Source: Bryopsis sp. KO-2023 (taxonomy: Eukaryota; Chlorophyta; Ulvophyceae; Bryopsidales; Bryopsidaceae). Taken from it: a stretch of 64,000 nucleotides of DNA. The notes under the pieces were generated by a model. That model saw nothing but the letters and a program-made list of their open reading frames with translations. It had not been told where the DNA came from and did no database searches. The position numbers were made by a program, and so were the translations under genes. Location: contig BSYQ01000006.1 of the NCBI GenBank assembly GCA_030272585.1, forward strand, positions 2,133,001-2,197,000, given 5' to 3'. Shown here one piece after another: positions 1 through 64,000 of this stretch (its first letter is position 1; the number at the start of each line of letters is the position of its first letter).

Positions 1-59
1 ACGAGGCGGGGTAAAGATACCGTTCTGTAAGGCGTGTTTTGTTCCAGGGCGAAAATTCT
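1..59 (+). repeat. A1 repeat (right end of left terminal copy)
   Basis: Bases 1-59 match 26074-26132 without a visible difference and diverge at base 60. This is the internal end of the left A repeat; the rest lies outside the window. Confidence 0.85.
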
Positions 60-213
60 GATGGACCGCAGTTACGACACGAGCAGCGATGGACGGAGAG
101 GGAGTTCGCGCGGCGGAGGGACGAAGCGTTTGGTACGGAAACGTCGAGACGTTTCGGTTTGCTGTTTGCTGTTTTGTATTTTGGCGGGGACATCGCCAAC
201 GGCATAGGCTGCG

Positions 214-984
214 GTGCGATTGCAGGAGGACCACGCCCCCAGGGACGTGGTCGCGCTCGCGGGGGAGTTTGAGCGTTTGACTCCAGGGGACTCTCAACCC
301 CAGGGGGGGGGGTCGGATCAGCTTACCGACGCGTCGTCGGTTCGGAACCCGTGGGGGACCCCGTCCTCTGTCTCCTACGGTTTCCCAGGTTGGGAAGGTT
401 CGCAGATCCTAGGATCGGAACAGGGAGCGGCTCCCGCCCAGGCATCGGGCTCAGGTTTTCGCGACCAGGCGTGGTCTCCGGCTTTGTCCGCGGCGGAACT
501 GTCGGGCATGTTACCAACTCCGGAGTCCACGATGGCCTGGGCTGTGAGCGAGGGAGCCCGCAGGGCCTCTCCTGTTCCGTCGCGCGCGGCAACCGTCAAT
601 ATTCCCCCGCCTAGGCGGGCTCCCCTCTATCCTCCAGGCTTGTTGCGGCCAGGCTCGGCCGTTCAAAGTGAGGGCGTTCCCCCGCCTTTGCGGGCCCCTC
701 TGTCTCCTCCAGGCGTGTCGCGCCAGGTTCGTTCGGTTTCTCCGCGACCAGTGACTCCTCCGGTATCCCCATGCCCCTCTCCGTTGTCCCAGGGCAGGAC
801 GTTTCGTCGGATCCCTGCGCGTTCGAACGTCCCTAGGGACCCTACGGATCGCACCCCGGACGCGGTAGGCGCCCGGTGGGCTGTGGCTTCCGGCAGGAGC
901 CCTTATATCCATCGCGCGCCTCAGCCGCAGGAGCCACTCCAAGACTGTGGGTTTATTCCTGCGGTAGGCCGTGGAAACCCCTAG
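214..984 (+). CDS. DIRS Gag-like N-terminal region, proline/arginine/serine-rich
   Basis: An open frame of 256 codons whose first codon is GTG; the first in-frame ATG is at 508. The product is rich in Pro, Arg and Ser with repeated PPRRAP- and PPG-like stretches and has no recognised domain. Its stop at 982-984 lies inside a CCTAGG palindrome. Composition runs on smoothly into the start of the next ORF (from 1207). A GT at 964 and an AG at 1206 would join the two in phase, so this may be the first exon of one Gag-like protein. Family assignment rests on its place upstream of RT in a DIRS-type element, not on sequence similarity. Confidence 0.45.
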   Translation: MRLQEDHAPRDVVALAGEFERLTPGDSQPQGGGSDQLTDASSVRNPWGTPSSVSYGFPGWEGSQILGSEQGAAPAQASGSGFRDQAWSPALSAAELSGMLPTPESTMAWAVSEGARRASPVPSRAATVNIPPPRRAPLYPPGLLRPGSAVQSEGVPPPLRAPLSPPGVSRQVRSVSPRPVTPPVSPCPSPLSQGRTFRRIPARSNVPRDPTDRTPDAVGARWAVASGRSPYIHRAPQPQEPLQDCGFIPAVGRGNP

Positions 985-1206
985 GGCTTTGTTTGCAGGG
1001 AACAGTGACCTTTCAGGGTGGCTTGCAGAATGGGGTTGTTTTGCTGGCTTTCAGGTTCCCACTGCTGATTAATGTTTCTGGGCTTGTCAAAATCTCTTTG
1101 GGGGGGTGCATGTATTTGTGTGAATGCTGTGAGAGGTAGAGGGCAATTTGCAGGCTAGCTTGCCCATGGCTGAAGTGTGTCTGTGGTGCATTGTTTCGTT
1201 TCTCAG
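964..1206 (+). other. Possible 243-bp intron joining the two Gag-like ORFs
   Basis: GT at 964-965 follows an in-frame GCG codon. AG at 1205-1206 follows a pyrimidine-rich tract and precedes an in-frame GGT codon of the next ORF. Both boundaries are phase 0, and composition is Pro/Arg-rich on both sides. The donor is weak (GCG|GTAGGC). This is inference from phase and composition only. Confidence 0.35.
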
Positions 1207-2448
1207 GGTCATTTTCGTCGAGACAGGGGCCAGCCCCACCGACACAACCCAGCCCCTGGGAGTCCGTTCCGGGATCGGGGTAATTTTTCCCCTAGGGACC
1301 TTCAGCCGCACAGGGAGCGATCCCCCAGGGGCGTCACCCGGCCAGACTATTGGTTACTGGCACGCTCGTTCAATAGTGTGACCTTTCCCCCCCGGATGGA
1401 CTATTTTTCCATTCCGGTGATGGAGGTTTCGTGCCGGATGCAGGAACGCCCTAGGGCGGTTTCTGCCCCTTACACCCACGAACAATGGTTCGCGGTAGAT
1501 ATCGCTACCGATATCGGAGGGAAGGTCGTGTTGCTCGCCCCGGCTTGCTTTTTCTCTAGAGATCCCCCCGTTCCTAGGAACGGGGCGTTGTTTCTGGGCG
1601 GGATTGACGTCCTGGCGGAGGAGAACGTGGGTGCACCAGTGCCTTTCGTTTTCATGCCCCCAGGGGAGCGTTTGCTGCCGCACGCGGGTTTTCCGGTGCC
1701 CATCGTGGTCCTCGCCCTCTCCGACGACTTATACCCTAGGGTTTCCCAGGCTTTGTTCCTGGCTCTTCGTGGGCGAGCGTTTGATGGGCTTGTTGCTGGG
1801 CAGCCTTCGGACCAGGCGCTGCGCCAGAAGTTCCCAGCCCTAGGGCCGACAGCAGCGGGGCCAACAGCGGCGGAGTCGTCATGGGAGTGGCTGGACATTC
1901 ATTCCCTGGGGGATCTGGTGGGCGCGCTGACCCAGTTCATTGGGTTCGTCCGAGGACGCGTTACGAACGAGGGAGCGGAGACGGGCAATTGGGCCCACTT
2001 GTGGGACATGGCGGAGGAGCCTCTAGGGGCGGTTATTCGGGAATGGTTCACTCCGGATTTGGACTTGAAACGAGCGGGGCTCCTCGGGGCGCATATCTAT
2101 CTCTGGTTGCTGGCGGTGGCGTTTCCCAAGGTGGCGCGTCAGTGGGGGGGGGTCTGCGAGCACACGTCGCAGGCTCGGCCTAACTCATCCCTAGGGATAA
2201 AAACAATCGCTCCTAGGGCCAAGAATTGGCGTCGGCACGTGGCTTTCCGGTACTTGGGCGACCACTCTATTCCTAGGAGCTGGAGGGACGCCACCTTCCT
2301 TGAAACCGTGCAGCAGGGTTCGACCACCGCCATCAGTTTCCATTCGTTGCTCCAGTTCTTTATGGATAACTGGGGCGACGAAACTCGGAGGGCAGGAACG
2401 ACGCTAGCGCAGGAGGCGTCTTTTCAGGTCATGGCAGCAACGACCTAG
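1177..2448 (+). CDS. DIRS Gag-like ORF
   Basis: A 423-codon open frame with no recognised domain and no CCHC knuckle. The first 50 residues are Arg/Pro/Ser-rich; the rest is globular, with Trp-rich stretches and a hydrophobic segment near residues 300-320. Such an unrecognised ORF before RT is typical of Gag-like ORF1 of DIRS elements. The stop codon (2446-2448) is formed by the TAG inside a CCTAGG site. If the intron at 964-1206 is real, the first ten codons are intronic and the joined protein is about 660 aa. Confidence 0.5.
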   Translation: MSVVHCFVSQGHFRRDRGQPHRHNPAPGSPFRDRGNFSPRDLQPHRERSPRGVTRPDYWLLARSFNSVTFPPRMDYFSIPVMEVSCRMQERPRAVSAPYTHEQWFAVDIATDIGGKVVLLAPACFFSRDPPVPRNGALFLGGIDVLAEENVGAPVPFVFMPPGERLLPHAGFPVPIVVLALSDDLYPRVSQALFLALRGRAFDGLVAGQPSDQALRQKFPALGPTAAGPTAAESSWEWLDIHSLGDLVGALTQFIGFVRGRVTNEGAETGNWAHLWDMAEEPLGAVIREWFTPDLDLKRAGLLGAHIYLWLLAVAFPKVARQWGGVCEHTSQARPNSSLGIKTIAPRAKNWRRHVAFRYLGDHSIPRSWRDATFLETVQQGSTTAISFHSLLQFFMDNWGDETRRAGTTLAQEASFQVMAATT

Positions 2449-2674
2449 GTTTGTTTGTTCGGGTTGTGGGGGAAGGAGAACGGTGCCAGTTTCGGCCAGG
2501 TTGGGTTTTCGAGTACAGTCATTTGAATGAGTGGGCTTTCCTTTGATGGTGAACTTAGGTTCCAGGGGCAGTGGTGGGAATCGAACAGTTCTGGGTTACA
2601 CAGACTAGAGGGGGGTTGTTTGCAGTGGGTAGGAACTTAGGTTCCTTGGTAGTTAGTGGACATGTCTACAGGTG

Positions 2675-3019
2675 TAAAGGATTTCGGGTGATTTGCTGGT
2701 TTCGGTCTCACAACTCCCCCCAGGGGCAACTATTCTTGCAAAGTAAAGGATTTCGGGTGATTTGCTGGTTTCGGTCTCACAACTCCCCCCAGGGGCAACT
2801 ATTCTTGCAAAGTAAAGGATTTCGGGTGATTTGCTGGTTTCGGTCTCACAACTCCCCCCAGGGGCAACTATTCTTGCAAAGTAAAGGATTTCGGGTGATT
2901 TGCTGGTTTCGGTCTCACAACTCCCCCCAGGGGCAACTATTCTTGCAAAGTAAAGGATTTCGGGTGATTTGCTGGTTTCGGTCTCACAACTCCCCCCAGG
3001 GGCAACTATGCTTACAAAG
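2675..3019 (+). repeat. Five tandem copies of a 69-bp unit
   Basis: Units start at 2675, 2744, 2813, 2882 and 2951. The first four are identical; the last differs only near its 3' end. The length is 23 codons, so the array stays open in one frame (2571-3065), but that protein resembles nothing I know and I do not call it a gene. Each unit carries the 9-mer TGGTTTCGG and a CCCCCCAGGGG tract. The array lies between the Gag-like ORF and RT, a region of 680 bp with no other feature. Confidence 0.95.
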
Positions 3020-3129
3020 TCTTAAGTCCTCCCACCCCGGTCGTCGGGGTGTGCCGTGCATCTGATTAGTTTACACTCGACCACTGATGTTCTAACGTGC
3101 CCGTCGGGCGAGGGGGGCTGGGTTAGGCG

Positions 3130-5700
3130 GTGGCGCCCTCTTTAGGGAGTCGCTCAACCGTGACTACCATCACTTCGGGCTGTCATCCTACAGCCCTCGT
3201 TTCATTCGGTGTTTGGATCCTGTCCTGCATTAGTTGGGCACGGCTAGCCGTCAACCCTTGTCTAACGTTTGGCCATTCTCAACAAACGGTGGTGCAGGCA
3301 GCCCCAGGTCCTTCAGAGGTCGAGGAGCCCCTGGACCTCGACCACTCTTTGGCATCAGAAGCCCTTTGGGAACAGTTGGACGGGGATCCACTGGTGTCGG
3401 GGCAGTATCTGCTCTCATCATGTCGAGGTGTCACTGTAGTTCCCCCCGTGCCTAGGCCTACGTACCCAGTGGCACCTGATGTTTTGATGACTCGCGCTCT
3501 CGACCTGTTGCCTCGGTACAGGCACTCGTCTCCGGAGTTGGACTCCGCCTACGCTACTCCGATTCGCCCTAGGGTGCAAGAGTTCCTGTTGGACGATCAG
3601 AATTACTGTGCTGGAGCTATTCATGCGCAGTATGATCAGTGGGTTCGTTACCTTCACGCTGAGGGCCCCTTTGCAAGAAAGGCGGAGGTCTTGGGATGGA
3701 TTCGGGGAGGTTACGACGTTCCCTGGACATCGCCACATGTGGCTAGCCAAAAAGAACATCCTTTCTATAAACGAAAGATGGCGAGAGTGCGGGCAATGCT
3801 CAGGCAAGCTCTTCCCCTGTCCACCGAAAAGGAGCGCGCAGGGATGCTCCAGGGCGACCGACCACACCGCATTTGGTTCTCAAACCGTAAGTCCACGGTG
3901 GCGGAGGGCGTTTTCGTGGATGGAGCGTTAGAAAAAATGGTAAAATCGGGAGCGATCTTTCCATGGTCAGACCATATGGACATCGATGTGAAAGTCGTCA
4001 CGCCGCTAGCGGTGGTGACCAATCGTAAAGGAAAGAAACGGCTCGTCATGGATTTCCAATACGTCAATGCCTTTGTGGAGTACCAGCCGGTGAAGTACGA
4101 GTCTCTAGAGACTGTGGCAGGGCTCGTCCGGCGGGGGTGGTGGTTGCACACAGCGGATCTCAAGTCGGGTTACCACCACCTAGGTGTGCGGGAGGCTGAT
4201 TGGCCTTTTTTAGCAGTCCGTTGGCGTTCTCAGGTTTACGTTTTGCGAAGCCTCATGTTCGGCCTCTCGTCCGCCTGTGCCGCCTTTACCAGATTGATGG
4301 AGGTCGCGTATCGTCCTTTGAGGGCCGCTGGGGCTGACATGTCGTTTTTAATCGACGACCGCCTGGGCGGCGGCGATTCCCAGGAATCCGCTCGACGGGA
4401 TGCTATGTGTTGGGCCACAGCTGGGACGGCCCTTGGTTTTTGTTTTGGCCTGGATAAAAACGACTGGGAGGTGCGCCAGCAGGTGGTCTACCTAGGTATG
4501 ACGGTTAACACGGAGACAGGACGCTTTGAAGTGCCTGAGGACAAGGTGGATTATTTTTTGGGGAAGTGTGACGCTCTTATGGAACGCGACACCGCCACAC
4601 CACGTGAGATCGCCCAACTGGCCGGTCTGTTGGTGTCCTTCCGACAGGCAATTTTGCCCGCTAAAGCGCTAGCACGGACTCTACATTTCTGGTTGCGGGG
4701 AAAGAAGTCATGGGACGAGGACTGCGGAGCGCTGTCCGAGGTTCAGGCGGAGGTGGGTTTTTGGCGCACCCAGGTGCGGGCCATGAATGGCATGGAATGG
4801 GTGCGACCGGGGCCCACAGTGGTGGTGGTCGGCGACGCCTCGGACCATGCATGGGGAGCTTTCACCCCGTTTGGCGAGCTCGATGAACCAGTCCAGGGTT
4901 TCCTGCCAGCGGGATGGAAAGGACCAGAACGGGACTCAACGGGGCGTGAGATGTTTGCGGCACTGTTCGCTGTGACTCATGTTCTCGCTCGCCTAGGCGA
5001 CTCGTTAAAAGGGGGGACGGTTGTTTATCAGACTGATTCGCAAGCAGCGTATTATGCTCTGTCGAAAGGGAAGGGCACCTTAGCCAATCACCCTATGACG
5101 CGGGAGATCTATGTGGCGGCCTGGCAGCACCAAGTCGATGTAAAATTTTTGTGGGCTCCTAGGATTGACCCCTGGCAGAAGCGCGCGGACGACTTAAGTC
5201 GTCTGGAGCACTCGGTAGATTGGGAATTCTCTCCAGTGGCGGTAGATTTTGCGTGCTGGAAAATCACCTCGCTCAAGTGGGCTCATCTGAGGCGGGAGAG
5301 TTTGGCTTGGGATTTCTTTGCGTCCGCTAACACCGCCAAGGCGCCTTGTTTTTTCGGTCGTTATTGGGAGGAGGGGGCGGCAGGCGTGGATGCCATCACA
5401 CATGCGTGGCCAGCCCCTGAGGAGCACTCTTTTGCCTGGGTTTTTCCGCCTGTGGCTCTGACCGCGCGGGCCCTTCTCAAGATAACGGCTAGCCGGTATC
5501 CCGCTATTGTGGTTACGCGCTCGGGGGTGCATTCATGGACACCGCTGCTGCGGCGCATCGCACAGGGGACTTTTACCATGCCCCGCATGTTTAAATGGCA
5601 AGGGAAAAGGGAACGTGGGTGGTGTTTCCGATCCACTGGCCTAGGCCAGGTTGCAAGTGCAGAATGGGACGTTTCTTGGGTATCCACCAAACAGGTTTGA
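3130..5700 (+). CDS. DIRS reverse transcriptase-RNase H polyprotein
   Basis: 856 codons. RT lies at about residues 270-470, with the first catalytic Asp in TADLKSG (D343) and the active-site box FLIDD (D409-D410). RNase H follows at about 565-700, with acidic motifs GDASD, REMF, TDSQ and KRADDLSR. The tail (about 725-830) contains a DFFASANTAKAP motif and an FPPVALTARALL stretch, like the segment after RNase H in DIRS and related elements. There is no integrase or protease. The frame opens with GTG; the first in-frame ATG is near 3487, so translation may begin from a spliced or shifted upstream frame. The frame is undamaged and faces the recombinase gene 145 bp downstream. Confidence 0.9.
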   Translation: MAPSLGSRSTVTTITSGCHPTALVSFGVWILSCISWARLAVNPCLTFGHSQQTVVQAAPGPSEVEEPLDLDHSLASEALWEQLDGDPLVSGQYLLSSCRGVTVVPPVPRPTYPVAPDVLMTRALDLLPRYRHSSPELDSAYATPIRPRVQEFLLDDQNYCAGAIHAQYDQWVRYLHAEGPFARKAEVLGWIRGGYDVPWTSPHVASQKEHPFYKRKMARVRAMLRQALPLSTEKERAGMLQGDRPHRIWFSNRKSTVAEGVFVDGALEKMVKSGAIFPWSDHMDIDVKVVTPLAVVTNRKGKKRLVMDFQYVNAFVEYQPVKYESLETVAGLVRRGWWLHTADLKSGYHHLGVREADWPFLAVRWRSQVYVLRSLMFGLSSACAAFTRLMEVAYRPLRAAGADMSFLIDDRLGGGDSQESARRDAMCWATAGTALGFCFGLDKNDWEVRQQVVYLGMTVNTETGRFEVPEDKVDYFLGKCDALMERDTATPREIAQLAGLLVSFRQAILPAKALARTLHFWLRGKKSWDEDCGALSEVQAEVGFWRTQVRAMNGMEWVRPGPTVVVVGDASDHAWGAFTPFGELDEPVQGFLPAGWKGPERDSTGREMFAALFAVTHVLARLGDSLKGGTVVYQTDSQAAYYALSKGKGTLANHPMTREIYVAAWQHQVDVKFLWAPRIDPWQKRADDLSRLEHSVDWEFSPVAVDFACWKITSLKWAHLRRESLAWDFFASANTAKAPCFFGRYWEEGAAGVDAITHAWPAPEEHSFAWVFPPVALTARALLKITASRYPAIVVTRSGVHSWTPLLRRIAQGTFTMPRMFKWQGKRERGWCFRSTGLGQVASAEWDVSWVSTKQV

Positions 5701-5845
5701 GGGTTTTAGGTGGTAGCTGTGGATTAAATCAGGGTCAGTCTATTTCGGCCACACCAGGCCAGGGGTTGTTCGTATGGGAACGTTCTTACAAACCATCGTT
5801 TAAATTGTTTGTCTAGACTTCACCGATGTTTCACATCCGTCAAAA

Positions 5846-6883
5846 TTAGAATTCTTCATCCCCAAGGGTAGCTATGGGGCCATCTGTCCCCATGGGGTCG
5901 TCCCTCAGGTCACGCTCAAACAGATCCGTCGTCTCCCCAGGTTCTGGCCCCAGGAATACTTCAGGGGGAAGGCCCACAGGCAGCATCATATCATCAGTGG
6001 GATCAGGCTTGGTTTCTTCCTGGGTGTAGGCACCTAGGTGCCTTCCAGGGTCAAGGTAGCGGTATATAACACGCGATCGCACTCCTGATAAAGCCTGGAG
6101 GTCCGCCACGGACGCCCCTTGATCATACTGATGTTGCAGGCTCCCTCGTTTAAAGCTGTACGCCGTGTACGCCTCGTCGATGGAGGTGGCCCGACTATAG
6201 ATACGCAGGTGGCGTGTCACGGAGCTCGCGTTAGCAGGGTTCTCGGTTAGCCGACCCCTTCTAAAGTCCCCTCGGGGAAACAGAGGGGATTCCGCGGTGC
6301 CAGGCACCAAGGCCAGGAGGCGCTGTAGGTTCCACACAGGACACCCTAGGGTGGGGAATCCTCCCTGGGCAGGCATTATCGCTCTATGGCTGCGGGCTCC
6401 TGTCGCCCGTTTGACAAATCTAGGTGTCACGGCCACTTCTTCGGTTAGAACGCGGCCGTGGCAATACAAGGTTTGGGCCCGGGCTATTCCAGTGGCGAAT
6501 AGGGGCGCCACCTCCACGCTGCCACGAAGATACCCGCTATATTGCGGATTGGAACGCGAACAAGTCGTCCATAGAAAGGCGAACAACGCCGCATTCACCA
6601 CATGTATTTGGCCTAGGCCAGTGTCCCCTTTTCGAGTAGCCGATATGTATGCGTCTTCTACTGCGCGCATGAGCTCCAAGTAGTGGGCTTGGGTCATAGG
6701 TATAGCCGCTTTTTCGCTCACTCCTTGGTGGACAGATCCATTGGTGTAAGCCCGGAGCCAGTCAGTTACTAACAGACTTCGCAGAGGATTCCCTGAGGGG
6801 GTGATCGTGTCATATTTTCTCCGTCGACCCTGGCGGGCATATTCAGCCCGCAGTTGCGCTAGCGCCTGTTTTACGGAATTATG
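5846..6883 (-). pseudogene. Tyrosine recombinase, C-terminal part (DIRS), split by element 1
   Basis: 345 codons plus stop on the minus strand. The catalytic C-terminal half has an AYSFKRG box, which takes the place of the usual HxLRR box with Tyr for His, and an IYRYLD segment with the nucleophile Tyr. The remaining 116 N-terminal codons are at 23950-24297. Removing element 1 and one copy of its GTGAG duplication joins the two in frame into 461 codons, a normal size for a DIRS recombinase. DIRS recombinases integrate a circular DNA copy by site-specific recombination, which explains the lack of a target duplication. It runs against RT, as in Kangaroo-type elements. The insertion makes this copy a pseudogene. 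Confidence 0.85.
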
Positions 6884-6888
6884 GTGAG
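6884..6888 (+). repeat. Target-site duplication GTGAG, left copy (element 1)
   Basis: GTGAG precedes the 5' LTR; the matching copy is at 23950-23954, after the 3' LTR. Confidence 0.95.
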
Positions 6889-7100
6889 TGTAGTCGGGTC
6901 ATTGATTTTCGGGCTAGTTAGAGCCACGTGATTGACTTTCTCGGTGTCCGACATAGAGTTAGGATAAAGGGCACTATTGGGATTGTATCGAGGACCGTAT
7001 TTTGACCTGTGTAAGACATTGACGCTCGATAGAGCTTGTGACTCCGACCACTCCTCCCACACGACTTGACTCCCTCTCATAAACAACGTGACCCTCTACA
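6889..7100 (+). repeat. 5' LTR of element 1
   Basis: 212 bp, begins TGTAG and ends CTACA, matching 23738-23949. A GGATAAAGG stretch near 6960 could serve as a TATA box. Confidence 0.95.
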
Positions 7101-7101
7101 A

Positions 7102-7113
7102 TGGTTTCGGAGC
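7102..7113 (+). promoter_or_regulatory. Primer-binding site, element 1
   Basis: TGGTTTCGGAGC, one base after the LTR. It is complementary to a tRNA 3' end of form GCTCCGAAACCA. It resembles the plant initiator-Met site TGGTATCAGAGC but differs at two positions. Confidence 0.85.
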
Positions 7114-7195
7114 TTTAACCTCTCAACGAGGAACGATCGGATAAGGAACGAGGAATCACAGAGAGACGTCACGCTCAACTTTCCAAACTGGGACC

Positions 7196-10100
7196 ATGGC
7201 TAACAGAAACCTCGGACATAAAGTGAAACGATACGAGGAAGAGAAGTTCGATCGAAACAGACGCAACGACCGCCAGAAATCGTCGAACGGCGATGGTCGG
7301 TGCAGAGGTTTGAAACACCGTGTTGGGACGGTTGAAAGGAACATGAACGAACTCCTTAAAGGACAGAAAACGTTACTGGAACAGTTGAGCGAGATCGTGA
7401 AAGAGTCGCGACGTCTGACAGATGCTGCGAAAAGTGTGAAACGCAGAGATCAACAAACGACGGTGGGACGAGCTTCTCGTAGGACTGGCAGACGCCAGGC
7501 GAGGAAGTTACACCAGTCGGAACGGTCAGAAAACAAAAGCGCGAGCTCTGGAACGGAGAGTGACGATGGTGTGACGGACGTCACAGGCGTCAGGTCAAGG
7601 AAAATGCATGTCGAGCATGCAGAGGACGATGCGGCGTCCACGAATGCGGGTGCGCTCGATGATCGACCTGAGGGGCAGATTAAGGCGAAGGCGAGTCCAT
7701 GCGCCATGATGCCTCAGGAACGGGTTGGCGTGCATCAGGCCCGTGATCATCAGTCGGAATCAGGGGTGATTTCGAGAAATCCAGGGAGGGATTTCAAAGG
7801 AAGCGATGACGATGATGAAGCGTCGCAGAGCGCAGGAGCATCGTGTGACGGAAAGGAGCCGACAGCGGTGGATCTAAGGGTGACCGGAGTGGGATCCAAG
7901 ACATCGCTGCTGAAATTACACGGCTCGCTGGGCCATGCAGCAGTACGAGTTCTGGTCGATAGCGGAGCGTCGACAGAATTCATTTCAGAACGGTTGGTAA
8001 AACGGTTGGGATTAAACATCGATGCATTCGAAAAGCATCGACCTGTGACATTAGCAGATGATTCGGTCGCGAATGTCGTCGGATCATGCACGACGACGAT
8101 TCGATTTGGACCATATCGAGTTCGAAGAAAATTTTTGGTCCTGGCTGAATTGGTGCATGATGTTATCTTTGGGAAAAGTTGGTTGTCAGATGTGAACCCT
8201 AAAATCGACTGGGTATCACACAAACTGAAAATCTGTCGTCCTGGAAAGAAGGATTTGGAATTACAGGGGTACTATGGCGATGATGCTGGAGGTGGCAACA
8301 GTGCGCGGAACCTAAATCTGATTTCGGCAAAACAAATGTCGAAGATCATGCGCAGAGGTCGCGATGAGGTGTTTTCGCTGTGGATTCATGATGTCGGAGA
8401 TGATGATGATTCGGAGGATTTCATGGAGTGGAAAAATTCAGAGGAATGTGGGGGCATAAGAACTGGAGGAGAATTGAGAATGGCTGAACTGCTGAATGAG
8501 AAGTCGATTGCTGAAAGACAAGACAAGTCGAAAGGAACTGCAACTCACAAAAAGGAAGCTACAGAACTGGAAACGGAACTGAACACAGAAATCGGGAAAT
8601 CGGGAAGGACTGAGAGAGTGAACCAAAGGAAGGAATCGAACACAGACCACACTGGATCAACAAATAAACTGGGGAAAAGAATTGATGGACCAAGTGGAAC
8701 TCAAGCAAATTCTATCACGAACGTTGAGACTCCTGACCAAGCTAAGGCAAATCAAATAAAGGAGGAACCAATGGGAGTGCCCAAACATGGAAGTGTGAAT
8801 GTGGATTCGAAACTGGAACACATGATCGAAAAACTGCCCAAGGAACTGGAAAAACTCAAGGCAGTGCTTCGTCGTCATGCAGATCGGTTTCCGGAGGATT
8901 TACCGACGAAGCTTCCACCCCACAGAAAATTCGACTTTGAGATAAACGAACAGGAAGGGGCGCAGCCGGTTTCTCGACCGATATACCGGTTAAGCCCGGT
9001 CGAACTCAGAGAACTCAGGAAACAACTCGACTACCTTCTCCACCACGGCATGGTCCGTCCCTCACACAGTCCATACGGAGCTCCCGTCCTGTTCGCACCA
9101 AAAGCAGATGGGACTCTCCGTTTTTGCATCGACTACAGGATGCTTAACAAACAAACACTCCGCTCGAAATATTCGCTCCCACGAATGGACGAAATGGTGG
9201 ACCAAGTGGAAGGAGCGCGCTGGTTCACGAAAATAGACTTAAGGAGCGGTTACTGGCAGGTCCGCATCAAGAACGAACACATCCACAAGTCGGCGTTCCG
9301 AACTCGGTACGGCCACTTTGAATGGCTAGTGATGCCGTTCGGGTTCGCTGACGCGCCAGCCTATTTTATGCGGCTGATGAACGACACCCTCCGCCCCTAT
9401 CTGGATAACTTCGTTCTCGTGTTCCTGGACGATGTGTTAATTTTCAGTAAGGATGCCGACTCGCACGCCGACCACGTGCGTTTGGTGCTGGAAAGGCTGG
9501 AAGAACAAGGTCTGTATGCGAAGTGCAGTAAATGCGAGTTCGGAAAAAGCGGCGTCGAGTTTCTGGGAACGTGGCTGGAACGGGATGGAACTTACCCCAC
9601 GGCGGAGAAGATTAAGTCGATAACAGAATGGCCGACGCCGAAGTCTGTACACGACGTTCGCAGTTTTTTAGGACTGTGTTCGTTTTACCGAAGGTTCGTC
9701 AGGAACTTTTCGGTGCTCGCTGCCCCTTTGACGAATCTGACGAAAAAACACAATGGTTGGAATTGGGGACGGCTAGAGCGGCAGGCTTTCGAGTCTCTAA
9801 AAACGGCTATGACAACGACGCCAGTGCTGAAGCACTTCGACGACGAACTTCCTGTGGTGGTGGCGACCGATGCCTCGCAAGCGGGGATCGGCGGTGTGTT
9901 GATGCAGCGGACAGAAAAAGGGCTACACCCCATTTGTTTCGAGTCACACAAGTTCACGGAGGCCGAACAGAACTATCCTGTTCACGAGCAGGAGCTCCTA
10001 GCGATTGTGCACTGCCTTAAAAAATGGCGCACATATCTGGAGGGGCGGCACTTCGTTTTGAGAACGGACAATGCGAGTTTGGTGTGGCTGGATACGCAGA

Positions 10101-12493
10101 AGGGACTAACACGACGACAGGTGCGATGGACGCAGTTCCTAGCACCGTTCGACTTCGACACTGTGCACATAAAAGGAACGGACAACGTTGTGGCCGACGC
10201 CTTGAGTAGGTGTCCTCAACCCAATCGGAGTTCTGGATTGAGTTCAGGAGGGGATGAGGAGTCGTCAGCCCAACAGAAGTCGTCAGGCAAAGTAATTGAG
10301 ACGTGGAGAAGCGAATGTGTTGGTCGAAAAGTTGCAGAAGCGGAAAACAGAACATTACTGAAGGCGAATGAGTCGAATGACCACCAAGGAAAACAGGCAG
10401 AAAAAGGACTACAGAATCAGAAAACAATGGAACAGGAGGGGGGACTTAGTTCTCTCCAAACACCCAACAGAGAACCAAAACCAAATATCAACCAAACTGA
10501 ACAAGGGAGTCTGATTGAGAAGCAAACTGGGGACAAGCTATCACAGACTGAAATAAACAAACTGCTGGAGACATCTGGTGCTGGGGATTGCACAGATGTA
10601 GAGAAGCCTTTGGGGCTACCACTGGAACAAAAGAACAAAAGGAATGGAGGGGGAGATGAAAGGAACACCCCTGACACAAGCAAACCAGAAAAGACTGGAA
10701 TTTCGACTGAGGAGTTGAATGAAGGTCCAGTGGCAGCTCTAAAACCACCTAAGGGTGAGGAAAAGTCCAAGAAAGAAGTAAGGATTAATCCACAGACAAC
10801 TGAGTTGAAATGTTGGTCTTCTGGAGAGGATTCTGAAGGGATCCCTGAGAAGTTAAGACCACTTGGACAGCGACTGGTAAATGATGCAGACAGTTGCAGA
10901 ATGGAGGCAAACATGGCACAGAATCAAACTATGGATGGAGGAGCCCCATCCCTGAATGTGTTGACAAGAAGTCAAGTGGAACAAGTGAAGATACCAAGAG
11001 AAAAGATCAGAACTGAGCAAGGAAAGGATGGATATTGCATCAACATCAAGGAACTACTGGAGAAACAGGATGCAAATGTCATCAAGCAATTCAAGTTACA
11101 GGAAGGAACTCTCATGAAGAAAACTGGACAATTAGTCATCCCCACATCCATCAGACATGATGTCTTGAAAGAGGCACATGACTCAGCTACTGCAGGCCAC
11201 AAGGGCAGAGAGAGGACTCTTGATCTCAGCAAGAGATACTTTTACTGGAAAAGATTGGATAAGGATGTGGCTGACTACTGTAGAACTTGTCCAGAATGTC
11301 AGAAATCAAAGGCAGAGGCGAAGCTTCCAGCAGGGAAGCTCCAGCCACTTCCGATACCGGAACGACGTTGGGAATCGGTCAGTCTCGACTTGATCGTGCA
11401 GCTTCCGGAAACAGAGCGAAGACATTCGGCGATAGTGGTGTTCATCGACAGATTAAGCAAAATGACGCACTTCATACCGACGTCGACGAGCGCGTCTGCC
11501 AGGGATTTGGCAGACATATTCTTCAGAGAAGTGTGGCGACACCACGGGATGCCAACGAGTTTGGTGTCGGACCGCGACAGTCGTTTCGTCTCGGCATTCT
11601 GGCGACGACTAATGGAGCTGAGTGGGACGTCACTGAAGATGAGCTCGGCGTTTCACCCGCAGACCGACGGCCAAACAGAACGAATGAACAGGGTGCTGGA
11701 AGAGACGTTAAGATGCTATGTCGACGCTCGACGACGCGATTGGGACGAGAGGCTACCTGCCGCCGAATTCGCGTATAACAATGGGAAGCATACGTCGACT
11801 GGCCACACGCCGTTTTATTTGAACTCGGGGGAGCATCCATTGGTACCGATGGCGCTTATCGGAGGTCGACGCGTCGAGAGCGAGATTCGTGGCGTGCACG
11901 ACATTCTGTCGAATATGCGCAGTGACTTGGAATTGGCGAAACAACTGTGGAAACAAGCTCAGGAGAGGCAACGGAAGTACGCCGACAAGTCGCGACGTGA
12001 AGAGAACTTCGCGGTCGGGGATCGAGTTTTGCTGACGACCCAGAATCTGTCATTTGCTGGCAGCGGGATTTCGCCGAAGCTCGGACCACGTTTCGTGGGG
12101 CCGTTTGAAGTGGTCGCAAGGGTCGGACAGGTTGCGTATAAGCTGAAGTTGCCGGAGACGTGGAAGATTCACGACGTATTCCATGTGGTGAGATTGCGGA
12201 GATTTAAAGAGTCGTCAGAGTTTCGACGACCTGAACCAGAGCCGCCTGCACCTGTGGTTAATGAAGAAGAACTCGAGTATGAGGTCGAAAGAGTGTTGGA
12301 CCACAAGGAGGTGAAACGCGGACGATCTGTGACGAGAAGATATCTGATTCGCTGGGTCGGCTATGGGATCGAACACGATTCCTGGGAGCCGTGGAAGCAC
12401 TTGGTTAACGCGTCAGAAAGGGTGGCGGCATACCACCAACTGGTCGGAATCCAGCCTACGAAGGAAGAAGCTATCCTTCGGGGGCGGACGTGA
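7196..12493 (+). CDS. Gag-pol polyprotein of element 1 (AP-RT-RH-IN-chromodomain)
   Basis: 1765 codons from an ATG in good context (ACCATGGC). The aspartic protease has DSGAS (D255). RT has YLD-like box FLDDV (D745-D746). RNase H follows, then a long hydrophilic, Glu/Lys/Gln-rich linker (about residues 1020-1270) and integrase with an HHCC finger (H..H..CRTCPEC) and DDE motifs LDLIV, VSDRDSRF and GQTERMN. A chromodomain begins near 1690 (EYEVERVLDHK ... WEPWKHL). The first 240 residues are charged and coiled-coil-like, with no recognisable capsid and no CCHC knuckle. The AP-RT spacer (about 400-560) and the RH-IN linker are A-rich and differ in base use from the conserved domains. The frame is intact. 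Confidence 0.93.
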   Translation: MANRNLGHKVKRYEEEKFDRNRRNDRQKSSNGDGRCRGLKHRVGTVERNMNELLKGQKTLLEQLSEIVKESRRLTDAAKSVKRRDQQTTVGRASRRTGRRQARKLHQSERSENKSASSGTESDDGVTDVTGVRSRKMHVEHAEDDAASTNAGALDDRPEGQIKAKASPCAMMPQERVGVHQARDHQSESGVISRNPGRDFKGSDDDDEASQSAGASCDGKEPTAVDLRVTGVGSKTSLLKLHGSLGHAAVRVLVDSGASTEFISERLVKRLGLNIDAFEKHRPVTLADDSVANVVGSCTTTIRFGPYRVRRKFLVLAELVHDVIFGKSWLSDVNPKIDWVSHKLKICRPGKKDLELQGYYGDDAGGGNSARNLNLISAKQMSKIMRRGRDEVFSLWIHDVGDDDDSEDFMEWKNSEECGGIRTGGELRMAELLNEKSIAERQDKSKGTATHKKEATELETELNTEIGKSGRTERVNQRKESNTDHTGSTNKLGKRIDGPSGTQANSITNVETPDQAKANQIKEEPMGVPKHGSVNVDSKLEHMIEKLPKELEKLKAVLRRHADRFPEDLPTKLPPHRKFDFEINEQEGAQPVSRPIYRLSPVELRELRKQLDYLLHHGMVRPSHSPYGAPVLFAPKADGTLRFCIDYRMLNKQTLRSKYSLPRMDEMVDQVEGARWFTKIDLRSGYWQVRIKNEHIHKSAFRTRYGHFEWLVMPFGFADAPAYFMRLMNDTLRPYLDNFVLVFLDDVLIFSKDADSHADHVRLVLERLEEQGLYAKCSKCEFGKSGVEFLGTWLERDGTYPTAEKIKSITEWPTPKSVHDVRSFLGLCSFYRRFVRNFSVLAAPLTNLTKKHNGWNWGRLERQAFESLKTAMTTTPVLKHFDDELPVVVATDASQAGIGGVLMQRTEKGLHPICFESHKFTEAEQNYPVHEQELLAIVHCLKKWRTYLEGRHFVLRTDNASLVWLDTQKGLTRRQVRWTQFLAPFDFDTVHIKGTDNVVADALSRCPQPNRSSGLSSGGDEESSAQQKSSGKVIETWRSECVGRKVAEAENRTLLKANESNDHQGKQAEKGLQNQKTMEQEGGLSSLQTPNREPKPNINQTEQGSLIEKQTGDKLSQTEINKLLETSGAGDCTDVEKPLGLPLEQKNKRNGGGDERNTPDTSKPEKTGISTEELNEGPVAALKPPKGEEKSKKEVRINPQTTELKCWSSGEDSEGIPEKLRPLGQRLVNDADSCRMEANMAQNQTMDGGAPSLNVLTRSQVEQVKIPREKIRTEQGKDGYCINIKELLEKQDANVIKQFKLQEGTLMKKTGQLVIPTSIRHDVLKEAHDSATAGHKGRERTLDLSKRYFYWKRLDKDVADYCRTCPECQKSKAEAKLPAGKLQPLPIPERRWESVSLDLIVQLPETERRHSAIVVFIDRLSKMTHFIPTSTSASARDLADIFFREVWRHHGMPTSLVSDRDSRFVSAFWRRLMELSGTSLKMSSAFHPQTDGQTERMNRVLEETLRCYVDARRRDWDERLPAAEFAYNNGKHTSTGHTPFYLNSGEHPLVPMALIGGRRVESEIRGVHDILSNMRSDLELAKQLWKQAQERQRKYADKSRREENFAVGDRVLLTTQNLSFAGSGISPKLGPRFVGPFEVVARVGQVAYKLKLPETWKIHDVFHVVRLRRFKESSEFRRPEPEPPAPVVNEEELEYEVERVLDHKEVKRGRSVTRRYLIRWVGYGIEHDSWEPWKHLVNASERVAAYHQLVGIQPTKEEAILRGRT

Positions 12494-12495
12494 TT

Positions 12496-12500
12496 GGTGG
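12496..12500 (+). repeat. Target-site duplication GGTGG, left copy (element 2)
   Basis: GGTGG precedes the 5' LTR of element 2 and recurs at 23013-23017 after its 3' LTR. Confidence 0.95.
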
Positions 12501-12921
12501 TGTTAGTCTCTTTTAGCGCTCTACGAGGTAGTTTGGGATAGAGCCGAGGGTGGCTGACGCATGTGGGTTCACGAGTAAGACAGATTAGACCCAGAGTTTG
12601 GGGCATGCGTCAGCGTACTACACTTAGGGGTACTTAAGAGGCCCACTCGTTGTTTTGACACTCATAGTTACTTTGTAAGAACTCGGGATTCGTGGGATTG
12701 GTGTGTTCCCGCTTGTGTGTGTGTTTGTGTGTGTGTGTTAAGTGTTTGCCTGACGCAATCACTTCCCAACCCAAGTGCTCTAGTAGCGTTCACAACCGCG
12801 CTAGCTAGAGAGTTGTCTAAAGCAACAAACCCCACAAGTATACTTGCGTTAGCCAGCAAGTTATCACGAATCCAACCAACACAGCCGACCACTATTGCGT
12901 CACCCACAAGCTTCACTATCA
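12501..12921 (+). repeat. 5' LTR of element 2
   Basis: 421 bp, TGTTAG...CTATCA. It contains a (GT)n-rich stretch at 12714-12738. Confidence 0.95.
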
Positions 12922-12923
12922 AT

Positions 12924-12935
12924 TGGTTTCGGAGC
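12924..12935 (+). promoter_or_regulatory. Primer-binding site, element 2
   Basis: TGGTTTCGGAGC, two bases after the LTR, identical to the site in element 1. Confidence 0.85.
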
Positions 12936-13066
12936 TAGGCAAGAACTTTAAGTTCTTGAGATCGAAACTTGTGAACGTGGCGCAACAAACGTTTTTGTTT
13001 GTTTGTTTGGTAGAGAGAAACTCCAACCGTGGTTGTTGAGTACTCCCAAATAGTGGCTGAGAGACC

Positions 13067-13465
13067 ATGGCTGACCGTGAGCACGCATTGGCAGTGCGCG
13101 AGCCTCAAGTTGAAGAGCCAGGGATTGAACCTGAGTTCGATGAGGAATTGCCTGACGCACCCAATGTTGTGTACCAACAAATAAACGTCCAGAACATCCA
13201 CAATGTCCAGCAAGCAGCTGTCGACATAGACATGGGAGCTGATGCGGAAGCCTTAAGAGAGGATGTGGATGCGGTCCATGACCGTGTGGACGATTTAGCC
13301 CACGGGCTAAGGGGTCACCTGCAGCAAGTTGACCAGACACTGGGGCAGAGGCTAGCCCATACTGAGGCCTCTGTGTCGAACCAACTGGCTGGCGCATCAG
13401 AGGTGATCGGGCAGGCGCTGGAAACACAGCACCAGCATGCGCAACAGGTTGAGGCCACACAGTGA
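13067..13465 (+). CDS. Gag N-terminal segment of element 2
   Basis: ATG in strong context (ACCATGGC). The product is acidic, then Gln/His-rich and coiled-coil-like (QHQHAQQVEATQ at the end). As it stands the frame stops at 13465. Removing 13448-13877 as an intron, or 13463-13877 as an insertion with one flanking repeat, opens it straight into the 13878-16133 frame, whose start is also Gln-rich coiled coil. So this is probably the first part of one Gag of about 880 aa. Confidence 0.7.
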   Translation: MADREHALAVREPQVEEPGIEPEFDEELPDAPNVVYQQINVQNIHNVQQAAVDIDMGADAEALREDVDAVHDRVDDLAHGLRGHLQQVDQTLGQRLAHTEASVSNQLAGASEVIGQALETQHQHAQQVEATQ

Positions 13466-13877
13466 TACGAATGTGGACTCTGGAACGAGTACTCATTCAC
13501 CTAAGTCGATCCAGTCGGACTGGATCCGCCTGGTCCGGTAATCAGTGCCTGGTTCGGTACCAGAGCCGGTCCAGCAGTACAGTCCGACTGACCCAAGTGA
13601 GAGGTGGACACGGTGGCAGTTACCGTGTCCACACAATCCAACCAACGGTCCTGAGAAGGATTTGGTCTGGATCTGTCGGTCCAGTGGACGCTGGGTCCGA
13701 CAGCTCTCAACCGTTCCTTTTGCCAGGTTGTCGGTCCGGCCCCATATTTATTGGATCCGGACCGAGGTAACAATGTTCTAGAGTAAGCTTGTAAGCAAAG
13801 ACTCTTATCCGTGTTTCCGTGGTTCTAGACGTAACGTCTACCACTACTCGATACTTTCCCGTGTTTTTATCACACAG
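13448..13877 (+). other. Intron or inserted sequence within gag of element 2
   Basis: Reading 1: GT-AG intron, CAG|GTTGAG ... TTTTTATCACACAG|CAT, 430 bp, phase 0, with a fair pyrimidine tract. Reading 2: an insertion at 13463-13870 flanked by the direct repeat CACACAG (13456-13462 and 13871-13877); its removal also restores the frame. Inside are GGTCCG repeats and a perfect 11-bp hairpin stem (13606-13616 with 13624-13634). No protein or inverted termini are seen. The sequence cannot decide between the two readings. Confidence 0.6.
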
Positions 13878-16133
13878 CATGCGGTGGTGTCGCAGCAGGA
13901 GAAGCTGGAGTCAGTAGCGGCTCAACATAGTCGATACGAGCAGAGGCTATTACGCCAAGATATCGATCATAGAAAAGAAAGAGCCGAGATCAGAGCTTCT
14001 GTGGATGCAATAACGAGGAGAATGGATGCCGCAGACATTCTAGCGGACTCTCGTTTTGCTGACCTAAAAGAAGCAACTGAAGCATCAGCACTTCAGTTAA
14101 AACAACTCTCCGAGTTATCCCTTGTTCAAGGGCGGAGAATTGAAGGCTTATTAGGAACTGTTGCGGATTCCAACGAAAAAGTCGAACGGACTCTAGAATT
14201 GTTTCGGGAGTCCTTGCACAAACAAGGTGCTGAGGTGAAGCGTTTGCAGAGCTCAAGAGTAGCAATTCAAAAAGATTTGATTGCCTTGGAGAAAAAGGCA
14301 TCCAAAACCTGGGATCAGCAGCAAGATGCAGCTGATGTGGTTGCCTTAAGATTATCTGGCCTGGAACGAAGCATGGAGGATGTGAGTGGCGGAAGTCAGA
14401 GTGCCCAAAGTGGAAGTGATGCTCGTGCAGTATCACCAGAGCGAGAAGAATCAACTTCTCCTGAGCCTGAGGACTCAGCCTTTGGGATGCCACTGCCGAA
14501 GAAATCAGTAAAGCAGTTGGCTGCATCATGGCCGCCACTAGACCAGAGCTTCGCGGTAGGAATGGTTGGGGCAGGAACCTCAACAATACCGGCTCCTCCA
14601 GCAGTACAGGTCGAGGAGGGTGAAATTGTTGCTGCAGAAGCACCACCATGCACTGCAGTGGACAGCGCACCAGACGCTGATTTCACATTCCCTCAGTTGA
14701 TACCTCCAAGTACAAGAGCTCAGCCTGGAGTACGCATCTTAGAACCCGACTCTGCCGATGGATCACGTAGACCCACACGAACTAACCCAAGAGTTCTCTC
14801 CTCAGCAGAAGTGTTATATCAAATTGACCTTGAGCGTGCTAAGGCACAGGTCAGAGAAGAGAAAGGAAAAGAACCCATGCAGATCCCCACACGTACTGGA
14901 AGATTGGGACTTGGGTTAAGTGCTTTGGGAGCAAGGGTAGAAAATAATCCCTTTGCTGCACTTGGTTCATATGAGTCTACTGGTGGACCCAGTCGAGTTC
15001 CTCGCATGCGAGGTAACTTTGGAGACCCTGGTGATGACGACCCAGATGATGATGGCGGTGATGATTACCGCGACAGACGAAACCGCCCACCTTCCCGCAT
15101 TCCAGGTGCGCCTGATGGCGGTGGAGGTGGTGGCGGCGGTGGAGATGGTGGAGGCGGTGGACCTCCCGGTGGACCTCCTGGTGGAGGTGGAGGTGGAGGT
15201 GGCGCTGGACCAGCAGGCCCAGGACCTCCTAGGCAAGGACAGTGGTTGCCTAGCACCGTCAAGTTGCAAATGCCTCGCGCATTTAACGGAAGTGGAGAAC
15301 CAAAAGCCCGTAAATGGCAAGTGCTCATGACGCGGTATTTGAGAACCTGCGGAGTGCATGAAGCACAGTGGCAATCGATTATGGCCACTAACCTTTATGG
15401 GGCTGCCTCGGATTGGTTAACGATGCAAGAATTAAAAATTCACCGAGGTGAAAGACCACCCTTCCGTGACTGGATGGACTTCATGGATGGCTTAGCTACA
15501 GCTTTCGAATTCTCTAGTGATCGAGATGAAGCGTGGCGTGACCTCCACAAACTCAAGCAGACTGGAACCGTGAAACAGTTTGTAAAAGAGTTTCAGCGGT
15601 TAGTCTTGAGGATTCCAGACCTCGAAGAGGATCACCAGTATTTGCTCTTCGTGGATGGACTTAAGAGTGAAGTTCAGAAGTTAGTCGCTGCAACGGTACC
15701 TCGAGATGTCGAGGCTGCCATCATATCCGCCGAACGATTGGAAGCCCTTGGAGTTGGAACACAAGGCCAAGGAGGGCAAACCAATCAGAAAAAGAAAGGA
15801 GTCTGGCGTGGTGGAAAGAAAAAGAAAGGCCAGAATCAGGGTCAGCAGCAGCAGAACCCTACACCACCAGCCCAAGCACCACCACAAGCTGCCGCAGGAG
15901 TGCAACAGCAGCAGCAACAGCAACAAGGACGAGGAGGAGGACGTGGTGGTGGTGGACGTGGACGCGGTGGTGGTAACCGTGGAAGAGGACAAGCCAATCA
16001 GGGAAGACAGAACCCCCAGGGGGGAGGGGGATATAATTGTTATCTTTGTGGAAAGAAGGGTCACCCTGTGAGGCAATGTCCTAGATTGGAGGAGGTGAAA
16101 AACCTCCCCGATGTAAAAAAAATGTTAAACTGA
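13878..16133 (+). CDS. Gag main part of element 2, with capsid and zinc knuckle
   Basis: Open frame with no ATG near its start (it begins after an AG at 13877), which supports joining to 13067-13447. It starts with a long coiled coil (about 150 residues). A Ser/Pro/acid-rich middle follows, then a Gly-rich run (near 15115-15230). A retrotransposon capsid-type region is at about 15250-15690. The tail is Gln- and RGG-rich, with a CCHC knuckle CYLCGKKGHPVRQC near 16040. The stop at 16131 is preceded by an A-rich slippery run. It forms the particle shell and binds RNA. Confidence 0.85.
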   Translation, partial: HAVVSQQEKLESVAAQHSRYEQRLLRQDIDHRKERAEIRASVDAITRRMDAADILADSRFADLKEATEASALQLKQLSELSLVQGRRIEGLLGTVADSNEKVERTLELFRESLHKQGAEVKRLQSSRVAIQKDLIALEKKASKTWDQQQDAADVVALRLSGLERSMEDVSGGSQSAQSGSDARAVSPEREESTSPEPEDSAFGMPLPKKSVKQLAASWPPLDQSFAVGMVGAGTSTIPAPPAVQVEEGEIVAAEAPPCTAVDSAPDADFTFPQLIPPSTRAQPGVRILEPDSADGSRRPTRTNPRVLSSAEVLYQIDLERAKAQVREEKGKEPMQIPTRTGRLGLGLSALGARVENNPFAALGSYESTGGPSRVPRMRGNFGDPGDDDPDDDGGDDYRDRRNRPPSRIPGAPDGGGGGGGGGDGGGGGPPGGPPGGGGGGGGAGPAGPGPPRQGQWLPSTVKLQMPRAFNGSGEPKARKWQVLMTRYLRTCGVHEAQWQSIMATNLYGAASDWLTMQELKIHRGERPPFRDWMDFMDGLATAFEFSSDRDEAWRDLHKLKQTGTVKQFVKEFQRLVLRIPDLEEDHQYLLFVDGLKSEVQKLVAATVPRDVEAAIISAERLEALGVGTQGQGGQTNQKKKGVWRGGKKKKGQNQGQQQQNPTPPAQAPPQAAAGVQQQQQQQQGRGGGRGGGGRGRGGGNRGRGQANQGRQNPQGGGGYNCYLCGKKGHPVRQCPRLEEVKNLPDVKKMLN
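16115..16121 (+). promoter_or_regulatory. Candidate -1 ribosomal frameshift site (gag to pol)
   Basis: Heptamer A AAA AAA in the gag frame, ten bases before the gag stop. The -1 frame is open from here without a stop into pol. Downstream a 7-bp stem (16136-16142 with 16162-16168) and a competing GCAG-GAAA-CTGC hairpin (16141-16152) could act as the stimulator. Spacing of about 14 nt is longer than usual. Confidence 0.6.
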
Positions 16134-19100
16134 CCGCCAGGCAGGAAACTGCTTCGTCTGAGCCTGGCCGACGCAAACGTCGTAAGCGAAACAGAGTTCG
16201 TAGGCGGCGTAGGAAGCATAGATCAAAAGTAGGTGCCTCGAAAAAGGTTAAAAGTACTCACAGCGGAAAACCTGAGGAGCGGACTAGTACACCGCGTGAA
16301 GAGAGAACAGAGACACTCTCCACATCTACCCAATCGGCACATGACAACTGCGATTGGAAAAATGAACAGAAGGAAAGCACACCGGATGAGATGGACGCGC
16401 CTCATGCGTCATCTGCATCTCTTCCCTCTGTTAGTGAATCTGTGGGCTCATTGGAGTCACAGAGTAGTCTACAGGAGTCCCTGCCTGCAGACGTAGACGA
16501 TAGTGGGTCAGAAACAACCCAGCGGTCTACCACAGAGCGAGTTAATGTGTCAGAAGTTCGATCAACTTCGTCAACCAAGGGTGACACATGCCCTCTGTTA
16601 AAAATTCAAGAAGTGCCTGTGAGAGGGTACGAAGTAAAAGCACGGATCAAGACCACGGACCTTTATGCATTCATTGATTGTGGAAGTACCGCAAACTATA
16701 TCAATGATAAGGTAGCGCGTGATCTCGGGTTGTCGATTACACCAAGCTCAAAGAGAGCAATGTTGGCAAACGGAGATATTAAAGAACTGGCTGGCAGCTG
16801 TAACAACCTCCGAGTAAAGATAGGAGGGCTGAAGTGCAAAATGAAAGCGGATCTGTTCCCAGACCTTGGTTATGACCTAATATTGGGCATGCCTTGGTTG
16901 CAGAAAGAAAACCCCCGCATAGACTTTCAGCAGAATGAGATTTCAGTTTGCAAAAACAGCCAAGTGTTTCATCTCCCGTTGCGTCATCCAACCCAAGAGA
17001 GTATTGAACCTGAACGAAAAGTACAGTCGATACTGCAAGAAGTGTCAGTGACTGAGTGTTCAGCTAAGAGAATGATGCGTCATCTCAAAACAGAGACAGC
17101 ATTCATGGTTGTAGTGCAAGAATCTGAAGAGAAAGCTTTAGGCCAACATGAATTGCCTGACGCAATAGAGCGAACACAGCCATTCAACACTGAGGATGAG
17201 ATTGGCAAACTTATTCGTTCAGACACCCCTGCCGAAATTAAAAAGGTGGTAGAAACACACCGTGGTGTGTTCCCTCGTGATCTACCCCCAGGGATCCCTC
17301 CGAAGAGAAAAGGTCATGAGTTTAAGATAGACCTGGAGGATCCAACACCTATCCATCGTCCAATATACAAGCTTTCACCAGCAGAGCTGGATGAAGTGAA
17401 AGCACAAGTGGACTACCTTCTGGAACAGAAGAAAATCAAACCATCCGAGTCCCCTTGGGGCGCGCCAATCCTATTTGTACCGAAAAAGGATGGAGGCTTA
17501 AGGATGTGTGTGGATTACAGGTGGATCAATAAGGTGACGGTGAAAAACCGATATCCTTTACCCCTGCCAGAAGAATTGATGGATAGAGTGTTCAAAGCCA
17601 AAGTGTTCTCAAAGTTAGATCTGCGATCAGGCTACTGGCAATTTCCAGTAAGGCCATCTGATACAGATAAAACAGCGTTCCGCACGAGATATGGTCACTT
17701 TGAATTTTTGGTAGCGCCTTTTGGGCTAACCAATTGCCCAGCGCAATTTCAAACTCTAGTGCAAGACCTACTCACAGAGTTTTTAGATGATTTTGTTGTT
17801 GTCTTTATTGATGACATACTCATCTTCTCTGAAAACATGGAACAGCATGCCGAACACTTAGAGAAAGTCCTGTCGCGACTAGCAGAATATCAGCTTTTTG
17901 CTAAGGCAAGTAAAAGTGAGCTGGCTGTCGCAACAGTAGACTATCTTGGCTACCGCATTAGCGGAAGTGGGTTAGAACCACAGGAACAAAAAGTGAAGGC
18001 AGTGAAGGAGTGGAAGGAACTACAGAGTGTTAGCGATGTACGTAGTTTCCTTGGAATGGTTTCATATTACAGGAAATTCATTCCCCAGTTTGCACATGTT
18101 GCTGGACCACTCCATGACTTAGTGAAAAAAGACCATCCCTGGAGATGGGGACAGGTTGAGCGTGGCGCATTCAATGAACTGAAAAAGCGTTTAAGTCAAG
18201 CTCCCGTCCTTATTTTTCCAGATGCGTCACTGCCTTACACTGTGATCACTGATGCGTCGAATGAGGCCATCGGTGCCGTGTTAACACAGGATCACGGAGA
18301 GGGGCTACAGCCAATAGCTTACCTCTCACGTAGATTCAAGCCTGCCGAGCTTAACTATGCACCATACGACAAAGAGTTGTGTGCAATATGTTATGCGATG
18401 GTGCAGTGGAGACATTATCTAGAAGGTTGTGCGGGTGGAGTAACAGTGTTCACTGACCACCAACCTCTGACGCATATTCTGTCGCAGAGGAACCTTTCTA
18501 GAACCCAAGCAAGATGGCTTGAGGCGGGGTACCTGACTTCGATCAACCCCAAGATCTCCTATATCAAAGGCAAGGCTAATGTGTTAGCAGATGCTCTCTC
18601 CCGCAGTGTTCCTAAGCCCGTGGAAACTGCGATGAACATTTCCACTTGGCAAGTGCATCAAGCAAGCCAAGACGAGTGGAAACAAGCCCTCCAAGCTGAT
18701 AACTCCTTGGTGAAGATATTGCGGAAGCTTGAGAGTGGCGAGGAAGTTGAGGGATATTTCCTCAGAGAGGGAATACTCTGGACGGTCCCAAAAAGAGGAT
18801 TAGTCGAGAAAGTGGTGGTTCCTAAAGGCCAGCGCAATAAGATTATGAAGGAGTGCCATGAGACACCTTCAGCAGGCCATACAGGACCAGCGCGAACAGG
18901 AGAAATCCTAGCGCGGCGATATTGGTGGAAGGGGTGGATGAATGAGTTGAAGGCATTTGTGCGCGAATGCCCTGTGTGCCAACAAATAAAGGCTGACACA
19001 CAGAAGCCTATGGGCTTACTTCAACCCCTGCCAATACCTGAGCGGAAGTGGGAGCAAATTACCACTGACTTGGTGACAGATCTACCAGCATCCAATGGGT

Positions 19101-20131
19101 TTACTGCTGTAGCTGTCTTTGTCGATAGACTTACCAAGTTTGTGCATTTCACCCCATGTACTAAAGAGCTTACCGCTGCAGGATACGCCCAACTTTTTAT
19201 CGAACATGTTTACCGCAACCATGGCCTACCTAAAGTGATTGTGTCTGATAGAGACCCTCGCTTTACCAGCAAGTTCTGGCAGACGCTTTTTAAAGCTCTG
19301 GGTACAGAGATTCGTATGAGTACAGCTTACCACCCTCAGACGGATGGGCAGAGTGAGGTTACCATACGTACTTTGGAAAATTTCCTGAGGCCATATGCTG
19401 AGAGGTATCCCCATAAGTGGGTTGAGTATTTACCTACAGCAGAGTTTGCAGCAAACAATGCAGTGAATGCGAGTACAGGGTTCGCACCTGCATACTTGAT
19501 GTATGGGTACCATCCAGAAACACCAAACATTGGTGGGACGGCAACGCAATTTCAAGTGGAAGCAGTTAAGACTATGGTAGCACGGATGGCACAGGACTTA
19601 GATACCGCAAAAGCATATTACTCGAGAGCACAACACAGAATGTGTGTGAGTGCAAACAAGAAGAGAAAAGATATTGCTTTTGAGAAAGGGGATAAAGTCC
19701 TGATAAAAAGTCGTTTTATTCCGTTGGCTGCTTTGAACAAAGTGAGTCCAAAACTGCGCCGTCGATTTGTGGGTCCCTTTGAAATTGTGGAGAAAATATC
19801 AAAGGTGGCTTACAGAGTTCAACTTCCGGAAACATGGCTCATACACCCAGTGTTTCATGTTTCTAAGTTCAAGCGTTATCACGCCTCGAGTGATAACAGC
19901 AGGCAAATACAACCTCCAGAAGGAGAGTTGATTGGTAGCGAAGTAGAGTATGAGGTCGAAAATATCCTAAGGGCTAGAGGTAAACGCAATCGCGAATACC
20001 TAGTGCTGTGGAAAGGATACGATCTACTTGACGCTACTTGGGAACCTGAAGCTAATCTGGTTAACGCACCAGATATACTTCGCGCATTTAAAGAGAAAGA
20101 ACGAAAAGAGTTGCAGAAAGGAAGAGAATAG
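16122..20131 (+). CDS. Pol of element 2 (AP-RT-RH-IN-chromodomain)
   Basis: Read in the -1 frame after the slippery run; the first ATG is only at 16391. A basic, Arg/Lys-rich stretch (16140-16260) comes first. The protease has an unusual DCGST active site (Cys where Ser or Thr is usual). RT has FIDDILIF. RNase H follows. Integrase has an HHCC finger (HETPSAGH ... CPVCQQ) and DDE motifs TTDLV, VSDRDPRF and GQSEVT. A C-terminal chromodomain starts EYEVENILRARG. No stop or shift interrupts it, so it looks functional. Confidence 0.93.
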
Positions 20132-20581
20132 GGAAACAGAGTGTTTGATGGCTAAGGTGGAACTCCTTATTGCAAGGGGGCGCGAAAAAGGATACCTTAG
20201 AAAAACTCTGTCGACTTCCAAACCAACTCTTTAACTTTAATGCGTTAGGTGCCTAAGTTATTTGGCTGGCGCAGTAAGTGTAGCTTCAGTAGTACTTTAG
20301 AAACCGGGCAAACGATGTCACATTCGAGATAGTGTGGTTGTTCCGAGAAAACCCCTATCAAGTGACGTGTTGAGGTGGTCTTGACGAGACTCCAACCGAG
20401 CAAAACGTTGGTGTCTCACCCCAATAACCCAACGAGGAAAGTGTACGAGTCACCCAGCCTTATAAGCGCAGCCCTCGAACCATTTTGCCCTAGTGTTTGT
20501 GTGAACGGAGCGAGCTCCTGAGTGAAAAAGAGTCTAAAGACGCACAAACCGTTGTTTATATCTTTCTTTCCGACAAACATA
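20132..20581 (+). promoter_or_regulatory. Pol to ORF3 spacer with TATA-like box
   Basis: 450 bp without an ORF of note. TTATAAG at 20460-20466 lies about 120 bp before the ATG of ORF3, so ORF3 may be transcribed from its own start site; splicing is the alternative. Confidence 0.4.
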
Positions 20582-22396
20582 ATGGCTGCCGACACACCCG
20601 CCGCAATTATTGCGAGGTTGGAAGCGGAGGTAGCTCAAAAAGAAGAGGAGCTGCAGCACTTTACGTCGACCGCAGAGGAAGTGCTGCAGAACAATGAGGC
20701 CTTAACCCGGCAGCTCTCAGAGTTGAGTGACCGGACGAAAGCAGCTGAGGCTGCGAAGGAGGCAGCGGAGAAAGCCAAGGATAAGGCGGAGGCGGAAAAG
20801 AAAGAAGCGGAGGACAAGACCAAGGTCTTGGAAGAAAAATTGGAAGCCATGAAGCTGAAAAAGCAAAGGTTCCAATCTCACATGATGGCTAACCATCGTG
20901 AGAATGACCTCCGTAAACAAGCTCTCGGGGGAATGGTGGATCGATTTACCGCGGTAGAGGAAACGCTGCAGCGAGCTGTAGCAACCGCGTGGAGTGCAGC
21001 AGCCAACAACCTTAAGAAGGAATTGGCAGAACAAGAGCTGCAGATCGATTTGCTGGGAGAGTCCCTCAGAGACGGCTCTGAAAAACTTCAAGTGCAGAGC
21101 GAAACAACGGACAAGATGCTGCGTTTGAACCCGCCGGTACCAGCACCACGGGTACGCGAAGAACTGGATCGCCAAGTCCAAGTTCTGTTGTCAAACGCAA
21201 CACTTGATCTGGAACCGTCCAAGGACGATGATGCGGGAGGCTCAAGCAAGGGCAAGGGGAAAGGGAAAAACAAACGTCCAAGCTCGCCGTGTAGGGATGA
21301 AGATCCACACGGAAAGAGAAGGCGAGAGGACGGTGACGATGAAGGTGGTGAGCCACCGAGGGATCGTATGCCTGGAGATGCAGCAAGAGCCAACTTGTTA
21401 CTCAAGTTAAAGGCTGCCGCATTAAAGACTCCAGCACCCTCACAACCAGCACCAACAGTTCAGACTCCCGGAGATGAGGCTACCGCAATAGCACCGGGGG
21501 AGGACTTATTCGACATGAGAGAGGAGGAGCTTTTGGACTTGGATTTTAACGAAGAAATTGACTTCGGCAGTCCACCTCCTAGGCTCGAAGGTCCTAGTTC
21601 TGAACTGGAGGACGGGGAAATCAGGAATGATGAAGGGCCAAGCCAGGTGACAGAGGTTCAGCGTGCGGTCCATCCACCGTTGGAGTTAGCTCCAACAGAA
21701 GCAGCACTTCGGGCTTTCCGAGAAAAGGTTAAGCTCAGGAGATTAAGGGCGGCTGCTCAGGACAAAGTGGATGCTGCACCTAGCGAAGTGAACCTGTCAC
21801 GGGAGGATATCGAGGAGGCTTGCAACCCCATCACTGCGTCAGAGAAATGGCCGAAGGTCCAATATACTAACCCCAGGGACCGAGCCTTGCAAAATTACCG
21901 CGGCAACCGGCACTTTCACGAGTTGCCCATGTGCATTTGGTGCGGGAGAAGCCCAATGCAGGCAAGTGCTCAGCGGCTGACGCAGAAGAAGTATTCCGTC
22001 CTTCCTTGTGGGTATCACCTTGTGTGTGATGCTCATTGGTTGGCATACTCGATGCTGGGGCGCATCGTCACGGCGGTCCAAAAAGTCGCGGAAGTGGACA
22101 ACAAGTCCATCGCCACCGTCTCCCCATTCTCTCTACCTGCCCATATGTTGAAGCTGACACGCTCGACGTTCGAAGAAATCCCTCCGTTCCCGGCTGAGCA
22201 CGAGAAGTTGCCACACTGCAACATGTGTGTGAAGCGGCAGCTCAAGGTGTCCGGCATCACAAGGGATCTGCCATTCCTTAAGTCCAAGAGGGTGGCTGCC
22301 GCATTTGATCCCTGTGTCCGGTATCGTGCAGTGCAGCAAGCGCATGCGCAAGAGCAGCGTGCTATCCAGCAAGCGCAAGCGCAGGAACAGCGTTAA
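20582..22396 (+). CDS. Accessory ORF3 of element 2: coiled coil plus RING-like zinc domain
   Basis: 604 codons from ATG in good context (ATAATGGCT); the frame is open a further 20 codons upstream without another ATG. Residues 5-190 are a Glu/Lys/Ala-rich coiled coil. Next is an acidic/basic disordered part with a nuclear-signal-like PHGKRRR cluster. From about 455 a Cys/His domain reads CIWCG - x20 - CGYHLVCDAHW - about x60 - HCNMC, the CxxC...CxxHxxCxxH...CxxC spacing of a RING-H2-like cross-brace with a long last loop. It ends with AQEQR-type Gln-rich repeats. No signal peptide or membrane segment is present, so it is not an Env. Function unknown; a ubiquitin-ligase or RNA-binding accessory role would be inference. 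Confidence 0.75.
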   Translation: MAADTPAAIIARLEAEVAQKEEELQHFTSTAEEVLQNNEALTRQLSELSDRTKAAEAAKEAAEKAKDKAEAEKKEAEDKTKVLEEKLEAMKLKKQRFQSHMMANHRENDLRKQALGGMVDRFTAVEETLQRAVATAWSAAANNLKKELAEQELQIDLLGESLRDGSEKLQVQSETTDKMLRLNPPVPAPRVREELDRQVQVLLSNATLDLEPSKDDDAGGSSKGKGKGKNKRPSSPCRDEDPHGKRRREDGDDEGGEPPRDRMPGDAARANLLLKLKAAALKTPAPSQPAPTVQTPGDEATAIAPGEDLFDMREEELLDLDFNEEIDFGSPPPRLEGPSSELEDGEIRNDEGPSQVTEVQRAVHPPLELAPTEAALRAFREKVKLRRLRAAAQDKVDAAPSEVNLSREDIEEACNPITASEKWPKVQYTNPRDRALQNYRGNRHFHELPMCIWCGRSPMQASAQRLTQKKYSVLPCGYHLVCDAHWLAYSMLGRIVTAVQKVAEVDNKSIATVSPFSLPAHMLKLTRSTFEEIPPFPAEHEKLPHCNMCVKRQLKVSGITRDLPFLKSKRVAAAFDPCVRYRAVQQAHAQEQRAIQQAQAQEQR

Positions 22397-22591
22397 GGAG
22401 GAGGGAAAAGGAGTTATCGTCGACCAAGTGTGTGCGTGCAGCAGCTGTCAGAGACGTCAGAGCAAGAGACAGGTCCAAGACAGTTGGGTGTGGGTATGGG
22501 AGTGGGTGAGTTTTGTGTTTGTGTTTTTGTGTTTTTGTTTTTCTTTGTGTTTTGGTGTGCGTGGGCGCCCACTTTTTGCGGGGGGGGCGTA
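22397..22591 (+). other. 3' untranslated part of element 2 with polypurine tract
   Basis: T/G-rich 195 bp ending in a G-run (22580-22588) just before the 3' LTR, the expected place of the plus-strand primer. Confidence 0.7.
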
Positions 22592-23012
22592 TGTTAGTCT
22601 CTTTTAGTGCTCTACGAGGTAGTTTGGGATAGAGCCGAGGGTGGCTGACGCATGTGGGTTCACGAGTAAGACAGATTAGACCCAGAGTTTGGGGCATGCG
22701 TCAGCGTACTACACTTAGGGGTACTTAAGAGGCCCACTCGTTGTTTTGACACTCATAGTTACTTTGTAAGAACTCGGGATTCGTGGGATTGGTGTGTTCC
22801 CGCTTGTGTGTGTGTTTGTGTGTGTGTGTTAAGTGTTTGCCTGACGCAATCACTTCCCAACCCAAGTGCTCTAGTAGCGTTCACAACCGCGCTAGCTAGA
22901 GAGTTGTCTAAAGCAACAAACCCCACAAGTATACTTGCGTTAGCCAGCAAGTTATCACGAATCCAACCAACACAGCCGACCACTATTGCGTCACCCACAA
23001 GCTTCACTATCA
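22592..23012 (+). repeat. 3' LTR of element 2
   Basis: 421 bp, matching 12501-12921; followed by the GGTGG duplication. Confidence 0.95.
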
Positions 23013-23017
23013 GGTGG

Positions 23018-23737
23018 TGACGACTTTGCGACGATCGAGGCGAAGGACGACCAGAATACCCACAGACTGACGGAGTGCGAGGGAGCGGTTATCGGATTGC
23101 GTGATGGGTACTACCGCTAGGCAACCGCAGACTGCTTTGGGTAAGTCGCTGGAAACCGATCGAAGTCGAAGTGGAAGTTTTTAGAAAAGAGGATTCGAAA
23201 AGGAAGTGAAAAGAAAATCGAATTTGGGTAGCCTGGGAAGAGGCTAGTGTTTTGAAACCTGAATGACCTGATTGTTTATTGACTGGGGATTTCTTATTTT
23301 TACTGGAACATTTGGGATTCTTGGGACTGGATTCCTGTGTTTTGATTTTTCTGTACTCCCTAGCACTTCCTGGACTTTGAATGATTTGATTATGTTTCTG
23401 GAGGGGAGTTTGCTAGAGTGCTGGCTGTGAATTGTTTATTTGCTAGCTGGGAGTCAGTGAGACATTGATTGATTGACTGTTTATTGAATTGACTTGGGCT
23501 GGATTCGAACTCGAGTGGGCTAGAATGAAATGAGCTGAGCTTTGCCTTTTGGGATTGGCTCGCTTGAGAGAACGGGATAGTGGGACGTTTTTCTCTCTAT
23601 TCTCGGATTGATTCGGATTCGGACTTTGACGGACTTTGGACTGATTTTTGGGATACGATCCTGAGTTGCTCTTTTGGATTTTGATAGATGTGACCTCACT
23701 CGCCTGACTGGAGTTTAGTCGGTGAGGTGGAGGGGAT
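23018..23737 (+). other. 3' untranslated region of element 1
   Basis: 720 bp, T- and G-rich, with no ORF of note. It ends in the purine tract GGTGAGGTGGAGGGGA before the 3' LTR. It is the continuation of element 1 after element 2. Confidence 0.8.
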
Positions 23738-23949
23738 TGTAGTCGGGTCATTGATTTTCGGGCTAGTTAGAGCCACGTGATTGACTTTCTCGGTGTCCGA
23801 CATAGAGTTAGGATAAAGGGCACTATTGGGATTGTATCGAGGACCGTATTTTGACCTGTGTAAGACATTGACGCTCGATAGAGCTTGTGACTCCGACCAC
23901 TCCTCCCACACGACTTGACTCCCTCTCATAAACAACGTGACCCTCTACA
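23738..23949 (+). repeat. 3' LTR of element 1
   Basis: 212 bp, matching 6889-7100; followed by GTGAG at 23950-23954. Confidence 0.95.
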
Positions 23950-24297
23950 GTGAGGCATCCTGAGACCAGCACTTGTGAGAGTTCGGCTGTGGGCGTGGAG
24001 TTCAGGCAACCACGATATTTCCATAAAGCTCAGGACGTCTATGGGGGCCGCCGTCCTCAGCGTCACAGGTCGGGCTAGCGCGAGCTGAGAGATCCACTTT
24101 TCCCATGCTTTCCACACCCTAGGGTGTGCAGGCACGCCTCGAAGTCGACGATCATGCGCCAGCCGTTGGTGAACCAGTTCGCTGCCGTACTGAGCGAGCC
24201 GCAACAGTTGCACCTCCGACCGACGGGGATCGGCCATTCGCAGGTTCCGAGTGGTTGGTTCCGCCGCAGGGGTAGCGAATTGGACGTCCGGCTTCAC
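23950..24297 (-). pseudogene. Tyrosine recombinase, N-terminal part (DIRS)
   Basis: 116 codons from ATG at 24297 on the minus strand, ending exactly at the element 1 junction and continuing in frame at 6883. The region is helical, Arg/Leu/Trp-rich, as expected of the DNA-binding N-terminus of a DIRS recombinase. A 16-bp CCTAGG palindrome (24113-24128) lies inside it. Confidence 0.8.
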
Positions 24298-24343
24298 ACC
24301 AAGCGTTAGAACAGGAGAGTAGTTCGGTTCTCGGAGGTTTCAG

Positions 24344-24577
24344 GTGGACCCGAATCGCCTTCGGGCCAGTCATCTCTCTCAGGTTCCTAGGAACCGTTTC
24401 AAGTCAACAGGGATTCAATCCAGGTCGTTCGCCCGGGCTTTCAACGATCTTGGAGAGGCATTTGGTCGCTGGTGGTGGATCGACCACCTCGTGGCCAAAC
24501 AGGGGGAATACCGCAGGCAGAGCCTTCGCAAGGCAACAATCATTCAGAGGGGAAGCGACCCACGGGAGAGGGTTTAT
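24344..24577 (+). CDS. Small basic ORF divergent from recombinase, cut by 465-bp element
   Basis: Starts with ATG 46 bp from the recombinase start and runs the other way. The product is Arg/Ser-rich and not recognised. With the 465-bp element removed it continues a short way past 25051. It may be a real small DIRS ORF or chance. Confidence 0.25.
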
Positions 24578-25042
24578 CAGAGATAGGACTTTACGGTTAC
24601 GGTCACCGTAACCGGACCGTAACCACCGTAACCGGACCGTAACCGGAGTACAATTTTCGTCAGAAAATCGTACTTTTACGGCCGTAACCGTAGCACCGTA
24701 CCACTCCGTACCGCTCCGTACCGGACCGTAACGACCGTAACGGCCGTAACAACCGTAAACCGTAGAAAGTGACCCCCGCAGGGTCCCGCGATTCCAAAGG
24801 AACCCAGGGGGATTCGAACCCGCGACCCTACTGACTGCAGCCTAACGCTTTAGCACTGAACCACGCTACTTCACGGTGATTTAGGGCCTACCGTAGTTAT
24901 ACCGTACCTGTTCCGTACCGTAAAAACAACATATTACTCCGGTTACGGTACGGAGTTACGGCCGTAGTACGGTGACCGTAACCCGACCGTAACCGGACCG
25001 GACCGGAGTCGGACCAAAAATTTGGCCCAAGTCCTATCTCTG
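24578..25042. mobile_element. 465-bp inverted-repeat element, copy 1, with CCGTAAC array and tRNA-like core
   Basis: Ends CAGAGATAGGACTT...AAGTCCTATCTCTG form a 14-bp inverted repeat. The target duplication is GGGTTTAT (24570-24577 and 25043-25050), or 9 bp if the following C is included. The interior is packed with CCGTAAC/GTTACGG motifs on both strands. It also holds a stem-loop (ATTTTC-GTCA-GAAAAT) and a tRNA-like stretch on the minus strand. There is no ORF. 8-9 bp duplications fit hAT or Mutator-type transposases; the CAGAG start fits hAT. It is non-autonomous. Confidence 0.9.
24801..24872 (-). pseudogene. tRNA-like sequence inside the 465-bp element
   Basis: Read on the minus strand it has an A-box-like GTGGTTCAGTGC and a B box GGTTCGAATCC. 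A loop CTGCAGT would carry a GCA anticodon. The anticodon stem does not pair and the T stem has a mismatch, so it is not a working tRNA. It could still act as an internal Pol III promoter. Confidence 0.55.
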
Positions 25043-25427
25043 GGGTTTATCCCAGGGCAAGGTGCACAACCAAGAAGGAGTCCAGGGAGAGCAGAGCTGT
25101 GAGTTGGGTTTTTCTCTCGCCGTGCTTGTTGACACATCTTGGGTATGTTACTGTGTTTGTGTGCTGACTCCTTCTTTGCTGAGTGTGTTTCCTACGTTAC
25201 GATTCACGCTCCCACCAGTGGGGGTGGGCAGCTTGCCAGGCCCGAGCGCCGAATCATCCGCAAGCTATATGGGGAACAAGTTCCCTTTGGCTACGCAAGG
25301 GCTCGTCCCCGGGATCCAGCGCTCGTGTGGCCCAGGTCATCGACGGGAGCCGCCTTTTGGAGGCTCCTCTAGCGATCACCGTGCACCTTGCGGGGTTCTC
25401 AGGGTTTGGCGAGGCCGTGGTGTCGTT
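25043..25427 (+). other. DIRS region before B1
   Basis: 385 bp of GC-rich DIRS sequence. Short open frames exist on + but none is recognised. Confidence 0.5.
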
Positions 25428-25910
25428 GGGGGCAGGACCCTCCAAGGAGGCCCTGTTCTTCTCGGCTGGGCTTTGTGCCATGGACTACCCAGGTAGTGCA
25501 GGGGGTAGACCTAGAGTGCACACATTGAATGGCCGGACCATTTGGTTAGGTAAGGGGTGGGGAATTCCGGCTTGCTGGAATTCCTCTAACCTTAAGGATT
25601 CATGTGAGCACGTTGTATGCCCCCAAGCCCAGACCGGCGGTCACCAAATTCCTGGAACCTTTGAGAGGGAAACTAAAGGTCTGAGAAGGCCACAGGTTCG
25701 ATCGGGGGATCTCAGTGACCTCCCGTGAGGAGCCACCGTCCGGACAGGCGCTAGTACTTAGTGGCACCAGCATGCCACTGACGAGGGTGCGCTGTCACGA
25801 GGGGTGAATCGATGGGACTAGCTCTCGTCGGGGATCTTACGAGGGGGTACGGACTGGGGTCACGTCAGCCGCGGCGAGCCACGGCGCTTACTAAACGGTT
25901 TATTCCCCCA
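25428..25910 (+). repeat. B1 repeat of the DIRS element
   Basis: 483 bp, matching 26205-26687. It contains GGAATTCC twice around an 8-base loop (near 25559-25584) and GC-rich inverted segments. Confidence 0.92.
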
Positions 25911-26132
25911 GAACTGAGTCTGGCCGTGCTATCGTACCCTGGTACGATGCACGGCGCCTCGTACCCTCCTCGATGACGTCAGATGGTACGGATGATGAAG
26001 GTCCCTTCGATGCAATGACGCTTCAGGTATTTCTGGCAGACAGGTGAAGCGACGTGGACGATTTATAAAGGGGACGAGGCGGGGTAAAGATACCGTTCTG
26101 TAAGGCGTGTTTTGTTCCAGGGCGAAAATTCT
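25911..26132 (+). repeat. A2 repeat of the DIRS element with promoter-like box
   Basis: Its last 59 bp equal bases 1-59. Five bases before that segment is TATAAA (26064-26069), so transcription may start near the beginning of the shared 59 bp. A palindrome ATCGTACC-CT-GGTACGAT lies near 25930. Confidence 0.8.
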
Positions 26133-26204
26133 CCACCCACCCACCCTCTCAAAGGTTGGTCGGCCCAAATGGGTAGACAAACCTTTTTAATCCCGGTTCC
26201 CGGG

Positions 26205-26687
26205 GGGGGCAGGACCCTCCAAGGAGGCCCTGTTCTTCTCGGCTGGGCTTTGTGCCATGGACTACCCAGGTAGTGCAGGGGGTAGACCTAGAGTGCACAC
26301 ATTGAATGGCCGGACCATTTGGTTAGGTAAGGGGTGGGGAATTCCGGCTTGCTGGAATTCCTCTAACCTTAAGGATTCATGTGAGCACGTTGTATGCCCC
26401 CAAGCCCAGACCGGCGGTCACCAAATTCCTGGAACCTTTGAGAGGGAAACTAAAGGTCTGAGAAGGCCACAGGTTCGATCGGGGGATCTCAGTGACCTCC
26501 CGTGAGGAGCCACCGTCCGGACAGGCGCTAGTACTTAGTGGCACCAGCATGCCACTGACGAGGGTGCGCTGTCACGAGGGGTGAATCGATGGGACTAGCT
26601 CTCGTCGGGGATCTTACGAGGGGGTACGGACTGGGGTCACGTCAGCCGCGGCGAGCCACGGCGCTTACTAAACGGTTTATTCCCCCA
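26205..26687 (+). repeat. B2 repeat, right end of the DIRS element
   Basis: 483 bp, matching B1. The match stops at 26687, which marks the element end; host-like DNA follows. Between A2 and B2 (26133-26204) is a 72-bp linker with a CCACC run and an AAAGGTT/AACCTTT inverted pair. Confidence 0.9.
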
Positions 26688-27186
26688 TCATCTGTTTCAA
26701 GAGAGGCAAGGAAATAGTCAGGGCGCCTCAATTCACTTCCTTTCTTGGTCCGCGAATCATCCCTGCGTCCGTTTGTGTCAGACGAGAATTGTCAAAGCCT
26801 AAACCAAAGCCGAAGATGCCTGATCTGGCATTGTGACAGTGCTGTTTTGTACCAGAGGTGGAATTTGTCTCCCAATTCTGTCTGTATACAATTCTTTGCT
26901 TTTTCTTTCTCGCCGAAAAGATCGGATTGGATTAATGATCTGCAAAAGAATGAGCTGTCAAGACTATGTTTCTGTCTTCCACTTTCATTCCATTGCTGAG
27001 AAGATTAAAACTTTGGATGAGTGCCGCTGCGTCTGTTCCTTGTCATTTCCGATTGCTGGACTGAAAAAAAAATTGAAAATTAAACCTGTTAAACTTCATC
27101 CCTCTTCCCAACGAGAAAACCCAAGTGATGATCTTCCCCTCTGCCCACATCCCCGAGCATCAAACACCGCACAGATGCAAACACAC
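26688..27186. other. Intergenic, downstream of ethanolamine kinase gene
   Basis: 500 bp of lower-GC DNA. No gene is seen; it should hold the kinase 3' untranslated region. Confidence 0.5.
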
Positions 27187-28839
27187 TTAATCTCCTGCAC
27201 CGATGGAGAATATTTTTCCGGCAGCCTTCAATACAGAGGGTTTCCTAGCAAAATACTGATCCAACCGATTCTTGCTGTACCCCAGATAGTCGAAATCAAT
27301 GGAAGAGTATTTGGCTTGAATGATGCTCCACACCCCCCAGTAAACGTGGGACATCAAAGAAAACACATCTGCCTCCGCCACCAGCCTCTCTACGTCCCTC
27401 TCATCGACGGTTTCCCCATTAGAAGGATCGCTGCCATTTTTTGCATGCAAATAAGCGGACAGGAACCGTTTTTGCTGCTGGGTGTCGGGGTACAGAGACC
27501 AATCGCAGTCGAATCCTGCGTATTCGTTGAAGTGGTTTCCCAGATCGAAACCTCTGTATGAATACGTCCCGTACTCGAAATCTATGAAATTCATGGGGCT
27601 GGATGCCTCATCGAACCCCTCGGTGGAATCGCTCGGGGACCGAATCAGCAGAATATTGCCTGTAATATAAGGAGATCAAAATTCTCTGTTTCAATTCATA
27701 GAAAATGAACCCGCCCCCCCACCCCCGTGCCCCCAAAAAACAAAAAAACAGATGAATTCAGCTCCTCCAAAACAAAAAAAAAGGTAAAATGAGATAAATA
27801 CAATATGTGTTCAGCATCATGCATGCATATTCTGCCTCAAATCCATCCACCTGAAAGTAGGTCATTGTGGCTGCAAACCAGTGGAGATCCGGTAGTCTTG
27901 CAGATCTCCTCCATTCGATCCACCTCTTTTGCCACGCCATCAAGGTCCAGTGCTTCGACAGCCTTCCTGTCAGACTCCGATTCAAATTTCAGCTCTTTTG
28001 CCATTTTGATCATTCTTCTCGCCGTCGAGAAAAGCTGGGGCTCCTTGCTTTCCCCCTCCACAGCAACGGAGTGAAACTCGTAGAGTTTCTGGGCAATCCG
28101 TTCCGTTAAGATGGGATTTGCCATTTCTGTGGGCTCCAGGGCTTTGCAGTCCAAATACTCTTCGATTCGTCCATTACCAAACAGACCTAGCACCTGTTGA
28201 ACCAAAAAAAAAAACTTCTTTTGGCGTTGCTGAAGTCCAACTGTTTCGATGACACACTATATGTATGTACCCTGTGAGAGCATCAGCTTCATTGATCGCA
28301 TGAAGAAAAAAAAACCCTTCTTCAGCAGCTTGTCTGGCAGCTTTTTTTTTTTTTTTTCATTCATTCATGTTCAATCCTGACATTGGTTTCAACAAGAATC
28401 ACCAATGTTTTGACATTTTTCCTTTTGAACCTCGGGAATCACCAAGAACTGCTACCTGAATGTCATCCCACCTTGGCGCCAAATCCTGCCTGATTGAGTT
28501 GCACCAGAACGCGGGCTTCTCTTTCTCTATCCACCAGCAACTCGGTGAATGGTCCAAAAATTCGCACCACCACCGGACTTACCCCGCTGTCAGCTTTTGG
28601 GGAGACTTTCAACAGCGCATTGGTAATGCCCCCCGAAACCGTCGAGACCTGCGCGGGCTGGCGAAGTAAACAACAGAGCGAAAAGGGGTCCCCAAAGGAC
28701 AGAGAAACAGGATGGATGAACTCACCTCGACATCGCCAACGGAAAGTGTCTCCCAATCTGGCAAGAGCTTCTTACAGATCTCGACCGCGCCGGCGTTTCC
28801 CTCTTTGCAGCAGTCTTTGATCTCCGGCACCTGGCCCAT
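27187..28839 (-). CDS. Ethanolamine kinase (4 exons, 368 aa)
   Basis: Phosphorylates ethanolamine with ATP, the first step of the CDP-ethanolamine route to phosphatidylethanolamine, in the cytosol. Exons (minus strand): 28839-28726, 28648-28472, 28193-27851 and 27659-27187. All introns are GT-AG and phases agree (0, 0, 1). The ATG lies in context CCAATGG. VSTVSGGITNALLKV matches the nucleotide-binding start of the family. SHNDLLSGN (catalytic D208) and NFIDFEYG (Mg-binding D238) are the choline/ethanolamine kinase signature. SHNDLLSGN favours ethanolamine over choline kinase, which usually has a CHND form. 368 aa is close to plant ethanolamine kinases. No damage is seen. Confidence 0.92.
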
Positions 28840-29235
28840 TGGTTTTTCAGAGCTTGTCGTTGGCGTAAGTTTCCTTTGGAGCGTTTTCTCTTTCTTTTTT
28901 TTTATTTGGGGGGGGGGCGCACATCACATTCCATGATTTCCACCAAAGTATTGGGGGAAAGAGTGAGAAACCTAACTCTTTCTGCAAAAACGTCAAATTC
29001 AGATTTGGAGGCACAGAAATGGATGGCCATGTGTACCTCCTGTTTTTTTCCCTTCATTTTCTTGATTTGTGATGATTTTTGTTCTATTTTTATTAAAAAG
29101 AATAATCCGAAATGCATATCAGGTGGAACTGTTACATAGCAACACCATGCATAAACAATGATCTGTCCATGAGGCCTCCCAACGAGCAAGGGGAAGGTCT
29201 ACTCTACGAGAAAAAAAAGAAAGGAAGATGGCCAC
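28840..29235 (-). promoter_or_regulatory. Intergenic: RBM28-like 3' end and kinase promoter
   Basis: 396 bp between two same-strand genes. T-rich with homopolymer runs. No clear TATA box or other site can be assigned. Confidence 0.4.
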
Positions 29236-32200
29236 TCAATTGAACCATTTGGCAAAAGATGCTTGGTAAGTTTGATCGCTCCCCAGCAGCTTCGATTTGT
29301 ACTTGGAGAGAATATCATCCAGTCTGTCATGGCCCTCCCCATCGTTGTTTCCCTTTCTGCTTTTCTTTTTCTCAGGCTTCTCGGAGGCATTCTCATGCTC
29401 TGCAAATGCAACAACCACCACCAGAGGAAAAAATCGAAACAAAACCACACATCCAGTTTTTCTTCTGGAAAAAACTCATCTGTCGGTGGGGGGGAGGTTG
29501 AAAAACAAAAATCATTCCAGAGAGCAACAGGAAAAGGGGAAAAAAAGGGGGGGGGAAGGGAGAAAGAACGAAAAAAAAGGAGCTGCATCAGGTCGCAAAG
29601 ACTAATGCCTAAGATGAATTCAGGTGCATAATATGATAGAGAGTTGCCGAGGTGCCATTGACCAAAGTATTACCTTCTCTTTGCAAACGTGGTGGAGCTG
29701 TTTGAGGTTTAGCTTTTCTTTTTCTTCCCTTCCCAGCCTGCCCACAAAGAATCGAGACACGTTCCATCAACACACAGAGAATAGACGAGGAAAACGCATT
29801 TCTGGCAAACAGATTCTGGTGTTTTGATCGTTCGAAGGATTCCTTTGTTAGCCATTACCTTGGTAATTCCATCTGGTCTTTCATCGACTGGGGTTTCGGC
29901 GTCTTGATCGGTTTCCTCTTCCTTTTGTTTTTCCGACCTCCTTTCCGCTGATTTCCTGGTTCGCTCGTGAATTTTCTTCCACTTCTCCTTGAACTTCATT
30001 TTTTTCAGCGCTTTCTTCGACATCCCCTCCTCGACGACGTCTTCGTTCGACGTCTTTTGCCCTTTCGCCGCCTCCGCCGCCACCACGTCCGCCACCATCC
30101 CTTCCTTCACTTTCTTCTTGTTGAGAAATTCAGATATCGGATGCGCGCCCGTGCCGTTCCTGGAAGCCTCGCGCACTTTTCTGCGCTGGGCTTTGTCCTG
30201 TCGGATTTGCAGTTTTTTGGCGTTTTCGATGGCGAATTCCACGATCGGACGATTCTCCGCGCTGAATGTGAAAGGGTTGGCGTTGAGCTGGCGCAGAGCC
30301 GCCAACGCATGCTCGTGTTCCATGAACTCCACGAATCCCCGACATTGAGTTTTTCCCTTTTCGCTGTCCGTCAGAACGATCGCCTAAAAAAAAAACAGAG
30401 ATAAAAAAAAAAAACAGATTTATAACGCACGTTCTTTCTCAACGCTCACCAATCCCCCCCCCCCAAAAAAAAAACTTTAAATACTATTCGTGTATGCTCT
30501 TACAGTATTAAATAAATAAAAAAACTAAAAAACTTAGCAATTTTTTTATAGGATCGTACATGTTTCACTTCAGGCTTGGCATCTTTTGCTCTTTCCACCA
30601 CAGCCTCGGAGAAGAGCTTCCCCAGTTCTTTGCTGGTCATCGATCGTGGCAAGTTTCTGACCATCAGTCTGGTCATGGAAACGAAACAGTTGGGATCCTT
30701 CAGCTTCTCTTTCATCATTTGCATGGCCCTGGCCTGCAGTCGTTCAAAAATGCATGAACTTGGAACTTTGATTGCATAAAAAAATAAAAATTCTCGCAAA
30801 CCGTGAGTTAATTCATCTGTTTATCTTTAAAAAGCTGAGGTTCCACTCTGAAGCCCCATCCCCAACAAAGATGAAAATAAAAATAGAACAAATCAACAAC
30901 AAAAGCATGAATAACTTATCTTTTGTTCTATTTCTTTTCCCGACTTTTCCAAAAAAAAAAGAAACACAGCAACAGATTGCCCACTTTCTCTGCTCCGTTT
31001 TTTCCGCTTCGACTTCACCACTGAAAGCTTTTTTATTTCTTGTTTCACCATAAAAAACACTCCAACCAGAGGAAAGAAGATGACCAACCCCCAACTCACC
31101 CTTTTAGATTTTTCTGCTGGGGAGAGTCCCTTCCACACCAAAGAGCCTTCCTCAATTCGACCTTCCTTCATCAAGTACAAATTTTTCCTGTCGGGGCGCT
31201 CCCGAACAGCTTTTTCTTGGGCCATCTTTTGAGCATCTTCATGCGTGATCGCACGGTTCACATGCACTTGAGTTCCCAACACAAAAATCCCCGGTCCAAT
31301 CCCCTTGCTGTTCCCCCCCCCCCAAAAAAAAAAAACAGAAAAGAAGAATCATCAAAACAATTCAACTCTTTTCTAGCTCTTTGTTTTTTGAACCTACAGA
31401 AAAATAAAAATATGCAGCATGTATGTCTTTGTCGAGAAAAAAGTAAAGCTTGCTCAAAACTGCGTTTTCAGCATCCTCTGTTCCCTTCCCCCCCCCCCCC
31501 CAATCACCCTCCTGATCGAAGTAAGACTGAATTCCCGCCCTTTACAAAAAGAAAAAGAGGACAAAAACAGCGCACCAAATCCATCTCTTGCATCAGATTC
31601 ATGAAATCGAGTTGCCCCTCACCTGGCTTTCTCCCCGAAGTCTACCGCCCTGTCAGCATCCCCCTTTCTCACAAATTCAGCAAATGCTGTCCCCTTCGGC
31701 TTCCCGGTCTGTTTACTCTTCACCAACAAGCAGTGTTTCAGAGGACCAAACCTCTCCAGTTCGCCATGCAGCATGTGATCTGGACAGTCCAGCGGCAAGC
31801 CCCTTACAAACACCGTTTTCAATCTCGCCTCCTCCGACCTTTCATCCCCATCCACACCGGACCGTGCATCCTTTCTCCCAGCCGCCATATTTTTTTTCTC
31901 TGTGCTCCGATCATCAAGCGAGCCTTTTTTCTCCTTAGTGGCATCCTTTTGTTCCTTGCCAGGAGGGTTGGATTCGGGTGCCCGCTTCGGCTTCGATTGC
32001 TGTGTTGTTTTCTGGGGGTGAAGGGGTATATAGCCGGCATTCGCTTGGATACCCTCCGACATAGTTCGGGGAACGCTTTCAGTTCCGGCGACCTCATCAA
32101 TTTCCTCACCCAGTTCCCCGCTTTCAGAAGACAGCTCCGATTCCTTGTCTGACATGGAGTCCTCCTCCTCCTCTTGTTCCTCCTCAGACCCATCTGATAT

Positions 32201-34935
32201 GCTCTCCAATTCTTCTGACTCCGATCCCTACAGAAAATCAGCAATGTCCAGCATTGGACCTATTCTTATTTCCAGCATCTTTCAGTTACCAAACAAAGCA
32301 AAAAACGAAATCTGCAACCGCTTTCCAGAGAAAAAGAATTGTTTGCAAGGAATCTCAAAGGATGGAACAAGAAAGACAAAAATCTCTCCATTGTTTCAGC
32401 ATGACTCATCAACACTGACAGATACCCCCCCCAAAAAAAAATAAAAGAAACATAAACATAAACACAACATGAATGTTCAGGCCTTAATAATAATACAATC
32501 ACCTGGACAAAAGAAATTGATCCGATTTCTGATCAATCAACTCCAAAAAAAATGGCATTTTACGAATTCACAAAAACATTTATTCATCTACAACTTTCCC
32601 ACATGCAACGCTGACCTCTTCTGCTTTCACAAATGATTTCAGAACATCTTCAACTCGCTGGTCAGCTGCCTCCGCGTCGACCTCAGTCCTATAAGCATCC
32701 TTCCCTGGCTTTGTTTTTCCTTCAGCAGCGTCTGAGTATCAACCCCCACCAAAAAACACAAAAACAATCATCAGGAATTCAAAAGAAACTGTTTCTTAAA
32801 AGAAACGATAGGTGGACATGCCATGAGACGGTGCTTGGACATGAACAATTTTCAGAGGGGAAAAAAAGGACAAACCAGAAGTTTCCATAATTGTGGTTCA
32901 TTTTAACCTCACTTGCTTCAAGTTTCAATCCAAGGGGAACTTGGCTCACCATAAACACATCCAGATATTCAATCTCAGCTTCTTTTTTTTCCCTTCCCTC
33001 CTAGATAAAATATTTTAAAAAGTATACCCCACTGATACCCTCCTTCCAAATTTCCACTATTACACATACCTTTCTTTTTGTCATACATGTTCTTAGGCAT
33101 GGCCATTTCAACACCAATCTTCCTCCCTTTCAGTTTCTGAAATCCATAAACACATTTTTTCCCCCTTATTCTGTGCCTTTCTCTGTGGGAAAGAAAAAGT
33201 AGAAATGAATTTCTAATTTTCCTATATTTTCTATTTCTAAATTTTTGCATCACTGAGCACAAAAGATGTTCTTTGTTTATTCTTCTTCGCGCAGATTACA
33301 ATTTTTGATCGAATCAAAGCAAAAAGGCGAAAAGGGCACTAACGGGTTCCCCCCCCCCTATTTGATGTTCTGTGTATCTGCATATATGGACAAAAAATAA
33401 TCTGACAGAGTTACGAGATTTTTCCAGGGGTATATCTTTGTTTTTAAGGAGGGGGGGGGGATAATTTTACTGTGTCTGACCATATTTTACCTACCGTGTC
33501 GTTCACCAGTGCTACTGCCTTTTTTGCATGTGAATTCGAAATGAATGTAGCAAATGCAAATCCCTTCATTTTGCCTGGGGAAAAACAAGGAAAAATATTC
33601 ATGCACAAACAAGAACCTTGAAATACTGTTTCAGGGAACAAAACAGAAAAAAAAAATCAATCTGGTGAAGAAAAAAAAATCAATCTCGCCCACCCAACAA
33701 AATACAAAAATCAGAATTCAAACTTATATTTATCTTTGTTTTTCCATGGTGCTGGAATCAGGACGATCGAGTGAATATTTGATATAGGGATTGAAGTTAT
33801 TGTGAGCAAAATCGTACCGTCGTCCTTTTTGGGAATGACAAGCTTCCACACAAATCCTGCAGGCTTCAGCAATTCTCTCAACCCATCCTCCGTCACCTGT
33901 TCATCCACGACAAAAAATTTGACAAGAAAAAACGAGTTAAAACAAAGACGACGAGGATGGGGAATTAGAGTAACCATCTGGGAGAAAAAAAAAAAAATCC
34001 CGAAAAAAAAACACAACATGTCTTGGTGTAAGGTTATTGATTTGGTTTTCAAACAAAAAATAAAGGATCTTGTTAAAACAAAGTGGCGCTCAACCTTGAA
34101 GGGAAGGTTTCGAAGAATGACTTGGTGCTTGTCTAAATGCCTTCCTTCTCCCGACAGCTGCCGGCACCAAAGAGTGGCTTTCCTTTGCAACTCTTCTTCT
34201 TCCTCCTCTTCTTTTTTCTCTTTTCCTTCTTCATCTTCATCTCCTTTTTCTCCTTCTTCTTCTTCGGTCCCCTTTTTTTTATCACCCGAATCTTTCGCTT
34301 GGCCTAATTTCCTCCTTTTCTTTTTTCGAAACCTCTTGGGAATTTGATCCCATGAAGCCTCTATTTCGGAATCGTGGAGATGTGCCACCGCAGCGAAAAC
34401 CTCCTTGACCTAGGGAACAGATCGACATTGCCTTTTCAGTGTAGTCTTGAATAGAAAAAAATATATTAAAAAGTTCGCCAGAAATCGAAAACTTGAAAAA
34501 AAAAAGCAAGAGAAAAAAACAGACTCCTCTCACAGAAGCGAGATGAACACTTTCATGAAACAAAAGCAAAAAAAAAAGGGAAAACAAAACACACACACAC
34601 AGAATTGTTTAGAAAAAAAAGAGAAAAAAAAGAGAAGACGGCAAATATGTGCATCATGGCTGTGGGGATGGTTTCTTCGTTTTTGCCCCTTGTATTTTTT
34701 AAATTTTTTTAATTGTTTTTCTCACCGTTTTGTAAGCAACCAACATAACATTTCCTTTACACCCATCCGACTCCAACTTGTACGTCCTGACGACAGACAT
34801 CGGCGCAGGATACAGCACATCTTCAACCTGTCAACAAACAAAAACAACATCAAAGCCAGTGAAAAAAAATCAGAAAAGACTTAAAAAAAAATTCAGCAAA
34901 TTGGTCATTCCTCAGAAAATAAAAAAAAAAAAGAA

Positions 34936-35028
<93 letters not shown>

Positions 35029-35790
35029 AGAGTCGTTGTTTGAGTACCTCTCCGAGTTCGTAGGCTTTTTTTTCCACCAGGCTGGCAAGCGCAGGCGTCA
35101 CGTTTCCTATTGCGATTGTCAGGATTTGGCCGATGGGATCAGCAAAAGGCCCCTCCAATGGCTCCTCCTTTTCCCTCAATTCCTCTGTTTTCACCTCTTC
35201 GATTTTTCTTTTCTTTCGATCTTTGAAGGCTGTCCGGGGTCTAGCTATCTCAACCTGATAAAAAAAATACATAACATTTAATGATCTGTAATGATTTTTT
35301 TGTACATCTTGAATTCTATATTTTTAGAAACATCCAGCTTGAAATTACTGTTATTATTATTATTATTATTTATTTTTTTATTTTTTTGGGTGGGGGGTGG
35401 GGGGCAGGAGGAAGACACCCCTCCATTGTTTTTTCCAGAAAAAAGCCACCTCCAAAATATATTTCCCAAACCAGAGGACCGACGAAAAAAAACTTAAATT
35501 ATTATTATTTTTATTTTTATTTTTTCAACTCCCAAATCAACCTCGCAAAAAGAGTTCACCTTGATAGGCCTCCCCTCGAGTTTTTTCCCATCGAGCTGTT
35601 GAACCGCGAGTTTCGCGTCGGCTGCTTTGACGAATTCGACGAAGCCGAAGCCTTTGTGAGCCCGCTGATCTTTTCCTTTCACCAGAAAAGAGTGTTGCAC
35701 TGGGCCGACCGTTTGGAAAGTGTTGTGTATGGAGTCGTCGGTGATGGATGGAGCCACGCTCCTCACGAAAACAGTCCTCAGGCTCTCCAT
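29236..35790 (-). CDS. RBM28/Nop4-like nucleolar RNA-binding protein (14 exons, 978 aa)
   Basis: A multi-RRM protein of the RBM28/Nop4 family, needed for pre-rRNA processing and 60S subunit assembly in the nucleolus. Exons (minus strand): 35790-35560, 35254-35048, 34827-34726, 34409-34095, 33896-33818, 33574-33495, 33136-33070, 32731-32616, 32227-31623, 31307-31100, 30733-30560, 30383-29859, 29737-29674, 29399-29236. All junctions are GT-AG and phases agree. RRM1 is at 5-79 (TVFVRSV, GFGFVEFV). A degenerate RRM spans about 100-190. A Lys/Glu tract is at 205-260. RRM at 275-355 (VILRNLP, GFAFATF), RRM at 536-620 (TVFVRGLP, GTAFAEF) and RRM at 691-790 (RLMVRNLP, CRGFVEF). The tail is basic and ends with an LDDILSKYKSKL segment typical of the family. 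Weakest calls are exon 8 (donor GAG|GTCAGC) and small exon 13. Confidence 0.9.
34946..35028 (+). repeat. (GATA)n microsatellite in intron 2 of the RBM28-like gene
   Basis: About 20 uninterrupted GATA units between exon 2 and exon 3, preceded by an A/G-rich run. Confidence 0.98.
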
Positions 35791-36933
35791 CGCGAGCGCG
35801 AAACACACACACACCCCGCCGTATTCCAGAAACGGCCGAGTTCTGGAGTTCTGGCGTCTGTATCTGTCGAAGTGTGATAATGACTAATTTCACCTGGACA
35901 ACAACAATTCCCCATCCTTTTTTGGCGTGTCACTTTCTCGTCAGCTTTCCCTGAGTTGATGATGGACGCATCAACGTTTTAACGTTTTGCAGAGTTTCAT
36001 TCAATGTGAATGTGAGCACTGCCGTTCAGAGTTTGGCAGGCCCTGGTTTCACCGACGATGCATCAGTTTCTGAAAAATTTTCTGAGCCGGGTATGATGGT
36101 TTCACACTTGACGCCCGAAGAGGAACCTGGTGGCTTTTCTGGTGCTCTGGGTGGCTTGTCCAATTCGAGTCATGGGAGACGGCAATGGGGGGTTTGGAAT
36201 CGAACACACTGTTCGATGGCTGGATGTGAGGACAGCATCCCCTTCAGTCTTTCATTCGAAGATTGCATGAGCAAATCCCCACAAATGAGGCAAACAAACC
36301 GATGGAACGATCGGTCTTGGGTAGTTTTGGATAAATCCATGTTGTGTTGTTCATTTTGGGCCAAACTTCATCCCTGATCTAGGTACCAATGCCACCAGGG
36401 TTTTCCTAGTTGTGAATTTTTGTGGGGTATGAGCCTTTTCAGTTGCAAGGAAAATCACTCACCAACAACCCATTTACTCATTGAAATGTGCAAGATCAGT
36501 TCACAGCACATTGGAATGAGCAGCTGAATGGAATCCCTAGTATGTGGACGGTATTTTCTTTGTGCCACAAACCCATGGAATTGTCATAGCTCCATCTCTA
36601 TCTGATGCATACAACAAAAAAATTCCCTGATCTCCTCTGTTGTGTAAAGTTTGAACTGTACACGATAATAGAACCAAACGTTCGCAGACAAAGTTACTTC
36701 GTGAACTCAAAACAAATAAGGCATCTCTTACAACAACAACAGCCCCTATAAGTATCGCCCCTTTCACTTTCCGACCACAAACGTTCAACACACCACAACC
36801 ACAAGTTCCTCCCGTCATCACAACTCGGCCATTCAGCCGCAAACACCCACGCGTCTCATTTCGTCCCAATTCCCCTTCTCATCTAACTATCGACTCTCCT
36901 TTTTCACCACACGCTTCCCTGCGCTTTCTTTCT
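35791..36933. other. Intergenic, promoter side of the RBM28-like gene
   Basis: 1.1 kb. The first few hundred bases should hold the promoter and 5' leader of the minus-strand gene. A 64-codon minus frame (36170-36364) with a CLICG...H pattern was noted but not called. No other feature is seen. Confidence 0.4.
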
Positions 36934-38417
36934 CTAACCGTTCACAGGAAAAACAAAATCAGAGTGAACTCTAATCACTTGATGTGGCATTGACACCTTC
37001 AAAATAGTTCTAGATTCCCTCCCCACAATAAGTCCTGGTCCAATCCAATAAGGATCGAATTTATGCTGTTTACGAGTTTCCCTTTTGAAATCGTACACGT
37101 AAACTCTCTGCCCGTTCTTCCATTCTCGTTCTCGCAAGCCCTTGCGATATTTCGCATTCACCTTTTGTCTGTGAGCCATCATACGTCGAACTGCGACCTT
37201 CCACATAGATGGCCCTGCTTGCCTGAGTTCTGTCGGAGTAAACTGCGTTACTCTGTTCACCATAGTATCCAAAGCTTGTTGCGCCTGTCCTAACACACTT
37301 TCCCAATCCTGTGTTTTCGCTGCCAACATCAACCGACGAATGCGACTAATCACATTCTGATTAGCACGCTCCACGAAACCGTTGGATTTGTGCGAGTATG
37401 GTGGCACATAAATCCTTTCGATGTCGCGCGAAATACAATATCCAGTATATGCCCAGGACCAGAAACAACTGGCATTATCGGTCAACACGTTTTTTATTTT
37501 CCCAAACTTGACTTCCCACTCTTTTAACGCTGCTACAGCTGCCGCTGCCGAATTAAGCTTACACGCACGAACTAGTGTTTGTCGTGTAAGAGTATCAACC
37601 AAAACTAAAAAGAATTTATTACCAGCAGCAGACTTTTGTACTGGACCCACAAAATCAAGAGCAACCACAGCATTCGGCGCTGTCGACTGTTGTATGTAAC
37701 CAAACTCCGCGCATGGTGTTCGTTTCTGAAAACGCTGACACACCTCACACGCCGACACCCTTCGTTTTATTTCTTCGTGCGAAAAACCCTTTTTTAACCT
37801 TTGCTCGCGAGCCCACGATTGGTAGACGCCTACGTGCCCTTGGTGCACTTCTTGCCAATCCTTTTCTGTCGGTTTAACTATTGCTGCGTGTACCTTTTTT
37901 CCCTCTTCGAACCGCGATAACAGGTCGGGCACCACATTAGCTGCCCCTGGAATAAATCTGACATCCGGAGCCACTGCTAGTATTTTATCCAGTCGCCTTT
38001 TGATAAAATCACTGGTATTTGCCGGATTCATAAAACTTTGAACTGAGGAATTATCAGTCATAACGATCACTGGCCGACTAAAAATCCAAGGCCTGAACAC
38101 CTCCAATGCCCGCAACAGAGCTTCTAATTCCAGTTCATTAGACATTTTATGTCTAAATGATTTATTCCAGGACCCACTGGCACATTTTATTATTTTTTGT
38201 TCGTGTAACAAAACTGATCCCCACCCAAACTTCGAAGCGTCTACTGACACAACGAAAGACTGAGAATCCTTACTGACATAACTGCAACGCACTGTGTGTG
38301 CTCGTAAAAAGGTCAAAAACTCTCTCCAAATCACCTCACTCGACAATAACTCAGCTCGCTGCAACCTCTCCAGCGCTTTCTGTCCTTGATAAACAAATCG
38401 TGCTAACTGATTGAACC
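36934..38417 (-). pseudogene. Retroelement RNase H-integrase fragment (RT missing)
   Basis: An open frame of about 495 codons on the minus strand. It begins in the RT-RNase H connection (FVYQGQKALE), then RNase H with DASKFGWG, NELELEAL, MTDNSS and NVVPDLLSR (D-E-D-D). Integrase follows with a CxxC finger (CEVCQRF) and catalytic ALDFVG, LTDNASCF and NGFVERANQN (D-D-E). The C-terminus is basic with no chromodomain. The frame is undamaged but stops exactly at the start of the element 3 LTR (38418), so RT, protease and gag have been cut off. The integrase is unlike those of elements 1, 2, 5 and 6, so it is a different lineage. No 3' LTR was found to the left. Confidence 0.8.
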
Positions 38418-38727
38418 TGTGACAGATTGTGGATCGAACGGGGGTTTAGTGGCGAGTGTTTAGTGGAGAGTTTATTTGCGGATTGGTTTATTGTGGGGCT
38501 AAGTAGATTGGGTGATTTACTTGGTTTGGGCCTACCAATTATGGAGTTTGGGAAGATCAGTTTGGATCGTTGTAACCCTGGGTAGTTGTGTACCGGATTA
38601 GGGAGAAGCGAGTACAAATGGGGTCTTGTCGTTTGAGATACAATTCGACTTGGATATTTTGTAAGTTTATTCGATCGTTTCACCGGGCGTGTTGTTCTAC
38701 CATAACCACAACCAAAGTCTCGTCACA
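38418..38727 (+). repeat. 5' LTR of element 3
   Basis: Begins TGTGAC and ends GTCACA, a perfect terminal inverted repeat, and is followed after two bases by a primer-binding site. 310 bp. No second copy was found in the window. Confidence 0.75.
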
Positions 38728-38729
38728 AG

Positions 38730-38741
38730 TGGTTTCGGAGC
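38730..38741 (+). promoter_or_regulatory. Primer-binding site, element 3
   Basis: TGGTTTCGGAGC, the same 12-mer as in the other elements. Confidence 0.85.
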
Positions 38742-40266
38742 AGGGCTCGACGCATGGGCGCTCGAGTTGCCTGGGGACGTTGGAAAGGGACTGTGGGTAG
38801 TGGCCGAGGAAGAACACACGAGGAAGTGAAGTGTGTGGGCATTTAAAGGTGCCAAGCGTTGTGACTCTAAAAGAGACCTGGTCAAACACTGGAGAGAACG
38901 CGTTCGAAGCCTTGGTGGAGTGAGAAAGGTGGAGTTTGAAAAGGGCTGACCAAGTCACGACTGGAAGCAAAGGAGAAGAAGGATGCAAAAGGTCCTAACG
39001 TCTACGAACACTGGTTTGAACGGAAAAGAGATAGAACACGGAGTTACTGTGGAAAAGTCAGGGGAGCTCAGGTTCCAAGCTTCACGGAATCGTCCAACTC
39101 AGTTCCGACTCAGAACCTTTGAGTCCAAAAGAGTGAAGTGCTACGTCAACGAGTCTACAAAGAAGACAAGGGATTGTTGTCGACACAAAAGAATATGCAC
39201 GACCGAAACGTTTGAGGGAGCGATGCAGTGAGAGGTTGACGATGAGCAGTTGAAGGCTGAGGACGTTGGAGTCGCTGTTGGTGCGGCAGAGGAGGAGGTC
39301 GTTTCCCCAAATCGTCACTGGAGGCGTCGTGTAGAGTGCGAACGCGGGAGCAAGTAGCCACCAACGTCAGGGTCGATGGGAAAGTTCTCACATTTGTGAC
39401 AGACAAGGGTTCACAAGTGAAGTGCCGAGGAAACAAGCTCTTAAAGTTGCAACCAGGATTGGAGGAAGACAGAAAGATGGCAGGAAGTGCAGAGTCATAC
39501 CCTTGAAGAACGAAAAGAACAAGGCAAAGAAGGTTGTGATGGTCGACGAATGAGGCGAACAAGTATTCAAGACAAGTTCTAGCTCTGGAAAACTGAAGAG
39601 TGTTGCAGCATCGTGTTTGTGGGACGTGAGTTGAGTGTGAGCGCGACACGCTGGGTGGAGCAAAGACTCAATGGCGGATCACCCAGAATGGTGGAACAGA
39701 TGGTGGGAGTAAAAATTGGAAGCTGGCCACGGATTGTTGTGGGTGGACGCAACGTTTGCCATGGCTAAGTGTGATAAGGAGGTCAAGCTTGGAAGGGACT
39801 TGGAAAAGGCTGAGAGCACGAGCGTGGCTGATATCAAAACGTTATGGCAACAGTCGAGAGTGCACTGGTGTGCAAACCGTTTGGTTTTGAGTGTGAAAAT
39901 TTTGGACTGGGAGTGCAACGGCGAACCAAGGGCATCGAAATCGCCTAGGGAACAAGACGATTCATTCAGTGGAAAGACGACCAGAGGAGTGTGAGCAAGC
40001 GTTTGAACTGGAGTCGATATGGGAGGTTGATTGGACAGGATGCTCTGTATGACGAAATGCGATGGGACCAGTTCTTTCAGAACGTTGAAGACATAGAGTT
40101 GGAATGCTCTGTTGAGGTGGAGAATATGGAGGTCGAGTGGACTGGCGCTTCGAGCGAATATATCAGAATTTCGGAGAGAGCTTCTGGAGAGCGATATGGT
40201 GAAGGCGTGGGAGAACTAGCGCGCAGTGTTCGCTGGGTGCCAAAACTCGAAACAGACATTTGGTGA
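38742..40266 (+). pseudogene. Decayed internal region of element 3 with protease remnants
   Basis: No long frame, but two stretches look like a broken aspartic protease. Near 39354 a frame reads VRVDGKVLTFVTDKGSQVK, with DKG in place of DTG/DSG. Near 39716, in another frame, it reads WVDATFAMAKCDKEVKLGRDL, like the C-terminal hydrophobic-GRD motif. Several stops and a frame change lie between. 39991-40266 is open but not recognised. Inference: an old, mutated retroelement. Confidence 0.45.
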
Positions 40267-43046
40267 TGAGGTGATTCGACAGGAGGTCTGTGGATTCGTG
40301 ATCAAAACCCAAATTGTGTTGATTTGAAATGCAGGAAGTGAATTTTATTTCTGGTGGAAACTATTGTCCAATAAATAGGATTTATTGATGACTTTGATAT
40401 CCAAGGGATTGGGATATCCCTAGAGTTATCATTTATTTTTATTTATTTTTTTTTGATGGAAAATTGGAGAGAGATTCTGATGCATATTTGATGCATCGAG
40501 AACAATTTTGGTCAGGGAAAGGCTTATGGTTTCAGTGGGAACTGGTGGTGTGAAAGAAAACCAAGAAGCAAACGTTCAAAGGAGGAGAAATAACCCTGAT
40601 GAAGCTATAGCATAGAGTGACCTGGCAGAAGTATGGTGGTCAATATGGGGTTCACTCCAAGGATCCAGTGAAAAAAAAAAAAAAAAGAGGAAATAATGCA
40701 CTAGTTTGGAGGATATCGGGGTATTTTTTGGGGATACATTCTGCAATGTTGAAGGAGGAAAAGCCAGTGGAGATCATGGAGCTGAAAGTCATGGAAATGG
40801 GTGACACAAACCAACCCAAGGTACAGCTGGAATGGATGTCTTGGGAAAAGAAGAAATGTGTGGTTGCTTAAAGTCCAGAAATGGGGGAGTCTTGCAACAG
40901 TTTGTGGAGACCTTATTGTCAACAAGGACAAATGGTATTGCAAAAAAAAAAAAAAAAAAGAAAAAAAGAAGTGATAAGCACATGGGCAAGTTAATGGCCA
41001 GCTTCGGGTCTTTGAGGAGGACTTGAGGAGCAGTGGAGAAGTGCTGAAGTATAGGTGGAAAGGAATTGGGCTGAGTAGCATTGCACCTCCATTTACAAAA
41101 AGGACTTGTGATGTGGACTTTCTGGATGCATTAAGCCCATGCACCTGGGCTGTAACTGATTGAGAAGCATAAGGGATGAACCTTGCTGATGATATCATTT
41201 TGAAAAGAGAGGGAATCAGTGGATCTTTAGGGTGGAACCAAAGCGAACATTTGAAAAAAAAAAAAAAAGGACCAGAGTTGGGTGTTCAAATGTGCAACAC
41301 AAGAGAAGAAAGTCAAGTGGAATTATTCTATTGTTCTTTGAGGCTTGAATGGATTTTGGCAGCTCCCAAGTATAAGAAAGAATAGCTTGAATTGTGTGGA
41401 TTTGGGGGAGAAAGAAGTGTTCTTTTTGGCAAGCCTTGTGTCTTGCTCAATAAGGGAGATATATGAGTTTTTGAAGTTCAGAAGAATGGCTTTGAATTCA
41501 AATTTTGCAGTTCAATTCAGAGTAGGAGTTGAAGGGACATGAAGAAAATCAGAATTGACTTATTGTTTGATTGGAAGCTCAGCTCTTGTGAGGATATTTC
41601 TGAGCTAGGTGTGGTAGAAGAGGAAAGTGATAGTCCAGAAACTATGTGAGTATTATTTTGCTGAAATCCACAGTGGGAAAAATCGGTGAATTCTTCTTGG
41701 ATTTTAAAAGGGAATTAGCATCAGTTTTCTGGACACAAGCAAAAGAAGAAAAAAAAAAAAAAAAAGTATCAAACTGGTTGGAAGATTAGATGGAACAGGG
41801 AAATGTTCAGAGTGGGAGTTCACATATGGAACTCAGCTACCCAAAGAAGGGAAGAGGAAAACAGGCTCAAGGAGAGTTTTAAGGCTTCTGATAGGGGCTG
41901 GAATTTACAGAGTTTCTGAAGGATTTTCAGATATGGTGATGGATGACCATGACAGAGTGATGTCAAGCATGGAGCTGGTGGATACATCATGGTCGGTGGA
42001 TGCGCTGAAAGTCAGGATTATGGGGGAGGAACTTATTTCCCAATCAGTGGGAGAAACATCAATTGCTGAAATGGTCGAGCCGGAAGTAAATCGCAAGATA
42101 TGTGCTTGTGATTGGCTTAAGACTTCCATAAGTCTCCAAAGTTTCAGGAGAGAGTACCTTGGGCAGTAGCCATGGAGTTCCAGAGCCTCTCTCATCAAGA
42201 GGATCCATGGGGTCGAGAGCCTACGTCAATGAACACGAGGTCTTATGCCCTAAACTGTGGCCAACCATTGGAACAAAACCCTCAAGGAAAATTGCCAAAT
42301 CAATTTGGTGGGAATGGATGATTGGTGCAAAAATGCTTTACGAAGTGGAAGGGAAGTCAGCAAACCTATTGATTTAAAATGAACCAGAAAATCAATTGAT
42401 GGCTGAGCTCTTCAATGAAATAATGGTGGCACAGAAGGTCAGATTCGGAGGATGTACAAAACAACAGCCAAGTTGCTTGAGGAGAAGATAAAGAATGGAG
42501 TGGGAACATGGGTGGCTGATGCATAACGATTAAGCTCGTTTGAGGGAGAAAGAACAATTTAAGAGGCAACTCACATTGTACGGATGAATGAGTGACGGGC
42601 AACTGTGGAGGAAACGGTTTCGCGGACCAGAAAAATCTTGGAATGGTGAGCGGAGCATATGTGTTGGATTGAGAGGATGAGAACTCTTAGATGGCAGTGG
42701 ACAATGATTATTGGTTTCCCGGTCAATGATGGAGTAGAGCATATGAAAATTTTTGTGGTGGAGAGCAAGGAAGTGGACAGTTGGCACTGTTCCATTTGCA
42801 CACCATGAGAAGATCTCTTCAATACCACAAGAGCTTGGTTCGGTTACGAACAGTTTGTCTTCTCTTCTTTGAGATATTGTGGAGATGCTTGATGATCCTT
42901 GGAGCTCAAACATGGCAAAGAATATGTCAAGATTGATACATGAAAGGAGAAGACGAAAATCTGAGGCAGCCATGGTACCATGTGCCCTACTTCAACACCC
43001 AGCAAGGAGACCTACTGTTGCATTCCTTGATAATGGAGCGACAAGC
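40267..43046. other. Unassigned repeat-derived DNA
   Basis: 2.8 kb, purine-rich on + with several A-runs (40674, 40940, 41256, 41750). I see no recognisable gene. It may be the tail of element 3 or its flank. Confidence 0.35.
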
Positions 43047-43268
43047 TGTAACAGGTTGTAGCGAATCAGAAAGGCTACATCATGTCAAATCATATCTTGT
43101 CAAACTTAGATGTTCTGAGTGACAGCTAGCATCACTAGCTAGCTAGCTGCTGGATGCTAGTTGTCAAACCCACAGCACGAGTGGGTTAGGGTATATATGT
43201 TGTTGAGAACATCTTGTAAGCAGTATTATCCTTCGGGTTATTCCTTTCCGTTCTGTCCATTCGTTACA
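43047..43268 (+). repeat. 5' LTR of element 4
   Basis: 222 bp, TGTAAC...GTTACA, with TATATAT at 43192-43198 and a tetranucleotide-like CTAG run near 43125-43150. Followed after one base by a primer-binding site. The 3' LTR is not in the window. Confidence 0.8.
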
Positions 43269-43269
43269 T

Positions 43270-43281
43270 TGGTTTCGGAGC
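43270..43281 (+). promoter_or_regulatory. Primer-binding site, element 4
   Basis: TGGTTTCGGAGC. Confidence 0.85.
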
Positions 43282-43299
43282 TTAGGGCACGACAAGATT

Positions 43300-43521
43300 G
43301 TGCTAGATCAAGTTGGACCGTGGATGGAATCAGAACAACGTGCGGTTGAGGGCAGGACTGAAAGAAGTACACAGCACGAGGAAGACCCGAGAAGGTTTAC
43401 GCTACCCCACACCTTGCGGTTCCCAGAAACGGTGATAAGATTGCCGTCCCCTCCACCGCAGGAGCCGACCCAACGTAGGCAAGAGCCCGTAAGGGAACCG
43501 TTGCGGGAGCTCTCTTTGAAC
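43300..43521 (+). CDS. Leader ORF of element 4, cut by 465-bp element
   Basis: About 74 codons, Glu/Arg/Pro-rich, not recognised. After removal of copy 2 it runs on about 15 codons past 43995 and overlaps the start of the pre-gag ORF in another frame. Position matches the first small ORF of element 5, but it lacks the CxxxxC motif. Confidence 0.3.
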
Positions 43522-43986
43522 CAGAGATAGGACTTTACGGTTACGGTCACCGTAACCGGACCGTAACCACCGTAACCGGACCGTAACCGGAGTACAATTT
43601 TCGTCAGAAAATCGTACTTTTACGGCCGTAACCGTAGCACCGTACCACTCCGTACCGCTCCGTACCGGACCGTAACGACCGTAACGGCCGTAACAACCGT
43701 AAACCGTAGAAAGTGACCCCCGCAGGGTCCCGCGATTCCAAAGGAACCCAGGGGGATTCGAACCCGCGACCCTACTGACTGCAGCCTAACGCTTTAGCAC
43801 TGAACCACGCTACTTCACGGTGATTTAGGGCCTACCGTAGTTATACCGTACCTGTTCCGTACCGTAAAAACAACATATTACTCCGGTTACGGTACGGAGT
43901 TACGGCCGTAGTACGGTGACCGTAACCCGACCGTAACCGGACCGGACCGGAGTCGGACCAAAAATTTGGCCCAAGTCCTATCTCTG
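43522..43986. mobile_element. 465-bp inverted-repeat element, copy 2
   Basis: Same length and ends as copy 1 and nearly identical. Target duplication CTTTGAAC (43514-43521 and 43987-43994). Confidence 0.92.
43745..43816 (-). pseudogene. tRNA-like core, copy 2
   Basis: Equivalent of 24801-24872; same B box and the same failed anticodon stem. Confidence 0.5.
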
Positions 43987-44117
43987 CTTTGAACCCGACA
44001 CTGTATGGATCCACCATTCCCTCTGGACCTCCCTGAACCTCCTACCGCTGCGGAGTTACACCCACTGGCTAACGTGAACCCACCTATCGACCCGCTACCG
44101 GACTTTCAAGTCAACAA

Positions 44118-44582
44118 CAGAGATAGGACTTTACGGTTACGGTCACCGTAACCGGACCGTAACCACCGTAACCGGACCGTAACCGGAGTACAATTTTCGT
44201 CAGAAAATCGTACTTTTACGGCCGTAACCGTAGCACCGTACCACTCCGTACCGCTCCGTACCGGACCGTAACGACCGTAACGGCCGTAACAACCGTAAAC
44301 CGTAGAAAGTGACCCCCGCAGGGTCCCGCGATTCCAAAGGAACCCAGGGGGATTCGAACCCGCGACCCTACTGACTGCAGCCTAACGCTTTACCACTGAA
44401 CCACGCTACTTCACGATGATTTAGGGCCTACCGTAGTTATACCGTACCTGTTCCGTACCGTAAAAACAACATATTACTCCGGTTACGGTACGGAGTTACG
44501 GCCGTAGTACGGTGACCGTAACCCGACCGTAACCGGACCGGACCGGAGTCGGACCAAAAATTTGGCCCAAGTCCTATCTCTG
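44118..44582. mobile_element. 465-bp inverted-repeat element, copy 3
   Basis: Same length and ends; at least two substitutions against copies 1 and 2 (near 44393 and 44417). Target duplication GTCAACAA (44110-44117 and 44583-44590). Confidence 0.92.
44341..44412 (-). pseudogene. tRNA-like core, copy 3
   Basis: Equivalent of 24801-24872 with one substitution in the D-arm region. Confidence 0.5.
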
Positions 44583-44961
44583 GTCAACAACCCATTGCTG
44601 CCAGCGGTGCTGCAAGGACAACCGCCTAGGCCGCAAGTGCAGCTCAGCTACCACGTGGATATTGTGAACCGTTGGGGAGATCCTGTTCCGGATATACCTC
44701 GGGAGTATTTAGAGGTTGTACCGTTCCACAACCACTACGAACTCTACCTTGGAGGACATCGAGGTGCAGGTGGTCCTGCCGTTACCTACGTTCCGTGCCG
44801 CAATCCTCATTGCGCAGAGTTGGCCCGACACGTGAACGAATTGAGGCAGCACGGCTACTATCCAGTCCCTTACCACGGACACTTTAGATTGCAAGTGGGA
44901 GACGTAATCCGATACATACCGTGCCTTGATCACGCTTGCCACCGTTTGTACCAATATCTCC

Positions 44962-45673
44962 ATGGCCGACCACAATGAGCAAGGGCAACATGGGGGGGAC
45001 CCAGCTGCAGCCTTCGACCTACAAGCTATGCAGCAAACGATACTACAGCTCCAAGGCGAACTGCAACATCTACGACAGACGGCAGACCACGCAGAGGCTA
45101 ACAGGAATGCTCAGCTACAACAAGCGATTCACCAAGTGGTGCAACAGCAGCAACAGCCGGCCCCTGCACTGAATAGGGCTCGTGCTACTCCACCAGAAAC
45201 CTGGCATGGAGAGCCAAGGGATTTGCCGTTAAACGAATGGCAAGTCCAGCTTCAAACTTATTTCGAAGTGACGGCTACGCATGACCCACAGCAACAGGTG
45301 TTGGTTGCTGCAGGGAACCTGAGAGGTGCAGCAGGAACCTGGTGGCGTGCTCGGTTTGAAGCGTCGGTGGCTGGAGATAGAGCATTGCCGGGCACGTTGG
45401 AGGCTCTCATTAGAGACCTACGGCAACAATTCGGAAGAGCTCACGAAAATCGAAATTTCCGAAGGGATTGGGCGCAACTGCGACAAGGAGAGACATCCGT
45501 GGCCGACTATACGCATAGGTTCCGTCGCCTCATGCTGCAAATAGAGGACAGCAATCCCGGGGAGAAACTCTTCCGTTATTTGGAGGGGTTGAATGTGCGA
45601 TTGCGAATGAAGGTGGAGGTAGAAGCTCCGCGAGACCTCGAGCATGCTATGGAGTTAGCGGCCACATGGGAAG
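44962..45673 (+). pseudogene. Gag of element 4, truncated by element 5
   Basis: 237 codons from ATGGCC. A coiled-coil, Gln-rich start (AFDLQAMQQTILQLQ) leads into a retrotransposon capsid domain (LPLNEWQVQLQTYFEV, GAAGTWWRARFE, YTHRFRRLMLQI). It ends at AATWE, where the related gag of element 5 goes on into an SR-rich tail and a zinc knuckle. The break is the LTR of element 5. Confidence 0.88.
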
Positions 45674-46021
45674 TGTAGTGAATCGCCTGATTCAGAGCCT
45701 GCTGGGCCCTGAATCAGGAGATCTGACTGTAGGTTGGCGAGCTGGCAGCTCAGCAGGTGTCCCTGCTGAACTGGCAGCTCAGAACATTCTGTGATCTGAC
45801 CTGATACAGTGATGGGTTCACTGTGTCAGCTCAGTAGTTGTCTGATCAGGGGATCAGGTCTTGTCAGAGGTGCTGCAGCAGGGTATTTGGGCAGCGCCTC
45901 TAGGGTATTGATACACTTGGTTTTAACCTAGCTTTAACCTTGTTCGGAGTGCTTTGCACCTTGGTCTCCTTTGTTTCACCTTCAGCTTGGTTGGCAGACT
46001 TGCAGAGTCGCAGCCGTTGCA
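45674..46021 (+). repeat. 5' LTR of element 5
   Basis: 348 bp, TGTAG...TTGCA, directly after the truncated gag of element 4 and one base before the primer-binding site. It holds several inverted pairs: CCTGATTCAG/CTGAATCAGG (about 45687-45719), CTGGCAGCTCAG twice, and CTGATCAGG-type palindromes near 45842. The 3' copy is not in the window. Confidence 0.8.
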
Positions 46022-46022
46022 T

Positions 46023-46034
46023 TGGTTTCGGAGC
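46023..46034 (+). promoter_or_regulatory. Primer-binding site, element 5
   Basis: TGGTTTCGGAGC, one base after the LTR. Confidence 0.85.
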
Positions 46035-46275
46035 ATTCTTGTGGCAAGATCACAAGTGATCTTGGGAGAAGCAGAGAGTTCTGGTGAAACAGCAGGCGCA
46101 GAGTTTTCAGGCGCAAGGTTTTTACAGAATCGATCAGGGCGCAGGGTAGCGCTGAGTGCAGGCATAGTTGGCGCATTTTTCGCACAGTTTTGTGTAGGCG
46201 CAGTGCTGCACAGAGGTCGTTTTGTACGCAAGGTTATAGTAGAGTTTGCAGGCGTTGCCTAGCATAGAACGTTGT

Positions 46276-46432
46276 CAGGCGCAGGTTTTGCGCAGCAGTA
46301 AGGGGCACAGTTCAGTGCGGGCACAGACGCAGATTTGCGCAGCCTTGAGTGGTAGAGTTTTGCAGGCGCAGGTTTTGCGCAGCAGCAAGGGGGCACAGAC
46401 GCAGATTTGCGCGGCCTGAAGTGTTAGAGTTT
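46276..46432 (+). repeat. Two-copy tandem repeat in the element 5 leader
   Basis: CAGGCGCAGGTTTTGCGCAG begins at 46276 and again at 46363 (87-bp period), the second unit being shorter. The whole leader (46035-46450) is dense in TGCGCA/GCGCA motifs. Confidence 0.85.
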
Positions 46433-46456
46433 GCGTAGCGGAACTAGGGTCGGCAG

Positions 46457-46780
46457 TTGATGAGCAGTGCGGGCTCAGGTTTTACAGTTGTTAGTTCTGA
46501 CGAAGAGGAAGTGTCCTCTGACGGGTTTCCTAGTGAGAATCAGCCAGATCAGACTCGGACTTTACCTGCCTTTGTTTTCAGAGCAGGACCTATCAGGGAA
46601 AACAGGGTGCAGGAACCACTGAGTCAGGTGGAGGAGAGTTCAGTTTTGGCTCCCTCGCACGATCATTATTGGGTGTTTCGTCAGGGTACTTGGATATATT
46701 CTGTTACTTGTAGGAATCCGAACTGCCTTCTTTTGTTAGAGTGGCTTGAGAAGGAAAGGATCAGAACTAGCAACCTGTAA
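46457..46780 (+). CDS. Small pre-gag ORF a of element 5, HxH...CxxxxC
   Basis: 107 codons from ATG. An acidic first half (SSDEEEVSSD) is followed by one HxH...CxxxxC module: PSHDHY, then after 14 residues CRNPNC with Leu-rich following. This is the pattern seen twice in the element 4 pre-gag ORF. Intact. Function unknown; a metal-binding accessory protein is inference. Confidence 0.55.
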   Translation: MMSSAGSGFTVVSSDEEEVSSDGFPSENQPDQTRTLPAFVFRAGPIRENRVQEPLSQVEESSVLAPSHDHYWVFRQGTWIYSVTCRNPNCLLLLEWLEKERIRTSNL

Positions 46781-46807
46781 AAGAGATCTTCTGACTCTGG
46801 TTGTTGT

Positions 46808-47290
46808 ATGAGTTTTGGTAGACCTGTAGCAGTGAGAAGTAGCGAAAGTGAGGCAGAAACAGACGAGGAAACTGTGATTCAGGGTGAGGCAGAGTTTCAG
46901 GGAAACCTGCCACCTGATCTGTTTACTTTCGCAGGGGACTGGGTTCCAGCTCCTTACAGGTTACCCAGACCGGTGCAGGTTCTGGGTCCAGTGAGACACC
47001 CGTTGGCAGTGGTGCCACCACCTCCTCTCAGAGCGCCTCCTCACGGCCACAGAAAGGCAGAACGCAGTGGTAACGTCATCAGATACTACGACTGTTCTGA
47101 TCCTCAGTGTCCTATCTACAGATTGCAGAGGGCAACGCAGGAGAGGCGTGAGCAGAACGAGCAGAGGCGTGAGCAGAACGAGCTGAGGCGCAGAAGGAAT
47201 GTCAGGCGGGGAGGAGCAGATGGGGGTACCAGCCCCAGATCCTTTCGATCTGCAGGCAATGAGGCAGATGATAACAGATCTGCAGAATGA
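46808..47290 (+). CDS. Small pre-gag ORF b of element 5, HxH...CxxxxC
   Basis: 160 codons from ATG, starting 28 bp after ORF a. An acidic part, then a Pro-rich part, then the module PPHGHR - 14 residues - CSDPQC, then Arg/Glu/Gln repeats (REQNEQR twice) and a basic tail. It overlaps the gag start by 92 bp in another frame. Same module as in ORF a and element 4. Confidence 0.55.
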   Translation: MSFGRPVAVRSSESEAETDEETVIQGEAEFQGNLPPDLFTFAGDWVPAPYRLPRPVQVLGPVRHPLAVVPPPPLRAPPHGHRKAERSGNVIRYYDCSDPQCPIYRLQRATQERREQNEQRREQNELRRRRNVRRGGADGGTSPRSFRSAGNEADDNRSAE

Positions 47291-48392
47291 AGTCCTTCAC
47301 CTGAGGAATGTTGCTGCAAATGTCAACCATCAGATGAATGATGTGGTGCAGCAGGCTGTGGCAGAAAGGTTGCCTCAGCCACAGGCTCCAGCAGCACTGG
47401 GCAAGGCCAGAGCAAAGACACCAGATGCTTGGTATGGTGACCCTGGTGATATCCCACTGAATGAGTGGCAGGTGCAGTTACAGACATATTTTGATGTGAC
47501 AGGCACAAGGGATGTAGAGCAGCAGGTTTTAGTGGCTGCAGGATCACTCAGGGGAGCTGCAGGTACTTGGTGGAGAGGCAGATATGAGGCTGCTCTTGCA
47601 GGCCACCAGGAACTGCCTCAGTCACTTGTTGCTTTGGTTGAACAGCTGAGACAGGAGTTTGGCAAGGTGAACGAGAACCGTGACTTCAGAAGAGAGTGGT
47701 CTCGGTTGCGTCAGGGGCGACTTTCGGTTGCTGAGTATGTACACAAGTTTCGCAGGCTCACACTGCAGATTCATGACAGCAATCCTGGGGAAAAGCTCTT
47801 CAGGTTCATGGAGGGTCTGCACGAGCGTCTGCGGACGAAGGTTGAGATGGAAGATCCCAACACCCTCGAAAGAGCGATCGCGCTGGCGGCGACCTGGGAA
47901 GGTCCTCTTGAAAACTACCACAGAGATCGCAGTCCCAGCAGCAGACGCGCAAGGTCGCGCAGGGACAGATCGAAGAGTCGTGGCAGGTCGTTCAGCAGAG
48001 GCAGATCCCAGAGCAGAGGTCGCAGTAGCAGTCGAGGAAGGTATAACACCGAACGCGACAGGTACCACCCGCAGCGTCAGGCACCACACTTAGGTGATCG
48101 TATGGAGGTTGATGGCCTCCAGCGTAACCGCGTGGGGTTTGATGTCAGGGAAGGTCGCAGCGGCAGTAGAGGTCGCAGCGGCAGTCGCGGTGGTGATCGC
48201 AGTTACAGTCGCAGTAAAAGCAGAGGACGCAGTGGCAGTCCTCGCAGACACCAGAGGCAGAAACGAGGAGGAACTGGAGAGGGTTCCTCAGACAGGAGGA
48301 GCAGAATGGATATGGGCAGATCAGCAGCCCATGTTGATTGTTACAGGTGTGGCAAGAAAGGCCACTTCGCCGCTGACTGCTCGGAAAACTAA
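47199..48392 (+). CDS. Gag of element 5
   Basis: 397 codons. A coiled-coil start (PFDLQAMRQMITDLQ) and capsid domain (PLNEWQVQLQTYFDV, GAAGTWWRGRYE, EYVHKFRRLTLQI) are followed by a long SR/RG-rich tail (SRGRSFSRGRSQSRGR) and a CCHC knuckle CYRCGKKGHFAADC near the end. The frame is intact. Pol follows in the -1 frame with a 16-nt overlap (48377-48392). Confidence 0.9.
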   Translation: MSGGEEQMGVPAPDPFDLQAMRQMITDLQNEVLHLRNVAANVNHQMNDVVQQAVAERLPQPQAPAALGKARAKTPDAWYGDPGDIPLNEWQVQLQTYFDVTGTRDVEQQVLVAAGSLRGAAGTWWRGRYEAALAGHQELPQSLVALVEQLRQEFGKVNENRDFRREWSRLRQGRLSVAEYVHKFRRLTLQIHDSNPGEKLFRFMEGLHERLRTKVEMEDPNTLERAIALAATWEGPLENYHRDRSPSSRRARSRRDRSKSRGRSFSRGRSQSRGRSSSRGRYNTERDRYHPQRQAPHLGDRMEVDGLQRNRVGFDVREGRSGSRGRSGSRGGDRSYSRSKSRGRSGSPRRHQRQKRGGTGEGSSDRRSRMDMGRSAAHVDCYRCGKKGHFAADCSEN

Positions 48393-51300
48393 AGAGGTCA
48401 AGGGCTGGAGAGTCCCTTGACCGGAATGAAAAGGTGAAGGAGGACAGAAGAGGAGTGTGGGAGGGCCGGCGTAGCCACCCACACAAGGAGGCTACCATGG
48501 GGAGGGTAGCATCTGTTTCAGGGAAGCAGAACCCGGCAGGTGGTGTGCCTTGTGAAGCCACACCGAAAGGGAAGGTCGGTCGTTTGGAAAACGTTGAATT
48601 GGCGGGTACTCTGTTGAAGGCAGAGTCTCCTGCAAGTAGGTCAGTGGATGAATTGGCGGGTACTCTGCTGGAGGCAGAGTCTCCTGCGAGTAGGTCAGTG
48701 GATGAATTACTGGGTGCTGCTGCAGGGGCAGTAGCATCTGCAGGAATTTTGAAGGAGGTTTCCGGGAATGAGGAGGCTGGTCGGTCGAGTGGAACCACCA
48801 CCTCTCAGGTCCCTGAGGCAGGAGGTGCAGGGCCAGGCGGGGCCACACCTGACCTGCATGAGTTTTCTGTGCATGTGAGTGCTGACAGTGATCTGAGGGC
48901 AGACGCTGCAGACTCGTTTTCAGTGAGAGAGGAATCTGAGCTGGGCAGACCTAATGAAGTTTGCTTTCAAGGACATAGCTTAGATGAACCCCCACTTTTG
49001 AAGTTGAGAGGAGTCCATGGGGGGACTCAAGGGATGTTGAAGACCACAGGAACTGTGGCAGGTTGTTTTTCTCGAATATTGATAGATAGTGGGGCAACTG
49101 ACAATTTTGTTTCAAAAGATTGGTTGCTTGAAAATGGCATTCAGACAGAAGCTGCTGAGGTACTGACTGAGGTGCAGTTAGCAGATGGTAAAACCTCAGA
49201 AAAGGTAGAAAAAGAGCTGCAGGCCAGTGTCAAAATGGGCAGGTTTGTATCAGAGGAAAAGATGTATGCCATAACACTAGGGAGGTACGACCTGGTGTTA
49301 GGAATGTCTTGGTTAAGCAAACACAACCCTGTTATAGATTGGCAAAAGAAGTTGTTGGTCTTGCAGACACCTCAGGGAGCAGTCAATCTCAGAATGCAGA
49401 CTGGTAGAGTAGAGGATTGCAGTACAGCAGAGTTGGATCTGATGTCTGCAGCAGAGTTCGCACAGGCTGCTCGCAAGGGCAGACCTATATATTTACTTCA
49501 TTTGAGAGAAGTGGATGTTGAGCATGCAATAAATGGATTAGAAAGTACTGAAGCAGTAAAAGGAAGTTTTGCAGATACAGTCTCAGAGGAAGAAAGAGAA
49601 GCTTTGCAGTTGGAAAAAGAAATCAGAAAAGAGTTTCAGGATTTGTTCAAAGAAGAACTGCCTCAGGAGTTACCTCCTGACAGAGGTGTTAACCACAAGA
49701 TAGAACTTGTGGAAGGGGCAGAACCAGTAAAGAAGGGACTTTACAGGGCTAGTTTTGCAGAAAGAGAAGAACTGAAAAAGCAGTTGGCAGAGTTGCTGAA
49801 ACAGGGTTTTATCAGACCTAGCAAGTCACCCTGGGGATCACCAGTTTTATTCGTTCCAAAGAAAAATGGGAAGTTGAGAATGTGTGTCGATTTCAGGGCA
49901 CTGAATAAACTGACAGTGAAAAACAGGTATCCTATTCCAAGGATTGAGGAGTTGCTAGATCAGATTCAGGGAGCTCGTTGTTTCAGTAAAATAGATCTCT
50001 GCTCAGGTTATCATCAAGTGCGGTTGGACCCTGCAGATTCAGAAAAGACGGCCTTCCGCACTAGATATGGGCTTTTTGAATATGTGGTTCTTCCTTTTGG
50101 GCTGACAAATGCCCCTGCCACCTTTATGAACACCATGAACCATGTTCTTCATGATTTCTTGGATATTTTCTGCATAGTTTATTTGGATGACATTTTGGTT
50201 TACAGCAGGAATTGGGCTGAACACAAGGTTCACTTGCAGAAAGTGTTGCAGAGACTGAGGGAACAGAAACTGTATGCTTCAGCTACTAAGTGTGATATCT
50301 GCAAGATGCAGGTGGAGTTTTTGGGGCATGAAGTGAGTGCTGCAGGTATACAGGTGTTGCAGAGCAAAGTGCAGATCATCAGGGACTGGCCTCCCTTAAC
50401 GTCAGTGAAGGACCTCAGATCCTTCCTTGGCCTGGCAAATTACTACAGAAGGTTCATCAAGGACTTCTCTGCCAGGGCTAAGCCATTGACTGCCTTGCTG
50501 AAGAAGGAAGCAAGCTGGCAATGGACAGAAAGGGAAGCTGCGTCAATGCAGGATATTAAGGAGGCATTGATGTCTGCACCAGTGTTGTTGGTGCCTGACC
50601 CAGGATTGAAGTTTGAAGTCACCACTGATGCTTCAGACTATGCTATTGGAGCAGTCCTTACACAGGACCATGGACAGGGTCAGCAGCCTGTGGCCTATGA
50701 AAGCAGGAAACTGCAACCTGCAGAACTGAATTATGCTACCCATGAGAAGGAGCTCTTGGCCATTGTACATGCACTCAAGGTGTGGAGGCACTATCTGGAT
50801 GCTCAGGAATTTGTGGTGCACACTGATCATGCACCACTGAAGTATCTACAGACTCAGCCTCAGTTGTCCAAGAGGCAGGCAAGGTGGATGGAGACCTTGC
50901 AATCCTTCAAGTTTGAGATCAAATACAGGTCTGGAAGAGATAATGTGGTGGCAGATGCACTGAGCAGGGCCACACATCAGACTGCAAAGGAGCAGCCTGA
51001 AGTTAATGCACAAGCAAGATTGGACCTGACCCAGGGATTTCAGGAGGAGGTCAAGGAGGCCTATCAAAAGGATCCTTTATGCAAGCAATTGATTGAGGCA
51101 AACTACAGACCAGCTCATGTGAAATGGGATGGTCAGAGGCTTTGGAGAAGGGTTTGCAATGCCTGGAAATGGTGGATACCTGATGCAGATGGGCTCAGGG
51201 AGAAGTTGCTCCACGACTGCCATGAATCAGCATTGGCAGGACATCTGGGCAGACGAAAAACGCTGGTCAGAGTGCAGGCGCATTACTTCTGGCCACGCAT

Positions 51301-51612
51301 TTCAGGCACAGTACAGAAGTATGTCAAGAATTGCATCCCCTGTCAGAGAAATAAGGCTTCTAATCAGAGGCCTTTGGGTAAGCTGCAGCCTCTGCCTATT
51401 CCTGATGGCAGGTGGTCCAGTGTTTCAATGGATTTTGTAGGCCCTTTGCCTAAAACCAGGAAGGGGTCAGATTATTTGCTTGTGGTAGTGGACAGATTCA
51501 GTAAGATGTTGCGATTGATTCCAACCAAACAAACGGTAACTGCAGCAGGTGTTGCAGATTTATTCTTTCAGAATGTAGTTCGTTTCTTTGGGTTGCCTCA
51601 AGAGATTGTTTC
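48377..51612 (+). pseudogene. Pol of element 5, truncated in integrase
   Basis: Open in the -1 frame relative to gag. The first 190 codons are Ser/Glu/Ala-rich with a 20-codon segment repeated (near 48595 and 48650). Protease has LIDSGATDNF. RT has YLDDILVY. RNase H follows. Integrase has its HHCC finger (HESALAGH ... CIPCQRN) and the first catalytic Asp (SMDFVGPLP). It breaks after LPQEIVS, just before the second Asp, at the LTR of element 6. Seven codons into the LTR the frame meets foreign sequence, so this copy cannot integrate. No canonical slippery heptamer lies in the overlap (GGAAAAC is the nearest). Confidence 0.88.
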
Positions 51613-51856
51613 TGTTATGACGTCACACGCGTGTGTCACGGTGTGTCGCCACGTGTACATGTGTGTCGCCACGTGTGTCACCTGTCGTGACACATTTGCA
51701 TCTGTCCCCACACGGTGGTAGCAGGGTCCAATCACCAAGTATGGTGATTGCTACCATGTGTACTAGCAACGCTCATAAAAGGCGTTGGTACACTCTCTTT
51801 CCAGGTTTTGGTTTGAGAAAGACTTTCACTGCCACTGAAAGTCAAGCAGCATAACA
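51613..51856 (+). repeat. LTR a of element 6
   Basis: 244 bp, TGTTATG...CATAACA (perfect 7-bp inverted ends). Identical by eye to LTR c (62278-62521) but different from LTR b near its 3' end. It is rich in GTGTGTC/GACACA repeats and has CATAAAAGG as a TATA-like box. No primer-binding site follows. Confidence 0.95.
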
Positions 51857-51857
51857 T

Positions 51858-54800
51858 TTGAGCGGATCCCTGTGATTAAGAATAAATCCGGGAATGTTCA
51901 TGGTCGTGGGGAAGACTTGTATGGATACAAGACTTCAAAGAAAGCAAAGACTAGACCATCATTTACCAGTGGGCAAGCGAACCCGAACGCTAGTAAGAAA
52001 GCGAAGGGTACGGTTCGCGGCACAAAGCTTTCCCCGGAGGAGCGTGCTAGAAGGATAGCACAAAAGCTTTGCTTCACTTGTGGTGCTCCATGGGATGTGT
52101 CACACAAGTGTGGTGGGAAAGGCAAGGTGAGCGATTTGGCGATCAATGTCTTATCTCCTATCGAGAGTCATGTGCATATTGATGAGGTAGTGGAACCCTC
52201 AAATGCAATGATCGATGAGGAAATGAAAATTCATGCTTCTACTGACGAAAAGAAATTTTCGTGCAGAAATGAAAAGAAGGTGAATGCTCAGATGGATCAT
52301 AGTGTTCATCGCAAGATGATCAAGCGAGAACTTGAAAGACTCGAAGAGAGAATGGGACGGAAGTTTACGTTCGATTCTTCTGGAGGTTGTTTTCCGGTTG
52401 ATGCTTGTAAAAGATCTTGTGAAGATTTTCTTACGTGTGATGTGTCGGGCGAGCATGTGTGGCTCAACCCAGGAAAGGCACAAATGGATGCTTTCCTGAA
52501 GCACTATTTCGAGTGTAAGAAAAGAGCACCAATGACAACAAGTGCTTGTGTCTTGGTACCTCATAAGATGCGCAAAGCTTTTCGTGTGTTTGATAGCATG
52601 CGCTTGATAGCACAATATCGGAAAGGGGCATTCTTATTTGAGAGAGCTCGTAAGATACCATTTTCCCAACCATTTGATGTGTATTATGATGCTCCTGTGC
52701 CTCGAATTGTGGAACCCACAATTGACAAGGAGATCATGACTATGTCTATGGTTTTCGAGGGACGTATCTTTGATACTCCTGCACATATATTGTTGGATTC
52801 GGGTGCGGCTGGTTCAGCCTATATTTCCCAACAATTTTGTGAGGCTTATGGTATCTCATACCAAGCTCAAAGTGATACAACTGTTCAAATGGCTGATGGT
52901 ACACCATTGACTTGTTCTGGTAAAACCACAGTTCCTCTTCGGATACAAGGTCTTCGTGAAAAGTTAGAGTGCTTGGTGATCAGTGCTCCTCACTTTGATC
53001 TTTATCTTGGAGATGTTTGGTTGAAGGACCATTGTGCTCATATGGATTTCCTTCATAACAGTTGTTCGTTGTTGTCAACTCGTGGACGTCGAGTTACGAT
53101 CCATCATACTATTTCGGCTCGAAATCGTAGTGATCGTTGTGTTCATACGGTTACTCCATTTCTTTCCATTAAACAAGTGAAACGATGTCTTCGTGATGAT
53201 CGGATCACTCCATTCCTTGTCTTGGTGCGTGAGGTCACGCCACCTCTTGAGGGGGAGGAACATGGGTCTCCTAATACGTTGTTTCGTGAACGTGGATCAC
53301 TAGAGGATGTGGTAAAATCCGCACACGGTGATCATGTTGAGAAAGAAACGTTGGAGAACATGTTGGCTCCTATATTGGACGAATACGAGGATCGGTTTGC
53401 GAATGAATTGGCCTCGTGTCCACCCTCTAGAGAGTTCGATGCTTCTATAGATCTGATACTAGGAGCAAATCCTGTGAGTCGTCCTATATTTCGCTATACG
53501 CCTGGAGAGCGTAAGGAAATTGAGGATCAAATATCGGATATGTTGGCTAAGGGGCTTATTCAACCGTCATGTAGTCCATGGGGCGCACCAGTCTTGTTTG
53601 TACCCAAACCAGATGGGACAAAAAGAATGTGTGTGGACTACAGGGGTTTGAATAAGTTAACAGTCAAAAATCAATACCCTATCCCACGTATTGATGACTT
53701 CTTGGATCAGTTACAAGGTGCGAGGTACTTTTCCGCCCTTGATTTGAAAGCTGGTTACTGGCAGCTTCGTGTCAAAGCTGAGGACCAGGCTAAAACGGCT
53801 TTCAAGACGCCCTTTGGATTGTTTGAATATCGTGTCTTACCGATGGGTTTGACGAATGCACCAGCGATATTCCAAACATGGATGAACCGTGTATTTCATG
53901 GGATGATAGGGAAGTACGTCCTTATCTATCTTGATGATATACTTGTGTATTCGAGGAATGAGAAAGACCACATCATGCATCTCAAAAAGGTCATGGATCG
54001 TTTGAGAGAGCACAAGCTCTTCTTGAAGAGATCAAAGTGTGATTTCTTTAAGGATGCATTGCATTATCTTGGCTTCGTGATAAGCAAAGAAGGGATTGCG
54101 GTAGATACTCGCAAGACTCAGAAGGTCATTGATTGGCCAGAGCCACAAAATATATCTGAGTTGAGATCCTTCTTAGGTCTTTCAAATTACTTCCGTCGGT
54201 TCATTCAAGGATACAGTAAATTGGTCGAACCACTTACGAACTTACTTAGGAAGAGTAAGGAGTGGGACTGGAATGATGATTGTCGCAAAGCAATGGTTGC
54301 AGTTAAGGAAGCCCTGACCCATGCACCTTGCTTGGCAATGCCAGATTTCAGTAAACCTTTTGAAGTTATTGCCGATGCCTCGGATTGGGCTATTGGTGCA
54401 ATATTACTTCAAGAAGGTCGACCAATAGCATTTGAAAGTAAAATGCTACATGGTGCACAATTGAGATGGTCAATATCAGACAAAGAAATGTTTGCTGTTG
54501 TCCATGCTTTGAAGTTGTGGAGGTGCTATCTGGATGTGATGGAGTTTAAGGTGATCGTGGATCACAAACCCAACACATTTTTCCATTCCCAGGTAACGTT
54601 GTCTCGAAGAGCGGTGCGGTGGCTTGAGTGTCTTCAGGGATACCGATTCAAGTGGGAATACCAGCCAGGCAGGACGAATGTAGCAGACCCCTTGTCGCGC
54701 TATCCTGTACGGTATTCTCAGCAGATCAGTGTCTTGTTGGAGTCGGTGAGCAAGCGTGGCCGACTCAGTCACCTTGGTGAGGAGAGCCCAGCTCTCTCTC

Positions 54801-56338
54801 CTTTGCCTAATATCGATCTTCAGCGACGATTATCTGAGGGGTACGCTAAAGACGAGTGGTTCAATACATTGGAGTCCGCTGCTTCAATGTGTCGTTTCGA
54901 CTCGGGTTTTTGGTGGAATGGAACGCGGGTGGTTGTCCCAAACTTTGATGGCCTCAGGTTGGATATTATGAAAGATTTTCATTCAACGGTGTATTCGGGA
55001 CACTTTGGTGTCAAAAAGACGAAACACAATTTGTTGAAGTGGTTTTGGTGGCCAGGGGTAGAGAAGGATATCTTGTCCTTTATCAAAGGTTGTGATAGTT
55101 GTCAACGGAACAAGTGGAGACGTGGCAAACCTCCTGGTTCGTTGCAACCTCTACCGATACCAGATGCTCGTTGGGAGAGTGTTTCGATGGACTTGATAGT
55201 CGAGCTTCCCAAGTCAGGTGCTGAGCATTATGATGCGATCCTAGTTTTCGTGGACCGACTCACGAAAATGGTGAGATGCGCTGCAACATACACGAAGTGT
55301 GATGCTGCAGAAACAGCGAGACTCTTTGTATCACATGTCTTCCGTTCACACGGTCTTCCTAGGACATTGGTGAGTGACAGAGATCCCAGGTGGAGATCAC
55401 GATTCTTTGCGGAATTGTGTAATACTTGGAAGATCAGTCAGGCTATGTCAACTGCTTTTCATCCCACCACTGATGGGCAGACTGAGGCAATGAACAAAGT
55501 CTTAGAAGACACCCTAAGACATTTTGTTGGGATACGCCACAGTGATTGGTCTGAACTGTTGCCAGTTGTCGAGTTTGCTATGAATAACTCCAAGTCGGAA
55601 GCGACTGGTGAGACACCATTTTTCCTCAATTACGGTCGTGATCCTTGGACAGCTACGACGGCACAGATGCCTGGATTCGGGCCAGGTGCATCTAGTAGAA
55701 AGAGCTCGTCACTGCAGATGGCGGTGCCAGCTGTACAAAGAATGACGACAACGATAAGAGATAGCATTGTGAAGGCGAAAAGGTGTTTAGAGGCAGCACG
55801 TCAAAGGATGAAGGCGTATGCTGATCGACATAGACGTCCTGTGGATGTGAAAGTAGGCGATAAGGTGTTGTTGGATGCACGGCATATCCGCCTAAAACAT
55901 CCAGGATCCCGAAAATTGATGCCGAAGTGGATCGGACCCTTTACTATTTCGGATCAAATCGGTAAGGTAGCTTTTCGGTTGGATTTACCGAACTATCTTA
56001 AAATTCATCCGGTTTTTCATGCGAGCTTGTTGAAGCCTTATTGGGCGCATGGAAAAGTTCAGCCTCCTCCGCCGGTGGAACTCGATGATGAGTTGGAATA
56101 TGAGGTTGAGATGCTTTTAGATCATCGTGTACGGCGAATAGGTCGAAAGCGTAAAACTGAGTATTTATGCAAATGGATGGGTTATGGACATGAGCATAAT
56201 ACTTGGGAACCCGAAGAGCATATGGAGAATGCTAGGGAATTGGTAGAAGAATACCAAAACAAAATCAAGTCGACGGACTTGTCTCCGCCAATTGTTATCC
56301 GTCGAAGTGAACGCCTTCGGTCGAAAGAGCGCAATTGA
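51858..56338 (+). CDS. Gag C-terminus-pol of element 6 (copy A, 5' deleted)
   Basis: 1488 codons from an ATT-start frame at 51872, joined directly to LTR a. Compared with the full gag at 57961-60124 (-), the first 240 residues, the leader and the PBS are missing. CX2CX7HX2C knuckle at 68-80. A Dam-methyltransferase-like segment at 163-256 (FTFDSS, HVWLNPGK, TSACVLVP, YRKGAFLF). Protease DSGAA at 309. RT box YLDDILVY near 690. RNase H, then integrase with HHCC ([12 protein letters not shown] ... CDSCQRN) and DDE (SMDLIV, VSDRDPRW, GQTEAMN). Chromodomain EYEVEMLLDHR near 1410. Intact frame, but without PBS it cannot copy itself alone. Confidence 0.88.
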
Positions 56339-56758
56339 CAGAGTAGGAGATCTCAAGAGAGGGGAAATAAATTGAATGGGCAAAATTTGATTTAAATATC
56401 TCCGCACATATGTGTGAATGCCGACGGGTGAGATATTATTTTCCTAAGGCAAGGTAGCCAATGTGGAAAAGCGTTCACCATGAAAAGGGTTTTATCTCGG
56501 GTTTGAGAAGGTGTCTTGACCCTTAAGATGGTTTGGTTTTGTGAAAGGGATCACAAACTTTGAGATGTTTCTCCAATCTCAATCTTGACCGGATATGAAA
56601 CTTTGGTGTAGTGGCTCGCTGAAAGGCACCTAGAGATTTCAACATTTGGTCAAAGTACCGTGTGTAAACCATTGCTAAGGTTTCTGCACCCTGTAGCATA
56701 TAAGTGTTTATCCAAGTGGAGTCAGGACCAGGAGGTCTGACACTTTGGGGGGGAGGAA
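56339..56758 (+). other. 3' untranslated region and polypurine tract of element 6 copy A
   Basis: 420 bp without ORF, ending in GGGGGGGAGGAA before LTR b. Repeated at 61857-62277 with few differences. Confidence 0.8.
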
Positions 56759-57005
56759 TGTTATGACGTCACACGCGTGTGTCACGGTGTGTCGCCACGT
56801 GTACATGTGTGTCGCCACGTGTGTCACCTGTCGTGACACATTTGCATCTGTCCCCACACGGTGGTAGCAGGGTCCAATCACCAAGTATGGTGATTGCTAC
56901 CATGTGTACTAGCAACGTCCATAAAAGGCGTTGGTACACTCTTTCTGGAGTTCTCGAATTCTGGAGAAAGACTTTCACTGCCACTGAAAGTCAAGCAGCA
57001 CAACA
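56759..57005 (+). repeat. LTR b of element 6
   Basis: 247 bp. It differs from LTRs a and c in a block near 56920-56970 (TTTCTGGAGTTCTCGAATTC instead of the CTCTTTCCAGG form) and ends CACAACA. Followed by the only PBS in the cluster. Confidence 0.95.
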
Positions 57006-57007
57006 TT

Positions 57008-57019
57008 TGGTTTCGGAGC
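57008..57019 (+). promoter_or_regulatory. Primer-binding site, element 6
   Basis: TGGTTTCGGAGC, two bases after LTR b. Confidence 0.85.
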
Positions 57020-57741
57020 GAAGGGAAAGGAAAAGGAAACGATAAGGAGAATAACAAGGAGAGAGCGCTTCTTGTCGAGTAAGGAAACGCCCTTGGCGAA
57101 GGTGTGCGCTTTGGGGTAAAGGTGACTTACTCTTACCTTTGAGATTTTTGTTTTTCTTTGGGATCGTTGGTGGTGAGCAGTCGTCCGCCACGGTATGCTT
57201 GAAAGAAGGTCATAGAGGACCTTAAAAAAGTGTTTCGAGTTGGTTGTGAGTGGTCGCCCGTGTCGGCCAAGTTGAGGAAGGGTCTTACAGGGCCTTTGGA
57301 ATTTCTTGATTTGTTTGTGGGAGGTCGTCCGGTTCGGTTGACGTGAAAAGAGGTCGTAGGGAACCTCAGGGTAGTGGTATAGAGTCGTTTAGAAGCTAGC
57401 CCGTGTCGGAACAGGTTTCTTCTGTAGGGTCGCTTGACGTTTGTAGCTTTAGATCCCATTTTCAGAAAGTGTGAGAGTGGAGATCTCGACTTTCTTTGGG
57501 GTTTCGACCACTTCTTGCGAGGTCGCCAGCACTCTGGACGTGCTTTGTTAAAGCTAGTCGACTTAGCTCGACGTTTTTCCAGAGGGTGGTTGGGTGGCTC
57601 GGTAGTTGGGTCGAAAAAGGCTACAGGGGTCGTCAGTTTTTGCCAGGAATGACAAATTCGAATTCGAATTCTGAAGTGTGAGAAACGACAAGAGTAACGC
57701 AGGTCGATTTGTTACGCTGTTGGCGTTGAAATCGATTTTGG
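57020..57741 (+). other. Untranslated leader of element 6
   Basis: 720 bp, with no meaningful ORF. It recurs as GGTCGT/GGTCGCC-rich stretches. It leads into the left inverted repeat. Confidence 0.7.
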
Positions 57742-57956
57742 TACTTACCTAAAGTGGTCGTCGTTTTGGCGAGGTGACAGTCGTTTTTCGTCGACTGTGG
57801 TACTGGCGCCAAACGCGACTTCGTTTTGGTGCGACTATCGGTTTTCTTTTGTCGGCAGTGTGCCTTCTTGGCAACTGCAGGGGCGCGATTGGGCTCTTAT
57901 TTTGGTGAGAGTACCTTGAAATCGTTAACCTCCACGTCGTTTTAAGTTCGCCTGTG
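57742..57956 (+). repeat. Left inverted repeat around inverted gag block
   Basis: 215 bp of leader sequence, repeated in reverse at 60292-60506 with few mismatches. Confidence 0.9.
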
Positions 57957-60124
57957 AACGCATTAGGAGACCCATGTTCCTCCGCCTCAAGAGGTGGCGT
58001 GACCTCACGCACCAAGACAAGGAATGGAGTGATCCGATCATCACGAAGACATCGTTTCACTGGTTTAATGGAAAGAAATGGAGTAACCGTATGAACACAA
58101 CGATCACTACGATTTCGAGCCGAAATAGTATGATGGATCGTAACTCGACGTCCACGAGTTGACAACAACGAACAACTGTTATGAAGGAAATCCATATGAG
58201 CACAATGGTCCTTCAACCAAAAATCTCCAAGATAAAGGTCAAAGTGAGGAGCACTGATCACCAAGCACTCTAACTTTTCACGAAGACCTTGTATCCGAAG
58301 AGGAACTGTGGTTTTACCAGAACAAGTCAATGGTGTACTATCAGCCATTTGAACAGTTGTATCACTTTGAGCTTGGTATGAGATACCATAAGCCTCACAA
58401 AATTGTTGGGAAATATAGGCTGAACCAGCCGCACCCGAATCCAACAATATATGTGCAGGAGTATCAAAGATACGTCCCTCGAAAACCATAGACATAGTCA
58501 TGATCTCCTTGTCAATTGTGGGTTCCACAATTCGAGGCACAGGAGCATCATAATACACATCAAATGGTTGGGAAAATGGTATCTTACGAGCTCTCTCAAA
58601 TAAGAATGCCCCTTTCCGATATTGTGCTATCAAGCGCATGCTATCAAACACACGAAAAGCTTTGCGCATCTTATGAGGTACCAAGACACAAGCACTTGTT
58701 GTCATTGGTGCTCTTTTCTTACACTCGAAATAGTGCTTCAGGAAAGCATCCATTTGTGCCTTTCCTGGGTTGAGCCACACATGCTCGCCCGACACATCAC
58801 ACGTAAGAAAATCTTCACAAGATCTTTGACAAGCATCAACCGGAAAACAACCTCCAGAAGAATCGAACGTAAACTTCCGTCCCGTTCTCTCTTCGAGTCT
58901 TTCAAGTTCTCGCTTGATCATCTTGCGATGAACACCATGATCCATCTGAGCATTCACCTTCTTTTCATTTCTGGACGAAAATTTCTTTTCGTCAGTAGAA
59001 GCATGAATTTTCATTTCCTCATCGATCATTGCATTTGAGGGTTCCACTACCTCATCAATATGCACATGACTCTCGATAGGAGATAAGACATTGATCGCCA
59101 AATCGCTCACCTTGCCTTTCCCACCACACTTGTGTGACACATCCCATGGAGCACCACAAGTGAAGCAAAGCTTTTGTGCTATCCTTCTAGCACGCTCCTC
59201 CGGGGAAAGCTTTGTGCCGCGAACCGTACCCTTCGCTTTCTTACTAGCGTTCGGGTTCGCTTGCCCACTGGTAAATGATGGTCTAGTCTTTGCTTTCTTT
59301 GAAGTCTTGTATCCATACAAGTCTTCCCCACGACCATGAACATTCCCGGATTTATTCTTAATCACAGGGATCCGCTCATCATGGGTTACTCCTTTTGCAA
59401 GGACATGATTTCGAAGATCGTTGTAGATCGTCCAAGGTTTCCCATGAACATCTGTCTCGACCGACGACTTCAATGCCGGATGCAAATTATGGAGTAAGAA
59501 GAAGCATTTACTCGCTTCATCCATCGGAATACGACGAAGTTTAAACAAATCATCTACGAATCTGACGAATTCATTCGTATTCACTTTGCGCTCAAGGTGA
59601 TCACGACATGAAATGAGTTTCTTTGTAATGGCATAATCCGATGCCATTTCCCCGAAACTACCGTCACTCATCGTCTCACAGATTTGTTTCCAAGAAACTT
59701 CACCTTTTTCCAAGGACTCTGATGACACTCTAGCCGCCAAATGTTTTTGTGCAGCTCTACCGAAAAACGTGGGAGCAACCTTTCCCCATCGTTCTTGGTT
59801 GATACCAGCTGCCACAAAGTAGACAGTAAGACTACTCTGGAATTCTTTCCAGGGTATCTTTCCATCATATTTTTCTGGCTTAGCTACTTGAGATGTCATA
59901 CCACGCGGTCCACCATCATTTCCAGATTGCACAATGTCTATCGACTCATCCTCGTCCATTTTATCCTTATCTTTGGAACTTTCAGGGTCAGGTAATTTCA
60001 TTACCAAATCTGCCAACAGCCCTTCCATTTCTGTAAGCCTTTCTTCTAAATCCTTGGTCTTAGGAGGGGGTTCCACCTCTGCCTCCTTTTCACTGGTATG
60101 ACTACTCTTGTCATTACCATCCAT
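57957..60124 (-). pseudogene. Inverted gag-protease block of element 6
   Basis: From ATG at 60124 on the minus strand: an acidic, Glu/Lys-rich start, a capsid-type domain (IPWKEFQSSLTVYFVAAG, FVRFVDDLFKLRR), the CX2CX7HX2C knuckle, the Dam-like segment, and protease DSGAAG. It ends at EEHGSPNA where the inverted leader repeat begins; RT, RNase H and integrase are missing. It supplies the N-terminal part lacking in copy A. The frame stays open through the repeat to 57749, but that tail is antisense leader. Confidence 0.85.
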
Positions 60125-60291
60125 GGCCAAAGACTCCTACCAGAAAAATTCGAATTACACTGTAAGTGCGTTCAGTGTCACACTGTTCGACGTTTGCCAC
60201 GACTGACGTCGCGCACAAACCACAGTCGAACTTGAAACGACCTGTTCTGTCACACACTCTGTCGACTTTTGCCACGACTGGCGTCGAAAGC

Positions 60292-60506
60292 CACAGGCGA
60301 ACTTAAAACGACGTGGAGGTTAACGATTTCAAGGTACTCTCACCAAAATAAGAGCCCAATCGCGCCCCTGCAGTTGCCAAGAAGGCACACCGCCGACAAA
60401 AGAAAACCGATAGTCGCACCAAAACGAAGTCGCGTTTGGCGCCAGTACCACAGTCGACGAAAAACGACTGTCACCTCGCCAAAACGACGACCACTGTAGG
60501 TAAGTA
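60292..60506 (-). repeat. Right inverted repeat around inverted gag block
   Basis: Reverse complement of 57742-57956. Between it and the gag ATG (60125-60291) is the rest of the leader, also inverted. Confidence 0.9.
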
Positions 60507-61856
60507 GTGTATTCGGGACACTTTGGTGTCAAAAAGACGAAACACAATTTGTTGAAGTGGTTTTGGTGGCCAGGGGTAGAGAAGGATATATTGTCCTTTA
60601 TCAAAGGTTGTGATAGTTGTCAACGGAACAAGTGGAGACGTGGCAAACCTCCTGGTTCGTTGCAACCTCTACCGATACCAGATGCTCGTTGGGAGAGTGT
60701 TTCGATGGATTTGATAGTCGAGCTTCCCAAGTCAGGTGCTGAGCATTATGATGCGATCCTAGTTTTCGTGGACCGACTCACGAAAATGGTGAGATGCGCT
60801 GCAACATACACGAAGTGTGATGCTGCAGAAACAGCGAGACTCTTTGTATCACATGTCTTCCGTTCACACGGTCTTCCTAGGACATTGGTGAGTGACAGAG
60901 ATCCCAGGTGGAGATCACGATTCTTTGCGGAATTGTGTAATACTTGGAAGATCAGTCAGGCTATGTCAACTGCTTTTCATCCCACCACTGATGGGCAGAC
61001 TGAGGCAATGAACAAAGTCTTAGAAGACACCCTAAGACATTTTGTTGGGATACGCCACAGTGATTGGTCTGAACTGTTGCCAGTTGTCGAGTTTGCTATG
61101 AATAACTCCAAGTCGGAAGCGACTGGTGAGACACCATTTTTCCTTAATTACGGTCGTGATCCTTGGACAGCTACGACGGCACAGATGCCTGGATTCGGGC
61201 CAGGTGCATCTAGTAGAAAGAGCTCGTCACTGCAGATGGCGGTGCCAGCTGTACAAAGAATGACGACAACGATAAGAGATAGCATTGTGAAGGCGAAAAG
61301 GTGTTTAGAGGCAGCACGTCAAAGGATGAAGGCGTATGCTGATCGACATAGACGTCCTGTGGATGTGAAAGTAGGCGATAAGGTGTTGTTGGATGCACGG
61401 CATATCCGCCTAAAACATCCAGGATCCCGAAAATTGATGCCGAAGTGGATCGGACCCTTTACTATTTCGGATCAAATCGGTAAGGTAGCTTTTCGGTTGG
61501 ATTTACCGAACTATCTTAAAATTCATCCGGTTTTTCATGCGAGCTTGTTGAAGCCTTATTGGGCGCATGGAAAGGTTCAGCCTCCTCCGCCGGTGGAACT
61601 CGATGATGAGTTGGAATATGAGGTTGAGATGCTTTTAGATCATCGTGTACGGCGAATAGGTCGAAAGCGTAAAACTGAGTATTTATGCAAATGGATGGGT
61701 TATGGACATGAGCATAATACTTGGGAACCCGAAGAGCATATGGAGAATGCTAGGGAATTGGTAGAAGAATACCAAAACAAAATCAAGTCGACGGACTTGT
61801 CTCCGCCAATTGTTATCCGTCGAAGTGAACGCCTTCGGTCGAAAGAGCGCAATTGA
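60507..61856 (+). pseudogene. Integrase-chromodomain fragment of element 6
   Basis: 449 codons, the same as the C-terminal end of copy A from the zinc-finger His region ([15 protein letters not shown]) through DDE and chromodomain. It begins abruptly after the right inverted repeat, so it has no RT or RNase H. Differences from copy A are few (for example near 60586, 60711 and 61575). Confidence 0.9.
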
Positions 61857-62277
61857 CAGAGTAGGAGATCTCAAGAGAAGGGAAATAAATTGAATGGGCA
61901 AAATTTGATTTAAATATCTCCGCACATATGTGTGAATGCCGACGGGTGAGATATTATTTTCCTAAGGCAAGGTAGCCAATGTGGAAAAGCGTTCACCATG
62001 AAAAGGGTTTTATCTCGGGTTTGAGAAGGTGTCTTGACCCTTAAGATGGTTTGGTTTTGTGAAAGGGATCACAAACTTTGAGATGTTTCTCCAATCTCAA
62101 TCTTGACCGGATATGAAACTTTTGGTGTAGTGGCTCGCTGAAAGGCACCTAGAGATTTCAACATTTGGTCAAAGTACCGTGTGTAAACCATTGCTAAGGT
62201 TTCTGCACCCTGTAGCATATAAGTGTTTATCCAAGTGGAGTCAGGACCAGGAGGTCTGACACTTTGGGGGGGAGGAA
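61857..62277 (+). other. 3' untranslated region and polypurine tract before LTR c
   Basis: Near-identical to 56339-56758, with one extra T near 62121. Confidence 0.8.
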
Positions 62278-62521
62278 TGTTATGACGTCACACGCGTGTG
62301 TCACGGTGTGTCGCCACGTGTACATGTGTGTCGCCACGTGTGTCACCTGTCGTGACACATTTGCATCTGTCCCCACACGGTGGTAGCAGGGTCCAATCAC
62401 CAAGTATGGTGATTGCTACCATGTGTACTAGCAACGCTCATAAAAGGCGTTGGTACACTCTCTTTCCAGGTTTTGGTTTGAGAAAGACTTTCACTGCCAC
62501 TGAAAGTCAAGCAGCATAACA
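62278..62521 (+). repeat. LTR c of element 6
   Basis: 244 bp, identical by eye to LTR a. Confidence 0.95.
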
Positions 62522-62525
62522 TTTC

Positions 62526-62609
62526 AATGTGTCACGACAGGTGACACACGTGGCGACACACATGTACACGTGGCGACACACCGTGACACACGCGTGTGAC
62601 GTCATAACA
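62526..62609 (-). repeat. Inverted partial LTR of element 6
   Basis: Reverse complement of the first 84 bp of the LTR, starting 4 bp after LTR c, so the two form a fold-back. Confidence 0.92.
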
Positions 62610-63292
62610 TTCTTCAAGAAGAGCTTGTGCTCTCTCAAACGATCCATGACCTTTTTGAGATGCATGATGTGGTCTTTCTCATTCCTCGAATACACAAGTA
62701 TATCATCAAGATAGATAAGGACGTACTTCCCTATCATCCCATGAAATACACGGTTCATCCATGTTTGGAATATCGCTGGTGCATTCGTCAAACCCATCGG
62801 TAAGACACGATATTCAAACAATCCAAAGGGCGTCTTGAAAGCCGTTTTAGCCTAGTCCTCAGCTTTGACACGAAGCTGCCAGTAACCAGCTTTCAAATCA
62901 AGGGCGGAAAAGTACCTCGCACCTTGTAACTGATCCAACAGATCATCGATACGTGGGATAGGGTATTGATTTTTGACTGTTAACTTATTCAAACCTCTAT
63001 AGTCCACACACATTCTTTTTGTCCCATCCGGTTTGGGTACAAACAAGACTGGTGCTCCCCATGGACTACACGACGGTTGAATAAGTCCTTTAGCCAACAT
63101 ATCCGATATCTGATCCTCAATTTCCTTACGCTCTCCAGGCGTATAGCGAAATATAGGACGACTCACAGGATTTGCTCCTGGTATCAGATCTATAGAAGCA
63201 TCGAACTCTCTAGAGGGTGGACACGAGGCCAATTCATTCGCAAACCAATCCTCGTATTTGTCCAATATAGGAGCCAACATGTAGCCAACTTC
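62610..63292 (-). pseudogene. Inverted RT fragment of element 6
   Basis: Minus-strand protease-RT spacer and RT, from [11 protein letters not shown] to REHKLFLK, with RT box YLDDILVY. A TAG at about 62852 replaces a Gln codon (AED stop AKTAF), so the frame is broken. It joins the LTR piece at 62609 with 2-bp shared sequence. Confidence 0.88.
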
Positions 63293-64000
63293 AACAAATT
63301 GTGTTTCGTCTTTTTGACACCAAAGTGTCCCGAATACACCGTTGAATGAAAATCTTTTATAATATCCAACCTGAGGCCATCAAAGTTTGGGACAACCACC
63401 CGCGTTCCATTCCACCAAAAACCCGAGTCGAAACGACACATTGAAGCAGCGGATTCCAATGTATTGAACCACTCGTCTTTAGCGTACCCCTCAGATAATC
63501 GTCGCTGAAGATCGATATTAGGCAAAGGAGAGAGAGCTGGGCCCTCCTCACCAAGGTGACTGAGTCGGCCACGCTTGCTCACCGACTCCAACAAGACACT
63601 GATCTGCTGAGAATACCGTACAGGATAGCGCGACAAGGGGTCTGCTACATTCGTCCTGCCTGGCTGGTATTCCCACTTGAATCGGTATCCCTGAAGACAC
63701 TCAAGCCACCGCACCGCTCTTCGAGACAACGTTACCTGGGAATGGAAAAATGTGTTGGGTTTGTGATCCACGATCACCTTAAACTCCATCACATCCAGAT
63801 AGCACCTCCACAACTTCAAAGCATGGACAACAGCAAACATTTCTTTGTCTGATATTGACCATCTCAATTGTGCACCATGTAGCATTTTACTTTCAAATGC
63901 TATTGGTCGACCTTCTTGAAGTAATATTGCACCAATAGCCCAATCCGAGGCATCGGCAATAACTTCAAAAGGTTTACTGAAATCTGGCATTGCCAAGCAA
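63293..64000 (-). pseudogene. Inverted RNase H-integrase fragment of element 6
   Basis: Minus-strand RNase H (FEVIADASDWAIGAIL, ISDKEMFAVVHAL, DPLSRYP) up to the integrase finger start (KHNLLK), then an abrupt join to the RT fragment, which normally lies upstream. The join at 63280-63293 has a short filler (TTGGCTACATGTTGGCT). It runs out of the window. Confidence 0.88.

Follow-up and report, generated by a model that had tools for sequence, protein, structure and literature searches.

CTAG-centred palindromes with variable, complementary arms along a DIRS-type retrotransposon of Bryopsis: a possible dispersed self-pairing signal

Short palindromes or kissing loops have been proposed to bring about the dimerisation of Ty3 and Ty1 RNAs, three of the six candidate palindromes of Ty3 lying within the gag ORF, and in these elements the dimer signals are few and situated at one end (PMC11381356 and PMC5454406, in the parts available). 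The dispersed packaging signals of RNA viruses and HBV consist of many degenerate stem-loops that carry one loop motif (RGAG) through coding RNA. HIP1 of cyanobacteria (GCGATCGC) is a fixed octamer that is found genome-wide and is linked to methyltransferases (available text of PMC4390886). Among DIRS retrotransposons the PAT-like, TOC and Kangaroo elements have split direct repeats and an RT/RNase H, with the tyrosine recombinase inverted in some PAT-like members, and the available text of the paper on PAT-like elements makes no mention of palindromes ('palindrom' occurs 0 times; PMC3266345).

The window, by which we mean the whole 64,000-nt stretch of Bryopsis sp. KO-2023 DNA that was analysed, holds an element that, judged by its RT similarity and its split direct repeats, is a DIRS retrotransposon of the PAT/Kangaroo type. 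It has the split direct repeats, laid out as A1 ... B1A2 ... B2, and the RT/RNase H of that group, together with a probable inverted tyrosine recombinase (Table 1). Relatives of the RT ORF share 26-30% identity with it, and one of them (P0005) carries PF05869, which we take to be a Dam-type methyltransferase. Family searches gave no family match and no detectable Gag homology for ORF2, and for the convergent ORF at 5846-6721 nothing was matched in Pfam, or in the PDB below E 0.3. The range of 405-24395 previously assigned to the palindromes takes in Ty3/Gypsy insertions of ~17 kb in all, which do not belong to the DIRS element.

An earlier note on this DNA had described a palindrome centred on CCTAGG, and its 25 copies are indeed present in DIRS sequence, 23 in 1-6887 and 2 in 23958-24577, with 7 more in other parts of the window, and 13 of the 25 are the middle of perfect palindromes of 12-20 bp, of which the one at 1566-1585 is the longest with 20 bp. 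However, the centre that is kept is the shorter CTAG, as these two parts of the body hold 40 CTAGs, which comprise 25 CCTAGG, 9 GCTAGC, 3 TCTAGA and 3 in which arm position 1 is unpaired. Numbering outward from the central CTAG, arm positions 1 to 8 are complementary at 37, 35, 28, 23, 16, 13, 9 and 10 of the 40 sites, pairing being near background by position 7. Over arm positions 1-3 there are 100 Watson-Crick pairs out of 120, against a mean of 41.9 with the right arms permuted, and none of 4000 permutations reached the observed value; when the same test was applied within the element to all 16 palindromic 4-mer centres CTAG gave a z of 11.6 and the others at most 1.8. CTAGs elsewhere are at chance, both in a control set from part of the genome (n=257; arm 1 paired in 75, arm 2 in 66) and in the remainder of the window (arm 1 paired in 26 of 111), and none of the 7 CTAGs in the right end of the element (25043-26687) has a paired arm 1. 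The pairs at arm position 2 include GC at 9 sites, CG at 16, TA at 5 and AT at 5, and all four bases occur from here outward, which argues that pairing is kept rather than a fixed binding sequence and supports the view that the arms are not copies of one repeat.

The coding sites lie in two frames, and the TAG stops at 982-984 and 2446-2448 fall inside sites, both as previously noted. When codons were shuffled among synonymous positions in the four ORFs (1000 shuffles) the sites were not reproduced: there are 27 sites with two-pair arms (shuffle mean 1.2, maximum 8) and 21 CCTAGG (mean 2.7, maximum 9), and the first of these excesses supports the suggestion that selection acts on the nucleic acid. 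CTAG is itself over-represented in the ORFs (31 against 13.6 expected, maximum 23), whilst unsymmetric CTAG is scarce (2 against ~8.8 expected). Furthermore 16 of the 23 Leu CTA codons lie inside CTAG sites, and some sites coincide with conserved RT positions (YHH, LG, P-R) whose residues are unchanged.

The sites range from 409 to 24387, along the whole element body; they underlie both convergent genes and the stretches between genes and are absent from the terminal repeats, a distribution that is consistent with a full-length transcript. With the unsymmetric CTAG at 2605 excluded, their spacing varies less than chance would give in each half (CV 0.48 and 0.40; P 0.0016 and 0/5000). Whereas the dimer sites of LTR retrotransposons and retroviruses are one or few and at the 5' end, in the DIRS element ~40 candidate sites run along the body and have a common 4-nt centre.

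Table 1. Coordinates of the DIRS element, its ORFs and the CTAG sites of its body, numbered in the window
Feature	Position	Strand	Remark
DIRS element body, 5' part	1..6887	+	element start 165 nt before window
DIRS element body, continued past nested Ty3/Gypsy insertion	23958..24577	+	
DIRS right end, carrying split direct repeats	25043..26687	+	
Split direct repeat A1	-164..59		224 bp, 100% identical to A2
Split direct repeat A2	25909-26132		224 bp
Split direct repeat B1	25428-25910		483 bp, 100% identical to B2
Split direct repeat B2	26205-26687		483 bp
ORF1	214..984	+	proline-rich by eye; TAG stop inside site 981
ORF2	1177..2448	+	Gag-like by position only; TAG stop inside site 2445
RT/RNase H ORF	3130..5700	+	RVT_1 E 2.9e-6, just under Pfam cut-off score
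Convergent ORF, probably tyrosine recombinase	5846..6721	-	motif read by eye
GATCCTAGGATC	405..416	.	
CCCGCCTAGGCGGG	606..619	.	
GTCCCTAGGGAC	829..840	.	
CCCTAGGG	979..986	.	one mismatch, then arms pair again
GCTAGC	1154..1159	.	one G.T, then arms pair again
CCCTAGGG	1290..1297	.	
CGCCCTAGGGCG	1447..1458	.	
TCTCTAGAGA	1553..1562	.	
CCCCGTTCCTAGGAACGGGG	1566..1585	.	longest
ACCCTAGGGT	1733..1742	.	
GCCCTAGGGC	1837..1846	.	
Site centred on CTAG 2023-2026	2019..2030	.	arm 1 T.G; four-pair arms in C9 copy
ATCCCTAGGGAT	2187..2198	.	
CCTAGG	2212..2217	.	C9 copy: two-pair arms
TC CTAG GA	2271..2278	.	two arm positions paired, then T.G
CGCTAGCG	2402..2409	.	
ACCTAGGT	2443..2450	.	
CTAG (exception)	2605..2608	.	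arms unpaired in both copies
ACGGCTAGCCGT	3240..3251	.	
GCCTAGGC	3450..3457	.	
CCCTAGGG	3567..3574	.	G.T, then pair
TGGCTAGCCA	3740..3749	.	
CCGCTAGCGG	4003..4012	.	
AGTCTCTAGAGACT	4100..4113	.	
CACCTAGGTG	4177..4186	.	codons H350-L-G, adjoining invariant YHH of RT alignment
TACCTAGGTA	4489..4498	.	codons Y-L455-G456; L, G invariant in RT alignment
GCTAGC	4668..4673	.	C9 copy: three-pair arms
TCGCCTAGGCGA	4989..5000	.	
TCCTAGGA	5157..5164	.	codons P677-R678 = P-R of alignment consensus
CGGCTAGCCG	5486..5495	.	
CTGGCCTAGGCCAG	5636..5649	.	
GTCTAGAC	5811..5818	.	in gap between convergent ORFs
AGGCACCTAGGTGCCT	6028..6043	.	
CACCCTAGGGTG	6342..6353	.	
CTAG (exception)	6420..6423	.	arm 1 T.G in both copies
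TGGCCTAGGCCA	6609..6620	.	
GCGCTAGCGC	6856..6865	.	
GCTAGC	24074..24079	.	9/12 arm positions complementary
CACACCCTAGGGTGTG	24113..24128	.	
GGTTCCTAGGAACC	24382..24395	.	

An array of ~40 evenly spread sites suggests that the RNA or single-stranded DNA of the element must undergo pairing at many points, either internally or with a sister copy. The best reading, a tentative one, is that the sites form a dispersed multi-site self-pairing signal in the full-length RNA of one DIRS family, for selection, dimerisation or packaging; of the roles proposed in the earlier note RNA dimer or kissing sites would be the best fit, though not a proven one. Each site would fold around its CTAG loop or pair over 8-20 bp with its counterpart on a sister strand, and the common self-complementary CUAG centre would allow loop-loop contacts between any two RNAs of the family, autonomous or not, which could extend into site-specific duplexes, with the resulting dimer or condensate selected and packaged by the family Gag for reverse transcription. 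In effect the genome of the element would carry a dimer-initiation site some 40 times over along its length, and partner RNAs would have to share the common code. A passage from kissing to extended duplex has likewise been proposed for the Ty3 DS/PAL6, the Ty1 PAL1-3 and kissing loops and the retroviral dimer sites, which as far as the available accounts go are also short self-complementary retroelement sequences. It is conceivable, if rather doubtful, that the sites amount to a base-pairing password, whereby the element and its parasites carry dozens of CUAG sites, family RNAs recognise each other by loop-loop contact and zip with an identical sister at every site, and entry into the particle is decided by this distributed code of palindromes rather than by a single psi site.

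The self-complementary loop and stem of a dimer site are found at the DIRS sites in the CTAG centre and its paired arms. A self-duplex of -10 kcal/mol or lower is predicted for 38 of the 40 sites and for 33 of 104 control CTAGs, and an isolated 16-nt hairpin of -2 kcal/mol or lower for 27 of 40 and 9 of 104 respectively, whilst the closing pair has a mean probability of 0.29 in a 124-nt context (39 sites) against 0.002 (105 control CTAGs). These predicted duplexes and hairpins favour self-pairing, as do the arm covariation, the selection at coding level, the even spacing and the CTAG arrays in partner elements described below. Counting against it, only 10 of 39 sites have a closing pair of more than 50% probability in the 124-nt RNA context, sites with two-pair arms make poor hairpins, the choice of CTAG over other palindromic 4-mers is left unexplained, and the lack of detectable Gag homology in ORF2 counts against packaging by Gag.

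Neither of the outcomes that the earlier note named as a refutation was observed: codon shuffling did not reproduce the sites, as given above, and they are also present in another copy of the family (C9), which is 99% identical and keeps 36 of the 40 CTAGs. The copies differ at four places in arm positions 1-3 (1736, 2023, 2213, 4669) and at each of these one copy is symmetric, as expected from decay of a symmetric active element. The terminal repeats of the element recur at three further loci, which gave no RT or gag matches and contain CTAG sites in tandem arrays, with different arms; these sites fall into four families, in all of which arm 1 is paired. The CTAG-arm pattern is absent from 27 RT-related loci elsewhere in the same genome, which counts against a self-pairing signal.

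It would seem unlikely, though the form is a usual one for packaging signals, that the sites are dispersed stem-loops in which Gag or another RNA-binding protein reads a CUAG (or NYAG) loop on any stem, in the manner of coat proteins at dispersed packaging signals, the palindromic nature of the loop being coincidental. The DIRS sites do show a constant loop motif on variable stems, and among loop variants stems of at least 3 are kept on the sense strand with CCAG (8 of 59 against 1.1 expected) and TTAG (3 of 16 against 0.3), unlike CTGG (1 of 42) and CTAA (0 of 7). As CCAG is not self-complementary its enrichment also counts against self-pairing, and recognition by a protein would fit the two array units of the C15 locus that have CCAG with the same arms, as well as the sense-strand G.U found at arm positions 1-6 in all four partner site families (one variant of one family has A.C). 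However, the strand difference, taken as CCAG against CTGG, is weak (Fisher P 0.076), many arms are too short for a stable stem, sites with two-pair arms being poor predicted hairpins, and other loops with stems of at least 5 show no clear excess within 1-6887 (9 non-CTAG among the 14 listed, with ~7 expected on a rough estimate). The self-complementary loop would be left unexplained, and the likeness to dispersed packaging signals stops at the palindromic loop, the strict symmetry and the arms of only two pairs.

We infer that pairing takes place in the full-length sense RNA rather than in single-stranded cDNA, the strand evidence being weak. A less probable explanation again is that folding at the sites occurs in the cDNA, or in a single-stranded circular intermediate, and that the folded form is what the reverse transcriptase or tyrosine recombinase recognises, just as recognition of integron attC sites depends on their structure and not on their sequence. 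The arms would pair equally well in DNA; G.T occurs 13 times at arm positions 1-6 against 29.2 expected and A.C 10 times against 25.0, so that G.T is hardly better tolerated and RNA is not clearly favoured over DNA, and of the seven G.T at arm positions 1-3 two are missing from the C9 copy. Sense and antisense fold equally well, the closing pair exceeding 50% in the 124-nt RNA context at 10 of 39 and 9 of 39 sites, and among the ORFs of the element is that of a probable tyrosine recombinase, the motif being read by eye. Against this, ~40 sites along the genes far exceed what recombination or second-strand initiation would need, the terminal repeats where recombination acts are without sites, and known recombinase sites are longer.

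A mutational origin is improbable. Here CTAG would be a place of nicking or pausing, and fold-back copying in the course of reverse transcription or repair, the process known as quasi-palindrome correction, would then turn the flanks of any CTAG into perfect palindromes with no selected function. This would account for the gain of symmetric CTAG and the shortage of unsymmetric CTAG, and for the decay of symmetry away from the centre, with no reader of the arms needed. However, the sites fit the protein, including those on conserved residues that they leave unaltered, CTAG is itself in excess, and no such change is seen in the same element at site 2605 or in the CTAGs of its right end, or at the RT-related loci elsewhere.

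Double-stranded DNA sites for a dimeric protein or CTAG methyltransferase would suit the palindromic core, the even spacing and the PF05869 of the RT relative, yet are highly improbable, since a dimer reads its half-sites separately and would not demand matching arms where all four bases are allowed, and no methyltransferase domain was matched in the element ORFs scanned. The earlier comparison with HIP1 holds for an iterated palindrome in high number and not for its kind, as in the DIRS element the core has 4 nt, the arms are free apart from being complementary, and the sites belong to one element family. Nor is there a genome-wide spread, the 257 control CTAGs being at chance symmetry and CCTAGG occurring 6493 times in 91 Mb against 21507 for GGATCC.

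How RNA is chosen by DIRS-type retrotransposons is, to our knowledge, not established. With a distributed, even, arm-variable self-complementary signal, kept throughout coding sequence, a genome would have a new means of labelling its RNA, and the same centre in the partner elements makes the idea directly testable; if a copying process makes the palindromes instead, the mobile element would show a mutational bias that is strong and specific to this centre.

In the body of the DIRS element (window 1-6887 and 23958-24577) the constant part of the pattern is CTAG, of which there are 40, and what is kept around it is the symmetry of the two arms. Complementary bases are found at arm positions 1 to 8, counted outward from the centre, in 37, 35, 28, 23, 16, 13, 9 and 10 of the 40 respectively; the first pair is C-G 25 times, G-C nine times and T-A three times, and all four pairs are used at positions 2 to 5. 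An earlier note on this DNA had described 25 CCTAGG in the DIRS sequence, 13 of them extended to long palindromes, with coding sites in two frames and two ORF stop codons inside sites, and all of these observations were confirmed. Of the 34 perfect palindromes of at least 10 bp, 24 are centred on CTAG, and in a right-arm permutation test this is the only one of the 16 palindromic 4-mers to show arm symmetry (z 11.6, next centre 1.8), with 100 pairs at arm positions 1-3 against 41.9 after the right arms were permuted among sites. The CTAGs at 2605 and 6420 lack symmetry in both copies of the element, which counts against the reading preferred below. That the sites are copies of one inserted repeat is ruled out, as the arms vary between sites.

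The symmetry is found within coding sequence, where 1000 shuffles of the four ORFs, each preserving the protein and its codon usage, did not reproduce it. The ORFs contain 31 CTAGs (shuffle mean 13.6, maximum 23) and 21 CCTAGG (2.7 and 9); the arms have two or more pairs at 27 sites (1.2 and 8) and three or more at 21 (0.6 and 6), whilst unsymmetric CTAGs are rarer than expected, with two found against about 8.8 from the shuffles. The claim that codon choice would not give these numbers or arms therefore stands, and together with the right-arm permutation the shuffles exclude an artefact of composition. CTAG sites hold 16 of the 23 leucine CTA codons, and some fall at conserved positions of the RT/RNase H, namely the H350 residue in the invariant YHH, L455-G456 (also invariant) and a consensus P-R; at these positions the sites were thus made by synonymous choice and not by protein change. 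Within ORF1 there is also a diverged direct duplication (602-657 and 677-731, 82%), with CCCGCCTAGGCGGG in one copy and CCCGCCTTTGCGGG in the other, the arms being kept despite the different centre.

The coding body occurs at least once more in the genome, on contig C9, where it is interrupted by insertions and differs from the main element at 70 of 7125 aligned bases. It too has the sites, as 36 of the 40 CTAGs are kept; those at 1292, 2191, 5641 and 5813 are lost (4 of 39 aligned), the fortieth at 24387 is present (locus L060), and the one extra CTAG in the C9 body is unsymmetric. At four sites a difference between the copies falls in arm position 1, 2 or 3, and in each case one copy is symmetric at that position, the window copy at 1736 and the C9 copy at 2023, 2213 and 4669. 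The active element was therefore apparently more symmetric, and the imperfect sites seem to have decayed once it had inserted. Differences between the copies are not rarer near sites than elsewhere (9/468 against 61/6657), and inserted copies therefore seem to be released from selection. This result and the extra unsymmetric CTAG of C9 also count against the reading preferred below.

The element itself (Table) has terminal repeats of the split direct type, an RT/RNase H encoded on the plus strand and a convergent ORF with a tyrosine recombinase-like motif as read by eye, for which a family search gave no match, and these features together place it in the PAT/TOC/Kangaroo type, described in the part of PMC3266345 available to us. 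Its left end lies 165 nt upstream of the window start. A structure predicted for ORF2 from the single sequence was uninformative (mean pLDDT 32), and no Gag homologue reached E 0.001 among the 7993 best-sharing candidates. Weak ORF2-related fragments (39-65% over short parts) occur at five places, all on contig C2; arms 1 and 2 are both paired in 1 of the 28 CTAGs of these loci (L050-L054). The 466-bp repeat carries many GTAACCGG-type inverted repeats and a stretch that by eye is tRNA-like, in which ARAGORN finds no tRNA; the C9 copy of the DIRS element has at least three further copies of this repeat inserted in it.

Table. Coordinates of the DIRS element, its insertions and repeats, and the loci that share its terminal repeats
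Feature	Coordinates	Remark
DIRS sequence, left stretch	1-6887	
Nest of two Ty3/Gypsy-like chromodomain elements, one inside the other	6883-23957	Interrupts DIRS element
Outer Ty3/Gypsy-like insertion, 221-bp direct repeats	6883-7103 and 23732-23952	
Inner Ty3/Gypsy-like insertion, 300-bp repeats	12501-12800 and 22592-22891	
DIRS sequence resumes	23958-24576	
466-bp repeat	about 24577-25042	Further copies 43522-43987, 44118-44582
DIRS right end	from 25043	
A repeat, 224 bp	left end and 25909-26132	100% identical pair
B repeat, 483 bp	25428-25910 and 26205-26687	100% identical pair
Probable partner locus	C5:2062472-2067546	Terminal (split direct) repeats of main element
Probable partner locus	C4:881976-886286	Terminal (split direct) repeats of main element
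Probable partner locus	C15:297177-320608	Terminal (split direct) repeats of main element

The sites span 409 to 24387 and lie beneath the plus-strand genes, beneath the convergent minus-strand ORF and in intergenic sequence. With the CTAG at 2605 omitted, gaps are more even than random both in 1-2448 (17 CTAGs, CV 0.48, P 0.0016) and in 3100-6887 (19 CTAGs, CV 0.40, 0/5000); over all the element stretches covered, the right end and 2605 among them, the CV comes to 0.65 (P 0.0022). Evenness alone is significant; a Rayleigh scan gave no significant period, and strict periodicity such as nucleosome spacing was set aside. At the right end arm 1 is unpaired in all seven CTAGs (25369, 25511, 25751, 25818, 26288, 26528 and 26595), the last three of which fall in the second B repeat. 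Between ORF2 and the RT lies a stretch without a symmetric CTAG, where five 69-bp tandem units (2674-3018) each contain CCCCCCAGGGG, which is related to the sites but has a CCAG loop.

Three loci elsewhere in the genome share the terminal repeats, with no RT or gag match among the matches listed, and are probably non-autonomous partners of the main element. Coverage took in the C5 and C4 bodies less a gap of ~200 nt each, and the C15 stretch less ~19 kb. The sequence covered includes a tandem unit of 81-82 bp, with GGTTCCTAGGAATC in some units, AGCCCTAGGGTT in some and no CTAG in many, and two more site families lie upstream. By eye the arms of the four families are unrelated in sequence to those of the main element, yet arm 1 is paired in all four; if sense-strand G.U counts as a pair, at least four consecutive positions are paired in three families and two in the fourth, which then has one mismatch, and one variant, on C15, has A.C at arm 3. 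Successive CTAG sites in the arrays are 81-325 bp apart, most often 163. Three CTAG types adjoining the partner terminal block are unsymmetric, as are those at the main element's right end. Half of the distinct 16-nt CTAG strings in these loci (12/24) belong to the four families; arms 1 and 2 are paired in one of the other 12 (C4b:1363), which on our reading of their position are terminal flank, inserted fold-back element or C15-specific sequence. A further candidate, C4:6465478-6474588, has diverged terminal repeats and was rejected, the 3 kb read resembling by eye a Ty3-type insertion.

The idea that the pattern is shared by the genome at large, or by its RT-related elements in general, is rejected because the controls are at chance. 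Among 257 distinct control CTAGs, taken from the rest of the window, three further stretches of C1, eight loci around the first-listed CCTAGG sites and the RT-related loci L020-L046, position 1 is symmetric in 75, position 2 in 66 and both in 22. These 27 RT-related loci, the best 27 of 78 matches (53 scored of 1355 candidates), show no CTAG symmetry; they have RT identities of 23-28%, several being near-identical copies of each other, and are presumably other DIRS families. In 408 locus-by-centre tests on them no centre rose above z 3.8; GCGC reached that value in L021, owing to several sites that repeat one another in inverted orientation. Scans of viral and genome contigs turned up no DNA of RT relatives from other organisms, so the comparison covers this genome. 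L021 (C4:6186985) and L022 (C4:6189917) are two RT-related elements arranged as an inverted pair. In C1:280001-309711 (L014-L016) arm 2 is also paired in only 2 of the 18 CTAGs with a paired arm 1; six CCTAGG pairs at 90-96 bp spacing occur in the same stretch. Over the whole genome (91.1 Mb, 28 contigs) CCTAGG occurs 6493 times and the reversed control GGATCC 21507 times.

As the arm bases are free and yet match each other, the property that is kept must be pairing between the halves of a site, whether these lie on a single strand or on two identical ones. The palindromic centre would fit a contact between two strands. At or below -10 kcal/mol an isolated self-duplex is predicted for 38 of 40 sites against 33 of 104 controls, and a stable local hairpin in context for about a quarter of sites (10/39) against 0 of 105 controls. 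The same centre is kept in partners with unrelated bodies, which suggests a cis-acting signal that the shared machinery uses. Dimerisation through short palindromes in hairpins is reported or proposed for the RNAs of Ty3 (PMC11381356) and Ty1 (PMC5454406), in the portions of those papers available to us. On the self-duplex predictions, the retention of the centre in partners and this LTR-element precedent, we rank first a multi-site signal for RNA dimerisation or selection, second a loop read by Gag and third a signal in folded single-stranded DNA.

Strand evidence for RNA is suggestive only. In its favour, armed loop variants are found for CCAG (8/59) and TTAG (3/16) more than for their complements CTGG (1/42) and CTAA (0/7), with a Fisher P of 0.076 for CCAG against CTGG, and sense-strand G.U occurs in all four partner site families; against it, the main element avoids G.T about as much as A.C at arm positions 1-6, and the sense and antisense strands fold alike. 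A dimeric protein, one of the roles put forward in the earlier note, fares worse than any of the three readings, since an ordinary one on the double strand would act without need for the two arms to match. Stems that mask splice-acceptor-like TAG or CAG were rejected on argument, as they would leave the excess of CTAG unexplained.

An Rfam scan of 1-7200 gave nothing at gathering score, and a known RNA family was set aside. No paper combining DIRS, CTAG and palindromes was found in the open literature, and nothing similar appeared in what was available of the best-listed papers on CUAG kissing sites, dispersed packaging signals, HIP1, retrotransposon dimer palindromes or CTAG in transposable elements. 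Finally, the RT of the main element has a rounded identity of 100%, with a single internal difference, to a 653-aa "hypothetical protein" labelled Pyruvatibacter sp. (P0001), encoded on a 6281-bp contig. The culture of Bryopsis sp. KO-2023 yielded assembled bacteria including a Pyruvatibacter, according to the portion of PMC12509668 available to us, and the host is therefore probably Bryopsis, the contig probably being mis-binned host DNA and its bacterial label a binning error.
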